A program made the position numbers and the translations under genes. From Xestospongia bergquistia (Eukaryota > Porifera > Demospongiae > Haplosclerida > Petrosiidae), in the NCBI GenBank assembly GCA_963965975.1, contig OZ014416.1, positions 4,154,001-4,218,000 of the forward strand: 64,000 bases of DNA. Reading direction: 5' to 3'. Positions 1-64,000 of the stretch are shown here, one piece after another. The notes under the pieces are model-generated. The model was not told where the DNA came from, made no database searches, and worked only from the letters and a program-made list of their open reading frames with translations. Each line of letters begins with the position of its first letter. Within the stretch, counting starts at the first letter, position 1.

Positions 1-40
1 TATTTCTAGGCAATATGATATAATATATGTAATTTAATAG

Positions 41-1366
41 ACATTGATGACATCAACACACATAGATTTTGGTGGCCAGAATGATGTAATAGAAGGAATA
101 GAATTACTTGATGATCCCTTACTGTTCAATCAATGGAGGTAATAGAGATTTAAGAAATATACAACTGTAATCAAGTAAGACGTTTGTCTAATTAACAGAA
201 ACTGTTTAATATGTATACAATCACTGAGAAACAATGTCCTATCTGCAAGGAGGTCTGTTATAGTGTGTGTCGTTTATATTAACAATTAGATAGATGTTGG
301 AGAAGAGTACACAAAAATACTACTAATTTCAGTAGTGGACATAAAGAAGACCGCATATCAGAATTGTGGTGGAAGAAAATATCTTGTTAATCAGATGAAT
401 CATCCCATCATTTGTAAGCTGTTTATTGTGGACAATAATGTCATAATAAAGCCTACAATGCATACCTTGCAATAAACGTCTAATGACTGTTAGCACAAAA
501 GTTGCTTCATTACCTGACGTACAGATAATAGGCATTTCTCGAAACACACATTCAAGTAAAAAATCAAACAAGCCATTGTTGCTACAAGAGTAAGATGCAG
601 GCAATGTAATCCATCTGATATTATATCTGATAGGTCAATTACAATTGAAAGTACTACCAGACATGATTACACCTCAAGAACTTACAGATTACTTGGAAAA
701 GCTGTTAGTACTGATGACAATGAAAGTATCCTTTTAATCTTCCTTCCATTTAGGTTCATCATGGACATCCATCCAACATCTGTAGATACAGGTCACTGTA
801 AGTTATTATACAGCTATAAGATACCTACATTAAAACAAACACAATAGACACTGCATTAGTGAAAACACCAGGTGGAGAATGGATTGAATATGATGACAAT
901 AATGTAAATACTAACTACGATTACAACAGAAATATAGATTACATTTCAGTGAGTAAAGATAATGAAAACAATGCATCATTATGATTACCTCTTAGAGAAA
1001 TGTATGTCTAGCTATATACAAGTCTGATGAGTCTGAGGTTAGCATGCAATTATTGTATATCACATAATACATATTGTAATTCATTTTGCTAACTATAGAC
1101 TGTATTAAAAGTGATTGATTGTCCACCAATTTTAACATGGAGCGAAGTCAGTCTGTTATTAAAAATGTGCATACTTTACTGTTATAATATTTCTATCAGA
1201 GTCCACTTGCTGTTGTTAATGAAGACAAGGAAATAGTAAGTGCATTGCTAGCAAAGAATTTATTCTATATATTTGAATAAAGGACTGGAAAGAGATTAAG
1301 GCACCATACAATACTTTACAGCCAGGAGTGTGGCTAACTGCAAAAGCAAACAGTGTATATATTATG

Positions 1367-1412
<46 letters not shown>

Positions 1413-3045
1413 CAGTATATATAATAGTATATACTTGTGTAGGTGATAATGAATTACTTAATATTGTTAGCAAAAGATGTAAGTCAAATCATTTTACATG
1501 CACGTCACAGAAATTGTTAAAACAAGAGAAACATAGCCATTGTCAACTCCACATTCCTTCCATTATTAAGAGCAAGAGGCTTTAGTGGTGTTATAAAATA
1601 TGTAAGGCTTTTACAATTTTAACAAAGTATGAAAAGTAATAAATTATAGGGCAAAAATCTGTTAGAGAAAGACATGATCATATTTCCTATTCATTGTCCG
1701 CAACATTGGATTCTCATCGTCAGTGCCTTAATCAACACAATATATGTTTGGGATACATTACATAGGTTGTTGATGTAAATGATAAGGTCATATATGAAGT
1801 TGATTCATATCATAATAGTCGGCCTCATTTAATAAATAGCATATGGTAAGAAATTATTACATAAGATAACATTTAAAAAAAAACATAGGCTATATTTGTG
1901 TACATTGTCAAAGTTTAAACTATCCGTTAGTAAGTGGAGATACTATCATTCCAAAGTACATTACACATCCGCAAATGTACTTTTATGGTACTTATATACA
2001 CACAGATGTGCAACAGTGGACACATGCCATGACATCTACAGAAATGTATATATATGTAAGGTATGTGAAAAGCATAGCTAAGATTTAACATTTACATTAG
2101 TCAATTAAACTTAACAGTATGTGGCAAGTTATCTCAGATTATCATATGATGAGGATGATTTTGAGGTAGAGACTGTTTATTACATGTTGACATTATTTTT
2201 AAAAAATAGCTGACAACTTACAAGAAATGGATCCTTAAAATTAGGTATGCTGTTCATGAAATGAGTACACTCATTATACATTAATACATTGCCTGTTAAT
2301 ATCTAGCTGTTCAGTAGCAGAAGTGCATATGGAAAATGTTCCACCAGATTATATAGAAACCATCAAAACTTATGTCAACTCAGGTACATAATAAATTACA
2401 TAAATACTGAGTGATTATAATTTCAATCTTTGGTAACTTTAGGCTGGGATGGAGACAATGAAGTTAATTATATAATGGATCGTAAGCATACTGTTCTATA
2501 AATTATATGTTGTGATTGATATTTAGTAGAAGATTTAGAGGACAATGACATACTACTTCCATCATTTACATCTGAACCAGTAATAGATAAGGATGATATA
2601 TTTTGTACTGAACAAAAATGGGGCAAGGAATTTTACCTTAAAAGTTATCCAAACTTCAGACGTGACAAATCAGATCAGTATGTTTTTCATATATGTGAAT
2701 ACTATAGATAATATTCTATCATTGTATCAGTGACTGCATATTTACAAGAGGGTTCATTAGAACAACAATCAAAGCAAATGAAGTATGTTTACAAATATCA
2801 TATAAAATTCATGTTTTTATGATACAAAATAGCACACAATCAGACAACTATTAAATGGAGAATGTTATAGTGACTTTGTTAAAGTACAGTATGTGGATGA
2901 TGATTGGCCAATTGACCTTGATGATATGGTGAGAATATCAGTCTAACAAACAATTACTTCATACAGTTTCATGTAGGTAATGGAAATTAATTACTATTTA
3001 CTTGCTTTGGCGAGTGATTGTCTAAAAAACCTGTTTTCTATTTAA
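41..3045 (+). CDS. USP plus Ulp1/C48-like protease gene, multi-exon, 5' end outside window
   Basis: This is a spliced gene model built by hand from GT/AG sites and reading phase. Exons: 41-138, 199-252, 290-420 (these three uncertain), 452-555, 601-703, 754-797, 848-948, 996-1037, 1099-1146, 1200-1235, 1283-1352, 1443-1478, 1537-1601, 1650-1718, 1766-1845, 1889-2060, 2118-2165, 2210-2244, 2307-2393, 2443-2481, 2527-2677, 2731-2782, 2833-2928, 2977-3045. From 452 to the TAA at 3043-3045 all exons join in phase without a stop. Nearly all introns are 43-62 bp; the exception holds an (AT)n run. The order is a ubiquitin-specific protease C-terminal half, then an Ulp1-like cysteine protease domain, then about 200 acidic residues I do not recognise. 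Such proteases remove ubiquitin or ubiquitin-like proteins. The domain calls rest on motifs; the first three exons do not join in a consistent phase, so that part is weak. It could also be two neighbouring genes or belong to a large transposon. Confidence 0.6.
199..1037 (+). other. USP (peptidase C19) domain segment of the gene
   Basis: The exon at 41-138 ends with a QND-IE-LL pattern like the USP glutamine box (GGQNDVIEGIELL). Exon 199-252 carries CPIC and exon 452-555 carries CIPC, the two CxxC pairs expected of the USP finger, followed by a SLPDVQIIGISRN stretch in the place of the usual lP-vLii-lkR. Exons 754-797 and 848-948 join across a 50-bp intron to give DTGHYTALVK and then GEWIEYDDNNV, the USP histidine box (His codon 794-796) and the W-x-x-x-DD segment. 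Exon 996-1037 (RNVCLAIYKSDE) resembles the end of the domain. The catalytic Cys box must lie left of the window, so activity cannot be judged. Confidence 0.6.
1283..2165 (+). other. Ulp1/C48-like protease domain with unclear catalytic Cys box
   Basis: In phase, the exons give GVWLTAKANSDNELLNIV, which matches the Ulp1 start pattern (W-L-x-D/N then a helix), then IVNSTFLPLLRARGF, then KDMIIFPIHCPQHWILI with the expected catalytic His (codon 1704-1706), then VIYEVDSYHNS with the expected Asp (codon 1802-1804). The third box, normally Q-x5-DCG, should lie in exon 1889-2060 just before VYICK|YVASYL. In the phase-consistent frame that place reads VDTCHDIYRN, so a canonical DCG is absent. Either the domain has lost activity, a small intron was missed, or the Cys of DTC serves. 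Ulp1 enzymes process SUMO or related modifiers in the nucleus; no substrate is suggested here. Confidence 0.55.
1372..1411. repeat. (AT)n microsatellite
   Basis: About 20 perfect AT dinucleotides lie inside the 1353-1442 intron of the USP/Ulp1 gene. This explains why that intron is 90 bp when nearly all the others are 43-62 bp. Confidence 0.95.
2210..3045 (+). other. C-terminal acidic region of the USP/Ulp1 gene, unrecognised
   Basis: Seven exons join in phase to about 170 residues rich in D and E (for example LEDLEDNDILLP, YVDDDWPIDLDDM) and end ALASDCLKNLFSI-stop. I do not recognise a domain. The phase continuity across 43-62 bp introns argues that the coding sequence is still under selection or was until recently. 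Confidence 0.5.
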
Positions 3046-3235
3046 ATGATTTTATGAAATCAATTGTCTGGCCACAGGTAATTCCAGATAATAAGTCGTA
3101 ACCTATAACCTCATTGAATTATACTTACAGATTCTCACTTTGTCAATAACGGAGAAATTTCACTTTTCACATGAAAAGGCAGTTAAGTGCCTTGTACAAA
3201 GACAGCTTCCCTGTATCCAAACACAAAGTTCTTGA
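3046..3235 (+). other. Possible extra coding end of the USP/Ulp1 gene
   Basis: If one A of the six-A run at 3024-3029 is an indel, the last exon reads on as PVFYLNDFMKSIVWPQ to a donor CAG|gtaatt at 3079. It would join an exon from about 3131 that stays open (ILTLSITEKFHFS) to TGA at 3233-3235. In the sequence as given this part is 3' untranslated. Confidence 0.3.
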
Positions 3236-3796
3236 TTTTAAGTTATTAACTTGAACTCTATTGTAGTGATAGAAACGACATATTGCTGTATTTTAATATG
3301 AATCTGATAGTCATATTGATCAAATTTGTACTGAAATGCTTTGAAAGAAAGTCAGAAATTTGAATATTAATTGGAAACCCTGAAGTTATATTGGACTTAC
3401 AAACCAATCTTAAGCCAATAAGAGTCTCATATCCTACAACATAAGCACTTGATGCACAATCAATAATGCTTTGAGCAGAGTATACTACACTAATGTTTGC
3501 TATTGCTGCCTAGGCATCAATACAAAAACACTGACCTTCAGAGATCTTTCAGTGCAGTCTCATATCCAAAATAATACAAATTTCCTTGTAGCATTGTCAT
3601 GTGGTGATGAGACATTAATTAGGCATTAATTAGGCTTCTGCAGCAGCACATACCGCGGTTTTAAGATCCACCTACAGGAATGTGCTGCTAACTTCAACAG
3701 ACCCTCTCCCAAGTATTATACGAGACTATCTTCAATTTCCTTTAATAAGAACAATACGGTCAAGAATATTAAAACGACCACATGAGCTGAGTTCAA
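3236..3796. other. Spacer without recognisable gene
   Basis: AT-rich single-copy sequence with many stops on both strands. The only local structure I see is an 11-bp direct duplication (cattaattagg at 3613-3623 and 3624-3634). A 65-codon open frame at 3682-3879 crosses the 3797 palindrome and resembles nothing I know. Confidence 0.5.
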
Positions 3797-3842
3797 CTAT
3801 AATAATTATTATAGTCTCGCGTTGCCAGCCCCTCCCTCTCAG
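3797..3842. repeat. 18-bp perfect palindrome next to a possible mobile-element end
   Basis: Bases 3797-3814 (ctataataattattatag) are a perfect palindrome. It runs directly into gtctcgcgttgccag, a GC-richer string unlike its surroundings that resembles the terminus of a small non-autonomous DNA element. No inverted partner is visible nearby, so this may be a solo fragment. Confidence 0.35.
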
Positions 3843-3901
3843 AATTTTAATTTGTGGTTGGATCAGCCAAATACACTAGGCCAACAGTATGGTTACTTCG
3901 G

Positions 3902-5060
3902 AAGACTCAATTACTTGTAAAACCTGACTTCAACTCTGAGGCAAAGAGGGTCTCTGCTGGCTCTGGGATACAGGTCAGTTCAGATAGATTTGAATATCTT
4001 GGAGGTACTTAGCCTATTGGATCTCACAATTCCATAAGACAAATTGCTAAAAATAAGATTAGTCTTTGGTGTGAAGAGTTTAATTCCCTGAACTTCATCG
4101 CTACGTCCCATCCTCATGGGATACAGAAACCGGCTATGTTTGCATTAGGACAATTTTCTTTCTCAAATTCGATTTGTGGTCCCTTCATTGAACTTATTAA
4201 CAACCAATCAACATCTGCAAACCCAGTGAACTGTAGCTGGAAACAACTCTGGATCAAAACCTTCATTAAAGAAAAGACAGGAAGTATAAAAAGGATAATG
4301 CAGCTTTTTCTTTATAACAAACTAGGCCTATGGATCTTTTGTAATGAAAACGGTGGGTCCATCTGGCTCTCAGTTTTACCAATCAAATCTCATGGATTCA
4401 CACTACGTAAGACAGCTTTTCTGGATGCATGATATCTCCACTATGGTTGGTCCTTTAAGAATTCTCCTTCACATTATAATTGTGGCCAACCCTTTACAAC
4501 TGAGCATGTGCTGTCTTGTTCAATGGGGGGTTCCCTCTATAAGACAGAACGAAATATGCAACATTACTGCCTCCTTCCTTTCTGAAGTGTGTTACAATGT
4601 GTCGATAGAGCCAAGTCTGCAACAACTATCGGGAGAACAGATAGATTACAACATAGCAAATACCAGCCCTTATGCTACCTTGACATTGCAGGAAATGTGG
4701 TATGGGTGGCCGGTTTGAGAGATATTTTTTTGATGTACAGATGTTAATCGTTTTGTCCCTTTAGACTGTCTCGCTCCACTCGTAGCTGTGTATTGTTGAC
4801 ATGAGGATGATAAAATGCAACAATGTGACCAACGGGTACTTGAGATAGAACATTCTACCTTCATCCTACTGATTCTCTCAACTTGTGGACGGATAGGCAA
4901 ATGTGCAACATCATTCTATAGCATCTCTTCTAAGTGACAAAAGTGAGACATCCTATAATAAGACCATCGAACAGATTAGATGAAAACTGAATTTTGCTCT
5001 ATTGCATTCCTCTATTCTCTACATAAGGGGCAGCAGTTTCTCCAAATCGAAACCAATTAA
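3902..5060 (+). pseudogene. Retroelement pseudogene, 3' part of a reverse-transcriptase-type ORF
   Basis: Conceptual translation, moving between frames, gives the C-terminal half of a retroelement polyprotein family that is common in marine invertebrates. It starts KTQLLVKPDFNSEAKRVSAG and FEYLGG (3902-4009), followed by a TAG at 4010-4012. Then comes ATSHPHG, then SIWLSVLPIKSHGFTLRKTA (within 4136-4429), a TGA at 4430-4432 and LHYGW. A CxCG-x2-F-x3-H-x3-C knuckle follows (Cys 4481, His 4505, Cys 4517), then VPSIRQNEICNITASFLSEV in a second frame, RFERYFFDV in a third (from 4711), and QRVLEIEHSTF from 4830. The end resembles the usual R/S-rich tail near 5055. At least two stops and three frameshifts make it dead. 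The RT palm itself is not visible, so the 5' part is missing or too decayed. The exact clade is not determined. Confidence 0.65.
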
Positions 5061-5104
5061 AGAGTCTTCAATAGACCTTTAAGTCATATTTTAATAGCTA
5101 ACTG

Positions 5105-5345
5105 AGATATAATGATCATTATTATTATTGTTAATTGTTGTTATTATTATAATTTCAGGATGCATTATGTCTCTGCCTATGGCTGGTCCAATTTTTAAAA
5201 AATAACATTATTATTGTCATTGTTACCATTGTTGTTCTTTTTATTATTACTATTATCATTATTATTATCATAGCTATTACTATTATTATTATTTTTATCA
5301 TCATTATTATTGTTATTATCATTATTAAGTATTACTATTATCAGC
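5105..5345. repeat. ATT/TTA-rich imperfect simple-sequence tract
   Basis: Two blocks (about 5114-5153 and 5204-5343) of imperfect ATT, ATC and GTT triplets lie directly after the retroelement 3' end. Such a tract could be the decayed simple-sequence tail of that element; the link is inferred from position only. Confidence 0.8.
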
Positions 5346-5360
5346 AATATAATACGATAT

Positions 5361-5790
5361 GATTACAATAGCCTTAAACCCTAATTTGCCAGCATGAAGC
5401 CTTAAGATTTCTATTGCAAACCGTAATTGATCCGTCATCTATATGAGTAAAAATTGCGAATGGAGTATGTACTGAAGTTTTGGCACAATAGATCTATGAG
5501 AAAAATGACATGATCCTAATTGGTACGATTACTACAGACTTAAATCCTAATTGCCAAGGATAAAGTCAGAGATGGCTATGGCATTCCTTATACCTTATTT
5601 ATTTTGCGTGAAAATTTCCAATGAAGTAGATATTGAAGTTCAGGCACAAGGTATCTTTGGAAAGTGATGTTAGTAACTAATTAACTTGAGAAAAATGACA
5701 TCATCCTAACTGGCATGATTACAACGGACTTACAGCCTAATCATCAAGCATAAAGCCTTTAACAAGTCTATGGCAGTCCTTAACTCAAAG
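5361..5790. repeat. Degenerate tandem repeat, units of 166-190 bp
   Basis: Three units begin with gattacaata (5361), gattactaca (5527) and gattacaacg (5717). The first two share an internal stretch (gagaaaaatgacat at about 5500 and 5690) and a similar middle (tgaagtt-ggcaca). The third is cut off near 5790, where the HECT-derived sequence starts. The units are not related to the 143-bp satellite. Confidence 0.7.
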
Positions 5791-6234
5791 TATACAATAC
5801 TTTGATAAAAAGGTAAGCTTGATCAACTATTGAACAGACTTCAAACTCTTGGTATGACAGATGCCATGAAGTCTCATCAGAATAGTATGAAAACCTTTTC
5901 ACTGCTCCTTCACACCCCCTACTGAATTGACTCCAGGTATTGATTGAATAGAAAAGTCAATAGTACATGTACTTTGTGGTAATGTGTTTGCTCTTTTATT
6001 TCTAATAGTGAGTATCAAGTCACTGTTTCAAAACCGAGTTTGCTACCCTGAGAAATCAAGTCATAGAAAGGAGAAAGACATGTCAACGTACACACTTTTT
6101 GGTGACTATTTAGAGGATTGCAAAAGTAAGTAATCCAGCAACCTTGTATCCAACAGCCACTACATGTACTTTTCACTTTCTCACTTACTCTACCAACACA
6201 ATACTACAATGACTATAATCAATTTAAACTCAAG
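5790..6234 (+). pseudogene. HECT E3 gene remnant, inverted copy of the one at 7696-8496
   Basis: This stretch is the near reverse complement of 7696-8496, with one internal gap. It contains the CTTGGTATGACAGATGCC segment (LGMTDAMKSH), the piece ending GDYLEDCK followed by a splice donor gtaagt (about 6100-6132), and then, after a shortened spacer, the HECT cysteine segment YPTATTCTF (about 6150-6180) and matching 3' flank to 6234. Frames are interrupted by stops, so it is dead. At the place where the right copy has a TAA stop this copy keeps CAA (Gln), which shows the right copy's stop is a later change. Confidence 0.7.
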
Positions 6235-6487
6235 CTGTGTTATCTGTGTATGCAGCAGCTTGATAAGGATGGATGGATGGATTGAAAGCATAGACAAATT
6301 TGAGAAGGAATAGAGATGATTTAAGAGAATCTATTCCTCGAGATATGTATGCACTAAGAAGGCTCTTATAAGGGAGCTGACCATTTATATGTATGCACCT
6401 AGAATTGCTGGTCCCTAATCGCTGGGACTTCACTCCTATAACTGGAGTAGTCCACCAACTTATTGTTCAATTAACTACTGACTAGCA
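6235..6487. other. Spacer between HECT remnant and integrase pseudogene
   Basis: No gene is recognised. It contains a short (GGAT)n run at about 6267-6281 and a 67-codon open frame on the - strand (6230-6433) that resembles nothing known to me. Confidence 0.4.
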
Positions 6488-7467
6488 ATGAAGGTGATTA
6501 CTTTGGGTGTGAGAGGCCATGGTCGACCACCTTTAGACATATGTGAGGATTAAGTTAGATTCTTGGATTTAAATAAACTTAGATTGCAGCACTGATAGGT
6601 TACTCTACACATATGATTCAAAGAAGACTAACAGAATTTGGAATTGAATGTAATTGATTCAGTGAAATAACTAATCAACATTTGCATGACCTGGTTAACG
6701 AGATTGTAACACTCTTACCTGCTTGTGGTATACGATCAATACAGACCCTGCTTAAAGTTAATGGTGAGATATTGCAAAGAGAAAGAGTAAAAGAGTCTAT
6801 TCATTGTGTTGACCCCTTGGGATTTGAAACTAGGCTACATAGAACTTTTCATTGTCAGCAATATAATGTTGGCAGATTGATGGATATCACAAAGTTATGA
6901 GGCGGCTATTAGTAATACATGAAGGAATAGATGGATATAGCCGAGTTCCAGTTTACTTAAAAGTAGCCTCTACTAACAAAGCTGTGACTGCTTTAATGCA
7001 TTTCTGCAAGGTGTCAAGTGTTATGGATTACCATCTCATGTACATTCGGAGTGTGGAGGAGAAAATATTCTAGTTGGACACTTCATGCTTGAGCATTTCA
7101 AGAAAGGTCTGGAGAGAGGAAGTTTCATCTGTGGTTGAAGTGTCCACAACCAAAGAATAGAACGTTTATGGAGAGAAGGTTGCATTAGATTCTATTACTT
7201 CCTGTTCTATTCACTGGAAGAAGTAGGTCTATTAGATTCAGTTAGTGAAGTTGATATATGTGCCCTCAACTTTTTGTTTATCTACCAATTATACAATCTC
7301 AAGTAGACATGTTTCATGAGGCATGGTGTAATCATCCTCTACGTACAGCACACAACCAAACACCACATCAGCTATGGGTTCTGAGAATGGCTCAAGCTAG
7401 GATGGAAACACCACAAACAGTTACAGAAACATTTCCCCCTTTTTTTGAAAATATGAATCCCTTCTAA
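6488..7467 (+). pseudogene. Integrase-core (DDE/rve-like) protein pseudogene
   Basis: The translation follows the plan of an animal-genome integrase-core family. An N-terminal helix-turn-helix-like part (GHGRPPLDICED, then MIQRRLTEFGIECN) comes first. Next is a linker (HDLVNEIVTLLPACGIRSIQ, and VDPLGFETRLHRTFHCQQYN within the open frame 6682-6897), then the core: DGYHK at about 6877-6891 with the first Asp, GLPSHVHSECGGENI at about 7025-7070, SVHNQRIERLWRE with the final Glu (codon 7160-7162), and HPLRTAHNQTPHQLW near the end. The middle acidic position reads Glu (codon 7049-7051) where Asp is usual. There are several in-frame stops (for example TGA at 7136-7138) and shifts near 6870, 6990 and 7300. 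It lies between inverted HECT copies, and no terminal repeats of its own were found. Confidence 0.7.
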
Positions 7468-7695
7468 AATATAAACAGATTGAATGTAAAATAAAAAAAA
7501 TTACCAAAAATTTATCAGAAGTATACAAGCATTAGATAGACAATACTATCAAAAAACATAAAATAAAATCAACATAAAATGAATACAAAGAGCATAAGAT
7601 AAACTATCAAGAACATAAATATATATTGAATGTAACATTAATCAAACTACACCAAACCCACCATGACAAGTAAAGAAAGGCCTGATCAATTTTGA
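7468..7695. other. AT-rich spacer
   Basis: No gene is seen. It is very A-rich (aaaataaaaaaaattacc near 7487) and may hold the 3' flank and polyadenylation signals of the neighbouring integrase pseudogene. Confidence 0.4.
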
Positions 7696-8496
7696 GCTTA
7701 AATTGATTATAGTCATTGTAGTATCATGTATGTAGAGTGAGTGAGAAAGTACATGTAGAGGCCGTTGGATAAACTACATTGTGACTGAATGACAGGGTTG
7801 GATCTATATCAAACCCGAATGGAGGTACAGCTGATGAACCAGTAAAGAAACACAGAATGTCCTTTAAGGAAACTTCATTACTCCCACCTGTAAGGAATGT
7901 AAAAGTATATTGAAAGTATCTAAACGGTGTATGCAAATTTTATAACTAATTTTTGTGAATGTATACATTAAGTGACTAATGAAATGATATCAAAGAAATC
8001 ACTAAAACAATAGAGGCTGAAAGCTACCTCAATTATGTAATTACTTAGTGAGCTATAAACCACAAGGCCAACCCCATCACCAGAAAGTATTGACATTGGC
8101 AAATGAATACAATACAAGGTTGTTGTTTTATTTTTAATAAATAGGATGACTAAACTACTTACTTTTGCAATCCTCTAAATAGTCACCAAAAAGTATGTAC
8201 GTTGACATGTCTTTCTCCTTTCTATGACTTGAATTCTCAGAGTAGTGAACTCGGTTTTGAAACAGTGACTAGATACTCACTATTAAAAATAAAAGAGCAA
8301 ACCATTATCGCAAAGCACATGCACTATCGACTTTTCTATTCAATCAATACCTAGAGTCAATTCAGTAGGGTATGAAGGAGCAGTGAAGAGGGGTTCTAGA
8401 CTATTCGGGTGAGACTTCATGGCATCTGCCACACCAAGAGTTTATAGACCATTCAATAGTTGATCAAGCTCAGCTTTTGATTGAAGTATTGTATAG
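7696..8496. repeat. Right arm of long inverted repeat (partner 5790-6234)
   Basis: The reverse complement of this stretch aligns to 5790-6234 from ctatacaatact at the outer end to ataatcaatttaa at the inner end, apart from roughly 230 bp present only here (about 7910-8130). By eye, long ungapped blocks match about nine bases in ten. The arms carry HECT-gene coding and 3' flanking sequence, so they are an inverted gene duplication and not typical transposon ends. Confidence 0.75.
7724..7887 (-). CDS. HECT catalytic-cysteine exon
   Basis: An exon with acceptor ccttacag at 7895-7888 and an intact frame to TGA at 7726-7724. It encodes the end of a HECT domain: GSNEVSLKDILCFFTGSS, PPFGFDI and YPTASTCTFSLTLHT. 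The conserved FTG, PPLGF-like and STC signatures are all present. It is the best preserved part of the - strand E3 gene. Confidence 0.75.
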
Positions 8497-8640
8497 TACA
8501 TTGTGATACTATGGACTAAGGTAGAACGATCTTCAAGTGTCAATGTTGTGGGACTCTTGTTGAACCCACAGTAGGACAGTACTTCTATTGCATCCATGGA
8601 TTGGACTTGGATCTGCTCGTTGCTGACAGCATCGATCATC

Positions 8641-8856
8641 TAAGACAACAATTAACAAGTCTATAAATAACAGAGATAGGAAAAGTGTCTCTAACTGCTA
8701 ATAAGTAGGAAAATTGTAAACAAATTAAAAAGTTTTATTGTGGGAATAGTACTGTCATTTTTCTTTTAACATAAGTTCAGGTTAGTTCAGTAAATCTAAG
8801 CTGAATACACTCTTAAATTAGAAGTACCTATAACATAGTCATCATGACTTATTTAC
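8641..8856. other. Intron-like sequence of the - strand HECT gene
   Basis: AT-rich and stop-rich on both strands. It is bounded by donor gtaaat (8856) and acceptor ttgtcttag (8640) in the - strand model. Nothing else is seen. Confidence 0.45.
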
Positions 8857-8950
8857 CTTGCTTACTAACAGATTGATGTCATAATCAGGTATAATAGTAT
8901 AGTCAATAGTGTTTCGTTTAGCTCCATGCCACAAAGGTAATCGTAAACCC

Positions 8951-9234
8951 CTTTACAGATATAAGGATAGCCTGATCCTTCCTTGACTAAGAGATACAGA
9001 TATCAAATATACTAATTTCATTTCTGTTGAAGTAGACTTAAGAGAAAAGAGAGCGTGATAGAGAGAACACATCAGTTGTGTAGGTAGCAGGTAGGGGGAC
9101 CAGTTGTGATAAAAATAGTAGGAGACCCAGCGTCATTCATAGCTGACAAAAAGAGGAAGTAAATAATAAATGGATGGATTAATAGATAGGTAGAAAATTG
9201 CTAAAAACATGCACAAATTATAATAATTACTTTT
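8951..9234. other. Intron-like sequence of the - strand HECT gene
   Basis: Bounded by donor gtaatt (9234) and acceptor tctgtaaag (8951) in the - strand model; the phase across it (AA|G) is kept. There is a short ggatgg run near 9170 and nothing else recognisable. Confidence 0.45.
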
Positions 9235-9856
9235 CATAATTCTCAGTCTCCAATGTTGTGGTGTGATATGTTTTTACCAGTTTGATAGACATTCTATTGT
9301 TAGGGAGCAAATCGCTCGCCAGTTTGAATATTTTCACTTTGATTTCCCATAACTCCCTCAACCCACTTATCAGAACAAGACTCAGGGAGCAACAAAGGAC
9401 TACACACATGAGTATCAAGTAGATCCTTTAACAAAAACCACTATAAAGACTTTAGAAGGTTTAGACTATTGAGAGAAGTTTATAAAGTAAACTGCTCAGT
9501 CTAAAGGACTTTATGGCACTTACTGAATAAACAGCTATTAACAGTTTAGTAAGGTAGTTTGCATTAACGCTCTAAAGTCTTTAAGTTAAAGACTTTAGTA
9601 GGTTTAGACTCTTGAGAGAATTTTATAAAGTAAACTGCTCAGTCTAAAGGACTTAATGGGACTAACTAAGCACTCAGTTATTAACAGTTTAGAAAGTTAG
9701 TTTGCATTAATGCCCTAAAGTCTTTAAGTTAAAGACTTTAGAAGGTTTAGACTATTGAGAGAAGTTTATAAAGTAAAATGCTCAGTCTAAAGGACTTTAT
9801 GGCACTAACTAAATAAACAGTTATTAAAAGTTCAGAAAGTTAGTTTGCATTAACGC

Positions 9857-9885
9857 TCTAAAGTCTTTAAGTTAAAGACTTTAGA
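9857..9885. repeat. 29-bp dyad at the monomer junction (one example of about 380)
   Basis: The arm tctaaagtctttaa, one central g, then the exact reverse complement of the arm. It recurs in most monomers with no or one mismatch; the commonest variants change the t before or after the centre (aagataaag, aaataaag, atgttaaag) or the outer bases. It can form a 14-bp stem or act as a symmetric protein-binding site. Confidence 0.9.
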
Positions 9886-10016
9886 AGGTTTAGACTATTG
9901 AGAGAAGTTTATAAAGTAAACTGCTCAGTCTAAAGGACTTTATGGCACTAACTAAATAAACTGCTATTAACAGTTTAGTAAGTTAGTTTGCATTAACGCT
10001 CTAGAGTCTTTAAGTT
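9874..10016 (+). repeat. Representative satellite monomer
   Basis: A reference copy of the 143-bp unit, phased from aaagacttta. In order it holds: right half of the main dyad (1-12), gtttagactattgag, agtttataaagtaaact (small dyad with TATAAAG, about 33-49), ctcagtctaaaggacttta, an imperfect dyad from actaact to agttagt (about 75-115), gcattaacgct with the only CpG of the consensus, and the left half of the main dyad at the end. Confidence 0.9.
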
Positions 10017-13000
10017 AAAGACTTTAGAAGGTTTAGACTTTTGAGAGAAGTTTATAAAGTAAACTGCTCAGTCAAAAGGACTTAATGGGACTAACTAAGC
10101 ATTCAGTTATTAACAGTTTAGTAAGTTAGTTTGCATTAACGCTATAAAGGCTTTAAGTTAAAGACTTTAGAAAGTTTAGACTATTGAGAGAAGTTTATAA
10201 AGTAAACTGCTCAGTCTAAAGGACTTTATGGCACTAACTAAATAAACAGCTATTAACAGTTTAGTAAGATAGTTTGCATTAACGCTCTAAAGTCTTTAAG
10301 TTAAAGACTTTAGAAAGTTTAGACTATTGAGTGAAGTTTATAAAGTAAACTGCTCAGTCTAAAGGAGTTTATGGCGCTAACCAATTAAACACCTATTAAC
10401 AGTTTAGTAAGTTAGTTTGCATTAACGCTCTAAAGACTTTAAGTTAAAGACTTTATAAGGTTTAGACTGTTGAGTGAACTTTATAAAGTAAACTGCTTAG
10501 TCTAAAGGACTTAATGGGACTAACTAAACAAACTGCTACTAACAGTTTAGTAAGTTAGTTTGCATTAATGCTCTCAAGTCTTTTAGTTAAAGACTTCATA
10601 AGGTTTAGACTATTGACTGAAGTTGGTAAAGTAAAGTGCTTAGTAAAAAAATCTTTATGGCACTAACTAAGTAAACAAATCTTAAAAGTTTAGTAAGATG
10701 GTTTGCATTAACACTCTAAAGTCTTTAAGTTGAAGAGTTTAGAAAGTTTAAACTATTGAGTGAATTTTACAAAGTAAACAGCTCAGCCTAAAGGACTTTA
10801 TGGCACTAACTAAATAAACAGCTATTAACAGTTTAGTAAGTTAGTTTGCATTAACGCTCTAAAGTCTTTAAGTTAAAGACTTTAGAAAGTTTAGACTAAT
10901 GAGAGAAGTTTATAAAGTAAACTGCTCAGTCTAAAGGACTTTATGGCACTAACTAAATAAACAGCTATTAACAGTTTAGTAAGTTAGTTTGCATTAACGC
11001 TCTAAAGTCTTTAAGTTGAAGAGTTTAGAAAGTTTACAATATTGAGTGAATTTTATAAAGTAAACTGCTCAGTCTAAAGGACTTTATGGCACTAACTAAA
11101 TAAAGAGCTATTAACAGTTTAGTAAGTTAGTTTGCATTAACGCTCTAAAGTCTTTAAGTTAAAGACTTTAGTAGGTTTAGACCATTGAGAGAAGTTTATA
11201 AAGTAAACTACTCAGTCTAATGGACTTTATGGCACTAACTAAATAAACAGCTATAAACAATTTAGCAAGTTTGTTTGAATTAACGCTCTAAAGTCTTTAA
11301 ATTAATGACTTTAGAAGGTTTAGACTATATAAAGAAGTTTATAAAGTAAACTACTCTATCTAAAGGACTTTATGGCACTAACTAAATAAACAGCGATTAA
11401 CAGTTTAGTAAGTTAGTTTGCATTAACGCTCTAAAGTCTTTAAGTTAAAGACTTTACTAGGTTTAAACTATTGAGAGAAGTTTATAAAGTAAACTGCTCA
11501 GTCTAATGGACTTTATAGCACTAACTAAGTAAACAGCTATTAACAGTTTAGTAAGTTAGTTTGCATTAACGCTTTAAAGTCTTTAAGTTAAAGACTTTAG
11601 TAGGTTTAGACTCTTGAGAGAATTTTATAAAGTAAACTGCTCAGTCTAAAGGACTTAATGGGACTAACTAAGCACTCAGTTATTAACAGTTTAGAAAGTT
11701 AGTTTGCATTAATGCCCTAAAGTCTTTAAGTTAAAGACTTTAGAAGGTTTAAACTATTGAGAGAATTTTATAAAGTAAAATGCTCAGTCTATAGGACTTT
11801 ATGGCACTAACTAAATAAACAGTTATTAACAGTTCAGAAAGTTAGTTTGCATTAACGCTCTAAAGTCTTTAAGTTAAAGACTTTAGAAGGTTTAGACTAT
11901 TGAGAGAAGTTTATAAAGTGAACTGCTCAGTCTAAAAGACTTTATGGCACTAACTAAATAAACAGCTATTAACAGTTTAGTAAGTTAGTTTGCATTAACG
12001 CTCTAAAGTCTTTAAGTTAAAGAATTCAGAAGGTTTAGACTTTTGAGAGAAGTTTATAAAGTAAACTGCTCAGTCAAAAGGACTTAATGGGACTAACTAA
12101 GCATTCAGTTATTAACAGTTTAGTAAGTTAGCTTGCATTAACGCTCTAAAGGCTTTAAGTTAAAGACTTTAGAAGGTTTAGACTTTTGAGAAAAGTTTAT
12201 AAAGTAAAGTGCTCAGTCAAAAGGACTTAATGGGACTAACTAAGCATTCAGTTATTAACAGGTTAGTAAGTTAGTTTGCATTAACGCTCTAAAGTCTTTA
12301 AGTTAAAGACTTTAGAAGGTTTAGACTATTGAGAGAAGTTTATAAAGTAAACTGCTCAGTCTAAAGGACTTTATGGCACTAACGAAATAAACAGTTATTA
12401 ACAGTTCAGAAAGTTAGTTTGCATTAACGCTCTAAAGTCTTAAAGTTAAAGACTTTAGAAGGTTTAGACTATTGAGAGAAGTTTATAAAGTAAACTGCTC
12501 AGTCTAGAGGACTTTATGGCACTAACTAAATAAACAGCTATTAACAGTTTAGTAAGTTAGTTTGCATTAACGCTCTAACGTCTTTAAGTTAAAGACTTTA
12601 GAAGGTTTAGACTATTGAGAGAAGTTTATAAAGTAAACTGCTCAGTCAAAAGGACTTAATGGGACTAACTAAGCATTCAGTTATTAACAGTTTAGTAAGT
12701 TAGTTTGCATTAACGCTCTAAAGTCTTTAAGTTAAAGACTTTAGAAAATTTACACTATTGAGAGAAGTTTATAAAGTAAACTGCTCAGTCTAAAGGAGTT
12801 TATGGCGCTAACCAATTAAACAGCTATTAACAGTTTAGTAATTTAGTTTGCATTAACACGCGAAAGTCTTTAAGGTAAATACTTTAGAAGGTTTAGACTA
12901 TTGAGAGATGTTTATAAGGTAAACTGCTCAGTCTAAAGGACTTTATGGCACTAACAAAATAAACATCTATTAACAGTTTAGTAAGTTTCTTTGCATTAAC

Positions 13001-13380
13001 GCTCTAAAGTCTTTAAGATGAAGACTTTAGAAGGTTTAGACTATTGAGTGAAGTTTATAAAGTAAACTGCTCAGTCTAAAGGACTTTATGGCATTAACTA
13101 AATAAACAGCTATTAACAGTTTAGTAAGTTAGTTTGCATTAACGCTCTAAAGTCTTTAAGTTAAAGACTTTAGAAAGTTTAGACTAATGAGAGAAGTTTA
13201 TAAAGTAAACTGCTCAGTCTAAAGGACTTTATTGCACTAACTAAATAAACAGCTATTAACAGTTTAGTGAGTTAGTTTGCATTAACGCTCTAAAGTCTTT
13301 AAGTTGAAGAGTTTAGAAAGTTTACAATATTGAGTGAATTTTATAAAGTAAACAGCTCAGTCTAAAGGACTTTATGGCAC

Positions 13381-16300
13381 TAACTAAATAAACAGCTATT
13401 AACAGTTTAGTAAGTTAGTTTGCATTAACGCTCTAAAGTCTTTAAGATAAAGACTTTAGAAGGTTTAGACTATTGAGAGAAGTTTATAAAGTAAACTGCT
13501 CAGTCAAAAGGACTTAATGGGACTAACTAAGCATTCAGTTATTAACAGTTTAGTCAGTTAGCTTGCATTAACGCTCTAAAGGCTTTAAGTTAAAGACTTT
13601 AGAAGGTTTAGACTTTTGAGAAAAGTTTATAAAGTAAAGTGCTCAGTCAAAAGGACTTAATGGGACTAACTAAGCATTCAGTTATTAACAGGTTAGTAAG
13701 TTAGTTTGCATTAACTCTTTAAAGGCTTTAAGTTAAAGACTTTAGAAGTTTAGACTATTGAGAGAAGTTTATAAAGTAAACTGCTCATTCTAAAGGACTT
13801 TATGGCACTAACGAAATAAACAGTTATTAACAGTTCAGAAAGTTAGTTTGCATTAACGCTCTAAAGTCTTAAAGTTAAAGACTTTAGAAGGTTTAGACTA
13901 TTGAGAGAAGTTTATAAAGTAAACTGCTCAGTCTAGAGGACTTTATGGCACTAACTAAATAAACAGCTATTAACAGTTTAGTAAGTTAGTTTCCATTAAC
14001 GCTCTAACGTCTTTAAGTTAAAGACTTTAGAAGGTTTAGACTATTGAGAGAAGTTTATAAAGTAAACTCCTCAGTCTAAAGGACTTTATGGCACTAACTA
14101 AATAAACAGCTATTAACAGTTTAGTAAGTTAGTTTGCATTAACGCTCTAAAGTCTTTAAGTTAAAGGCTTTAGAAGGTTTAGACTATTCAGAGAAGTTTA
14201 TAAAGTAAACTGCTCAGTCTAAAGGACTTTATGGAACTAACTAAGCATTCAGTTATTAACAGTTAGGAAGATAGTTTGCATTAACGCTCTAAAGTCCTTA
14301 AGTTAAAGACTTTAGAAAGTTTAGACTATTGAGAGAAGTTTATAATGTAAACTGCTCAGTCTAAAGGAGTGTATGGCGCTAACCAATTAAACAGCTATTA
14401 ACAGTTTAGTAAGTTAGTTTGCATTAACGCGCTAAAGTCTTTAAGTTAAAGACTTTAGAAGGTTTAGACTATTGAGAGAAGTTTATAAGGTAAACTGCTC
14501 AGTCTAAAGGACTTTATGGCACTAACAAAATAAACATCTATTAACAGTTTAGTAAGTTTGTTTGCATTAACGCTCTAAAGTCTTTAAGATAAAGACTTTC
14601 GAAGGTTTAGACTATTGAGTAAAGTTTATACAGTAAACTGCTCAGTCTAAAGGACTTTATGGCACTAACTAAATAAACATCTATTAACACTTTAGTAAGT
14701 TAGTTTGCATTAACACTCTAAAGTCTTTAAGATAAAGACTTTAGAAGGTTTAGACTAATGAGAGAAGTTTATAAAGTAAACTGCTCAGTCTAAAGGACTT
14801 TATGGCACTAACTAAATAAACAGATATTAACAGTTTAGTAAGTAACTTTGCATTAACGCTCTAATCTCTTTAAGTTAAAGACTTTAGAAGGTTTAGACTA
14901 ATGAGTGAATTTTATGAAGTAAACTGCTCAGTCTAAAGGACTTTATGGCACTAAATAATAAACAACTATTAACAGTTTAGTAAGTTAGTTTGCATTAACG
15001 CTCTAAAGTCTTTAAGTTAAAGACTTTAGAAGGTATAGACTATTGAGAGAAGTTTATAAAGTATATTGCTTAGTTTAAAGAACTTTATGGCACTGACTAA
15101 ATAAAGATATATTAACAGTTTAGTAAGTTAGTTTGCATTAACGCTCTAAAGTCTTTAAGGTAAAGACTTTAGAAGGTTTAAACTCTTGAGTGAAGTTTAT
15201 AAAGTAAACTGCTCAGTCTAAAGGACTTTATGGCTCTAACTAATTAAAATTATATTAACAGTTTAGTAAGTTAGTTTGCATTAACGCTCTAAAGTCTTTA
15301 AGTTAAAGACTTTAGAAGGTTTACACTAATGAGTGAAGTTTATAAAGTAAACTGCTCAGTCTAAAGGACTTTATGGCACTAACTAAATAAACATCTATTA
15401 ACAGTTTAGTAAGTTAGTTTGCATTAACGTTCTAAATTCTTTAACTTAAAGACTTTAGAAGGTTTAGACTAATGAGAGAAGTTTATAAAGTAAGTGCTCA
15501 GTCTAAAGGACTTTATGGCACTAACTAAATGAACAGCTATTAACAGTTTAGTAAGTTAGTTTGCATTAACGGTCTAAAGTCTTTAAGTTAAAGACTTTAG
15601 AAGGTTTAGACTATTGAGTGAAGTTTATAAAGTAAACTGCGCAGTCTAATGGTCTTTATGGCACTAAATAAGTAAACAGCTATTAACAGTTTAGTAAGTT
15701 AGTTTGCATTAACGCTCTAATGTCTTCAAGTTAAAGACATTAGTAGGTTTAGAGTATTGAGACAAGTTTATAAAGTAAACTGCTAAGTCTAGATCTCTTA
15801 GTGGGACTAACTAAGCATTCAGTTATTAACAGTTTCGTAAGTTAGTTTGCATTAACGCTCTAAAGTCTTTAAGTTAAAGACTTTAGAAGGTTTAGACTAT
15901 TGAGAGAAGTTTATAAAGTAAACTGCTCAATCTAAAGGACTTTAAGGCACTAACTAAATAAAGAGCTATTAACAGTTTATTATGTTCGTTTGCATTAACG
16001 CTCTAAAGTCTTTAAGGGAAACACTTTAGAAGGTTTCGAATATCGAGACAAGTTTATGAAGTAAACTGCTCAGTCTAAAGGACTTTATGGCACTAACTAA
16101 ATAAACAGCTATTAACACTTTAGTAAGTTAGTTTGCATTAACGCTCTAAAGTCTTTGAGTTAAAGACTTTAGTAGGGTTAGACTCTTGAGAGAATTTTAT
16201 AAAGTAAACTGCTCAGTCTAAAGGAGTTAATGGGACTAACTAAATAAACAGCTATTAACAGTTTAGTAAGTTAGTTTGCATTAAAGTTCTAAAGTCTTTA

Positions 16301-18091
16301 AGTTAAAGACTTTAGAAGGTTTAGACTATTGAGAGAAGTTTATAAAGTAAGCTGCTCAGTCTAAAGGTTTTTATGGCACTAATTAAATAAACAGCTATTA
16401 ACAGTTTAGTAAGTTAGTTTGCATTAGCGCTCTACAGTCTTTAAGTTAAAGACTTTAGAAGGTTTAGACTATTCAGAGAAGTTCATAAAGTAAACTGCTC
16501 AGTCTCAAGGACTTTATGGCACTAACTAAATAAACAGCAATTAACAGTTTAGTAAGTTAGTTTGCATTAACGCAATAAAGTCTTTAAGTTAAAGACTTTA
16601 GTAGGTATAGACTATTGAGAGAAGTTTATAAAGTAAATTGCTCAGTCTAAAGGACTTTTTGGCACTAACTAAATAAACAGCTATTAACAGTTTAGTAAGT
16701 TAGTTTGCATTAACGCTTTAAGTCTTCAAGTTAAGGACTTTAGAAGGTTTAGACTAATGAGAGAAGTTTATAAAGTAAACTGCTCAATCTAAAGGACTTT
16801 AAGGCACTAACTAAATAAACAGCTATTAACAGTTTATTATGTTCGTTTGCATTAACGCTCAAAAGTCTTTAAGGGAAACACTTTAGAAGTTTAGAATATC
16901 GAGACAAGTTTATGAAGTAAACTGCTCAGTCTAAAGGACTTTATGGCACTAACTAAATAAACAGCTATTAACACTTTAGTAAGATAGTTTGCATTAACGC
17001 TATAAAGTCTTTAAGTTAAAGACTTTAGTAGGGTTAGACTCTTGAGAGAATTTTATAAAGTAAACTGCTCAGTCTAAAGGAGTTAAGGGACTAACTAAGC
17101 ACTCAGTTATTAACAGTTTAGAAAGTTAGTTTGCATTAACGCCGTAAAGTCTTTAAGTTAAAGACTTTAGAAGGTTTAGACTATTGAGAGAAGTTTATAA
17201 AGTATAATACTCAGTCTAAAGGAGTTTATGGCGCTAACCTATTAAACAGCTATTAACAGTTTAGTAAGTTTGTTTGCATTAACGCTCTAAAGACTTTAAG
17301 TTAAAGACTTTATAAGGTTTAGACTGTTGAGTCAACTTTATAAAGTAAACTGCTTAGTATAAAAAACTTAATTGGACTAATTAAACAAACTGCTACTAAC
17401 AGTTTAGTAAGTTTGATGGCGTTAACGCTCTCAAGTCTTTAAGTTAAAGACTTTAGTAGGTTTACACTATTGACTGAAGTTTGTAAAGTAAAGTGTTTAG
17501 TAAAAAAATCTTTATGGCACTAACTAAATAAACAACTATTAAAAGTTTAGTAGGTTGGTTTGCATTAACATTCTAAAGTCTTTAACTTGAAGAGTTTAGA
17601 AAGTTTAAACTATTGAGTGAATTTTATAAAGTAAACAGCTCAGCCTAAAGGAGTTTATGGCACTAACTAAATAAACAGCTATTAACAGTTTAGTAAGTTA
17701 GTTTGCATTAACGCTCTAAAGTCTTTAAGTTAAAGACTTTAGAAAGTTTAGACTAATGAGAAAGTTTATAAAGTAACTGCTCAGTCTAAAGGACTAAATG
17801 GGACTCACTAAGCAAACTGCTATTAACGGTTTTATACGTTAGTTTGCATTAACGCTCTAAAGTCTTTAAGATAAAGACCTTAGAAAGTTTAGACTATTGA
17901 GAGAAGTTTATAAAGTAAACTGCTCAGTCTAAAGGACTTTATGGCACTAACTAAATAAACAGCTATTAACAGTTTAGTAAGTTAGTTTGCATTTACGCTC
18001 TAAAGTCTTTAAGTTAAAGATTTTACTTGGTTTAGACTATTGAGAGAAGTTTATAAAGTAAACTGCTTAGTCTAAAGGAGTTTATGGCACT
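13381..18091 (+). repeat. 4.71-kb higher-order unit, copy 1 (33 monomers)
   Basis: This block is followed by an almost exact second copy. Rare markers line up at a constant offset of 4,710-4,711 bp: gagtgtatggcgctaacc at about 14,369 and 19,080; agggttagactcttgag at about 17,030 and 21,741; tattaacggttttatacg at 17,821 and 22,532. I found only about half a dozen differences, including a 1-bp deletion at about 13,748. An inner 857-bp (6-monomer) duplication, marked by ttattatgttcgtttg (about 15,979 and 16,836), is present in both copies. Confidence 0.9.
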
Positions 18092-21000
18092 AACTAAATA
18101 AACAGCTATTAACAGTTTAGTAAGTTAGTTTGCATTAACGCTCTAAAGTCTTTAAGATAAAGACTTTAGAAGGTTTAGACTATTGAGAGAAGTTTATAAA
18201 GTAAACTGCTCAGTCAAAAGGACTTAATGGGACTAACTAAGCATTCAGTTATTAACAGTTTAGTCAGTTAGCTTGCATTAACGCTCTAAAGGCTTTAAGT
18301 TAAAGACTTTAGAAGGTTTAGACTTTTGAGAAAAGTTTATAAAGTAAAGTGCTCAGTCAAAAGGACTTAATGGGACTAACTAAGCATTCAGTTATTAACA
18401 GGTTAGTAAGTTAGTTTGCATTAACTCTTTAAAGGCTTTAAGTTAAAGACTTTAGAAGGTTTAGACTATTGAGAGAAGTTTATAAAGTAAACTGCTCAGT
18501 CTAAAGGACTTTATGGCACTAACGAAATAAACAGTTATTAACAGTTCAGAAAGTTAGTTTGCATTAACGCTCTAAAGTCTTAAAGTTAAAGACTTTAGAA
18601 GGTTTAGACTATTGAGAGAAGTTTATAAAGTAAACTGCTCAGTCTAGAGGACTTTATGGCACTAACTAAATAAACAGCTATTAACAGTTTAGTAAGTTAG
18701 TTTCCATTAACGCTCTAACGTCTTTAAGTTAAAGACTTTAGAAGGTTTAGACTATTGAGAGAAGTTTATAAAGTAAACTCCTCAGTCTAAAGGACTTTAT
18801 GGCACTAACTAAATAAACAGCTATTAACAGTTTAGTAAGTTAGTTTGCATTAACGCTCTAAAGTCTTTAAGTTAAAGGCTTTAGAAGGTTTAGACTATTC
18901 AGAGAAGTTTATAAAGTAAACTGCTCAGTCTAAAGGACTTTATGGAACTAACTAAGCATTCAGTTATTAACAGTTAGGAAGATAGTTTGCATTAACGCTC
19001 TAAAGTCCTTAAGTTAAAGACTTTAGAAAGTTTAGACTATTGAGAGAAGTTTATAATGTAAACTGCTCAGTCTAAAGGAGTGTATGGCGCTAACCAATTA
19101 AACAGCTATTAACAGTTTAGTAAGTTAGTTTGCATTAACGCGCTAAAGTCTTTAAGTTAAAGACTTTAGAAGGTTTAGACTATTGAGAGAAGTTTATAAG
19201 GTAAACTGCTCAGTCTAAAGGACTTTATGGCACTAACAAAATAAACATCTATTAACAGTTTAGTAAGTTTGTTTGCATTAACGCTCTAAAGTCTTTAAGA
19301 TAAAGACTTTCGAAGGTTTAGACTATTGAGTAAAGTTTATACAGTAAACTGCTCAGTCTAAAGGACTTTATGGCACTAACTAAATAAACATCTATTAACA
19401 CTTTAGTAAGTTAGTTTGCATTAACACTCTAAAGTCTTTAAGATAAAGACTTTAGAAGGTTTAGACTAATGAGAGAAGTTTATAAAGTAAACTGCTCAGT
19501 CTAAAGGACTTTATGGCACTAACTAAATAAACAGATATTAACAGTTTAGTAAGTAACTTTGCATTAACGCTCTAATCTCTTTAAGTTAAAGACTTTAGAA
19601 GGTTTAGACTAATGAGTGAATTTTATGAAGTAAACTGCTCAGTCTAAAGGACTTTATGGCACTAAATAATAAACAACTATTAACAGTTTAGTAAGTTAGT
19701 TTGCATTAACGCTCTAAAGTCTTTAAGTTAAAGACTTTAGAAGGTATAGACTATTGAGAGAAGTTTATAAAGTATATTGCTTAGTTTAAAGAACTTTATG
19801 GCACTGACTAAATAAAGATATATTAACAGTTTAGTAAGTTAGTTTGCATTAACGCTCTAAAGTCTTTAAGGTAAAGACTTTAGAAGGTTTAAACTCTTGA
19901 GTGAAGTTTATAAAGTAAACTGCTCAGTCTAAAGGACTTTATGGCTCTAACTAATTAAAATTATATTAACAGTTTAGTAAGTTAGTTTGCATTAACGCTC
20001 TAAAGTCTTTAAGTTAAAGACTTTAGAAGGTTTACACTAATGAGTGAAGTTTATAAAGTAAACTGCTCAGTCTAAAGGACTTTATGGCACTAACTAAATA
20101 AACATCTATTAACAGTTTAGTAAGTTAGTTTGCATTAACGTTCTAAATTCTTTAACTTAAAGACTTTAGAAGGTTTAGACTAATGAGAGAAGTTTATAAA
20201 GTAAGTGCTCAGTCTAAAGGACTTTATGGCACTAACTAAATGAACAGCTATTAACAGTTTAGTAAGTTAGTTTGCATTAACGGTCTAAAGTCTTTAAGTT
20301 AAAGACTTTAGAAGGTTTAGACTATTGAGTGAAGTTTATAAAGTAAACTGCGCAGTCTAATGGTCTTTATGGCACTAAATAAGTAAACAGCTATTAACAG
20401 TTTAGTAAGTTAGTTTGCATTAACGCTCTAATGTCTTCAAGTTAAAGACATTAGTAGGTTTAGAGTATTGAGACAAGTTTATAAAGTAAACTGCTAAGTC
20501 TAGATCTCTTAGTGGGACTAACTAAGCATTCAGTTATTAACAGTTTCGTAAGTTAGTTTGCATTAACGCTCTAAAGTCTTTAAGTTAAAGACTTTAGAAG
20601 GTTTAGACTATTGAGAGAAGTTTATAAAGTAAACTGCTCAATCTAAAGGACTTTAAGGCACTAACTAAATAAAGAGCTATTAACAGTTTATTATGTTCGT
20701 TTGCATTAACGCTCTAAAGTCTTTAAGGGAAACACTTTAGAAGGTTTCGAATATCGAGACAAGTTTACGAAGTAAACTGCTCAGTCTAAAGGACTTTATG
20801 GCACTAACTAAATAAACAGCTATTAACACTTTAGTAAGTTAGTTTGCATTAACGCTCTAAAGTCTTTGAGTTAAAGACTTTAGTAGGGTTAGACTCTTGA
20901 GAGAATTTTATAAAGTAAACTGCTCAGTCTAAAGGAGTTAATGGGACTAACTAAATAAACAGCTATTAACAGTTTAGTAAGTTAGTTTGCATTAAAGTTC

Positions 21001-22860
21001 TAAAGTCTTTAAGTTAAAGACTTTAGAAGGTTTAGACTATTGAGAGAAGTTTATAAAGTAAGCTGCTCAGTCTAAAGGTTTTTATGGCACTAATTAAATA
21101 AACAGCTATTAACAGTTTAGTAAGTTAGTTTGCATTAGCGCTCTACAGTCTTTAAGTTAAAGACTTTAGAAGGTTTAGACTATTCAGAGAAGTTCATAAA
21201 GTAAACTGCTCAGTCTCAAGGACTTTATGGCACTAACTAAATAAACAGCAATTAACAGTTTAGTAAGTTAGTTTGCATTAACGCAATAAAGTCTTTAAGT
21301 TAAAGACTTTAGTAGGTATAGACTATTGAGAGAAGTTTATAAAGTAAATTGCTCAGTCTAAAGGACTTTTTGGCACTAACTAAATAAACAGCTATTAACA
21401 GTTTAGTAAGTTAGTTTGCATTAACGCTTTAAGTCTTCAAGTTAAGGACTTTAGAAGGTTTAGACTAATGAGAGAAGTTTATAAAGTAAACTGCTCAATC
21501 TAAAGGACTTTAAGGCACTAACTAAATAAACAGCTATTAACAGTTTATTATGTTCGTTTGCGTTAACGCTCAAAAGTCTTTAAGGGAAACACTTTAGAAG
21601 TTTAGAATATCGAGACAAGTTTATGAAGTAAACTGCTCAGTCTAAAGGACTTTATGGCACTAACTAAATAAACAGCTATTAACACTTTAGTAAGATAGTT
21701 TGCATTAACGCTATAAAGTCTTTAAGTTAAAGACTTTAGTAGGGTTAGACTCTTGAGAGAATTTTATAAAGTAAACTGCTCAGTCTAAAGGAGTTAAGGG
21801 ACTAACTAAGCACTCAGTTATTAACAGTTTAGAAAGTTAGTTTGCATTAACGCCGTAAAGTCTTTAAGTTAAAGACTTTAGAAGGTTTAGACTATTGAGA
21901 GAAGTTTATAAAGTATAATACTCAGTCTAAAGGAGTTTATGGCGCTAACCTATTAAACAGCTATTAACAGTTTAGTAAGTTTGTTTGCATTAACGCTCTA
22001 AAGACTTTAAGTTAAAGACTTTATAAGGTTTAGACTGTTGAGTCAACTTTATAAAGTAAACTGCTTAGTATAAAAAACTTAATTGGACTAATTAAACAAA
22101 CTGCTACTAACAGTTTAGTAAGTTTGATGGCGTTAACGCTCTCAAGTCTTTAAGTTAAAGACTTTAGTAGGTTTACACTATTGACTGAAGTTTGTAAAGT
22201 AAAGTGTTTAGTAAAAAAATCTTTATGGCACTAACTAAATAAACAACTATTAAAAGTTTAGTAGGTTGGTTTGCATTAACATTCTAAAGTCTTTAACTTG
22301 AAGAGTTTAGAAAGTTTAAACTATTGAGTGAATTTTATAAAGTAAACAGCTCAGCCTAAAGGAGTTTATGGCACTAACTAAATAAACAGCTATTAACAGT
22401 TTAGTAAGTTAGTTTGCATTAACGCTCTAAAGTCTTTAAGTTAAAGACTTTAGAAAGTTTAGACTAATGAGAAAGTTTATAAAGTAACTGCTCAGTCTAA
22501 AGGACTAAATGGGACTCACTAAGCAAACTGCTATTAACGGTTTTATACGTTAGTTTGCATTAACGCTCTAAAGTCTTTCAGATAAAGACCTTAGAAAGTT
22601 TAGACTATTGAGAGAAGTTTATAAAGTAAACTGCTCAGTCTAAAGGACTTTATGGCACTAACTAAATAAACAGCTATTAACAGTTTAGTAAGTTAGTTTG
22701 CATTTACGCTCTAAAGTCTTTAAGTTAAAGATTTTACAAGGTTTAGACTATTGAGAGAAGTTTATAAAGTAAACTGCTTAGTCTAAAGGAGTTTATGGCA
22801 CTAACTAAATAAACAGCTATTAACAGTTTAGTAAGTTAGTTTGCATTAACGCTCTAAAAT
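18092..22860 (+). repeat. 4.71-kb higher-order unit, copy 2
   Basis: Tandem second copy of 13,381-18,091. Similarity stays near-perfect to about 22,857, where copy 2 reads ctaaaatctttaagtt while the sequence after copy 1 reads ctaaagtctttaagat. Private changes include tttacgaag (about 20,765) and tttgcgttaac (about 21,556). Confidence 0.9.
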
Positions 22861-25800
22861 CTTTAAGTTAAAGACTTTAGAAGGTTTAGACTATTGAGAG
22901 AAGTTTATAAAGTAAACTGCTCAGTCTAAAGGACTTTATGGCACTAACTAAATAAACAGCTATTAACAGTTTAGTAAGTTAGTTTGCATTAACGCTCTAA
23001 AGTCTTTAAGTGAAAGACTTTAGAAGGTTTAGACTATTGAGAGAAGAGTATAAAGTAAACTGCTCAGTCTAAAGGACTTTATGGCTCGAATTAAATAAAC
23101 AGCTATTAACAGTTTAGTAAGTTAGTTTGCATTAACGCAATAAAGTCTTTAAGATAAACACTTTAGTAGGTATAGACTATTGAGAGATGTTTGTAAAGTA
23201 AACTGCTCAGTCTAAAGGACTTTTTGGCACTAACTAAATAAACAGCTATTAACAGTTTAGTAAGTTAGTTTGCATTAACGCTCTAAAGTCTTTAAGTTAA
23301 AGACTTTAGAAGGTTTAGACTATTGAGAGAAGTTTATAAAGTAAACTGCTCAGACTAAAGGACTTTATGGCACTAACTAAGTAAACAGCTATTAACAGTT
23401 TAGTAAGTTAGTTTCCATTAACGCTCTAAAGTCTTTAAGTGAAAGACTTTAGAAGGTTTAGACTATTGAGAGAAGAGTATAAAGTAAACTGCTCAGTCTC
23501 AAGGACTTTATGGCACTAACTAAATAAACAGCTATTAACAGTTTAGTAAGTTAGTTTGCATTAACGCTCTAAAGTCTTTAAGTTAAAGACTTTAGAAGGT
23601 TTAGACTATTGAGAGAAGTTTATAAAGTAAACTGCTCAGTCTAAAGGACATTATGGCACTAACTAAATAAACAGCTATTAACAGTTTAGTAAGTTAGTTT
23701 GCGTTAACGAAATAAAGTCTTTAAGTTAAAGTCTTTAGTAGGTATAGACTATTGAGAGAAGTTATAAAGTAAACTGCTCAGTCTAAAGGACTTTTTGCTA
23801 CAAACTAAGTAAACAGCTATTAACAGTTTAGTAAGTTAGTTTGCATTAACGCTCTAAAGTCTTTAAGTTAAAGACTTTAGAAGGTTTACACTATTGACAG
23901 AAGTTTATAAAGTAAACTGCTTAGTCTAAAGGACTTTATGGCACTAAATAAAGAAACAGCTATTAACAGTTTAGTAAGTTAGTTTGCATTAACGCTCTAA
24001 AGTCTTTAAGTTAAAGACTTTAGAAGGTTTAGACTGTTGAGAGAAGTTTATAAAGTAAACTGCTCAGTCTAAAGGACTTTATGGCACTAACTAAATAAAC
24101 AGCTATTAACAGTTTAGTAAGTTAGTTTGCATTAAAGTCCTAAAGTCTTTAAGTTAAAGACTTTAGAAGGTTTAGACTATTGAGAGAAGTTTATAAAGTA
24201 AGCTGCTCAGTCTAAAGGACTATGGCACTAACTAAATAAACAGCTATGAACAGTTTAGTAAGTTAGTTTGCATTAGCGCTTTAAGTCTTTAAGTTAAGGA
24301 CTTTAGAAGGCTTTGACTATTGAGAGAAGTTTATAAAGTAAACTGCTCAATCTAAAGGACTTTATGGCACTGACTATATAAACAGCTATTAACAGTTTAG
24401 TAAGTTAGTTTCCATTAACGCTCTAAAATCTTTAAGTTAAACACTTTAATAGGTTTACACCATTGAGAGAAGTTTATAAAGTAAACTGCTCAGTCTAAAG
24501 GACTTTATGGCACTAAATAAGTAAACAGCTATTAACAGTTTTGTAAGTTAGTTTGCATTAACGCTCTAAAGTCTTTAAGTTAAAGACTTTAGAAGGTTTA
24601 GGCTATTGAGAGAAGTTTATAAAGTAAACTGCTCAGTCTAAAGGACTTTATGGCTCTAACTAAATAAAGAGCTATTAACAGTTTCGTAAGTTAGTTTGCA
24701 TTTACGCTCTAAAGTCTTTAAGTTAAAGACTTTAGTAGGTTTAGACTATTGAGAGAAGTTTATAAAGTAAACTGCTCAGTCTAAAGGACTTTATGGCACT
24801 AAATAAGTAAACAGCTATTAACAGTTTTGTAAGTTAGTTTGCATTAACGCTCTAAAGTCTTTAAGTTAAAGACTTTAGAAGGTTTAGACTATTGAGAGAA
24901 GTTTATAAAGTAAACTGCTCAGTCTAAAGGACTTCATGGCACTAACTATGTAAACAGCTATTAACAGTTTAGTAAGTTAGTTTGCACTAACGCTATAAAG
25001 TCTTTAAGCTAAAGACTTTAGAAGGTTTAGACTATTGAGAGAAGTTTATAAAGAAAACTGCTCAGTCTAAAGGACTTTATGGCACTAACTAAATAAACAG
25101 CTATTAACAGTTTAGTAAGATTGTTTGTATTAACGCTCTAAAGTCTTTATGTTAAAGATTTTTGAAGGTTTAGACTATTTAAAGAAGTTTATAAAGTAAA
25201 CTGCTCACTCTAACGGACTTTCTGGCACTAACTAAATAAACAGCTATTAACAGTTTAGTAAGTTAGTTTGCATTAACGCTCTAAATTCTTTAATTTAAAG
25301 ACTTCAGAAGATTTAGACTATTGAGAGAAGTTTATAAAGTAAACTGCTCAGTCTAAAGGACTTTATGGCACTAACTAAATAAACAGCTATTGACAGTTTA
25401 GTAAGTTAGTTTGCATTAACGCTCTAAAGTCTTTAAGTTAAAGACTTTAGAAGGTTTAGACAATTCAGAGAAGTTTATAAAGTAAACTGCTCAGTCTAAG
25501 GGCTTTATGGCACTAACTAAATAAACAGCTATTAACAGTTTAGTAAGTTAGTTTGCATTAACGCTATAAAGTCTTTAAGTTAAAGACTTTAGAAGGTTTA
25601 GACTATTGAGAGAAGTTTATAAGGAAAACTGCTCAGTCTAAAGGACTTAATGGCACTAACTAAGTAAACAGCTATTAACAGTTTAGCAAGTTAGTTTGCA
25701 TTAACGCTCTAAAGTCTTTAAGATAAAGACTTTAGAAGGTTTAGACTATTTAGAGAAGTTTATAAAGTAAACTGCTCAGTCTAAAGGATTTATGGCACTA

Positions 25801-26944
25801 AATAAATAAACGGCTATTAACAGTTTAATAAGTTAGTTTGCATTAACGCTCTAAAGTCTTTAAGTTAAAGACTTTAGAAGGTTAAGGCTATTGAGAGAAA
25901 TTTATAAGGTAAACTGCTCAGTCTAAAGGACTAGATGGCACTATCTAAATAAGCAGCTATTAACAGTTTAGTAAGTTAGTTTGCATTAACGCTCTAAAGT
26001 CTTTAAGTTAAAGACTTTAAAAGGTTTAGACTATTTAGAGAGCATTATAAAGTAAACGGCTCAGTCTAAAGGACTTTATGGCACTAACTAAATAAACAGC
26101 TATTAACAGTTTAGTAAGTTAGTTTGCATTAACGCTCTAAACTCTTTAAGTTGAAGACTTTAGAAGGTTTAGACTATTGAGAGAGGTTTTTAAAGTAAAC
26201 TGCTCAGTCTAAAGGACTTTATGGCACTAGCTAAATAAACAGCTATTAACAGTTTAGTAAGTTAGTTTGCATTAACGCTCTAAAGTCTTTAAGTTAAAGA
26301 CTTTAGAAGGCTTATACTTTTTAGAGATGTTTATAAAGTAAACTGCTTAGTCTAAAGGACTTTATGGCACTAACTAAATAAACAGCTATTAACAGTTTAG
26401 TAAGATTGCTTGCATTAACGCTCTAAAGTCTTTATGTTAAAGTCTTTTGAAGGTTTAGACTATTAAAAGAAGTTTATAAAGTAACTGCTCAGTCTAAAGG
26501 TCTTTCTGGCTATAACTAAATAAACAGCTATTAACAGTTTAGTAAGTTAGTTTGCATTAACGCTCTAAATTCTTTAATTTAAAGACTTCAGAAGATTTAG
26601 ACTATTGAGAGATGTTTATAAAGTAAACTGCTCAGTCTAAAGGATTTTATGGCACAAACTAAATAAACAGCTATTAACAGTTTAGTAAGTTAGTTTGCAT
26701 TAACGCTCTAAAGTCTTTAAATTTAAGACTTTAGAAAGTTTAGACTATTGAGAGAAGTTTATAAAGTAAACTGCTCAGTCTAATGGATTTTATTGCACTA
26801 ACTAAGTAAACAGCTATTAACAGATTGGTAAGTTAGTTTGCATTAACGCTCGGAAGTCTTTAAGTTAAAGACTTTAAAGGTTTAAGCTATTTAGAGAAGT
26901 TTATAAAGTAAACTGCTCAGTCTAAGGACTTTACGGCACTAACT

Positions 26945-28516
26945 AAATAACAGCTATTAACAGTTTAATAAGTTAGTTTGCATTAACGCTCTAAGGTCTT
27001 TAAGTTAAAGACTTTAGAAGGTTAAGACTATTGAGAGAAGTTTATAAAGTAAACTGCTCAGTCTAAAGGACTATATGGCACTAACTAAGTAAACAGCTAT
27101 TAACAATTTAGCAAGTTTGTTTGCATTAACGCTCTAAAGTCTTTAAATTAATGACTTTAGAAGGGTTAGACTATATAAAGAAGTTTATAAAGTAAACTGC
27201 TCAGTCTAAAGGACTTTATGGCACTAAGTAAATAAACAGCTATTAACAGTTTAGTAAGTTAGCTTGCATTAACGCTATAGAGTCTTTAAGTTAAAGACTT
27301 TAGTAGGTTTAGACTATTGAGAGAAGTTTATAAAGTAAACTGCTCAGTCTAAAGGACTTTATGGCACTAACTAAGTAAACAGCTATTAACAATTTAGCAA
27401 GTTTGTTTGCATTAACGCTCTAAAGTCTTTAAATTATTGACTTTAGAAGGTTTAGACTATATAAAGAAGTTTATAAAGTAAACTGCTCAGTCTAAAGGAC
27501 TTTATGGCACTAACTAAATAAACAGCTATTAACAGTTTAGTAAGTTTGCTTGCATTAACGCTATAAAGTCTTTAAGTTAAAGACTTTAGAAGGTTTAGAC
27601 TATTGAGGGAAGTTTATAAAGTAAACTGCTCAGTTAAAGGACTTTATGGCACTAACTAAGTAGACAGCTATTAACAGTTTAGTAAGTTAGTTGGCATTAA
27701 CGCTCTAAAGTCTTTAAGTTAAAGACTTTAGAAGGTTTTGTCTATTGAGAGAAGTTTATAAAGTAAACTGCTCAGTCTAAAAGACTTTATGGCACTAGCT
27801 AAGTAAACAGTTATTAACAGTTTAGTAAGTTAGTTTGCGTTAACGCTATAAAGGCTTTAAGTTAAAGACTTCAGAAGGTTTAGACTATTGAGAGAAGTTT
27901 ATAAAGTAAACTGCTCAGTCTAAAGGACTTTATGGCACTAACTAAATAAACAGCTATTAGCAATTTAGTAAGTTAGTTTGCATTAACGCTCTAAAGTCTT
28001 TAAGTTAAAGACTTTAGAAGGTTTAGACTATTCAGAGAAGTTTATAAAGTAAACTGCTCAGTCTAAAGGACTTTATGGCACTAACTAAATAAACAGCTAT
28101 TAAAAGTTTAGTAAGTTAGTTTGCATTAACGCAATAAAGTCTTTAAGTTAAAGACTTTAGAAGGTTTAGTCTATTGAGAGAAGTTTATAAAGTAAACTGC
28201 TCAGTTTAAAGGACTTTATGGCACTAGCTAAGTAAACAGTTATTAACAGTTTAGTAAGTTAGTTTGCGTTAACGCTATAAAGTCTTTAAGTTAAAGACTT
28301 CAGAAGGTTTAGACTATTGAGAGAAGTTTTTAAAGTAAACTGCTCAGTCTAAAGGACTTTATGGCACTAACTAAATAAACAGCTATTAGCAATTTAGTAA
28401 GTTAGTTTGCATTAACGCTCTAAAGTCTTTAAGTTAAAGACTTTAGAAGGTTTAGACTATTCAGAGAAGTTTATAATGTAAACTGCTCAGTCTAAAGGAC
28501 TTTATGGCACTAACTA
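26945..28516 (+). repeat. 1,572-bp higher-order unit, copy 1 (11 monomers)
   Basis: Marker gcgttaacgctataaag at about 27,837 recurs 1,572 bp later, and the aatttagcaagtttg variant also keeps this offset. Inside the unit the block with actagctaagtaaacagttatt is repeated after 429 bp (3 monomers), so two levels of duplication are nested. Confidence 0.85.
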
Positions 28517-30088
28517 AATAAACAGCTATTAACAGTTTAATAAGTTAGTTTGCATTAACGCTCTAAAGTCTTTAAGTTAAAGACTTTAGAAGGTTAAGAC
28601 TATTGAGAGAAGTTTATAAAGTAAACTGCTCAGTCTAAAGGACTATATGGCACTAACTAAGTAAACAGCTATTAACAATTTTGCAAGTTTGTTTGCATTA
28701 ACGCTCTAAAGTCTTTAAATTAATGACTTTAGAAGGTTTAGACTATATAAAGAAGTTTATAAAGTAAACTGCTCAGTCTAAAGGACTTTATGGCACTAAC
28801 TAAATAAACAGCTATTAACAGTTTAGTAAGTTAGCTTGCATTAACGCTATAAAGTCTTTAAGTTAAAGACTTTAGTAGGTTTAGACTATTGAGAGAATTT
28901 TATAAAGTAAACTGCTCAGTCTAAAGGACTTTATGGCACTAACTAAGTAAACAGCTATTAACAATTTAGCAAGTTTGTTTGCACTAACGCTCTAAAGTCT
29001 TTAAATTATTGACTTTAGAAGGTTTAGACTATATAAAGAAGTTTATAAAGTAAACTGCTCAGTCTAAAGGACTTTATGGCACTAACTAAATAAACAGCTA
29101 TTAACAGTTTAGTAAGTTAGCTTGCATTAACGCTATAAAGTCTTTAAGTTAAAGACTTTAGAAGGTTTAGACTATTGAGGGAAGTTTATAAAGTAAACTG
29201 CTCAGTTAAAGGACTTTATGGCACTAACTAAGTAGACAGCTATTAACAGTTTAGTAAGTTAGTTTGCATTAACGCTCTAAAGTCTTTAAGTTAAAGACTT
29301 TAGAAGGTTTTGTCTATTGAGAGAAGTTTATAAAGTAAACTGCTCAGTCTAAAGGACTTTATAGCACTAGCTAAGTAAACAGTTATTAACAGTTTAGTAA
29401 GTTAGTTTGCGTTAACGCTATAAAGTCTTTAAGATAAAGACTTCAGAAGGTTTAGACTATTGAGAGAAGTTTATAAAGTAAACTGCTCAGTCTAAAGGAC
29501 TTTATGGCACTAACTAAATAAACAGCTATTAGCAATTTAGTAAGTTAGTTTGCATTCACGCTCTAAAGTCTTTAAGTTAAAGACTTTAGAAGGTTTAGAC
29601 TATTCAGAGAAGTTTATAAAGTAAACTGCTCAGTCTAAAGGACTTTATGGCACTAACTAAATAAACAGCTATTAACAGTTTAGTAAGTTAGTTTGCATTA
29701 ACGCAATAAAGTCTTTAAGTTAAAGACTTTAGAAGGTTTAGTCTATTGAGAGAAGTTTATAAAGTAAACTGCTCAGTCTAAAGGACTTTATGGCACTAGC
29801 TAAGTAAACAGTTATTAACAGTTTAGTAAGTTAGTTTGCGTTAACGCTATAAAGTCTTTAAGTTAAAGACTTCAGAAGGTTTAGACTATTGAGAGAAGTT
29901 TTTAAAGTAAACTGCTCAGTCTAAAGGACTTTATGGCACTAACTAAATAAACAGCTATTAGCAATTTAGTAAGTTAGTTTGCATTAACGCTCTAAAGTCT
30001 TTAAGTTAAAGACTTTAGAAGGTTTAGACTATTCAGAGAAGTTTATAATGTAAACTGCTCAGTCTAAAGGACTTTATGGCACTAACTA
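28517..30088 (+). repeat. 1,572-bp higher-order unit, copy 2
   Basis: Tandem copy of the preceding 11-monomer unit with the same nested 3-monomer repeat (marker at 29,413 and 29,842). A few private changes are visible, such as attttgcaag at about 28,678 where copy 1 has atttagcaag. Confidence 0.85.
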
Positions 30089-30689
30089 AATAAACAGCTA
30101 TTAACAGTTTAGTAAGTTAGTTTGCATTAACGCAATATAGTCTTTAAGTGAAAGACTTTAGAAGGTATAGACTATTGAGAGAAGTGTATAAAGTAAACTG
30201 CTCAGTCTAAAGGACTTTTTGGCACTAACTAAATAAGCAGGTATTAACAGTTTAGTAAGTTAGTTGGCATTAACGCTCTAAAGTCTTTAAGTTAAGGACT
30301 TTAGAAGGTTTAGACTATTGAGAGATGTTTATAAAGTAAACTGCTCAGTCTAAAGGACTTTATGGCATTATCTAAGTAAACAGCTATTAACAGTTTAGTA
30401 AGTTAGTTTGCATTAACGCTCTAAAGTCTTTAAGTTAAAGTCTTTAGAAGGCTTAGACTTTTGAGAGAAGTTTATAAGGTAAACTGCTCAGTCGAAAGGA
30501 CTTTATGGCACTAACGAAATAAACAGCTATTAACAGTTTAGTAAGTTAGTTTGCATTAACGCTCTAAACTCTTTAAGTTAAAGACTTTAGAAGGTTTAGA
30601 CTATTGAGAGAGGTTTATGAAGTAAACTGCTCAGTCTAAAGGACTTTATGGCACTAACTAAGTAAACAGCTATTAACAGTTTAGTAAGT

Positions 30690-31479
30690 TAGTTTGCATT
30701 AACGCTCTAAAGTCTTTAAATTAAAGACTTTAGAAGGTTTAGACTATTGAGAGAAGTTTATAAAGTAAACTGCTCAGTCTAAAGGATTTTATGGCACTAA
30801 CTAAGTAAACCGCTATTAACACTTTAGCAAGTTTGTTTGTATTAACGCTCAAAAGTCTTTAAATTAATGACTTTAGAAGGTTTAGACTATATAAAGGAGT
30901 TTATAAAGTAAACTGCTCAGTCTAAAGGACTTTATGGCACTAACTAAATAAACAGCTATTAACAGTTTAGTAGCTTAGTTTGCATTAACGCTCTAAAGTC
31001 TTTAAGTTAAAGACTTTAGAAGGTTTAGACTATTGAGAGAAGTTTATAAAGTAAACTGCTCAGTCTAAAGGACTTTAGGGCACTAACTAAATTAAAGTTT
31101 TAAACTATTTAGAGAAGTTTATAAAGTGAACTGCTCAGTATAAAGGACTTAATGGCACTAACTAAATAAACAGCTATTAACAGTTTGGTAAGTTATTTTT
31201 CATTAACGCTCCAAAGTCTTTAAGTTAAAGACTTTAAAAGGTATACACTATTGAGGGAAGTTTATAAAGTAAACTGCTCAGTCTAAAGGACTTTATGTCA
31301 CTAACTAAATAAACAGCTATTAACATTTTAGTAAGTTAGTTTGCATTAACGCTCTAAAGTCTTTAAGTTAAAGACTTTAAAAGGTTTAGACTATTTAGAG
31401 AAGTTTATAAAGTATACTGCTTAGTCTAAAGGACTTTATGGCACTAACTAAATAAACAGCTATTAACTGTTTAGTAAGT
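30690..31479 (+). repeat. 790-bp higher-order unit with truncated monomer, copy 1
   Basis: Six monomers, one of which lacks about 68 bp. At 31,081-31,100 cactaactaa runs straight into attaaagttttaaac, skipping the second dyad and the junction dyad's left arm. The unit is duplicated in tandem with about two differences. Confidence 0.9.
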
Positions 31480-32269
31480 TAGTTTGCATTAACGCTCTAA
31501 AGTCTTTAAATTAAAGACTTTAGAAGGTTTAGACTATTGAGAGAAGTTTATAAAGTAAACTGCTCAGTCTAAAGGATTTTATGGCACTAACTAAGTAAAC
31601 CGCTATTAACACTTTAGCAAGTTTGTTTGTATTAACGCTCTAAAGTCTTTAAATTAATGACTTTAGAAGGTTTAGACTATATAAAGGAGTTTATAAAGTA
31701 AACTGCTCAGTCTAAAGGACTTTATGGCACTAACTAAATAAACAGCTATTAACAGTTTAGTAGCTTAGTTTGCATTAACGCTCTAAAGTCTTTAAGTTAA
31801 AGACTTTAGAAGGTTTAGACTATTGAGAGAAGTTTATAAAGTAAACTGCTCAGTCTAAAGGACTTTAGGGCACTAACTAAATTAAAGTTTTAAACTATTT
31901 AGAGAAGTTTATAAAGTGAACTGCTCAGTATAAAGGACTTAATGGCACTAACTAAATAAACAGCTATTAACAGTTTGGTAAGTTATTTTTCATTAACGCT
32001 CCAAAGTCTTTAAGTTAAAGACTTTAAAAGGTATACACTATTGAGGGAAGTTTATAAAGTAAACTGCTCAGTCTAAAGGACTTTATGTCACTAACTAAAT
32101 AAACAGCTATTAACATTTTAGTAAGTTAGTTTGCATTAACGCTCTAAAGTCTTTAAGTTAAAGACTTTAAAAGGTTTAGACTATTTAGAGAAGTTTATAA
32201 AGTATACTGCTTAGTCTAAAGGACTTTATGGCACTAACTAAATAAACAGCTATTAACTGTTTAGTAAGT
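31480..32269 (+). repeat. 790-bp higher-order unit with truncated monomer, copy 2
   Basis: Tandem copy of 30,690-31,479 including the same deletion junction (31,871-31,890). Because an identical deletion occurs in both copies, the truncation came before the duplication. Confidence 0.9.
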
Positions 32270-35200
32270 TAGTTTGCATGAACGCTCTAAAGTGTTTAAG
32301 TTAAAGACTTTAGAAGGTTTAGACTATTGAGAGAAGTTTATAAAGTAAACTACTTAGTCTAATAGACTCTATGGCACTAACTAAGTAAACAGCCATTAAC
32401 GGTTTAGTAAGTTAGTTTGCATTAACGCTCTAAAGTCTTCAAGTTAAAGACTTTAGAAGGTTTAGACTATTGAGAAAAGTTTATAAAGTAAACTGCTCAG
32501 TCTAAAGAACTTTATTGCACTAAATAAATAAACAGCTATTAACAGTTTAGTAAGTTAGTTTGCGTTAACGCTCTAAAGTCTTTAAGTTAAAGACTTTAGA
32601 AAGTTTAGACTATTGACAGAAGTTTATAAAGTAAACTACTTAGTCTAAAGGACTTTATGGCACTAACTGAATTAACAGCTATTAACTGTTTAGTAAGTTA
32701 GTTTGCATTAACTCTCTAAAATCTTTAAGTTAAAGACTTTAGAAGGTTTAGACTTTTGAGAGAAGTTTATAAAGTAAACTGCTCAGTCTAAAGGATTTAT
32801 GGCACTAACTAAATAAACAGCTATTAACAGTTTAGTAAGTTAGTTTGCATTAACGCTCTAAAGTCTTTAAGTTAAAGACTTTAGAAGGTTTAGACTGTTC
32901 AGAGAATTTTATAAAGTAAACTGCTCAGTCTAAAGGACTTTATGGCTCTAACTAAATAAACAGCTATTAACAGTTTAGTAAGTTAGTTTGCATTAACGCA
33001 ATAAAGTCTTTAAGTTAATGACTTTAGTAGGTATAGACTATTGAGAGAAGTTTATAAAGTAAACTACTCAGTCTAAAGGAGTTTATGGCTCTAACTAAAT
33101 AAACAGCTATTAACACTTTAGCAAGTTTGTTTGCATTAACGCTCTAAAGTCTTTAAATTAATGACTTTAGAAGGTTTAGACTATATAAAGGAGTTTATAA
33201 AGTAAACTGCTCAGGCTAAAGGACTTTATGGCACTAACTAAATAAACAGCTATTAACAGTTTAGTAAGTTAGTTTGCATTAACAATCTAAAGTCTTTAAG
33301 TTAAAGACTTTAGTAGGTTTAGACTACTGAGAGAAGTTTATAAAGTAAACTGCTCAGTCTAAAGGACTTTATGGCACTAACTAAGTAAACAGCTATTAAC
33401 AGTTTAGTAAGTTAGTTTGTATTAACGCTCTAAAGTCTTTAAGTGAAAGACTTTAGAAGGTTTAGACTATTGAGAGAAGAGTATAAAGTAAACTGCTCAA
33501 TCTAAAGGACTTTATGGCACTAACTAAATAAACAGCTATTAACAGTTTATTAAGTTTGTTTGCGTTAACGCTCTAAAGTCCTTAAGTTAAAGACTTTAGA
33601 AGGTTTAGACTATTGAGAGAAGTTTATAAAGTAAACTTCTCAGTCTAAAGGACTTTATGGCACTAACCAAATAAAGAGCTATTAACAGTTTAGTAAGTTA
33701 GTTTGCATTAACGCTCTAAAGTCTTTAAGTTAAAGACTTTAGAAGGTTTAGACTATTGAGAGAAGTTTATAAAGTAAACTGCTCAGTCTAAAGGACTTTA
33801 TGGCACTAACTAAATAAACAGCTATTAACAGTTTAGTAAGTTAGTTTGCATTAACGCGCTAAAGTCTTTAAGTTAAAGACTTTAGAAGGTTTAAACTATT
33901 CAGAGTAGTTTATAAAGTAAACTGCTCAGTCTAAAGGACTTTATGGCTCTAACTAAATAAACAGCTATTAACAGTTTAGTAAGTTAGTTCGCATTAACGC
34001 AATAAAGTCTTTAAGTTAAAGACTTTAGTAGGTATAGACTATTGAGAGAAGTTTATAAAGTAAACTGCTCAGTCTAAAGGACTTTATGGCACTAACTAAG
34101 AAACAGCTATTAATAGTTTAGTAAGTTAGTGTGCATTAACTCTCTAAAGTCTTTAAGTTAAAGACTTAAGAGGTTTAGACTATTGACAGAAGTTTATAAA
34201 GTAAACTGCTCAGTCTCAAGGACTTTATGGCACTAAATATATAAACAGCTATTAACAGTTTAGTAAGGTAGTTTGCATTAACGCTCTAAAGTCTTTATGT
34301 TAAAGACTTTAGAAGGCTTAGACTATTGAGAGAAGTTCATAAAGTAAACTGCTCAGTCTAAAAAACTTTATGGCACTAACTAAGTAAACAGCTATTAACA
34401 GTTTAGTAAGTTAGTTTGCATTAACGCTCTAAAGTCTTTAAGTTAAAGACTTTAGAAGGTTTAGACTATTGAGAGAAGTTTATAAAGTAAACTGCTCACT
34501 CTAAAGGACTTTATGGCACTAACTAAATAAACAGCTATTAACAATTTAGCAAGTTTGTTTGCATTAACGCTCTAAAGTCTTTAAATTAATGACTTTAGAA
34601 GGTTTAGACTATATAAAGAAGTTCATAAAGTAAACTGCTCAGTCTAAAGGACTTTATGGCACTAAGTAATTAAACAGCTATTAACAGTTTAGTAAGTTAG
34701 TTTGCATTACCGCTCTAAAGTCTTTAAGTTAAAGACTTTAGTAGGTTTAGACTATTGAGAGAAGTTTATAAAGTAAACTGCACTGTCTAAAGGACTTTAT
34801 GGCACTAACTAAGTAAACAGCTATTAACAGTTTAGTAAGTTTGTTTGCATTAACGCTCTAAAGTCTTTAAGTTAAAGACTTTAGTAGGTTTAGACTATTG
34901 AGAGAAGTTTATAAAGTAAACTCATCAGTCTAAAGGACTTTATGGCACTAACTGAATAAACAGCTATTAACAGTTTAGTAAGTTAGTTTGCATTAACGAT
35001 CTAAAGTCTTTAAGTTAAAGACTTTAGAAGGTTTAGAATATTCAGAGAAGTTTATAGAGTAAACTGCTCAGTCTAAAGGACTTTATGGCACTAACTAAAT
35101 AAGCAGCTATTAACAGTTTAGTAAGATTGTTTGCAATAACGCTCTAAAGTCTTTAAGTTAAAGACTTTTGAAGATTTAGACTATTTAAAGGAGTTTATAA

Positions 35201-35599
35201 AGTAAACTACTCTGTCTAAAGGACTTTCTGGCACTAACTAAATAAACAGCTATTAACAGTTTAGTAAGTTAGTTTGCATTAACGCTCTAAATTCTTTAAT
35301 TTAAAGACTTCAGAAGATTTAGACTATTGAGAGAAGTTTATAAAGTAATCTGCTCAGTCTAAAGGACTTTATGGCACTAACTAAATAAACAGCTATTGAC
35401 AGTTTAGTAAGTTAGTTTGCATTAACGCTCTAAAGTCTTTAAGTTAAAGACTTTAGAATGTTTAGACTAATGAGAGAATTTTATAAAGTAAACTGCTCAG
35501 TCTAAAGGACTTTATGGCAGTAACTAAATAAACAGCTATTAACAGTTTTGTAAGATTGTTTGCATTAACGCTCTAAAGTCTTTAAGTTAAAGACTTTTG

Positions 35600-38500
35600 A
35601 AGGTTTAGACTATTTAAAGGAGTTTATAAAGTAAACTGCTCAGTCTAAAGGACTTTCTGGCTCTAACTAAATAATCAGCTATTAACAGTTTAGTAAGTTA
35701 GTTTGCATTAACTCTATAAAGTCTTTAAGTTAAATACTTCAGAAGGTTTAGACTATTGAGAGAAGTTTATAAAGTAAACTGCTCAGTCTAAAGGACTTTA
35801 TGGCACTAACTAAGTAAACAGCTATTAACAGTTTAGTAAGTTAGTTTGCATTAACGCTCTAAAGTCTTTAAGTTAAAGACTTTAGAAGGTTTAGACTATT
35901 GAGAGAATTTTATAAAGTAAACTGCTCTGTCTAAAGTACTTTATGGCACTAACTAAATAAACAGCTATTAACAGTTTAGTAAGTTAGTTTGCATTAACGC
36001 TCTAAAGTCTTTAAGTTAAAGACTTTTGAAGGTTTAGACTATTGAGAGAAGTTTATAAAGTAAACTGCTCAGTCTAAAGGACTTTATGGCACTAACAAAG
36101 TAAACAGCCGTTAACAGTTTAGTAAGTTAGTTTGCATTAACGCTCTAAAGTCTTTAAGTTAAAGACTTTTGAAGGTTTAGACTATTTAAAGGAGTTTATA
36201 AAGTAAACTGCTCAGTCTAAAGGACTTTATGGCACTAACTAAATAAACAGCTATTAACAGTTTAGTAAGTTAGTTTGCATTAACGCTCTAAAGTCTTTAA
36301 GTTAAAGACTTTTGAAGGTTTAGACTATTGAGAGAAGTTTATAAAGTAAACTGCTCAGTCTAAAGGACTTTATGGCACTAACAAAGTAAACAGCCATTAA
36401 CAGTTTAGTAAGTTAGTTTGCATTAACGCTCTAAAGTCTTTAAGTTAAAGACTTTTGAAGGTTTAGACTATTTAAAGGAGTTTATAAAGTAAACTGCTCA
36501 GTCTAAAGGACTTTCTGGCTCTAACTAAATAATCAGCTATTAACAGTTTAGTAAGTTAGTTTGCATTAACTCTATAAAGTCTTTAAGTTAAATACTTCAG
36601 AAGGTTTAGACTATTGAGAGAAGTTTATAAAGTAAACTGCTCAGTCTAAAGGACTTTATGGCACTAACTAAGTAAACAGCTATTAACAGTTTAGAAAGTT
36701 AGTTAGCATTAACGCTCTAAAGTCTTTAAGTTAAAGACTTTAGAAGGTTTAGACTATTGAGAGAAGTTTATAAAGTAAACTGCTCAGTCTAAAGGACTTT
36801 ATGGCACTAATTAAATAAACAGCTTTTACCAGTTTAGTAAGTTAGTTTGCATTAACTCCCTAAAGTCTTTAAATTAATGACTTTAGAAGGTTTAGACTAT
36901 CTAAAGAAGTTCATAAAGTAAAATGCTCAGTCTAAAGGACTTTCTGGCACTAACTAAGTAAACAGCTATTAACAGTTTAGAAAGTTAGTTAGCATTAACG
37001 CTCTAAAGTCTTTAAGTTAAAGACTTTAGAAGGTTTAGACTATTGAGAGAAGTTTATAAAGTAAACTGCTCAGTCTAAAGGACTTTATGGCACTAATTAA
37101 ATAAACAGCTTTTACCAGTTTAGTAAGTTAGTTTGCATTAACTCTCTAAAGTCTTTAAGTTAAAGACTTTAGAAGGTTTAGACTATTCAGAGAAGTTTAT
37201 AAAGTAAACTGCTCAGTCTAAAGGACTTTATGGCACTAACTAAATAAACAGCTATTAACAGTTTAGTCAGTTAGTTTGCATTAACGCAATAAAGCCTTTA
37301 AGATAAAGACTTTAGAAGTTTAGACTATTGAGAGAAGTTTATAAAGTAAACTGCTCAGTCTAAAGGACTTTATGGCACTAACTAAGAAACAGCTATTAAT
37401 AGTTTAGTAAGTTAGTTTGCATTAACTCTCTAAAGTCTTTAAGTTAAAGACTTAAGAGGTTTAGACTATTGACAGAAGTTTATAAAGTAAACTGCTCAGT
37501 CTCAAGGACTTTATGGCACTAAATATATAAACAGCTATTAACAGTTTAGTAAGGTAGTTTGCATTAACGCTCTAAAGTCTTTAAGTTAAAGACTTTTGAA
37601 GGTTTAGACTATTTAAAGGAGTTTATAAAGTAAACTGCTCAGTCTAAAGGACTTTCTGGCTCTAACTAAATAATCAGCTATTAACAGTTTAGTAAGTTAG
37701 TTTGCATTAACTCTATAAAGTCTTTAAGTTAAATACTTCAGAAGGTTTAGACTATTGAGAGAAGTTTATAAAGTAAACTGCTCAGTCTAAAGGACTTTAT
37801 GGCACTAACTAAGTAAACAGCTATTAACAGTTTAGTAAGTTAGTTTGCATTAACGCTCTAAAGTCTTTAAGTTAAAGACTTTAGAATGTTTAGACTAATG
37901 AGAGAATTTTATAAAGTAAACTGCTCAGTCTAAAGGACTTTATGGCACTAACTAAATAAACAGCTATTAACAGTTTAGTAAGATTGTTTGCATTAACGCT
38001 CTAAAGTCTTTAAGTTAAAGACTTTTGAAGATTTAGACTATTTAAAGGAGTTTATAAAGTAAACTACTCTGTCTAAAGGACTTTCTGGCACTAACTAAAT
38101 AAACAGCTATTAACAGTTTAGTAAGTTAGTTTGCATTAACGCTCTAAATTCTTTAATTTAAAGACTTCAGAAGATTTAGACTATTGAGAGAAGTTTATAA
38201 AGTAATCTGCTCAGTCTAAAGGACTTTATGGCACTAACTAAATAAACAGCTATTGACAGTTTAGTAAGTTAGTTTGCATTAACGCTCTAAAGTCTTTAAG
38301 TTAAAGACTTTAGAATGTTTAGACTAATGAGAGAATTTTATAAAGTAAACTGCTCAGTCTAAAGGACTTTATGGCACTAACTAAATAAACAGCTATTAAC
38401 AGTTTAGTAAGATTGTTTGCATTAACGCTCTAAAGTCTTTAAGTTAAAGACTTTTGAAGGTTTAGACTATTTAAAGGAGTTTATAAAGTAAACTGCTCAG

Positions 38501-38610
38501 TCTAAAGGACTTTCTGGCTCTAACTAAATAATCAGCTATTAACAGTTTAGTAAGTTAGTTTGCATTAACTCTATAAAGTCTTTAAGTTAAATACTTCAGA
38601 AGGTTTAGAC
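35600..38610 (+). repeat. Four-fold recurring two-monomer cassette
   Basis: The variant set acttttgaagg, tatttaaaggag, ctttctggctc, ataatcagct, aactctataaag, aaatacttcag occurs four times, with ataatcagct at 35,671, 36,529, 37,670 and 38,528. The spacings of 858, 1,141 and 858 bp equal 6, 8 and 6 monomers. Two dimers marked actaacaaagtaaacagcc (36,091 and 36,377) lie between the first copies. Confidence 0.85.
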
Positions 38611-41600
38611 TATTGAGAGAAGTTTATAAAGTAAACTGCTCAGTCTAAAGGACTTTATGGCACTAACTAAGTAAACAGCTATTAACAGTTTAGTAAGTTA
38701 GTTTGCATTAACGCTCTAAAGTCTTTAAGTTAAAGACTTTAGAAGTTTTAGACTATTGATAGAAGTTTATAAAGTAAACTGCTCAGTCTAAAGGACTTTA
38801 TGGCACTAACTAAATATACAGCTATTAACAGTTTATTAAGTTTGTTTGCATTAGCGCTATAAAGTCTTTAAGTTAAAGACTTTAGAAGGTTTAGACTATT
38901 CAGAGAAGTTTGTAAAGTAAACTGCTCAGTCTAAAGGACTTTATGGCACTAACTATTTAAACAGCTATTAACAGTTTAGTAAGTTAGTTTGCATTAACGC
39001 AATAAAGTCTTTAAGTTAAAGACTTTAGTAGGTATAGACTATTGAGAGAAGATTATAAAGTAAACTGCTCAGTCGAAAGGACTTTATGGCACTAACTACA
39101 TAAACAGCTATTAACAGTTTAGTAAGTTAGTGGGCATTCACGCTCTAAAGTCTTTAAGTTAAAGACTTTAGTAGGTTCAGACTACTGAGAGAAGTTTATA
39201 AAGTAAACTGCTCAGTCTAAAGGACTTTATGGCACTAACTAAGTAAACAGCTATTAACAATTTAGCAAGTTTGTTTGCATTAACGCTCTAAAGTCTTTAA
39301 ATTAATGACTGTAGAAGTTTTAGAGTATATAAAGTAGTTTATAAAGTAAACTGCTAAGTCTAAAGGACTTTATGGCACTAACTAAATAAACAGCTATTAA
39401 CAGTTTAGTAAGTTAGTTTGCATTAACGCTATAAACTCTTTAAGTTAAAGACTTTAGTAGGTTTAGACTATTGAGAGAAGTTTATAAAGTGAACTGCTGA
39501 GTCTAAAGGACTTTATGGCCCTAACTAAGTAAACAGCTATTAACAGTTTAGTAAGTTAGTTTGCATTAACGCTATAAAGTCTTTAAGTTAAAGACTTTAG
39601 AAGGTTTAGACTATTGAGAGAAGTTTATAAAGTAAACTGCTCAGTCTAAAGGACTTTATGGCACTAACTAAGTAAACAGCTATTAACAGTTTATTAATTT
39701 ATTTTGCATTAACGCTTTAAAGTCTTTAAGTTAAAGATTTTAGAAGGTTTAGACTATTGAGAGAAGTTTATAAAGTAAACTGCTCAGTCTAAAGGACTTT
39801 ATGGCACTAACTAAATAAACAGCTATTAACAGTTTAGTAAGTTTGTTAGCATTAACGCTCTAAAATCTTTATGTTAAAGACTTTAGAAGGTTTAGACTTT
39901 TGAGAGAAGTTTATAAAGTAAACTGCTCAGTCTAAAGGACATTATGGCACTAACTAAATAAACAGCTATTAACAGTTTAGTGAGTTAGTTTGCATTAACG
40001 CAATAAAGTCTTTAAGTTAGACTTTAGCAGGTATAGACTATTGAGAGAATTTTATAAAGTAAAGTGCTCAGTCTAAAGGACTTTTTGGCACTATCTAAAT
40101 AAACAGCTATTAACAGTTTAGTAAGTTAGTTTGGATTAACGCTCTAAAGTCTTTAAGTTAAGGACTTTAGAAGGTTTAGACTATTGAGAGAAGTTTATAA
40201 AGTAAACTGCTCAGTCTAAAGGACTTTATGGCACTAACTATAAAAACTGCTATTAACAGTTTAGTAAGTTAGTTTGCATTAACGCTCTAAAGTCTTTAAG
40301 TTAAAGACTTTAGAAAGTTTAGACCATTGAGAGAAGTTTATAAAGTAAACTGCTCAGTCTAAAGGACTTTATGGCTCTAAATAAGTAAACAGCTATTAAC
40401 AGTTTAGTAAGTTAGTTTGCATTAACGCTATAAAGTCTTTAAGTTAAAGACTTTAGAAGGTTGAGACTATTGAGAGAAGTTTATAAAGTAAACTGCTCAG
40501 TCTAAAGGACTTTATGGCACTAACTAAGTAAACAGCTATTAACAGTTTAGTAATTTATTTTGCATTAACTCTCTAAAGTCTTTAAGTTAAAGACTTTAGA
40601 AGGTTTAGACTATTGAGAGAAGTTTATAAAGTAAACTGCTAAGTCTAAAGGACTTTATGGCACAAACTAAATAAACAGCTATTAACAGTTTAGTAAATTA
40701 GTAAGCATTAACGCTCTAAAGTCTTTATGTTAAAGACTTTAGAAGGTTTAGACTATTGAGAGAAGTTTAAAAAGTAAACTGCTCAGTTTGAAGGACATTA
40801 TGGCACTAACTAAATAAACAGCTATTAACAGTTTGGTAAGTTAGTTTGCATTAACGCAATAAAGTCTTTAAGTTAAAGACTTTAGCAGGTATAGACTATT
40901 GAGAGAATTTTATAAAGTAAACTGCTCAGTCTAAAGGACTTTTTGGCACTATCTAAATAAACAGCTATTAACAGTTTAGTAAGTTAGTTTGCATTAACGC
41001 TCTAAAGTCTTTAAGTTAAGGACTTTAGAAAGTTTAGACTATTGAGAGAAGTTTATAAAGCAAACTGCTCAGTCTAAAGGACTTTTTGGCACTCACTAAA
41101 TAAACAGCTATTAACACTTTAGCAAGTTTGTTGGCATTAACGCTCTAAAGTCTTTAAGTTAAAGACTTTAGTAGGTTTAGACTATTGAGAGATGTTTATA
41201 AAGTAAACTGCTCAGTCTAAAGGACTTTATGGCACTAACTAAGTAAACAACTGTTAACAGTTTAGTAAGTTAGTTTGCATTAACGCTCTAAAGTCTTTAA
41301 GTTAAAGACTTTAGAAGGTTTAGACTATTGAGAGATGTTTATAAAGTAAACTGCTCAGTCTAAAGGACTTTATGGCACTAACTAAATAAACAGCTATTAA
41401 CAATTTAGCAAGTTTGTTTGCATTAACGCTCTAAAGTCTTTAAATTAATGACTTTAGAAGGCTTAGACTGTATAAAGAAGTTTATAAAGTAAACTGCTCA
41501 GTCTAAAGGACTTTATGGCACTAACTAATTAAACAGCTATTAAGAGTTTAGTAAGTTAGTTTGCATTAACGCTATAAAGTCTTTAAGTTAAAGACCTTAG

Positions 41601-42799
41601 TAGGTTTAGACTATTGAGAGAAGTTTATAAAGTAAACTGCTCAGTCTAAAGGACTTTATGGCACTAAGTAAGTAAATAGCTATTAACAGTTTAGTAAGTT
41701 TGTTTGCATTAACGCTCTAAAGTCTTTAAATTAAAGACATTAGAAGGTTTAGACTATTGAGAGAAGTTTATAAAGTAAACTGCTCAGTCTAAAGGACTTT
41801 ATGGCACTAACTAAATAAACAGCTATTAACAGTTTAGTAAGTTAGTTTGCATTAACGCTCTAAAGTCTTTAACTTAAAGAGTTTAGAAGGTTTAGACTAT
41901 TGAGAAATGTTTATAAAGTAAACTGCTCAGTCTAAAGGACTTTATGGCACTAACTAAATAAACAGCTATTAACAGTTTAGTAAGATTGTTTGCATTAACG
42001 CTCTAAAGTCTTTATGTTAAAGACTTTTGAAGGTTTAGACTATTTAAAGGAGTTTATAAAGTAAACTGCTCAGTCTAAAGGACTTTCTGGCACTAACTAA
42101 ATAAACAGCTATTAACAGTTTAGTAAGTTAGTTTGCATTAACGCTCTAAATTCTTTAATTTAAAGACTTCAGAAGATTTAGACTATTGAGAGAAGTTTAT
42201 AAAGTAAACTGCTCAGTCTAAAGGACTTTATGGCACTAAGTAAGTAAATAGCTATTAACAGTTTAGTAAGTTAGTTTGCATTAACGCTCTAAAGTCTTTA
42301 AGATAAAGACTTTAGAAGGTTTAGACTATTGAGAGAAGTTTATAAAGTAAACTGCTCAGTCTAAAGGACTTTATGGCACTAACTAAATAAACAGCTATTA
42401 ACAGTTTAGTAAGTTAGTTTGCATTAACGCTCTAAAGTCTTTAACTTAAAGGGTCTAGAAGGTTTAGACTATTGAGAAAAGTTTATAAAGTAAACTGCTC
42501 AGTCTAAAGGACTTTATGGCACTAACTAAATAAACAGCTATTAACAGTTTAGTAAGATTGTTTGCATTAACGCTCTAAAGTCTTTAAGTTAAAGACTTTT
42601 GAAGGTTTAGACTATTTAAAGGAGTTTATACAGTAAACTGCTCTGTCTAAAGGACTTTCTGGCTCTAACTAAATAAAAAGCTATTAACAGTTTAGTAAGT
42701 TTGTTTGCATTAACGCTCTAAAGTCTTTAAGTTAAAGACTTTAGTAGGTTTAGACTATTGAGAGGTGTTTATAAAGTAAACTGCTCAGTCTAAAGGACT

Positions 42800-43860
42800 T
42801 TCTGGCACTATCTAAATAAACAGCTATTAACAGTTTAGTAAGTTAGTTTGCATTAACGCTCTAAATTCTTTAGTTTAAAGACTTCAGAAGATTTAGACTA
42901 TTGAGAGAAGTTTATAAAGTAAACTGCTCAGTCTAAAGGACTTTATGGCACTACTAAATAAACTGCTATTAACAGTTTAGTAAGATTGTTGGCATTAACG
43001 CTCTAAAGTCTTTAAGATAAAGACCTTTGAAGGTTTAGACTATATAAAGGAGTTTATAAAGTAAACTGCTCAGTCTAAAGGACTTTATGGCACTAACTAA
43101 ATAAACAGCTATTAACAGTTTAGTAAGTTTGTTTGCGTTAACGCTCTAAAGTCTTTAAGTTAAAGACTTTAGAAAGTTTAGACTATTTAGAGAAGTTTAT
43201 AAAGTAAACTCCTTAGTCTAAAGGACTTTATGGCACTAACTAAACAAACATCTATTAACAGTTTAGTAAGTTAGATTGCATTAACGCTCTAAAGTCTTTA
43301 ACTTAAAGACTTTAGAAGGTTTAGACTATTCCGAGAAGTTTATAAAGTAAACTGCTCAGTCTAAAGGACTTTATGGCACTAACTAAATAAACAGCTATTA
43401 AGAGTTTAGTAAGATTGTTTGCATTAACGCTCTAAAGTCTTTATGTTAAAGACTTTTGAAGGTTTAGACTATTTAAAGGAGTTTATAAAGAACACTGCTC
43501 AGTCTAAAGGACTTTCTGGCACTATCTAAATAAACAGCTATTAACAATTTAGTAAGTTAGTTTGCATTAACGCTCTAAATTCTTTAGTTTAAAGACTTCA
43601 GAAGATTTAGACTATTGAGAGAAGTTTATAAAGTAAACTGCTCAGTCTAAAGGACTTTATGGCACTACTAAATAAACTGCTATTAACAGTTTAGTAAGAT
43701 TGTTGGCATTAACGCTCTAAAGTCTTTAAGTTAAAGACCTTTGAAGGTTTAGACTATATAAAGGAGTTTATAAAGTAAACTGCTCAGTCTAAAGGACTTT
43801 ATGGCACTAACTAAATAAACAGCTATTAACAGTTTAGTAAGTCAGTTTGCGTTAACGCTC
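42800..43860 (+). repeat. 714-bp (5-monomer) duplication
   Basis: The run ctggcactatctaaataaac, ttctttagtttaaag, gcactactaaataaactgc, gattgttggcatt occurs at about 42,802 and again at about 43,516. Only scattered single-base differences separate the copies. Confidence 0.8.
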
Positions 43861-45299
43861 TAAATTCTTTAATTTAAAGACTTCAAAGGATTTTGACTAT
43901 TGAGAGAAGTTTATAAAGTAAACTGCTCAGTCTAAAGGACTTTATGGCACTAACTATATAAGCAGCTATTAACAGTTTAGTTAGTTAGTTTGCATTAACG
44001 CTCTAAAGTCTTTAAGTTAAAGACTTTAGAAGGTTTAGACTATTGAGAGGATTTTATAAAGTAAACTGCTCAGTCTAAAGGACTTTATTGCACTAACTAA
44101 ATAAACAGCTATTAACAGTTTGGTAAGTTAGTTTGCGTTAACGCTCTAAAGTCTTTAAGTTAAAGACTTTAGAATGTTTAGACTATTCAGAGAAGTTTAT
44201 AAAGTAAACTGCTCAGTCTAAAAAACTCTATGGCACTAACTAAGTGAACAGCTATTAACAGTTTAGTAAGTTAGTTTGCATTAACGCTCTAAAGTCTTTA
44301 AAATAAAGACTTTAGAAGGTTTAGACTATTCAGAGAAGTTTATAAAGTAAACTGCTCAGTCTAAAGGACTTTATGGCAGTAACTAAATAAACTGCTATTA
44401 ACAGTTTAGTAAGTTAGTTTGCATTAACGCTCTAAAGTCTTTAAGTTAAAGACTTTAGAAGATTAAGCTATTGAGAGAAGTTTATAAAGTAAACTCTTTA
44501 CTCTAAAGGACTTTATGGCACTAACTAAGTAAACAGCTATTAACAGTTTAGTAAGTTAGTTTGCATTAACGCTATAAAGTCTTTATGTTAAAGACTTCAG
44601 AAGGTTTAGACTATTGAGAGAAATTTATAAAGTAAACTGCTCAGTCTAAAGGACTTTATGGCACTAACTAAATAAACAGCTATTAACAGTTTAGTAAGTT
44701 AGTTTGCATTAGCGCTCTAAAGTCTTTAAGTTAAAGACTTTAGAAGGTTTAGACTATTGAGAGTGTTTATAAAGTAAACTGCTTAGTCTAAAGGACTTTA
44801 TGGCACTAATTAAATAAACAGCTATTAACAGTTTAGAAAGTTTGTTTGCATTAACGCTCTAAAGTCTTTAAGTTAAAGACTTTAGAAGGTTTAGACTATT
44901 GAGAGAAGTTTATAAAGTAAACTGCTTAGTCTAAAGGACTTTATGGCACTAACTAAATAAACAGCTATTAACAGTTTAGTAAGCTAGTTTGCATTAACGC
45001 TATAAAGTCTTTAAGTTAAAGACTTTAGAAGGTTTAGACTATTGAGAGAAGTTTATAAAGTAAAGTGCTTAGTCTAAAGGACTTTATGGCACTAACTAAG
45101 TAAACAGATATTAACAGTTTAGTAAGTTAGTTTGCATTAACGCTCTAAAGTCTTTAAGATAAAGACTTTAGAAGGTTTAGACTATTGAGAGAAGTTTATA
45201 AAGTAAACTGCTCAGTCTAAAGGACTTTATGGCACTAATTAAATAAACAGCTATTAACAGTTTAGTAAGTTAGTTTGCATTAACGCTCTAAAGTCTTTA

Positions 45300-47880
45300 A
45301 GTTAAAGACTTTAGAACGTTCAGAGAAGTTTATAAAGTAAACTGCTTAGTCTAAACGACTTTATGGCACGAACTAAATAAACCGCTATTAACAGTTTAGT
45401 AAGTTTGTTTGCATTAACGCTCTAAAGTCTTTAAGTTAAAGACTTTAGAAGGTTTAGACTATTCAGAGAAGTTTATAAAGTGAATTGCTTAGTCTAAAGG
45501 ACTTTATTGCACTAACTAAATAAACAGCTATTAACAGTTTAGTAAGTTAGTAAGCATTAACGCTATAAAGTCTTTAAGTTAAAGACTTTAGAAGGTTTAG
45601 ACTATTGAGAGAAGTTTATAAAGTAAACTGCTTAGTCTAAAGGACATTATGGCACTAATTAAGTGAACAGCTATTAACAGTTTAGTAAGTTAGTTTGCAT
45701 TAACGATCTAAAGTCTTTAAGATAAAGACTTTAGAAGGTTTGGACTATTGAGAGAAGTTTATAAAGTAAACTGTTTAGTCTAAAGGACTTTATGGCACTA
45801 ACTAAGTGAACAGCTATTAACAGTTTAGTAAGTTAGTTTGCATTAATGCTATAAAGTCTTTATGTTAAAGACTTCAGAAGGTTTAGACTATTGAGAGAAG
45901 TTCATAAAGTAAACTGCTCAGTCTAAAGGACTTTATGGCACTAACTAAATAAACAGCTATTAACAGTTTAGTAAGTTATTTTGCATTAGCGCTCTAAAGT
46001 CTTTAAGTTAAAGACTTTAGAAGGTTTAGACTATTGAGAGTGTTTATAAAGTAAACTGCTTAGTCTAAAGGACTTTATGGCACTAATTAAATAAACAGCT
46101 ATTAACAGTTTAGTAAGTTTCTTTGCATTAACGCTCTAAAGTCTTTAAGTTAAAGACCTTAGAAGGTTTATACTATTGAGAGAAGTTTATAAAGTAAACT
46201 GCTTAGTCTAAAGGACTTTATGGCACTAACTAAATAAACAGCTATTAACAGTTTAGTAAGTTAGTTTGCATTAACCCTATAAAGTCTTTAAGTTAAAGAC
46301 TTTAGAAGGTTTAGACTATTGAGAGAAATTTATAAAGTAAACTGCTCAGTCTAAAGGACTTTATGGCACTAACTAAGTAAACAGCTATTAACAGTTTAGT
46401 AAGTTAGTTTGCATTAACGCTCTAAAGTCTTTAAGATAAAGACTTTAGAAGGTTTAGACTATTGAGAGAAGTTTATAAAGTAAACTGCTCAGTCTAAAGG
46501 ACTTTATGGCACTAATTAAATATACAGCTATTAACAGTTTAGTAAGTTAGTTTGCATTAACGCTCTAAAGTCTTTAAGTTAAAGACTTTAGAAGGTTCAG
46601 AGAAGTTTATAAAGTAAACTGCTTAGTCTAAACGACTTTATGGCACTAACTAAATAAACAGCTATTAACAGTTTAGTAAGTTTGTTTGCATTAACGCTCT
46701 AAAGTCTTTAAGTTAAAGACTTTAGAAGGTTTAGACTATTCAGAGAAGTTTATAAAGTAAATTGCTTAGTCTAAAGGACTTTATTGCACTAACTAAATAA
46801 ACAGCTATTAACAGTTTAGTAAGTTAGTTTGCATTAACGCTATAAAGTCTTTAAGTTAAAGACTTTAGAAGGTTTAGACTATTGAGAGAAGTTTATAAAG
46901 TAAACTGCTCAGTCTAAAGGACTTTATGGCACTAACTAAGTAAACAGCTATTAACAGTTTAGTAAGTTAGTTTGCATTAACGCTCTAAAGTCTTTAAAAT
47001 AAAGACTTTAGAAGGTTTAGACTATTCAGAGAAGTTTATAAAGTAAAATGCTCAGTCTAAAGGACTTTATGGCTCTAACTAAATAAACAGCTATGAACAG
47101 TTTAGTAAGTTAGTTTGCATTAACGCTCTAAAGTCTTTAAGTTAAAGACTTTAGAAGATTAAGACTATTGAGAGAAGTTTATAAAGTCAACTGTTTAGTC
47201 TAAAGGACTTTATGGCACTAACTAAGTAAACAGCTATTAACAGTTTAGTAAGTTAGTTTGCATTAACGCTATAAAGTCTTTATTTTAAAGACTTCAGAAG
47301 GTTCAGACTATTGAGAGAAGTTTATAAAGTAAACTGCTCAGTCGAAAGGACTTTATGGCACTAACTAAATAAGCAGCTATTAACAGTTTAGTAAGTTAGT
47401 TTGCATTAAAGTCCTAAAGTCTTTAAGTTAAAGACTTTAGAAGGTTTAGACTATTGAGAGAAGTTTATAAAGTAAACTGCTCAGTCTAAAGGACTTTATG
47501 GCACTAACTAAGTAAACAGCTATTAACAGTTTAGTAAGTTAGTTTGCATTAACGCTCTAAAGTCTTTAAGATGAAGACTTTAGAAGGTTTAGACTATTCA
47601 GAGAAGTTTATAAAGTAAACTGCTCAGTCTAAAGGACTTTATGGCACTAATTAAATATACAGCTATTAACAGTTTAGTAAGTTAGTTTGCATTAACGCTC
47701 TAAAGTCTTTAAGTTAAAGACTTTAGAAGGTTCAGAGAAGTTTATAAAGTAAACTGCTTAGTCTAAACGACTTCATGGCACTAACTAAATAAACAGCTAT
47801 TAACAGTTTAGTAAGTTTGTTTGCATTAACGCTCTAAAGTCTTTAAGTTAAAGACTTTAGAAGGTTTAGACTATTCAGAG
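45300..47880 (+). repeat. Higher-order repeats marked by a 9-bp-deleted monomer
   Basis: Monomers lacking tagactatt (reading gaaggttcagagaag or gaacgttcagagaag) occur at about 45,315, 46,594 and 47,729, each followed by cttagtctaaacgac. The spacings of 1,277 and 1,135 bp equal 9 and 8 monomers minus the deleted bases. Confidence 0.8.
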
Positions 47881-48689
47881 AAGTTTATAAAGTAAATTGC
47901 TTAGTCTAAAGGACTTTATTGCACTAACTAAATAAACAGCTATTAACAGTTTAGTAAGTTAGTTTGCATTAACGCTATAAAGTCTTTAAGTTAAAGACTT
48001 TAGAAGGTTTAGACTATTGAGAGAAGTTTATAAAGTAAACTGCTTAGTCTAAAGGACACTATGGCACTAATTAAGTAAACAGCCATTAACAGTTTAGTAA
48101 GTTAGTTTGCATTAACGATCTAAAGTCTTTAAGATAAAGACTTTAGAAGGTTTAGACTATTGAGAGAAGTTTATGAAGTAAACTGCTAAGTCTAAAGGAC
48201 TTTATGGCACTAACTAAGTAAACAGCTATTAACAGTTTAGTAAGTTAGTTTGCATTAACGCTCTAAAGGCTTTAAGTTAAAGACTTTACAAGGTTTGGAC
48301 TATTCAGAGAAGTTTATAAAGTAAACTGTTTAGTCTAAAGGACTTTATGGCACTAACTAAGTAAACAGCTATTAACAGTTTAGTAAGTTAGTTTGCATTA
48401 ACGCTCTAAAGTCTTTAAGTTAAAGACTTTAGAAGGTTTAGACTATTGAGAGAAGTTTATAAAGTAAACTGCTAAGTCTAAAGGACTTTATGGCACTAAC
48501 TAAATAAGCAGCTATTAACAGTTTAGTAAGTTAGTTTGCATTAACGCTCTAAAGTCTTTAAGTGAAAGACTTTAGAAGGTTTAGACTATTTAGAAAAGTT
48601 TATATAGTAAACTGCTCAGTCTAAAGGACTTTATGGCACTAACTAAATAAACAGCTATTAACAGTTTAGTAAGTTATTTTGCATTAACG

Positions 48690-51600
48690 CAATAAGGTCT
48701 TTAAGTTAAAGACTTTAGTAGGTATAGACTATTAAAAGAAGTTTATAAAGTAAACTGCTCAGTATAAAGGACTTTTTGCTACGAACTAAATAAACAGCTA
48801 TAAACAGTTTAGTAAGTTAGTTTGCATTAACGCTCTAAAGTCTTTAAGGTAAAGACTTTAGAAGGTTTAGACTATTGACAGAAGTTTATAAAGTAAACTG
48901 CTTAGTCTAAAGGACTTTATGGCACTAACTAAGTAAGCAGCTATTAACAGTTTAGTAAGATAGTTTGCATTAACGCTCTAAAGACTTTAAGTTAAAGACT
49001 TTAGAAGGTTTAGACTATTCAGAGAAGTTTATAAAGTAAACTGTTTAGTCTAAAGGACTTTATGGCACTAACTAAGTAAACAGCTATTAACAGTTTAGTA
49101 AGATAGTTTGCATTAACGCTCTAAAGTCTTTAAGTTAAAGACTTTAGAAGATTAAGACTATTGAGAGAAGTTTATAAAGTAAACTGCTAAGTCTAAAGGA
49201 CTTTATGGCACTAACTGAATAAGCAGCTATTAACAGTTTAGTAAGTTAGTTTGCATTAACGCAATAAGGTCTTTAAGTTAAAGACTTTAGTAGGTATAGA
49301 CAATTAAAAGAAGTTTATAAAGTAAACTGCTCAGTCTAAAGGACTTTTTGCTACGAACTAAATAAACAGCTATAAACAGTTTAGTAAGTTAGTTTGCATT
49401 AACGCTCTAAAGTCTTTAAGTTAAAGACTTTAGAAGGTTTAGACTATTGACAGAAGTTATAAAGTAAACTGCTTAGTCTAAAGGACTTTATGACACTAAC
49501 TAAATAAACAACTATTAACAGTTTAGTAGGATTTGTTCGCATTAACGCTCTAAAGTCTTTAAGTTAAAGACTTTAGAAGGTTTAGACTATTCAGAGAAGT
49601 TTATAAAGTAAGTGCTTAGTCTAAAGGACTTTATGGCACTAACTAAATAAACAGGTATTAACAGTTTAGTAAGTTAGTTTGCATTAACGCTCTAAAGTCT
49701 TTAAGTTAAAGAGTTTAGAAGGTTTACACTATTGAGAGAAGTTTATAAAGTAAACTGCTTAGTATAAAGGACTTTATGGCACTAACTAAGTAAACAGCTA
49801 TTAACAGTTTAGTAAGTTAGTTTGCATTAACGCTCTAAAGTCTTTTAGAAAAGACTTTAGAAGGTTTAGGCTATTGAGATAAGTTTATAAAGTAAACTGT
49901 TAAGTCTAAAGGATTTTATGGCACTAACTAAATAAACAGCTATTAACAGTTTAATAAGTTAGTTTGCATTAACGCTCTAAAGTCTTTAAGTTAAAGACTT
50001 TAGAAGGTTTAGACTATTGAGAGAAGTTCATAAAGTAAACTGCTCAGTCTAAAGGACTTTATGGCACTAACTAAATAAACAGCTATTAACAGTTTAGTAA
50101 GTTAGTTTGCATTAACGCTCTAAAGTCTTTAAGTTAAAGACTTTAGAAGGTTTAGACTATTCACAGAAGTTTATAAAGTAAACTGCTAAGTCTAAAGGAC
50201 TTTATGGCGCTAACTAAATAAACAGCTATTAACAGTTTAATAAGTTAGTTTGCATTAACGCTCTAAAGTCTTTAAGTGAAAGACTTTAGAAGGTTTAGAC
50301 TATTGAGAAAAGTTTATAAAGTAAACTGCTCAGTCTAAAGGACTTTATGGCACTAACTAAATAAACAGCTATTAACAGTTTAGTAAGTTAGTTTGCATTA
50401 ACGCAATAAGGTCTTTAAGTTAAAGACTTTAGTAGGTATAGACTATTGAGAGAAGTTTATAAAGTAAACTGCTCAGTCTAAAGGACTTTTTGCTAATAAC
50501 TAACGAACAGCTATAAACAGTTTAGTAAGTTAGTTTGAATTAACGCTCTAAAGTCTTTAAGTTAAAGACTTTAGAAGGTTTAGACTATTCACAGAAGTTT
50601 ATAAAGTAAACTGCTTAGTCTAAAGGACTTTATGGCACTAACTAAATAAACAGCTATTAACAGTTTAGTAAGTTAGTTTGCATTAACGCTCTAAAGTCTT
50701 TAAGTTAAAGACTTTAGAAGGTTTAGACTATTGAGAGAAGTTTATAAAGTAAACTGCTCAGTCTAAAGGACTCTATGGCACTAACAAAGTGAACAGCTAT
50801 TAACAGTTTAGTAAGTTAGTTTGCATTAACGCTCTAAAGTCTTTAAAATAAAGACTTTAGAAGGTTTAGACTATTCACAGAAGTTTATAATGTAAACTGC
50901 TAAGTCTAAAGGACTTTATGGCACTAACTAAATAAACAGCTATTAACAGTTTAGTAAGTTATTTTGCATTAACGCAATAAGGTCTTTAAGTTAAAGACTT
51001 TAGTAGGTATAGACTATTGAGAGAAGTTTATAAAGTAAACTGGTCAGTCTAAAGGACTTTTTGCTACTAACTAAATAAACAGCTATAAACAGTTTAGTAA
51101 GTTAGTTTGCATTAACGCTCCAAAGTCTTTAAGTTAAAGACTTTAGAAGGTTTAGACTATGGACAGAATTTTATAAAGTAAACTGCTTAGTGTAAAGGAC
51201 TTTATGGCACTAACTAAATAAACAGCTATTAACAGTTTAGTAAGTTAGTTTGCATTAAAGCTCTAAAGTCTTTAAGTTAAAGACTTTAGAAGGTTTAGAC
51301 TATTGAGAGAAGTTTATAAAGTAAACTGCGCAGTCTAAAGGACTCTATGGCACTAACTAAGTGAACAGCTATTAACGGTTTAGTAAGTTAGTTTGCATTA
51401 ACGCTCTAAAGTCTTTAAAATAAAGACTTTAGAAGGTTTAGACTATTCAGAGAAGTTTATAAAGTAAAATGCTCAGTCTAAAGGACTTTATGGCTCTAAC
51501 TAAATAAACAGCTATTAACAGTTTAGTAAGTTAGTTTGCATTAACGCTCTAAAGTCTTTAAGTTAGAGACTTTAGAAGATTAAGACTATTGAGAGAAGTT

Positions 51601-53000
51601 TATAAAGTAAACTGTTTAGTCTAAAGGACTTTATGGCACTAACTAAGTAAACAGCTATTAACAGTTTAGTAAGTTAGTTTGCATTAACGCTATAAAGTCT
51701 TTATGTTAAAGACTTCAGAAGGTTCAGACTATTGAGAGAAGTTTATAAAGTAAACTGCTCAGCCTAAAGGACTTTATGGCACTAACTAAATAAACAGCTA
51801 TTAACAGTTTAGTAATTTAGTTTGCATTAACGTTCTAAACTCTTTAAGTTAAAGACTTTAGAAGGTTTGGACAATTGAGAGAAGTTTAAAAAGTAAACTG
51901 CTTAGTCTAAAGGACTTTATGGCACTAATTAAATAAACAGCTATTAACAGTTTAGTAAGTTAGTTTGCATTAACGCAATAAGGTCTTTAAGTTAAAGACT
52001 TTAGTAGGTATAGTCTATTGAGAGAAGTTTATAAAGTAAACTGCTCAGTCTAAAGGACTTTTTGCTACTAACTAAATAAAAAGCTATAAACAGTTTAGTA
52101 AGTTAGTTTGCATTAACGCTCTAAAGTCTTTAAGTTAAAGACTTTAGAAGGTTTAGACTATTGACAGAAGTTTATAAAGTAAACTGCTTAGTCTTAAGGA
52201 CTTTATGGCACTAACTAAATAAACAGCTATTAACAGTTTAGTAAGTTAGTTTGCATTAACGCTCTAAAGTCTTTAAGTTAAAGACTTTAGAAGGTTTAGA
52301 CTATTGAGAGAAGTTTATAAAGTAAACTGCTCAGTCTAAAGGACTCTGTGGCACTAACTAAGCGAACAGCTATTAACAGTTTAGTAAGTTAGTTTGCATT
52401 AACGCTCTAAAGTCGTTAAAATAAAGACTTTAGAAGGTTTAGACTATTCAGAGAAGTTTATAAAGTAAAATGCTCAGTCTAAAGGACTTTATGGCTCTAA
52501 CTAAATAAACAGCTATTAACAGTTTAGTAAGTTAGTTTGCATTAACGCTCTAAAGTCTTTAAGTTAAAGACTTTAGAAGGTTTAGACTATTCACAGAAGT
52601 TTATAAAGTAAACTGCTAAGTCTAAAGGACTTTATGGCACTAACTAAATAAACAGCTATTAACAGTTTAGTAAGTTAGTTTGCATTAACGCTCTAAAGTC
52701 TTTAAGTTAAAGACTTTAGAAGGTTTAGACTATTGAGAAAAGTTTATAAAGTAAACTGCTCAGTCTAAGGGACTTTATGGCACTAACTAAATAAACAGCT
52801 ATTAACAGTTTAGTAAGTTAGTTTGCATTAACGCAATAAGGTCTTTAAGTTAAAGACTTTAGTAGGTATAGACTATTGAGACAAGTTTATAAAGTAAACT
52901 GCTCAGTCTAAAGGACTTTTTGCTACTAACTAAATAAACAGCTATAAACAGTTTAGTAAGTTAGTTTGCATTAACGCTCTAAAGTCTTTAAGTTAAAGAC
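48690..53000 (+). repeat. Array zone with recurring gcaataagg / tttttgctac monomer type
   Basis: A monomer type with gcaataaggtc, gtaggtatagac, ggactttttgctac and agctataaacag recurs at about 48,691, 49,263, 50,405, 50,976, 51,976 and 52,835 (and 61,831). The spacings are 4, 8, 4, 7 and 6 monomers. All changes travel together, which marks one ancestral variant spread by block duplication. Confidence 0.8.
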
Positions 53001-53689
53001 TTTAGAAGGTTTAGACTATTGACAGAAGTTTATAAAGTAAACTGCTTAGTCTAAAGGACTTTATGGCACTAATTAAATAAACAGCTATTAACAGTTTAGT
53101 AAGTTAGTTTGCATTAACGCTCTAAAGTCTTTCAGTTAAAGACTTTAGAAGGTTTAGACTATTGAGAGAAGTTTATAAAGTAAACTGCTCAGTCTAAAGG
53201 ACTCTATGGCACTAACTAAGTGAACAGCTATTAACAGTTTAGTAAGTTAGTTTGCATTAACGCTCTAAAGTCTTTAAAATAAAGACTTTAGAAGGTTTAG
53301 ACTATTCAGAGAAGTTTATAAAGTAAAATGCTCAGTCTAAAGGACTTTATGGCTCTAACTAAATAAACAACTATGAACTGTTTAGTAAGTTAGTTTGCAT
53401 TAACGCTGTAAAGTCTTTAAGTTAAAGACTTTAGAAGATTAAGACTATTGAGAGAAGTTTATAAAGTCAACTGTTTAGTCTAAAGGACTTTATGGCACTA
53501 ATTAAGTAAACAGCTATTAAGAGTTTAGTAAGTTAGTTTGCATTAACGCTATAAAGTCTTAATGTTAAAGACTTCAGAAGGTTCAGACTATTGAGAGAAG
53601 TTTATAAAGTAAACTGCTCAGTCTAAAGGACTTTATGGCACTAACTAAATAAACAGCTATTAACAGTTTAGTAAGTTAGTTTGCATTAA

Positions 53690-55980
53690 CGCTCTAAAGT
53701 CTTTAAGTTAAAGACTTTAGAAGGTTTAGAATATACAGAGGAGTTTACAAAGTAAATTGCTTAGTCTAAAGGACTCTAAGGCACTAACTAAATAAACAGC
53801 TATTAACAGTTTTGTAAGTTAGTTTGCGTTAACGCTCTAAACTCTTTAAGTTAAAGACTTTAGAAGGTTTAGAGTATTCAGAGAACTTTATAAAGTAAAC
53901 TGCTCAGTCTAAAGAACTTTATGGCACCAACTAAATAAACAGCTATTAACAGTTTAGTAAGTTAGTTTGCATTAACGCTATAAAGTCTTTAAGTTAAAGA
54001 CTTTAGAAGGTTTAGACTATTGAGAGAAGTTTGTAAAGTAAAATGCTCAGTCTAAAGGACTTTATGGCACTAACTAAATAAACAGTTATTAACAGTTTAG
54101 TAAATTAGTTTGTATTAACGCTCTAAAGTCTTTAAGTTAAAGACTTTTGAAGATTAAGACAATTGAGAGAAGTTTATAAAATAAACTGTTTAGTCTAAAG
54201 GACTTTATGGCACTAACTAAGTAAACAGCTATTAACAGTTTAGTAAGTTAGTTTGCATTAACGCTATAAAGTCTTTATGTTAAAGACTTCAGAAGGTTCA
54301 GACTATTGAGAGAAGTTTATAAAGTAAACTGCTCTGTCTAAAGGACTTTATGGCACTAACTAAATAAACAGCTATTAACAGTTTAGTAAGTTAGTTTGCA
54401 TTAGCGCTCTAAAGTCTTTAAGTTAAAGACTTTAGAAGGTTTAGACTATTGAGATAGTTTATAAAATAAACGGCTTAGTCTAAAGGACTTTAAGGCTCTA
54501 ACTAAATAAACAGCTATTAACTGTTCAGAAAGTTAGTTTGCATTAACGCTCTAAACACTTTAAGTTAAAGACTTTAGAAGGTTTAGACAATTGAGAGAAG
54601 TTTAAAAAGTAAACTGCTTAGTCTAAAGGACTTTTGGCACCAATTAAATAAACAGCTATTAACAGTTTACTAAGTTTGTTTGCATTAACGCTCTAAAGTC
54701 TTTGAGTTAAAGACTTTAGAAGGTTTAGACTATTCAGAGAAGTTTAAAAAGTAATCTGCTTAGTCTAAAGGACTTTATGGCACCAACTAAATAAACAGCT
54801 ATTAACAGTTTAGTAAGTTAGTTTGCATTAACGCTCTAAAGTCTTTAAGTTAAAGACTTTAGAAGGTTTAGAATATTCAGAGGAGTTTACAAAGTAAACT
54901 ACTTAGTCTAAAGGACTCTATGGCACTAACTAAATAAACAGCTATTAACAGTTTTGTAAGTTAGTTTGCGTTAACGCTCTAAACTCCTTAAGTTAAAGAC
55001 TTTAGAAGGTTTAGAGTATTCAGAGAAGTTAATAAAGTAAACTGCTCAGTCTAAAGAACTTTATGGCACTAACTAAATAAACAGCTATTAACAGTTTAGT
55101 AAGTTAGTTTGCATTAACGCTATAAAGTCTTTAAGTTAAAGACTTTAGAAGATTTAGAGTATTGAGAGATGTTTGTAAAGTAAAATGCTCAGTCTAAAGG
55201 ACTTTATGGCACTAACTAAATAAAGAGCTATTAACAGTTTAGTAAATTAGTTTGTATTAACGCTCTAAAGTCTTTAATTAAAGACATTTGAAGATTAAGA
55301 CAATTGAGAGAAGTTTATAAAATAAACTGTTTAGTCTAAAGGACTTTATAGCACTAACTAAGTAAACAGTTATTAACAGTTTAGTAAGTTAGTTTGCATT
55401 AACGCTATAAAGTCTTTATGTTAAAGACTTCAGAAGGTTTAGACTATTGAGAGAAGTTTATAAAGTAAACTGCTCTGTCTAAGGGACTTTATGGCACTAA
55501 CTAAATAAACAGCTATTAACAGTTTAGTAAGTTAGTTTGCATGAGCGCTCTAAAGTCTTTAAGTTAAAGACTTTACAAGGTTTAGACTATTGAGATAGTT
55601 TATAAAATAAACGGCTTAGTCTAAAGGACTTTAAGGCTCTAACTAAATAAACAGCTATGAACAGTTCAGAAAGTTAGTTTGCATTAACGCTCTAAACTCT
55701 TTAAGTTAAAGACTTTAGAAGGTTTAGACAATTGAGAGAAGTTTAAAAAGTAAACTGCTTAGTCTAAAGGACTTTATGGCACCAATTATATAAACAGCTA
55801 TTAACAGTTTACTAAGTTTGTTTGCATTAACGCTCTAAAGTCTTTAAGTTAAAGACGTTAGAAGGTTTAGACTATTCAGAGAAGTTTAAAAAGTAAACTG
55901 CTTAGTCTAAAGGACTTTATGGCACTAACTAAATAAACAGCTATTAACAGTTTAGTAAGTTAGTTTGCATTAACGCTCTA
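53690..55980 (+). repeat. 1,141-bp (8-monomer) tandem duplication with a distant third copy
   Basis: Markers gattaagacaattgag (54,151 and 55,292), aaaataaactgtttag and aaaataaacggcttag repeat at 1,141 bp. The same 8-monomer block appears again at about 62,830-63,970 (marker at 63,290), 9,139 bp after the first copy, showing a larger and older duplication level of about 9.0-9.1 kb. Confidence 0.8.
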
Positions 55981-56959
55981 AAGTCTTTAAGTTAAAGACT
56001 TTAGAAGGTTTAGACTCTTCAGTGGAGTTTACAAAGTAAACTGCTTAGTCTAAAGGACTTTATGGCACTAACTAAATAAACAGCTATTAACAGTTTAGTA
56101 AGTTAGTTTGCATTAACGCTCTAAACTCTTTAAGTTAAAGACTTTAGAAGCTTTAGAGTATTCAGAGAAGTTTATAAAGTAAACTGCTCAGTCTAAAGGA
56201 CTTTGTGGCACTAACTAAATAAACAGCTATTAACAGTTTAGTAAGTTAGTTTGCATTAACGCAATAAAGTCTTTAAGTTAAAGACTTTAGTAGGTATAGA
56301 CTATTGAGAGAAGTTTATAAAGTAAACTGCTCAGTCTAAAGGACTTTATGGCACTAACTAAATAAAGAGCTATTAACAGTTTAGTAAGTTAGTTTGCATT
56401 AACGCTCAAAAGTCTTTAAGTAAAAGACTTTAGAATGTTTAGACTATTGAGAGAAGTTTACAAAGTAAACTGCATAGTCTAAAGGACTTTATGGCACTAA
56501 CTAAATAAACAGCTATTAACAGTTTAGTAAGTTAGTTTGAATTAACGCTCTAAACTCTTTAAGTTAAAGACTTTAGAAGCTTTAGACAATTGAGAGAAGT
56601 TTATAAAGTAAACTGCTCAGTCTAAAGGACTTTATGGCACTAACTAAATAAACAGCTATTAACAGTTTAGTAAGTTAGTTTGCATTAACGCAATAAAGTC
56701 TTTAAGTTAAAGACTTTAGAAGGTTTAGACTATTGAGAGAAGTTTACAAAGTAAACTGCATAGTCTAAAGGACTTTATGGCACTTACGAAATAAAGAGCT
56801 ATTAACAGTTTAGTAAATTAGTTTGCATTAACGCTCAAAAGTCTTTAAGTTAAAGACTTTAGAAGGTTTAGACTATTGAGAGAAGTTTACAAAGTAAACT
56901 GCATAGTCTAAAGGACTTTATGGCACTAACTAAGTAAACAGCTATTAACAGTTTAGTAA

Positions 56960-58600
56960 GTTAGTTTGCATTAACGCTATAAAGTCTTTATGTTAAAGAC
57001 TTCAGAAGGTTTAGACTATTGAGAGAAGTTTATAGAGTAAACTGCTCTGTCTAAAGGACTTTATGGCACTAACTAAATAAACAGCTATTAACAGTTTAGT
57101 AAGTTAGTTTGCATTAGCGCTCTAAAGTCTTTAAGTTAAAGACTTTAGAAGGTTTAGACTATTGAGAGAGTTTATAAAATAAACGGCTTAGTCTAAAGGA
57201 CTTTAAGGCTCTAACTAAATAAACAGCTATTAACAGTTCAGAAAGTTAGTTTGCATTAACGCTCTAAACTCTTTAAGTTAAAGACTTTAGAAGGTTTAGA
57301 CAATTGAGAGAAGTTTAAAAAGTAAACTGCTTAGTCTAAAGGACTTAATATCACTAACTAAATAAACAGCTATTAACAGTTTAGTAAGTTAGTTTGCATT
57401 AACGCTCTAAACTCTTTAAGTTAAAGACTTTAGAAGCTTTAGAGTATTCAGAGAAGTTTATAAAGTAAACTGCTCAGTCTAAAGGACTTTGTGGCACTAA
57501 CTAAATAAACAGCTATTAACAGTTTAGTAAGTTAGTTTGCATTAACGCAATAAAGTCTTAAGATAAAGACTTTAGTAGGTATAGACTATTGAGAGAAGTT
57601 TATAAAGTAAACTGCTCAGTCTAAGGGACTTTATGGCACTAACTAAATAAAGAGCTATTAACAGTTTAGTAAGTTAGTTTGCATTAACGCTCAAAAGTCT
57701 TTAAGTTAAAGACTTTAGAAGGTTTAGACTATTGAGAGAAGTTTACAAAGTAAACTGCATAGTCTAAAGGACTTTATGGCACTAACTAAATAAACACCTA
57801 TTAACAGTTTAGTAAGTTAGTTTGCATTAACGCCCTAAACTCTTTAAGTTAAAGACTTTAAAAGCTTTAGAGTATTCAGAAAAGTTTATAAAGTAAACTG
57901 CTCAGTCTAAAGGACTTTATGGCACTAACTAAATAAAAAGCTATTAACAGTTTAGTAAGTTAGTTTGCATTAACGCAATAAAGTCTTTAAGTTAAAGACT
58001 TTAGAAGGTTTAGACTATTGAGAGAAGTTTACAAAGTAAACTGCATAGTCTAAAGGACTTTATGGCACTAACTAAATAAAGAGCTAATAACAGTTTAGTA
58101 AGTTAGTTTGCATTAACGCTCAAAAGTCTTTAAGTTAAAGACTTTAGAAGGTTTAGACTATTGAGAGAAGTTTACAAAGTAAACTGCATAGTCTAAAGGA
58201 CTTTATGGCACTAACTAAGTAAACAGCTATTAACAGTTTAGTAAGTTAGTTTGCATTAACGCTATAAAGTCTTTATGTTAAAGACTTGAGAAGGTTTAGA
58301 CTATTGAGAGAAGTTTATAGAGTAAACTGCTCTGTCTAAAGGACTTTATGGTACTAACTAAATAAACAGCTATTAACAGTTTAGTAAGTTAGTTTGCATT
58401 AGCGCTCTAAAGTCTTTAAGTTAAAGGCTTTAGAAGGTTTAGACTATTGAGAGAGTTTATAAAATAAACGGCTTAGTCTAAAGGACTTTAAGGCTCTAAC
58501 TAAATAAACAGCTATTAACAGTTCAGAAAGTTAGTTTGCATTAACGCTCTAAACTCTTTAAGTTAAAGACTTTAGAAGGTTTAGACAATTGAGAGAAGTT
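56960..58600 (+). repeat. 1,285-bp (9-monomer) duplication
   Basis: The variant tatagagtaaactgctctg occurs at 57,031 and 58,316, with neighbouring variants (aacggcttag, gcatagtctaaagg, gaagctttagagtattc) in register over about nine monomers. Confidence 0.75.
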
Positions 58601-59924
58601 TAAAAAGTAAACGCTTAGTCTAAAGGACTTTATGGCAACAATTAAATAAACAGCTATTAACAGTTTACTAAGTTTGTTTGCATTAACGCTCTAAAGTCTT
58701 TAAGTTAAAGACTTTAGAAGGTTTAGACTATTCAGAGAAGTTTAAAAAGTAAACTGCTTAGTCTAAAGGACTTTATGGCACTAACTAAATAAACAGCTAT
58801 TAACAGTTTAGTAAGTTAGTTTGCATTAACGCTCTAAAGTCTTTAAGTTAAAGAGTTTAGAAGGTTTAGACTATTCAGAGAAGTTTATAAAGTAAACTGC
58901 TCAGTCTAAAGGACTTTACGGCACTAACTAAATAAAGAGCTATTAACAGTTTAGTAAGTTAGTTTGCATTAACGCTCTAAACTTTTTAAGATAAAGACTT
59001 TAGAAGGTTTAGACTATTGAGAGAAGTTTATAAAGTAAACTGCTCAGTCTAAAGGACTTTATGGCACTAACTAAATAAACAGCTATTAACAGTTTAGTAA
59101 GTTTGTTTGCATTAACGCTCTAAACTCTTTAAGTTAAAGACTTTAGAAGCTTTAGAGTATTCAGAGAAGTTTATAAAGTAAGCTGCTCAGTCTAAAGGAC
59201 TTTATGGCACTAACTAAATAAACAGCTATTAACAGTTTAGTAAGTCAGTTTGCATTAACGCAATAAGGTCTTTAAGTTAAAGACTTTAGTAGGTATAGAC
59301 TATTGAGAGAAGTTTATAAAGTAAACTGGTCAGTCTAAAGGACTTTATGGCACTAACTAAATAAAGAGCTATTAACAGTTTAGTAAGTTAGTTTGCATTA
59401 ACGCTCTAAAGTCTTTAAGTTAAAGACTTTAGAAGGTTTAGACTATTGAGAGAAGTTTACAAAGTAAACTGCATAGTCTAAAGGACTTTATGGCACTAAC
59501 TAAAGAAACAGCTATTAACAGTTTAGTAAGTTAGTTAGCGTTAACGCTCTAAACTCTTTAAGTTAAAGACTTTAGAAGCTTTAGAGTATTCAGAGAAGTT
59601 TATAAAGTAAACTGCTCAGTCTAAAGGACTTTATGGCACTAACTAAATAAACAGCTATTAACAGTTTAGTAAGTTAGTTTGCATTAACGCAATAAAGTCT
59701 TTAAGTTAAAGACTTTAGTAGGTATAGACTATTGAGAGAAGTTTATAAAGTAAACTGCTAAGTCTAAAGGACTTTTTGCTACTAACTACATAAAGAGCTA
59801 TTAACAGTTTAGTAAGTTAGTTTGCATTAACGCTCTAAAGTCTTTAAGTTAAAGACTTTAGAAGGTTTAGACTATTGAGAAAAGTTTATAAAGTAAACTG
59901 CTCAGTCTAAAGGACTTTACGGCA

Positions 59925-61250
59925 CTAACTAAGTAAACAGCTATTAACAGTTTAGTAAGTTAGTTTGCATTAACGCTCTAATGTCTTTAAGATAAAGACT
60001 TTAGAATGTTTAGGCTATTGAGAGAAGTTTATAAAGTACACTGTTCATTCTAAAGGACTTTATGGCACTAACGAAATAAACAGCTATTAACAGTTTAGTA
60101 AGTTAGTTTGCATTAACGCTCTAAAGTCTTTAAGTTAAAGTCTTTAGAAGGTTTAGACTATTGAGAAAAGTTTATAAAGTAAACTGCTCAGTCTAAAGGA
60201 CTTTATGGCACTAACTAAGTAAACAGCTATTAAGAGTTTAGTAAGTTAGTTTGCATTAACGCTCTAATGTCTTTAAGATAAAGACTTTAGAATGTTTAGG
60301 CTATTGAGAGAAGTTTATAAAGTACACTGTTCAGTCTAAAGGACTTTATGGCTCTAACTAAATAAACAGCTATTAACAGTTTAGTAAGTTAGTTTGCATT
60401 AACGCTCTAAAGTCTTTAAGTTAAAGACTTTAGAAGGTTTAGACTATTAAGAGAAGTTTATAAAGTAAACTGCTCAGTCTAAAGGACTTTATGGCACTAA
60501 CTAAATAAACAGCTATTAACAGTTTTGTAAGTTAGTTTGCATTAACGCTCTAAAGTCATTAAGTTAAAGACTTTAGAAAGTTTAGACTATTCACAGAAGT
60601 TTATAAAGTAAACTGCTAAGTCTAAAGGACTTTATGGCACTAACTAAATAAACAGCTATTATTAGTAAGTTAGTTTGCATTAACGCTCTAAAGTCTTTAA
60701 GTTAAAGACTTTAGAAGGTTTACACTGTTGAGAGAAGTTTATAAAGGAAACTGTTCAGTCTAAAGGACTTTATGGCACTAACTAATTAAAGAGCTATTAA
60801 CAGTTTAGTTAGTTAGTTTGCATTAACGTTCTAAAGTCTTTAAGTTAAAGACTTTAGTAGGTATAGACTATTGAGAGAAGTTTATAAAGTAAACTGCTAA
60901 GTCTAAAGGACTTTTTGCTGCTAACTAAATAAACAGCTATAAACAGTTTAGTAAGTTAGTTTGCATTAATGCTCTAAAGTCTTTAAGATAAAGACTTTAG
61001 AAGGTTTAGATTATTGAGGGAAGTTTATAAAGTAAACTGCTCAGTCTAAAGGACTTTATGGCACTAACTAATTAAAGAGCTATTAACAGTTTAGTTAGTT
61101 AGTTTGCATTAACGTTCTAAAGTCTTTAAGTTAAAGACTTTAGTAGGTATAGACTATTGAGAGAAGTTTATAAAGTAAACTGCTAAGTCTAAAGGACTTT
61201 TTGCTGCTAACTAAATAAACAGCTATAAACAGTTTAGTAAGTTAGTTTGC
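59925..61250 (+). repeat. Two separate dimer (286-bp) duplications
   Basis: First, aatgtttaggctattg with agtacactgttc is found at about 60,003 and 60,289. Second, actaattaaagagc, agttagttagtttgc, ttttgctgctaac and attaatgctc are found from 60,781 and again from 61,067. Each pair is exactly two monomers apart and nearly identical, so these are among the youngest events in the array. Confidence 0.85.
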
Positions 61251-64000
61251 ATTAATGCTCTAAAGTCTTTAAGTTAAAGACTTTAGAAGCTTTAGAGTAT
61301 TCAGAGAAGTTTATAAAGTAAACTGCTCAGTCTAAAGGACTTTATGGCACTAACTAAATAAACAGCTATTAACAGTTTAGTAAGTTAGTTTGCATTAACG
61401 CAATAAAGTCTTTAAGTTAAAGACTTTAGTAGGTATAGACTATTGAGAGAAGTTTATAAAGTAAACTGCTCAGTCTAAAGGACTCTATGGCACTAACTAA
61501 GTGAACAGCTATTAACAGTTTAGTAAGTTAGTTTGCATTAACGCTCTAAAGTCTTTAAAATAAAGACTTTAGAAGGTTTAGACTATTCACAGAAGTTTAT
61601 AAAGTAAACTGCTAAGTCTAAAGGACTTTATGGCACTAACTAAATAAACAGCTATTAACAGTTTAGTAAGTTAGTTTGCTTTAACGCTCTAAATTCTTTA
61701 AGTTAAAGACTTTAGAAGGTTTAGACTATTGAGAAAAGTTTATAAAGTAAACTGCTCAGTCTAAAGGACTTTAAGGCACTAACTAAACAAACAGCTATTA
61801 ACAGTTTAGTAAGTTAGTTTGCATTAACGCAATAAGGTCTTTAAGTTAAAGACTTTAGTAGGTATAGACTATTGAGAGAAGTTTATAAAGTAAACTGCTC
61901 AGTCTAAAGGACTTTTTGCTACTAACTAAATAAACAGCTATAAACAGTTTAGTAAGTTAGTTTGCATTAACGCTCTAAAGTCTTTAAGTTAAAGACTTTA
62001 GAAGGTTTAGACTATTGACAGAAGTTTATAAAGTAAACTGCTTAGTCTAAAGGACTTTATGGCACTAACTAAATAAACAGCTATTAACAGTTTAGTAAGT
62101 TAGTTTGCATTAACGCTCTAAAGTCTTTAAGTTAAAGACTTTAGAAGGTTTAGACTATTGAGAGAAGTTTATAAAGTAAACTGCTCAGTCTAAAGGACTT
62201 TATGGCACTAACTAAATAAACAGCTATTAACAGTTTAGTAAGTTAGTTTGCATTAACGCTCTAAACTCTTTAAGTTAAAGACTTTAGAAGGTTTAGACAA
62301 TTGAGAGAAGTTTAAAATGTAAACTGCTTAGTCTAAAGGACTTTATGGCACTAATTAAATAAACAGCTATTAACAGTTTAGTAAGTTTGTTTGCATTAAC
62401 GCTCTAAAGTCTTTAAGTTAAAGACTTTAGAAGGTTTAGACTATTCAGAGAAGTTTATAAAGTAAACTGCTTAGTCTAAAGGACACTATGGCACTAACTA
62501 AATAAACAGCTATTAACAGTTTAGTAAGTTAGTTTGCATTAACGCTATAAAGTCTTTAAGTTAAAGACTTTAGAAGGTTTAGACTATTGAGAGAAGTTTA
62601 TAAAGTAAACTGCTCTGTCTAAAGGACTTTATGGCACTAACTAAGTAAACAGCTATTAACAGTTTAGTAAGTTAGTTTGCATTAACGCTATAAACTCTTT
62701 AAGATAAAGACTTTAGAAGGTTTAGACTATTGAGAGAAGTTTATAAAGTAAACTGCTCAGTCTAAAGGACTTTATGGCACTAACTAAATAAACAGCTATT
62801 AACAGTTTAATAAGTTAGTTTGCATTAACGCTCTAAAGTCTTTAAGTTAAAGACTTTAGAAGGTTTAGAATATACAGAGGAGTTTACAAAGTAAATTGCT
62901 TAGTCTAAAGGACTCTAAGGCACTAACTAAATAAACAGCTATGAACAGTTTTGTAAGTTAGTTTGCGTTAACGCTCTAAACTCTTTAAGTTAAAGACTTT
63001 AGAAGGTTTAGAGTATTCAGAGAAGTTTATAAAGTAAACTGCTCAGTCTAAAGAACTTTATGGCACTAACTAAATAAACAGCTATTAACAGTTTAGTAAG
63101 TTAGTTTGCATTAACGCTATAAAGTCTTTAAGTTAAAGACTTTAGAAGGTTTAGACTATTGAGAGAAGTTTGTAAAGTAAAATGCTCAGTCTAAAGGACT
63201 TTATGGCACTAACTAAATAAACAGTTATTAACAGTTTAGTAAATTAGTTTGTATTAACGCTCTAAAGTCTTTAAGTTAAAGACTTTTGAAGATTAAGACA
63301 ATTGAGAGAAGTTTATAAAATAAACTGTTTAGTCTAAAGGACTTTATGGCACTAACTAAGTAAACAGCTATTAACAGTTTAGTAAGTTAGTTTGCATTAA
63401 CGCTATAAAGTCTTTATGTTAAAGACTTCAGAAGGTTTAGACTATTGAGAGAAGTTTATAAAGTAAACTGCTCTGTCTAAAGGACTTTATGGCACTAACT
63501 AAATAAACAGCTATTAACAGTTTAGTAAGTTAGTTTGCATTAGCGCTCTAAAGTCTTTAAGTTAAAGACTTTAGAAGGTTTAGACTATTGAGATTGTTTA
63601 TAAAATAAACGGCTTAGTCTAAAGGACTTTAAGGCTCTAACTAAATAAACAGCTATTAACAGTTCAGAAAGTTAGTTTGCATTAACGCTCTAAACCCTTT
63701 AAGTTAAAGACTTTAGAAGGTTTAGACAATTGAGAGAAGTTTAAAAAGTAAACTGCTTAGTCTAAAGGACTTAATGGCACCAATTAAATAAACAGCTATT
63801 AACAGTTTACTAAGTTTGTTTGCATTAACGCTCTAAAGTCTTTAAGTTAAAGACTTTAGAAGGTTTAGACTATTCAGAGAAGTTTAAAAAGTAAACTGCT
63901 TAGTCTAAAGGACTTTATGGCACTAACTAAATAAACAGCTATTAACAGTTTAGTAAGTTAGTTTGCATTAACGCTCAAAAGTCTTTAAGTTAAAGACTTT

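What the first reader, a model, noticed from the sequence alone, without database searches (positions are those of the whole stretch)
9444..64000. 54.6 kb of pure 143-bp satellite with no interruption
About 381 monomers run head to tail in one orientation without a single inserted mobile element, although the 9 kb to the left is full of transposon relics. Purity plus many fresh local duplications fits an actively homogenised array such as a centromere core or a young heterochromatic block. The monomer does not match any satellite I can name.
Basis: partly seen in the sequence, partly recalled or inferred. Interest (0 to 1): 0.7.

Follow-up and report, generated by a model that had tools for sequence, protein, structure and literature searches.

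The report
Candidate centromere satellite of a sponge
This 143-base tandem repeat belongs to a family found in a block inside each of the 15 large chromosomes of what looks like a barrel sponge, so it is probably the DNA of its centromeres, which seem not to have been described for sponges.

Summary
The array is real: a 143-bp head-to-tail satellite, about 382 copies, from 9444 to the window edge, one strand, no insertion. It runs on to C6:4.230-4.237 Mb, about 67-74 kb in all. The 9.4 kb to its left is part of a non-satellite island inside a zone of about 0.86 Mb with several arrays, so the purity is local.

The genome (146.46 Mb, 15 chromosome-size contigs, 18,997-bp mitochondrion) looks like a barrel sponge near Xestospongia muta. 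The satellite was found on 15 of 15 chromosomes, each in one interior zone (34-78% of length): roughly 36,000 copies, 5.1 Mb, 3.5% of the genome. Of 140 spot samples on 11 chromosomes, 20 hold it, all inside the zone. Two subfamilies are divided among chromosomes. The consensus folds into three strong stem-loops, but mutations give no sign that pairing is kept. A CenH3-like histone is encoded.

Best explanation: centromeric satellite of a monocentric sponge (0.83). Kinetochore binding is untested. New member of a known kind; five paper searches found no sponge centromere DNA (two gave capped lists).

The parts
9444..64000 (+). 143-bp satellite array, subfamily A, about 382 monomers; continues beyond the window to between C6:4,230,080 and 4,237,000
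   Evidence: TRF; monomer alignment; samples beyond the window
13448..22867 (+). tandem duplication of a 33-monomer block (4.71 kb): copies begin at 13448 and 18158, 99.8% identical; sharpest trace of recent array growth
   Evidence: The end coordinate is start plus two offsets of 4,710 bp
9572..9598 (.). first copy of the monomer-junction dyad (CTAAAGTCTTTAA G TTAAAGACTTTAG), recurring about every 143 bp; one of three stem-loops in the consensus
   Evidence: read from the sequence; fold of the consensus
1..9443 (.). non-satellite stretch with mobile-element remains, lying between two arrays of the same zone
   Evidence: samples to the left

Best explanation
The array is part of the centromeric DNA of chromosome C6 of a sponge, probably a Xestospongia species. 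Shown: one 143-bp satellite family, close to one nucleosome in length, occupies an interior zone on each of the 15 chromosome-size contigs; arrays have grown by duplication of blocks of 4 to 33 monomers; close copies of a window dimer lie on the same chromosome; two subfamilies, A and B, are divided over the chromosomes typed. Inferred: these zones carry the CenH3 nucleosomes on which the kinetochore is built, with satellite chromatin around them, and exchange is mainly within a chromosome. The three stem-loops are a property of the consensus. A role for them, such as cruciform extrusion, is possible but the pattern of mutation does not support it.
For: Distribution: C3, C4, C5, C6, C7, C10, C11, C13 from search rows; C1; C8; C9, C12, C14, C15; C2 (1 of 40 C2 samples). 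Of 140 spot samples on 11 chromosomes (C2, C4, C6, C8-C15), 20 hold the satellite (recount); on C8, C9, C12, C14, C15 they are consecutive sample points, on C6 they lie between 3.75 and 4.23 Mb. 19 further fetches from contig starts (16 with letters, 3 all N) hold none. Lists in contig order show, for an A-type 21-mer, nothing on C1, C2 or on C4 before 4.194 Mb and, for a B-type 22-mer, one place on C1 before 18.354 Mb. Abundance: 20,430 + 12,222 places within 3 mismatches of a 38-mer, 0 for the reversed control, against 348 in the window; so about 35,800 copies, 5.1 Mb, 3.5%, probably low because subfamily B differs from that 38-mer at two bases. Contrast: the 218-bp satellite at C8:2.0 Mb gives 13 first-look candidates and rows on C8, C1 and weakly C4, C13, against 3,153 and 3,681. 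Chromosome-wise similarity: full-length rows at 98-100% to a window dimer are all on C6, those on other chromosomes at most 96% (40 of 3,153 candidates scored). Dyads: consensus fold z -5.8 (A) and -4.9 (B), 0 of 200 shuffles as low, against mean -0.1 and minimum -3.4 in 150 genomic windows. CenH3-like histone at C7:7.99 Mb: best PDB sequence match S. pombe Cnp1, 3 residues more than H3 in the stretch before LRW, no canonical H3 tail in the open frame.
Against: No CenH3, heterochromatin, FISH or Hi-C data. Pairing is not conserved: mutation rate 4.98% in paired and 5.22% in unpaired columns (Mann-Whitney p 0.99); 47 double changes against 42.7 expected, 4 of them complementary, against 0 to 16 in 12 slid controls. 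A real monomer folds less strikingly (z -3.8, 0 of 200 shuffles). No 10-bp WW periodicity: 42% of 2,000 background windows reach it. No CENP-C C-terminal domain in a six-frame search, which can miss a domain split by introns. Cnp1 beats the best H3 by under 2 bits (98.6 against 96.8), and most of the 60 listed matches are ordinary H3; the open frame has no usable start Met, so an upstream exon must be assumed.
Confidence: 0.83

Rival explanations
1. Pericentromeric heterochromatin: the satellite flanks the kinetochore site, which itself sits on other DNA, for instance the non-satellite islands within the zones (as retroelement islands do in Drosophila melanogaster; recalled).
For: The C6 zone alternates: satellite in samples at 3.75, 4.05, 4.10 and 4.16-4.23 Mb, none at 3.5, 4.0 and 4.12-4.15 Mb. 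Orientation switches within zones on C3 and C14.
Against: The satellite is the only element known here to be shared by all 15 zones; island sequences were not tested for sharing.
Confidence: 0.12
2. Interstitial heterochromatic blocks without centromeric role (knob-like or neutral satellite), the centromere being elsewhere or diffuse.
For: Position does not prove function; maize knob repeats outnumber the centromere repeat (PMC4053949, passages seen).
Against: Each of 15 chromosomes has a zone, and all 120 of 140 spot samples that lack the satellite agree with a single zone. A CenH3-like gene argues against CenH3-less holocentricity.
Confidence: 0.04
3. Assembly artefact: one array misplaced or copied into several scaffolds.
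For: Satellites are hard to assemble; the X. muta note says contig order in a repetitive region of its chromosome 2 is unknown (PMC12398682, passage seen).
Against: Arrays on different chromosomes carry different subfamily bases; 334 of 383 window monomers are distinct.
Confidence: 0.01

Closest known systems
Centromeric satellites of animals and plants as a class (surveyed by Melters et al. 2013, PMC4053949; passages seen)
   Same: High-copy tandem repeat, monomer near nucleosome length, a zone on every chromosome, block-wise duplication
   Different: No CenH3 data. From a sponge: 'sponge', 'Porifera' and 'Amphimedon' occur 0 times in the main text of that survey (supplements not seen)
Primate alpha satellite with suprachromosomal families (recalled)
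   Same: Subfamilies divided over sets of non-homologous chromosomes; orientation switches; block duplications
   Different: 143 not 171 bp; no CENP-B box core in the consensus; no regular higher-order repeat (mean identity flat from offset 1 to 44 but for small bumps, the largest at 33). No sequence comparison with alpha satellite was run
Centromeres enriched in dyad symmetries (Kasinathan and Henikoff 2018, as described in PMC8997354; passages seen)
   Same: Consensus holds three strong dyads covering most of the monomer
   Different: The junction stem is 13 bp, longer than the under-10-bp dyads described there; mutations show no pairing constraint

Membership tests
Centromeric satellite | Large tandem arrays of one monomer family | tested here: met
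   382 copies in the window; about 35,800 estimated in the genome
Centromeric satellite | Present at one site on every chromosome | tested here: met
   15 of 15 chromosome-size contigs; 140 spot samples on 11 chromosomes, 20 positive, all in zone. Sparse grid and capped lists; a 0.5-kb remnant lies apart at C1:5.88 Mb
Centromeric satellite | Most abundant tandem repeat of the genome | tested here: inconclusive
   Compared only with the 218-bp satellite, which is far rarer
Centromeric satellite | Bound by CenH3 nucleosomes | not testable with these tools
   A CenH3-like frame exists; occupancy unknown
Centromeric satellite | Coincides with the primary constriction | not testable with these tools
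   No cytology
Dyad-rich (non-B) centromere DNA | More dyad symmetry than background | tested here: met
   z -5.8 and -4.9 against mean -0.1, minimum -3.4 in 150 windows
Dyad-rich (non-B) centromere DNA | Pairing maintained across monomers | tested here: not met
   Paired and unpaired columns mutate alike; no excess of compensatory changes
Alpha-satellite-like with CENP-B box | CENP-B box (NTTCGNNNNANNCGGGN, motif recalled) | tested here: not met
   Neither TTCG nor CGGG, nor their complements, in the circular consensus
Higher-order-repeat satellite | Regular multi-monomer unit along the array | tested here: not met
   Only local block duplications (33, 11, 9, 8, 6 monomers and smaller)

The most novel reading that the evidence does not exclude
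The satellite is the working centromere of a sponge, and its two subfamilies record chromosome history. In the samples typed, subfamily B predominates on the three largest chromosomes C1-C3 (mixed at the C1 edge: 93 B to 36 A bases) and on C8, C9, C12, C14; subfamily A on C4, C6, C7, C13, C15, and by A-type matches on C10 and C11; C5 matches both queries. The 0.5-kb, 87%-identical remnant at C1:5.88 Mb, 12.5 Mb from the C1 zone, would be the relic of a centromere lost in a chromosome fusion, fitting 15 chromosomes here against 18 in Petrosia ficiformis of the same family (abstract in the listing).
Probability: 0.12. Interest if true: 0.75.

Novelty: new member of a known kind. Interest (0 to 1): 0.5.

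Why it matters
Sponges are among the earliest-branching animals, and I found no description of sponge centromere DNA in five searches of the paper library (two with capped lists). If confirmed, this gives a probe that marks candidate centromeres on all 15 chromosomes of one sponge, shows that a sponge can have satellite-based single-site centromeres like many other animals, and makes questions testable: which satellite subfamily CenH3 prefers, whether the stem-loops matter, and whether chromosome fusions left dead centromeres.

Tried and rejected
Selection for stem pairing: tested on 334 distinct monomers and rejected. Nucleosome-phasing WW periodicity: not above background. Shared break point of arrays at the dyad: five array edges begin or end at different monomer phases (0, 60, 77, 52 and 100, 80), so rejected. 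Regular higher-order repeat: rejected. Outer-edge decay of the array: the first 20 monomers average 94.1% identity against 95.0% for the rest, no clear decay. The exact 124-base B-type pattern: 0 hits, uninformative. Satellite motif in viral contigs and in prokaryote genome contigs: 0 hits each. CENP-C domain: no hit. CpG decay: 91% of window monomers keep the single CpG, 1.6% TG and 1.8% CA, so no sign of fast loss.

Full report
What was checked. The window is G000:C6:4154001-4218000 of an unnamed 146.46-Mb genome in 21 contigs. Contig lengths were read for 20 of 21 contigs (C17 not fetched): fifteen are of chromosome size (28.2 to 5.4 Mb) and C21 is 18,997 bp and encodes mitochondrial proteins such as COX1 in its first 10 kb. 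A genome note for the barrel sponge Xestospongia muta reports 15 chromosomes and an 18.99-kb mitochondrion, 158.52 Mb in all, and names a sister-species assembly, GCA_963965975.1 (PMC12398682, passages seen). The sizes differ from X. muta, so I take this to be a close relative; that is an inference, and no gene was compared between the two.

The array. TRF reports period 143 and 382.1 copies for 9444-64000 with 90% matches and 0% indels. 383 monomers could be cut; they average 94.7% identity to the consensus and 90.5% to one another; 334 are distinct. Identity does not fall with distance: 90.6% for neighbours, 90.6% at 40 units. Growth is by blocks: a 33-monomer block duplicated at 99.8%, and others of 11, 9, 8, 7, 6 and fewer monomers; 214 of 383 monomers lie in such blocks. 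Close copies of a window dimer are on the same chromosome: 98-100% only on C6, up to 138 kb-600 kb away, at most 96% in full-length rows on other chromosomes (where 40 of 3,153 candidates were scored).

Beyond the window. The array continues through C6:4,230,000 and has ended by 4,237,000. On the left, samples at 4.12, 4.135, 4.145 and 4.15 Mb are not satellite, while 4.05 and 4.10 Mb are. Other arrays on C6 are at 3.367, 3.429-3.440, 3.569, 3.706, 3.75 and 3.856-3.859 Mb, and samples at 3.5 and 4.0 Mb are not satellite. So the C6 zone is about 0.86 Mb of alternating satellite and other DNA, and the window holds one array and one island.

The genome. A 38-mer of the consensus occurs 20,430 times forward and 12,222 reverse at up to 3 mismatches, its reversed control never; 348 of these are in the window. 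Scaling gives about 35,800 copies, 5.1 Mb, 3.5% of the genome, likely an underestimate for subfamily B. Zones found: C1 from 18.35 Mb; C2 at 12.6 Mb with 12.2 and 13.0 Mb negative; C3 4.567-4.706; C4 4.194-4.474; C5 4.468-5.238; C6 3.367-4.23; C7 4.671-5.162; C8 samples 4.5-5.0; C9 4.9 and 5.2; C10 2.458-2.874; C11 3.526-3.840; C12 4.4 and 4.7; C13 3.196-3.672; C14 2.7-3.3; C15 2.5-3.1. These are 34% to 78% of chromosome length. Spans from search rows are lower bounds because the lists are capped.

Is it one zone per chromosome? Of 140 spot samples on 11 chromosomes, 20 were satellite (recount), and on each chromosome they are next to one another or, on C6, within the one zone. For the even grids the chance that randomly placed hits would be consecutive is 0.016 (C8), 0.2 (C12), 0.067 (C14) and 0.067 (C15), about 1 in 70,000 together. 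Sixteen contig starts with letters hold none. C1, C3, C5 and C7 were not spot-sampled; there the evidence is lists in contig order and best rows. A 0.5-kb remnant lies apart at C1:5.88 Mb.

Subfamilies. Consensus bases at seven columns separate two types. Counts of A against B bases at these columns: C1 36/93, C2 1/11, C3 22/246, C8 18/320, C9 1/13, C12 1/33, C14 5/41; C4 277/18, C6 window copy 146/9, C7 157/1, C13 118/1, C15 34/0. Some samples are very small (C2, C9, C12). Whole-genome counts of exact type-specific motifs are 8,977 for A and 7,246 for B. One of the seven changes removes the only CpG of the consensus.

Stem-loops. The consensus, turned so that the monomer junction is inside, folds as single-stranded DNA into three stem-loops, one with a perfect 13-bp stem; z is -5.8 for A and -4.9 for B, below all 200 shuffles and below all 150 genomic windows. 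One real monomer gives z -3.8. Against a function: paired columns mutate as often as unpaired ones, and double changes are not compensatory.

Centromere machinery. Thirteen histone-fold matches were found. Two are canonical H3 (L037, L038), one is a two-exon H3 (L040 with L044), and one, L039 at C7:7.99 Mb, is a divergent H3: 55 identities in 116 aligned residues to canonical H3, three extra residues before LRW, no canonical tail in the open frame. Its best PDB sequence match is S. pombe Cnp1, by under 2 bits over an H3.3 variant. The frame lacks a start Met, so an upstream exon is needed; that it is expressed is not shown. No CENP-C_C match was found.

Reading. A single satellite family with one interior zone on each chromosome is what a centromeric satellite of a monocentric organism looks like, and the survey of PMC4053949 treats the commonest tandem repeat as the default candidate (passages seen). 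What is not shown is CenH3 occupancy. Pericentromeric placement next to a kinetochore on other DNA is the main rival, since the C6 zone contains islands.

Literature. No paper with '143 bp', satellite, centromere, monomer and genome assembly together; none with Xestospongia and satellite DNA; two with sponge, centromere, satellite and Porifera, general articles by their titles and abstracts in the listing; none of the 15 listed of 449 mentions demosponges; none of the 25 listed of 102 holds both Demospongiae and centromer. Preprints and subscription papers are mostly outside this library.

Noticed in passing
L018 (C2 start), L019 (C3 start), L024 (C8 start), L030 (C14 start): Telomere arrays read CCCTAAA, the plant-type TTTAGGG, not the animal-type TTAGGG: 70 of 70, 63 of 64, 70 of 71 and 323 of 324 CCCTAA occurrences go on as CCCTAAA. 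Unusual for an animal; the one paper found for TTTAGGG, telomere, sponge and Porifera was a database article. Chromosome ends were not looked at, and 3 of 15 starts were all N.
   Followed up: partly
window 5791-8495: Remains of a mobile element: long inverted arms (5791-6233 against 7692-8495, 83-95% complementary) around frames matching the integrase core family PF24764 at 6867-7467 in four of ten frames searched; the frame is broken.
   Followed up: partly
L117:1162-1677 (C1:5.88 Mb): Isolated 0.5-kb remnant of the satellite, about 87% identical to the A consensus and mostly B-type, 12.5 Mb from the C1 zone.
   Followed up: partly
L055 (C8:2.0 Mb): A second satellite, 218/437 bp, filling the 4-kb sample; related copies mainly on C8 and C1.
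   Followed up: partly
L061 (C8:3.5 Mb), L082 (C9:3.7 Mb), L134 (C2:13.0 Mb), L138 (C2:16.0 Mb): Other tandem repeats met in samples: 642-bp, 86-bp, 86-bp (a different unit) and 115-bp.
   Followed up: no
L101, L102, L103 (C14:2.7, 3.0, 3.3 Mb); C3:4.656-4.677 Mb: The satellite changes strand within zones: minus, plus, minus in the three C14 samples, plus then minus along C3; all C6 places seen are plus.
   Followed up: no
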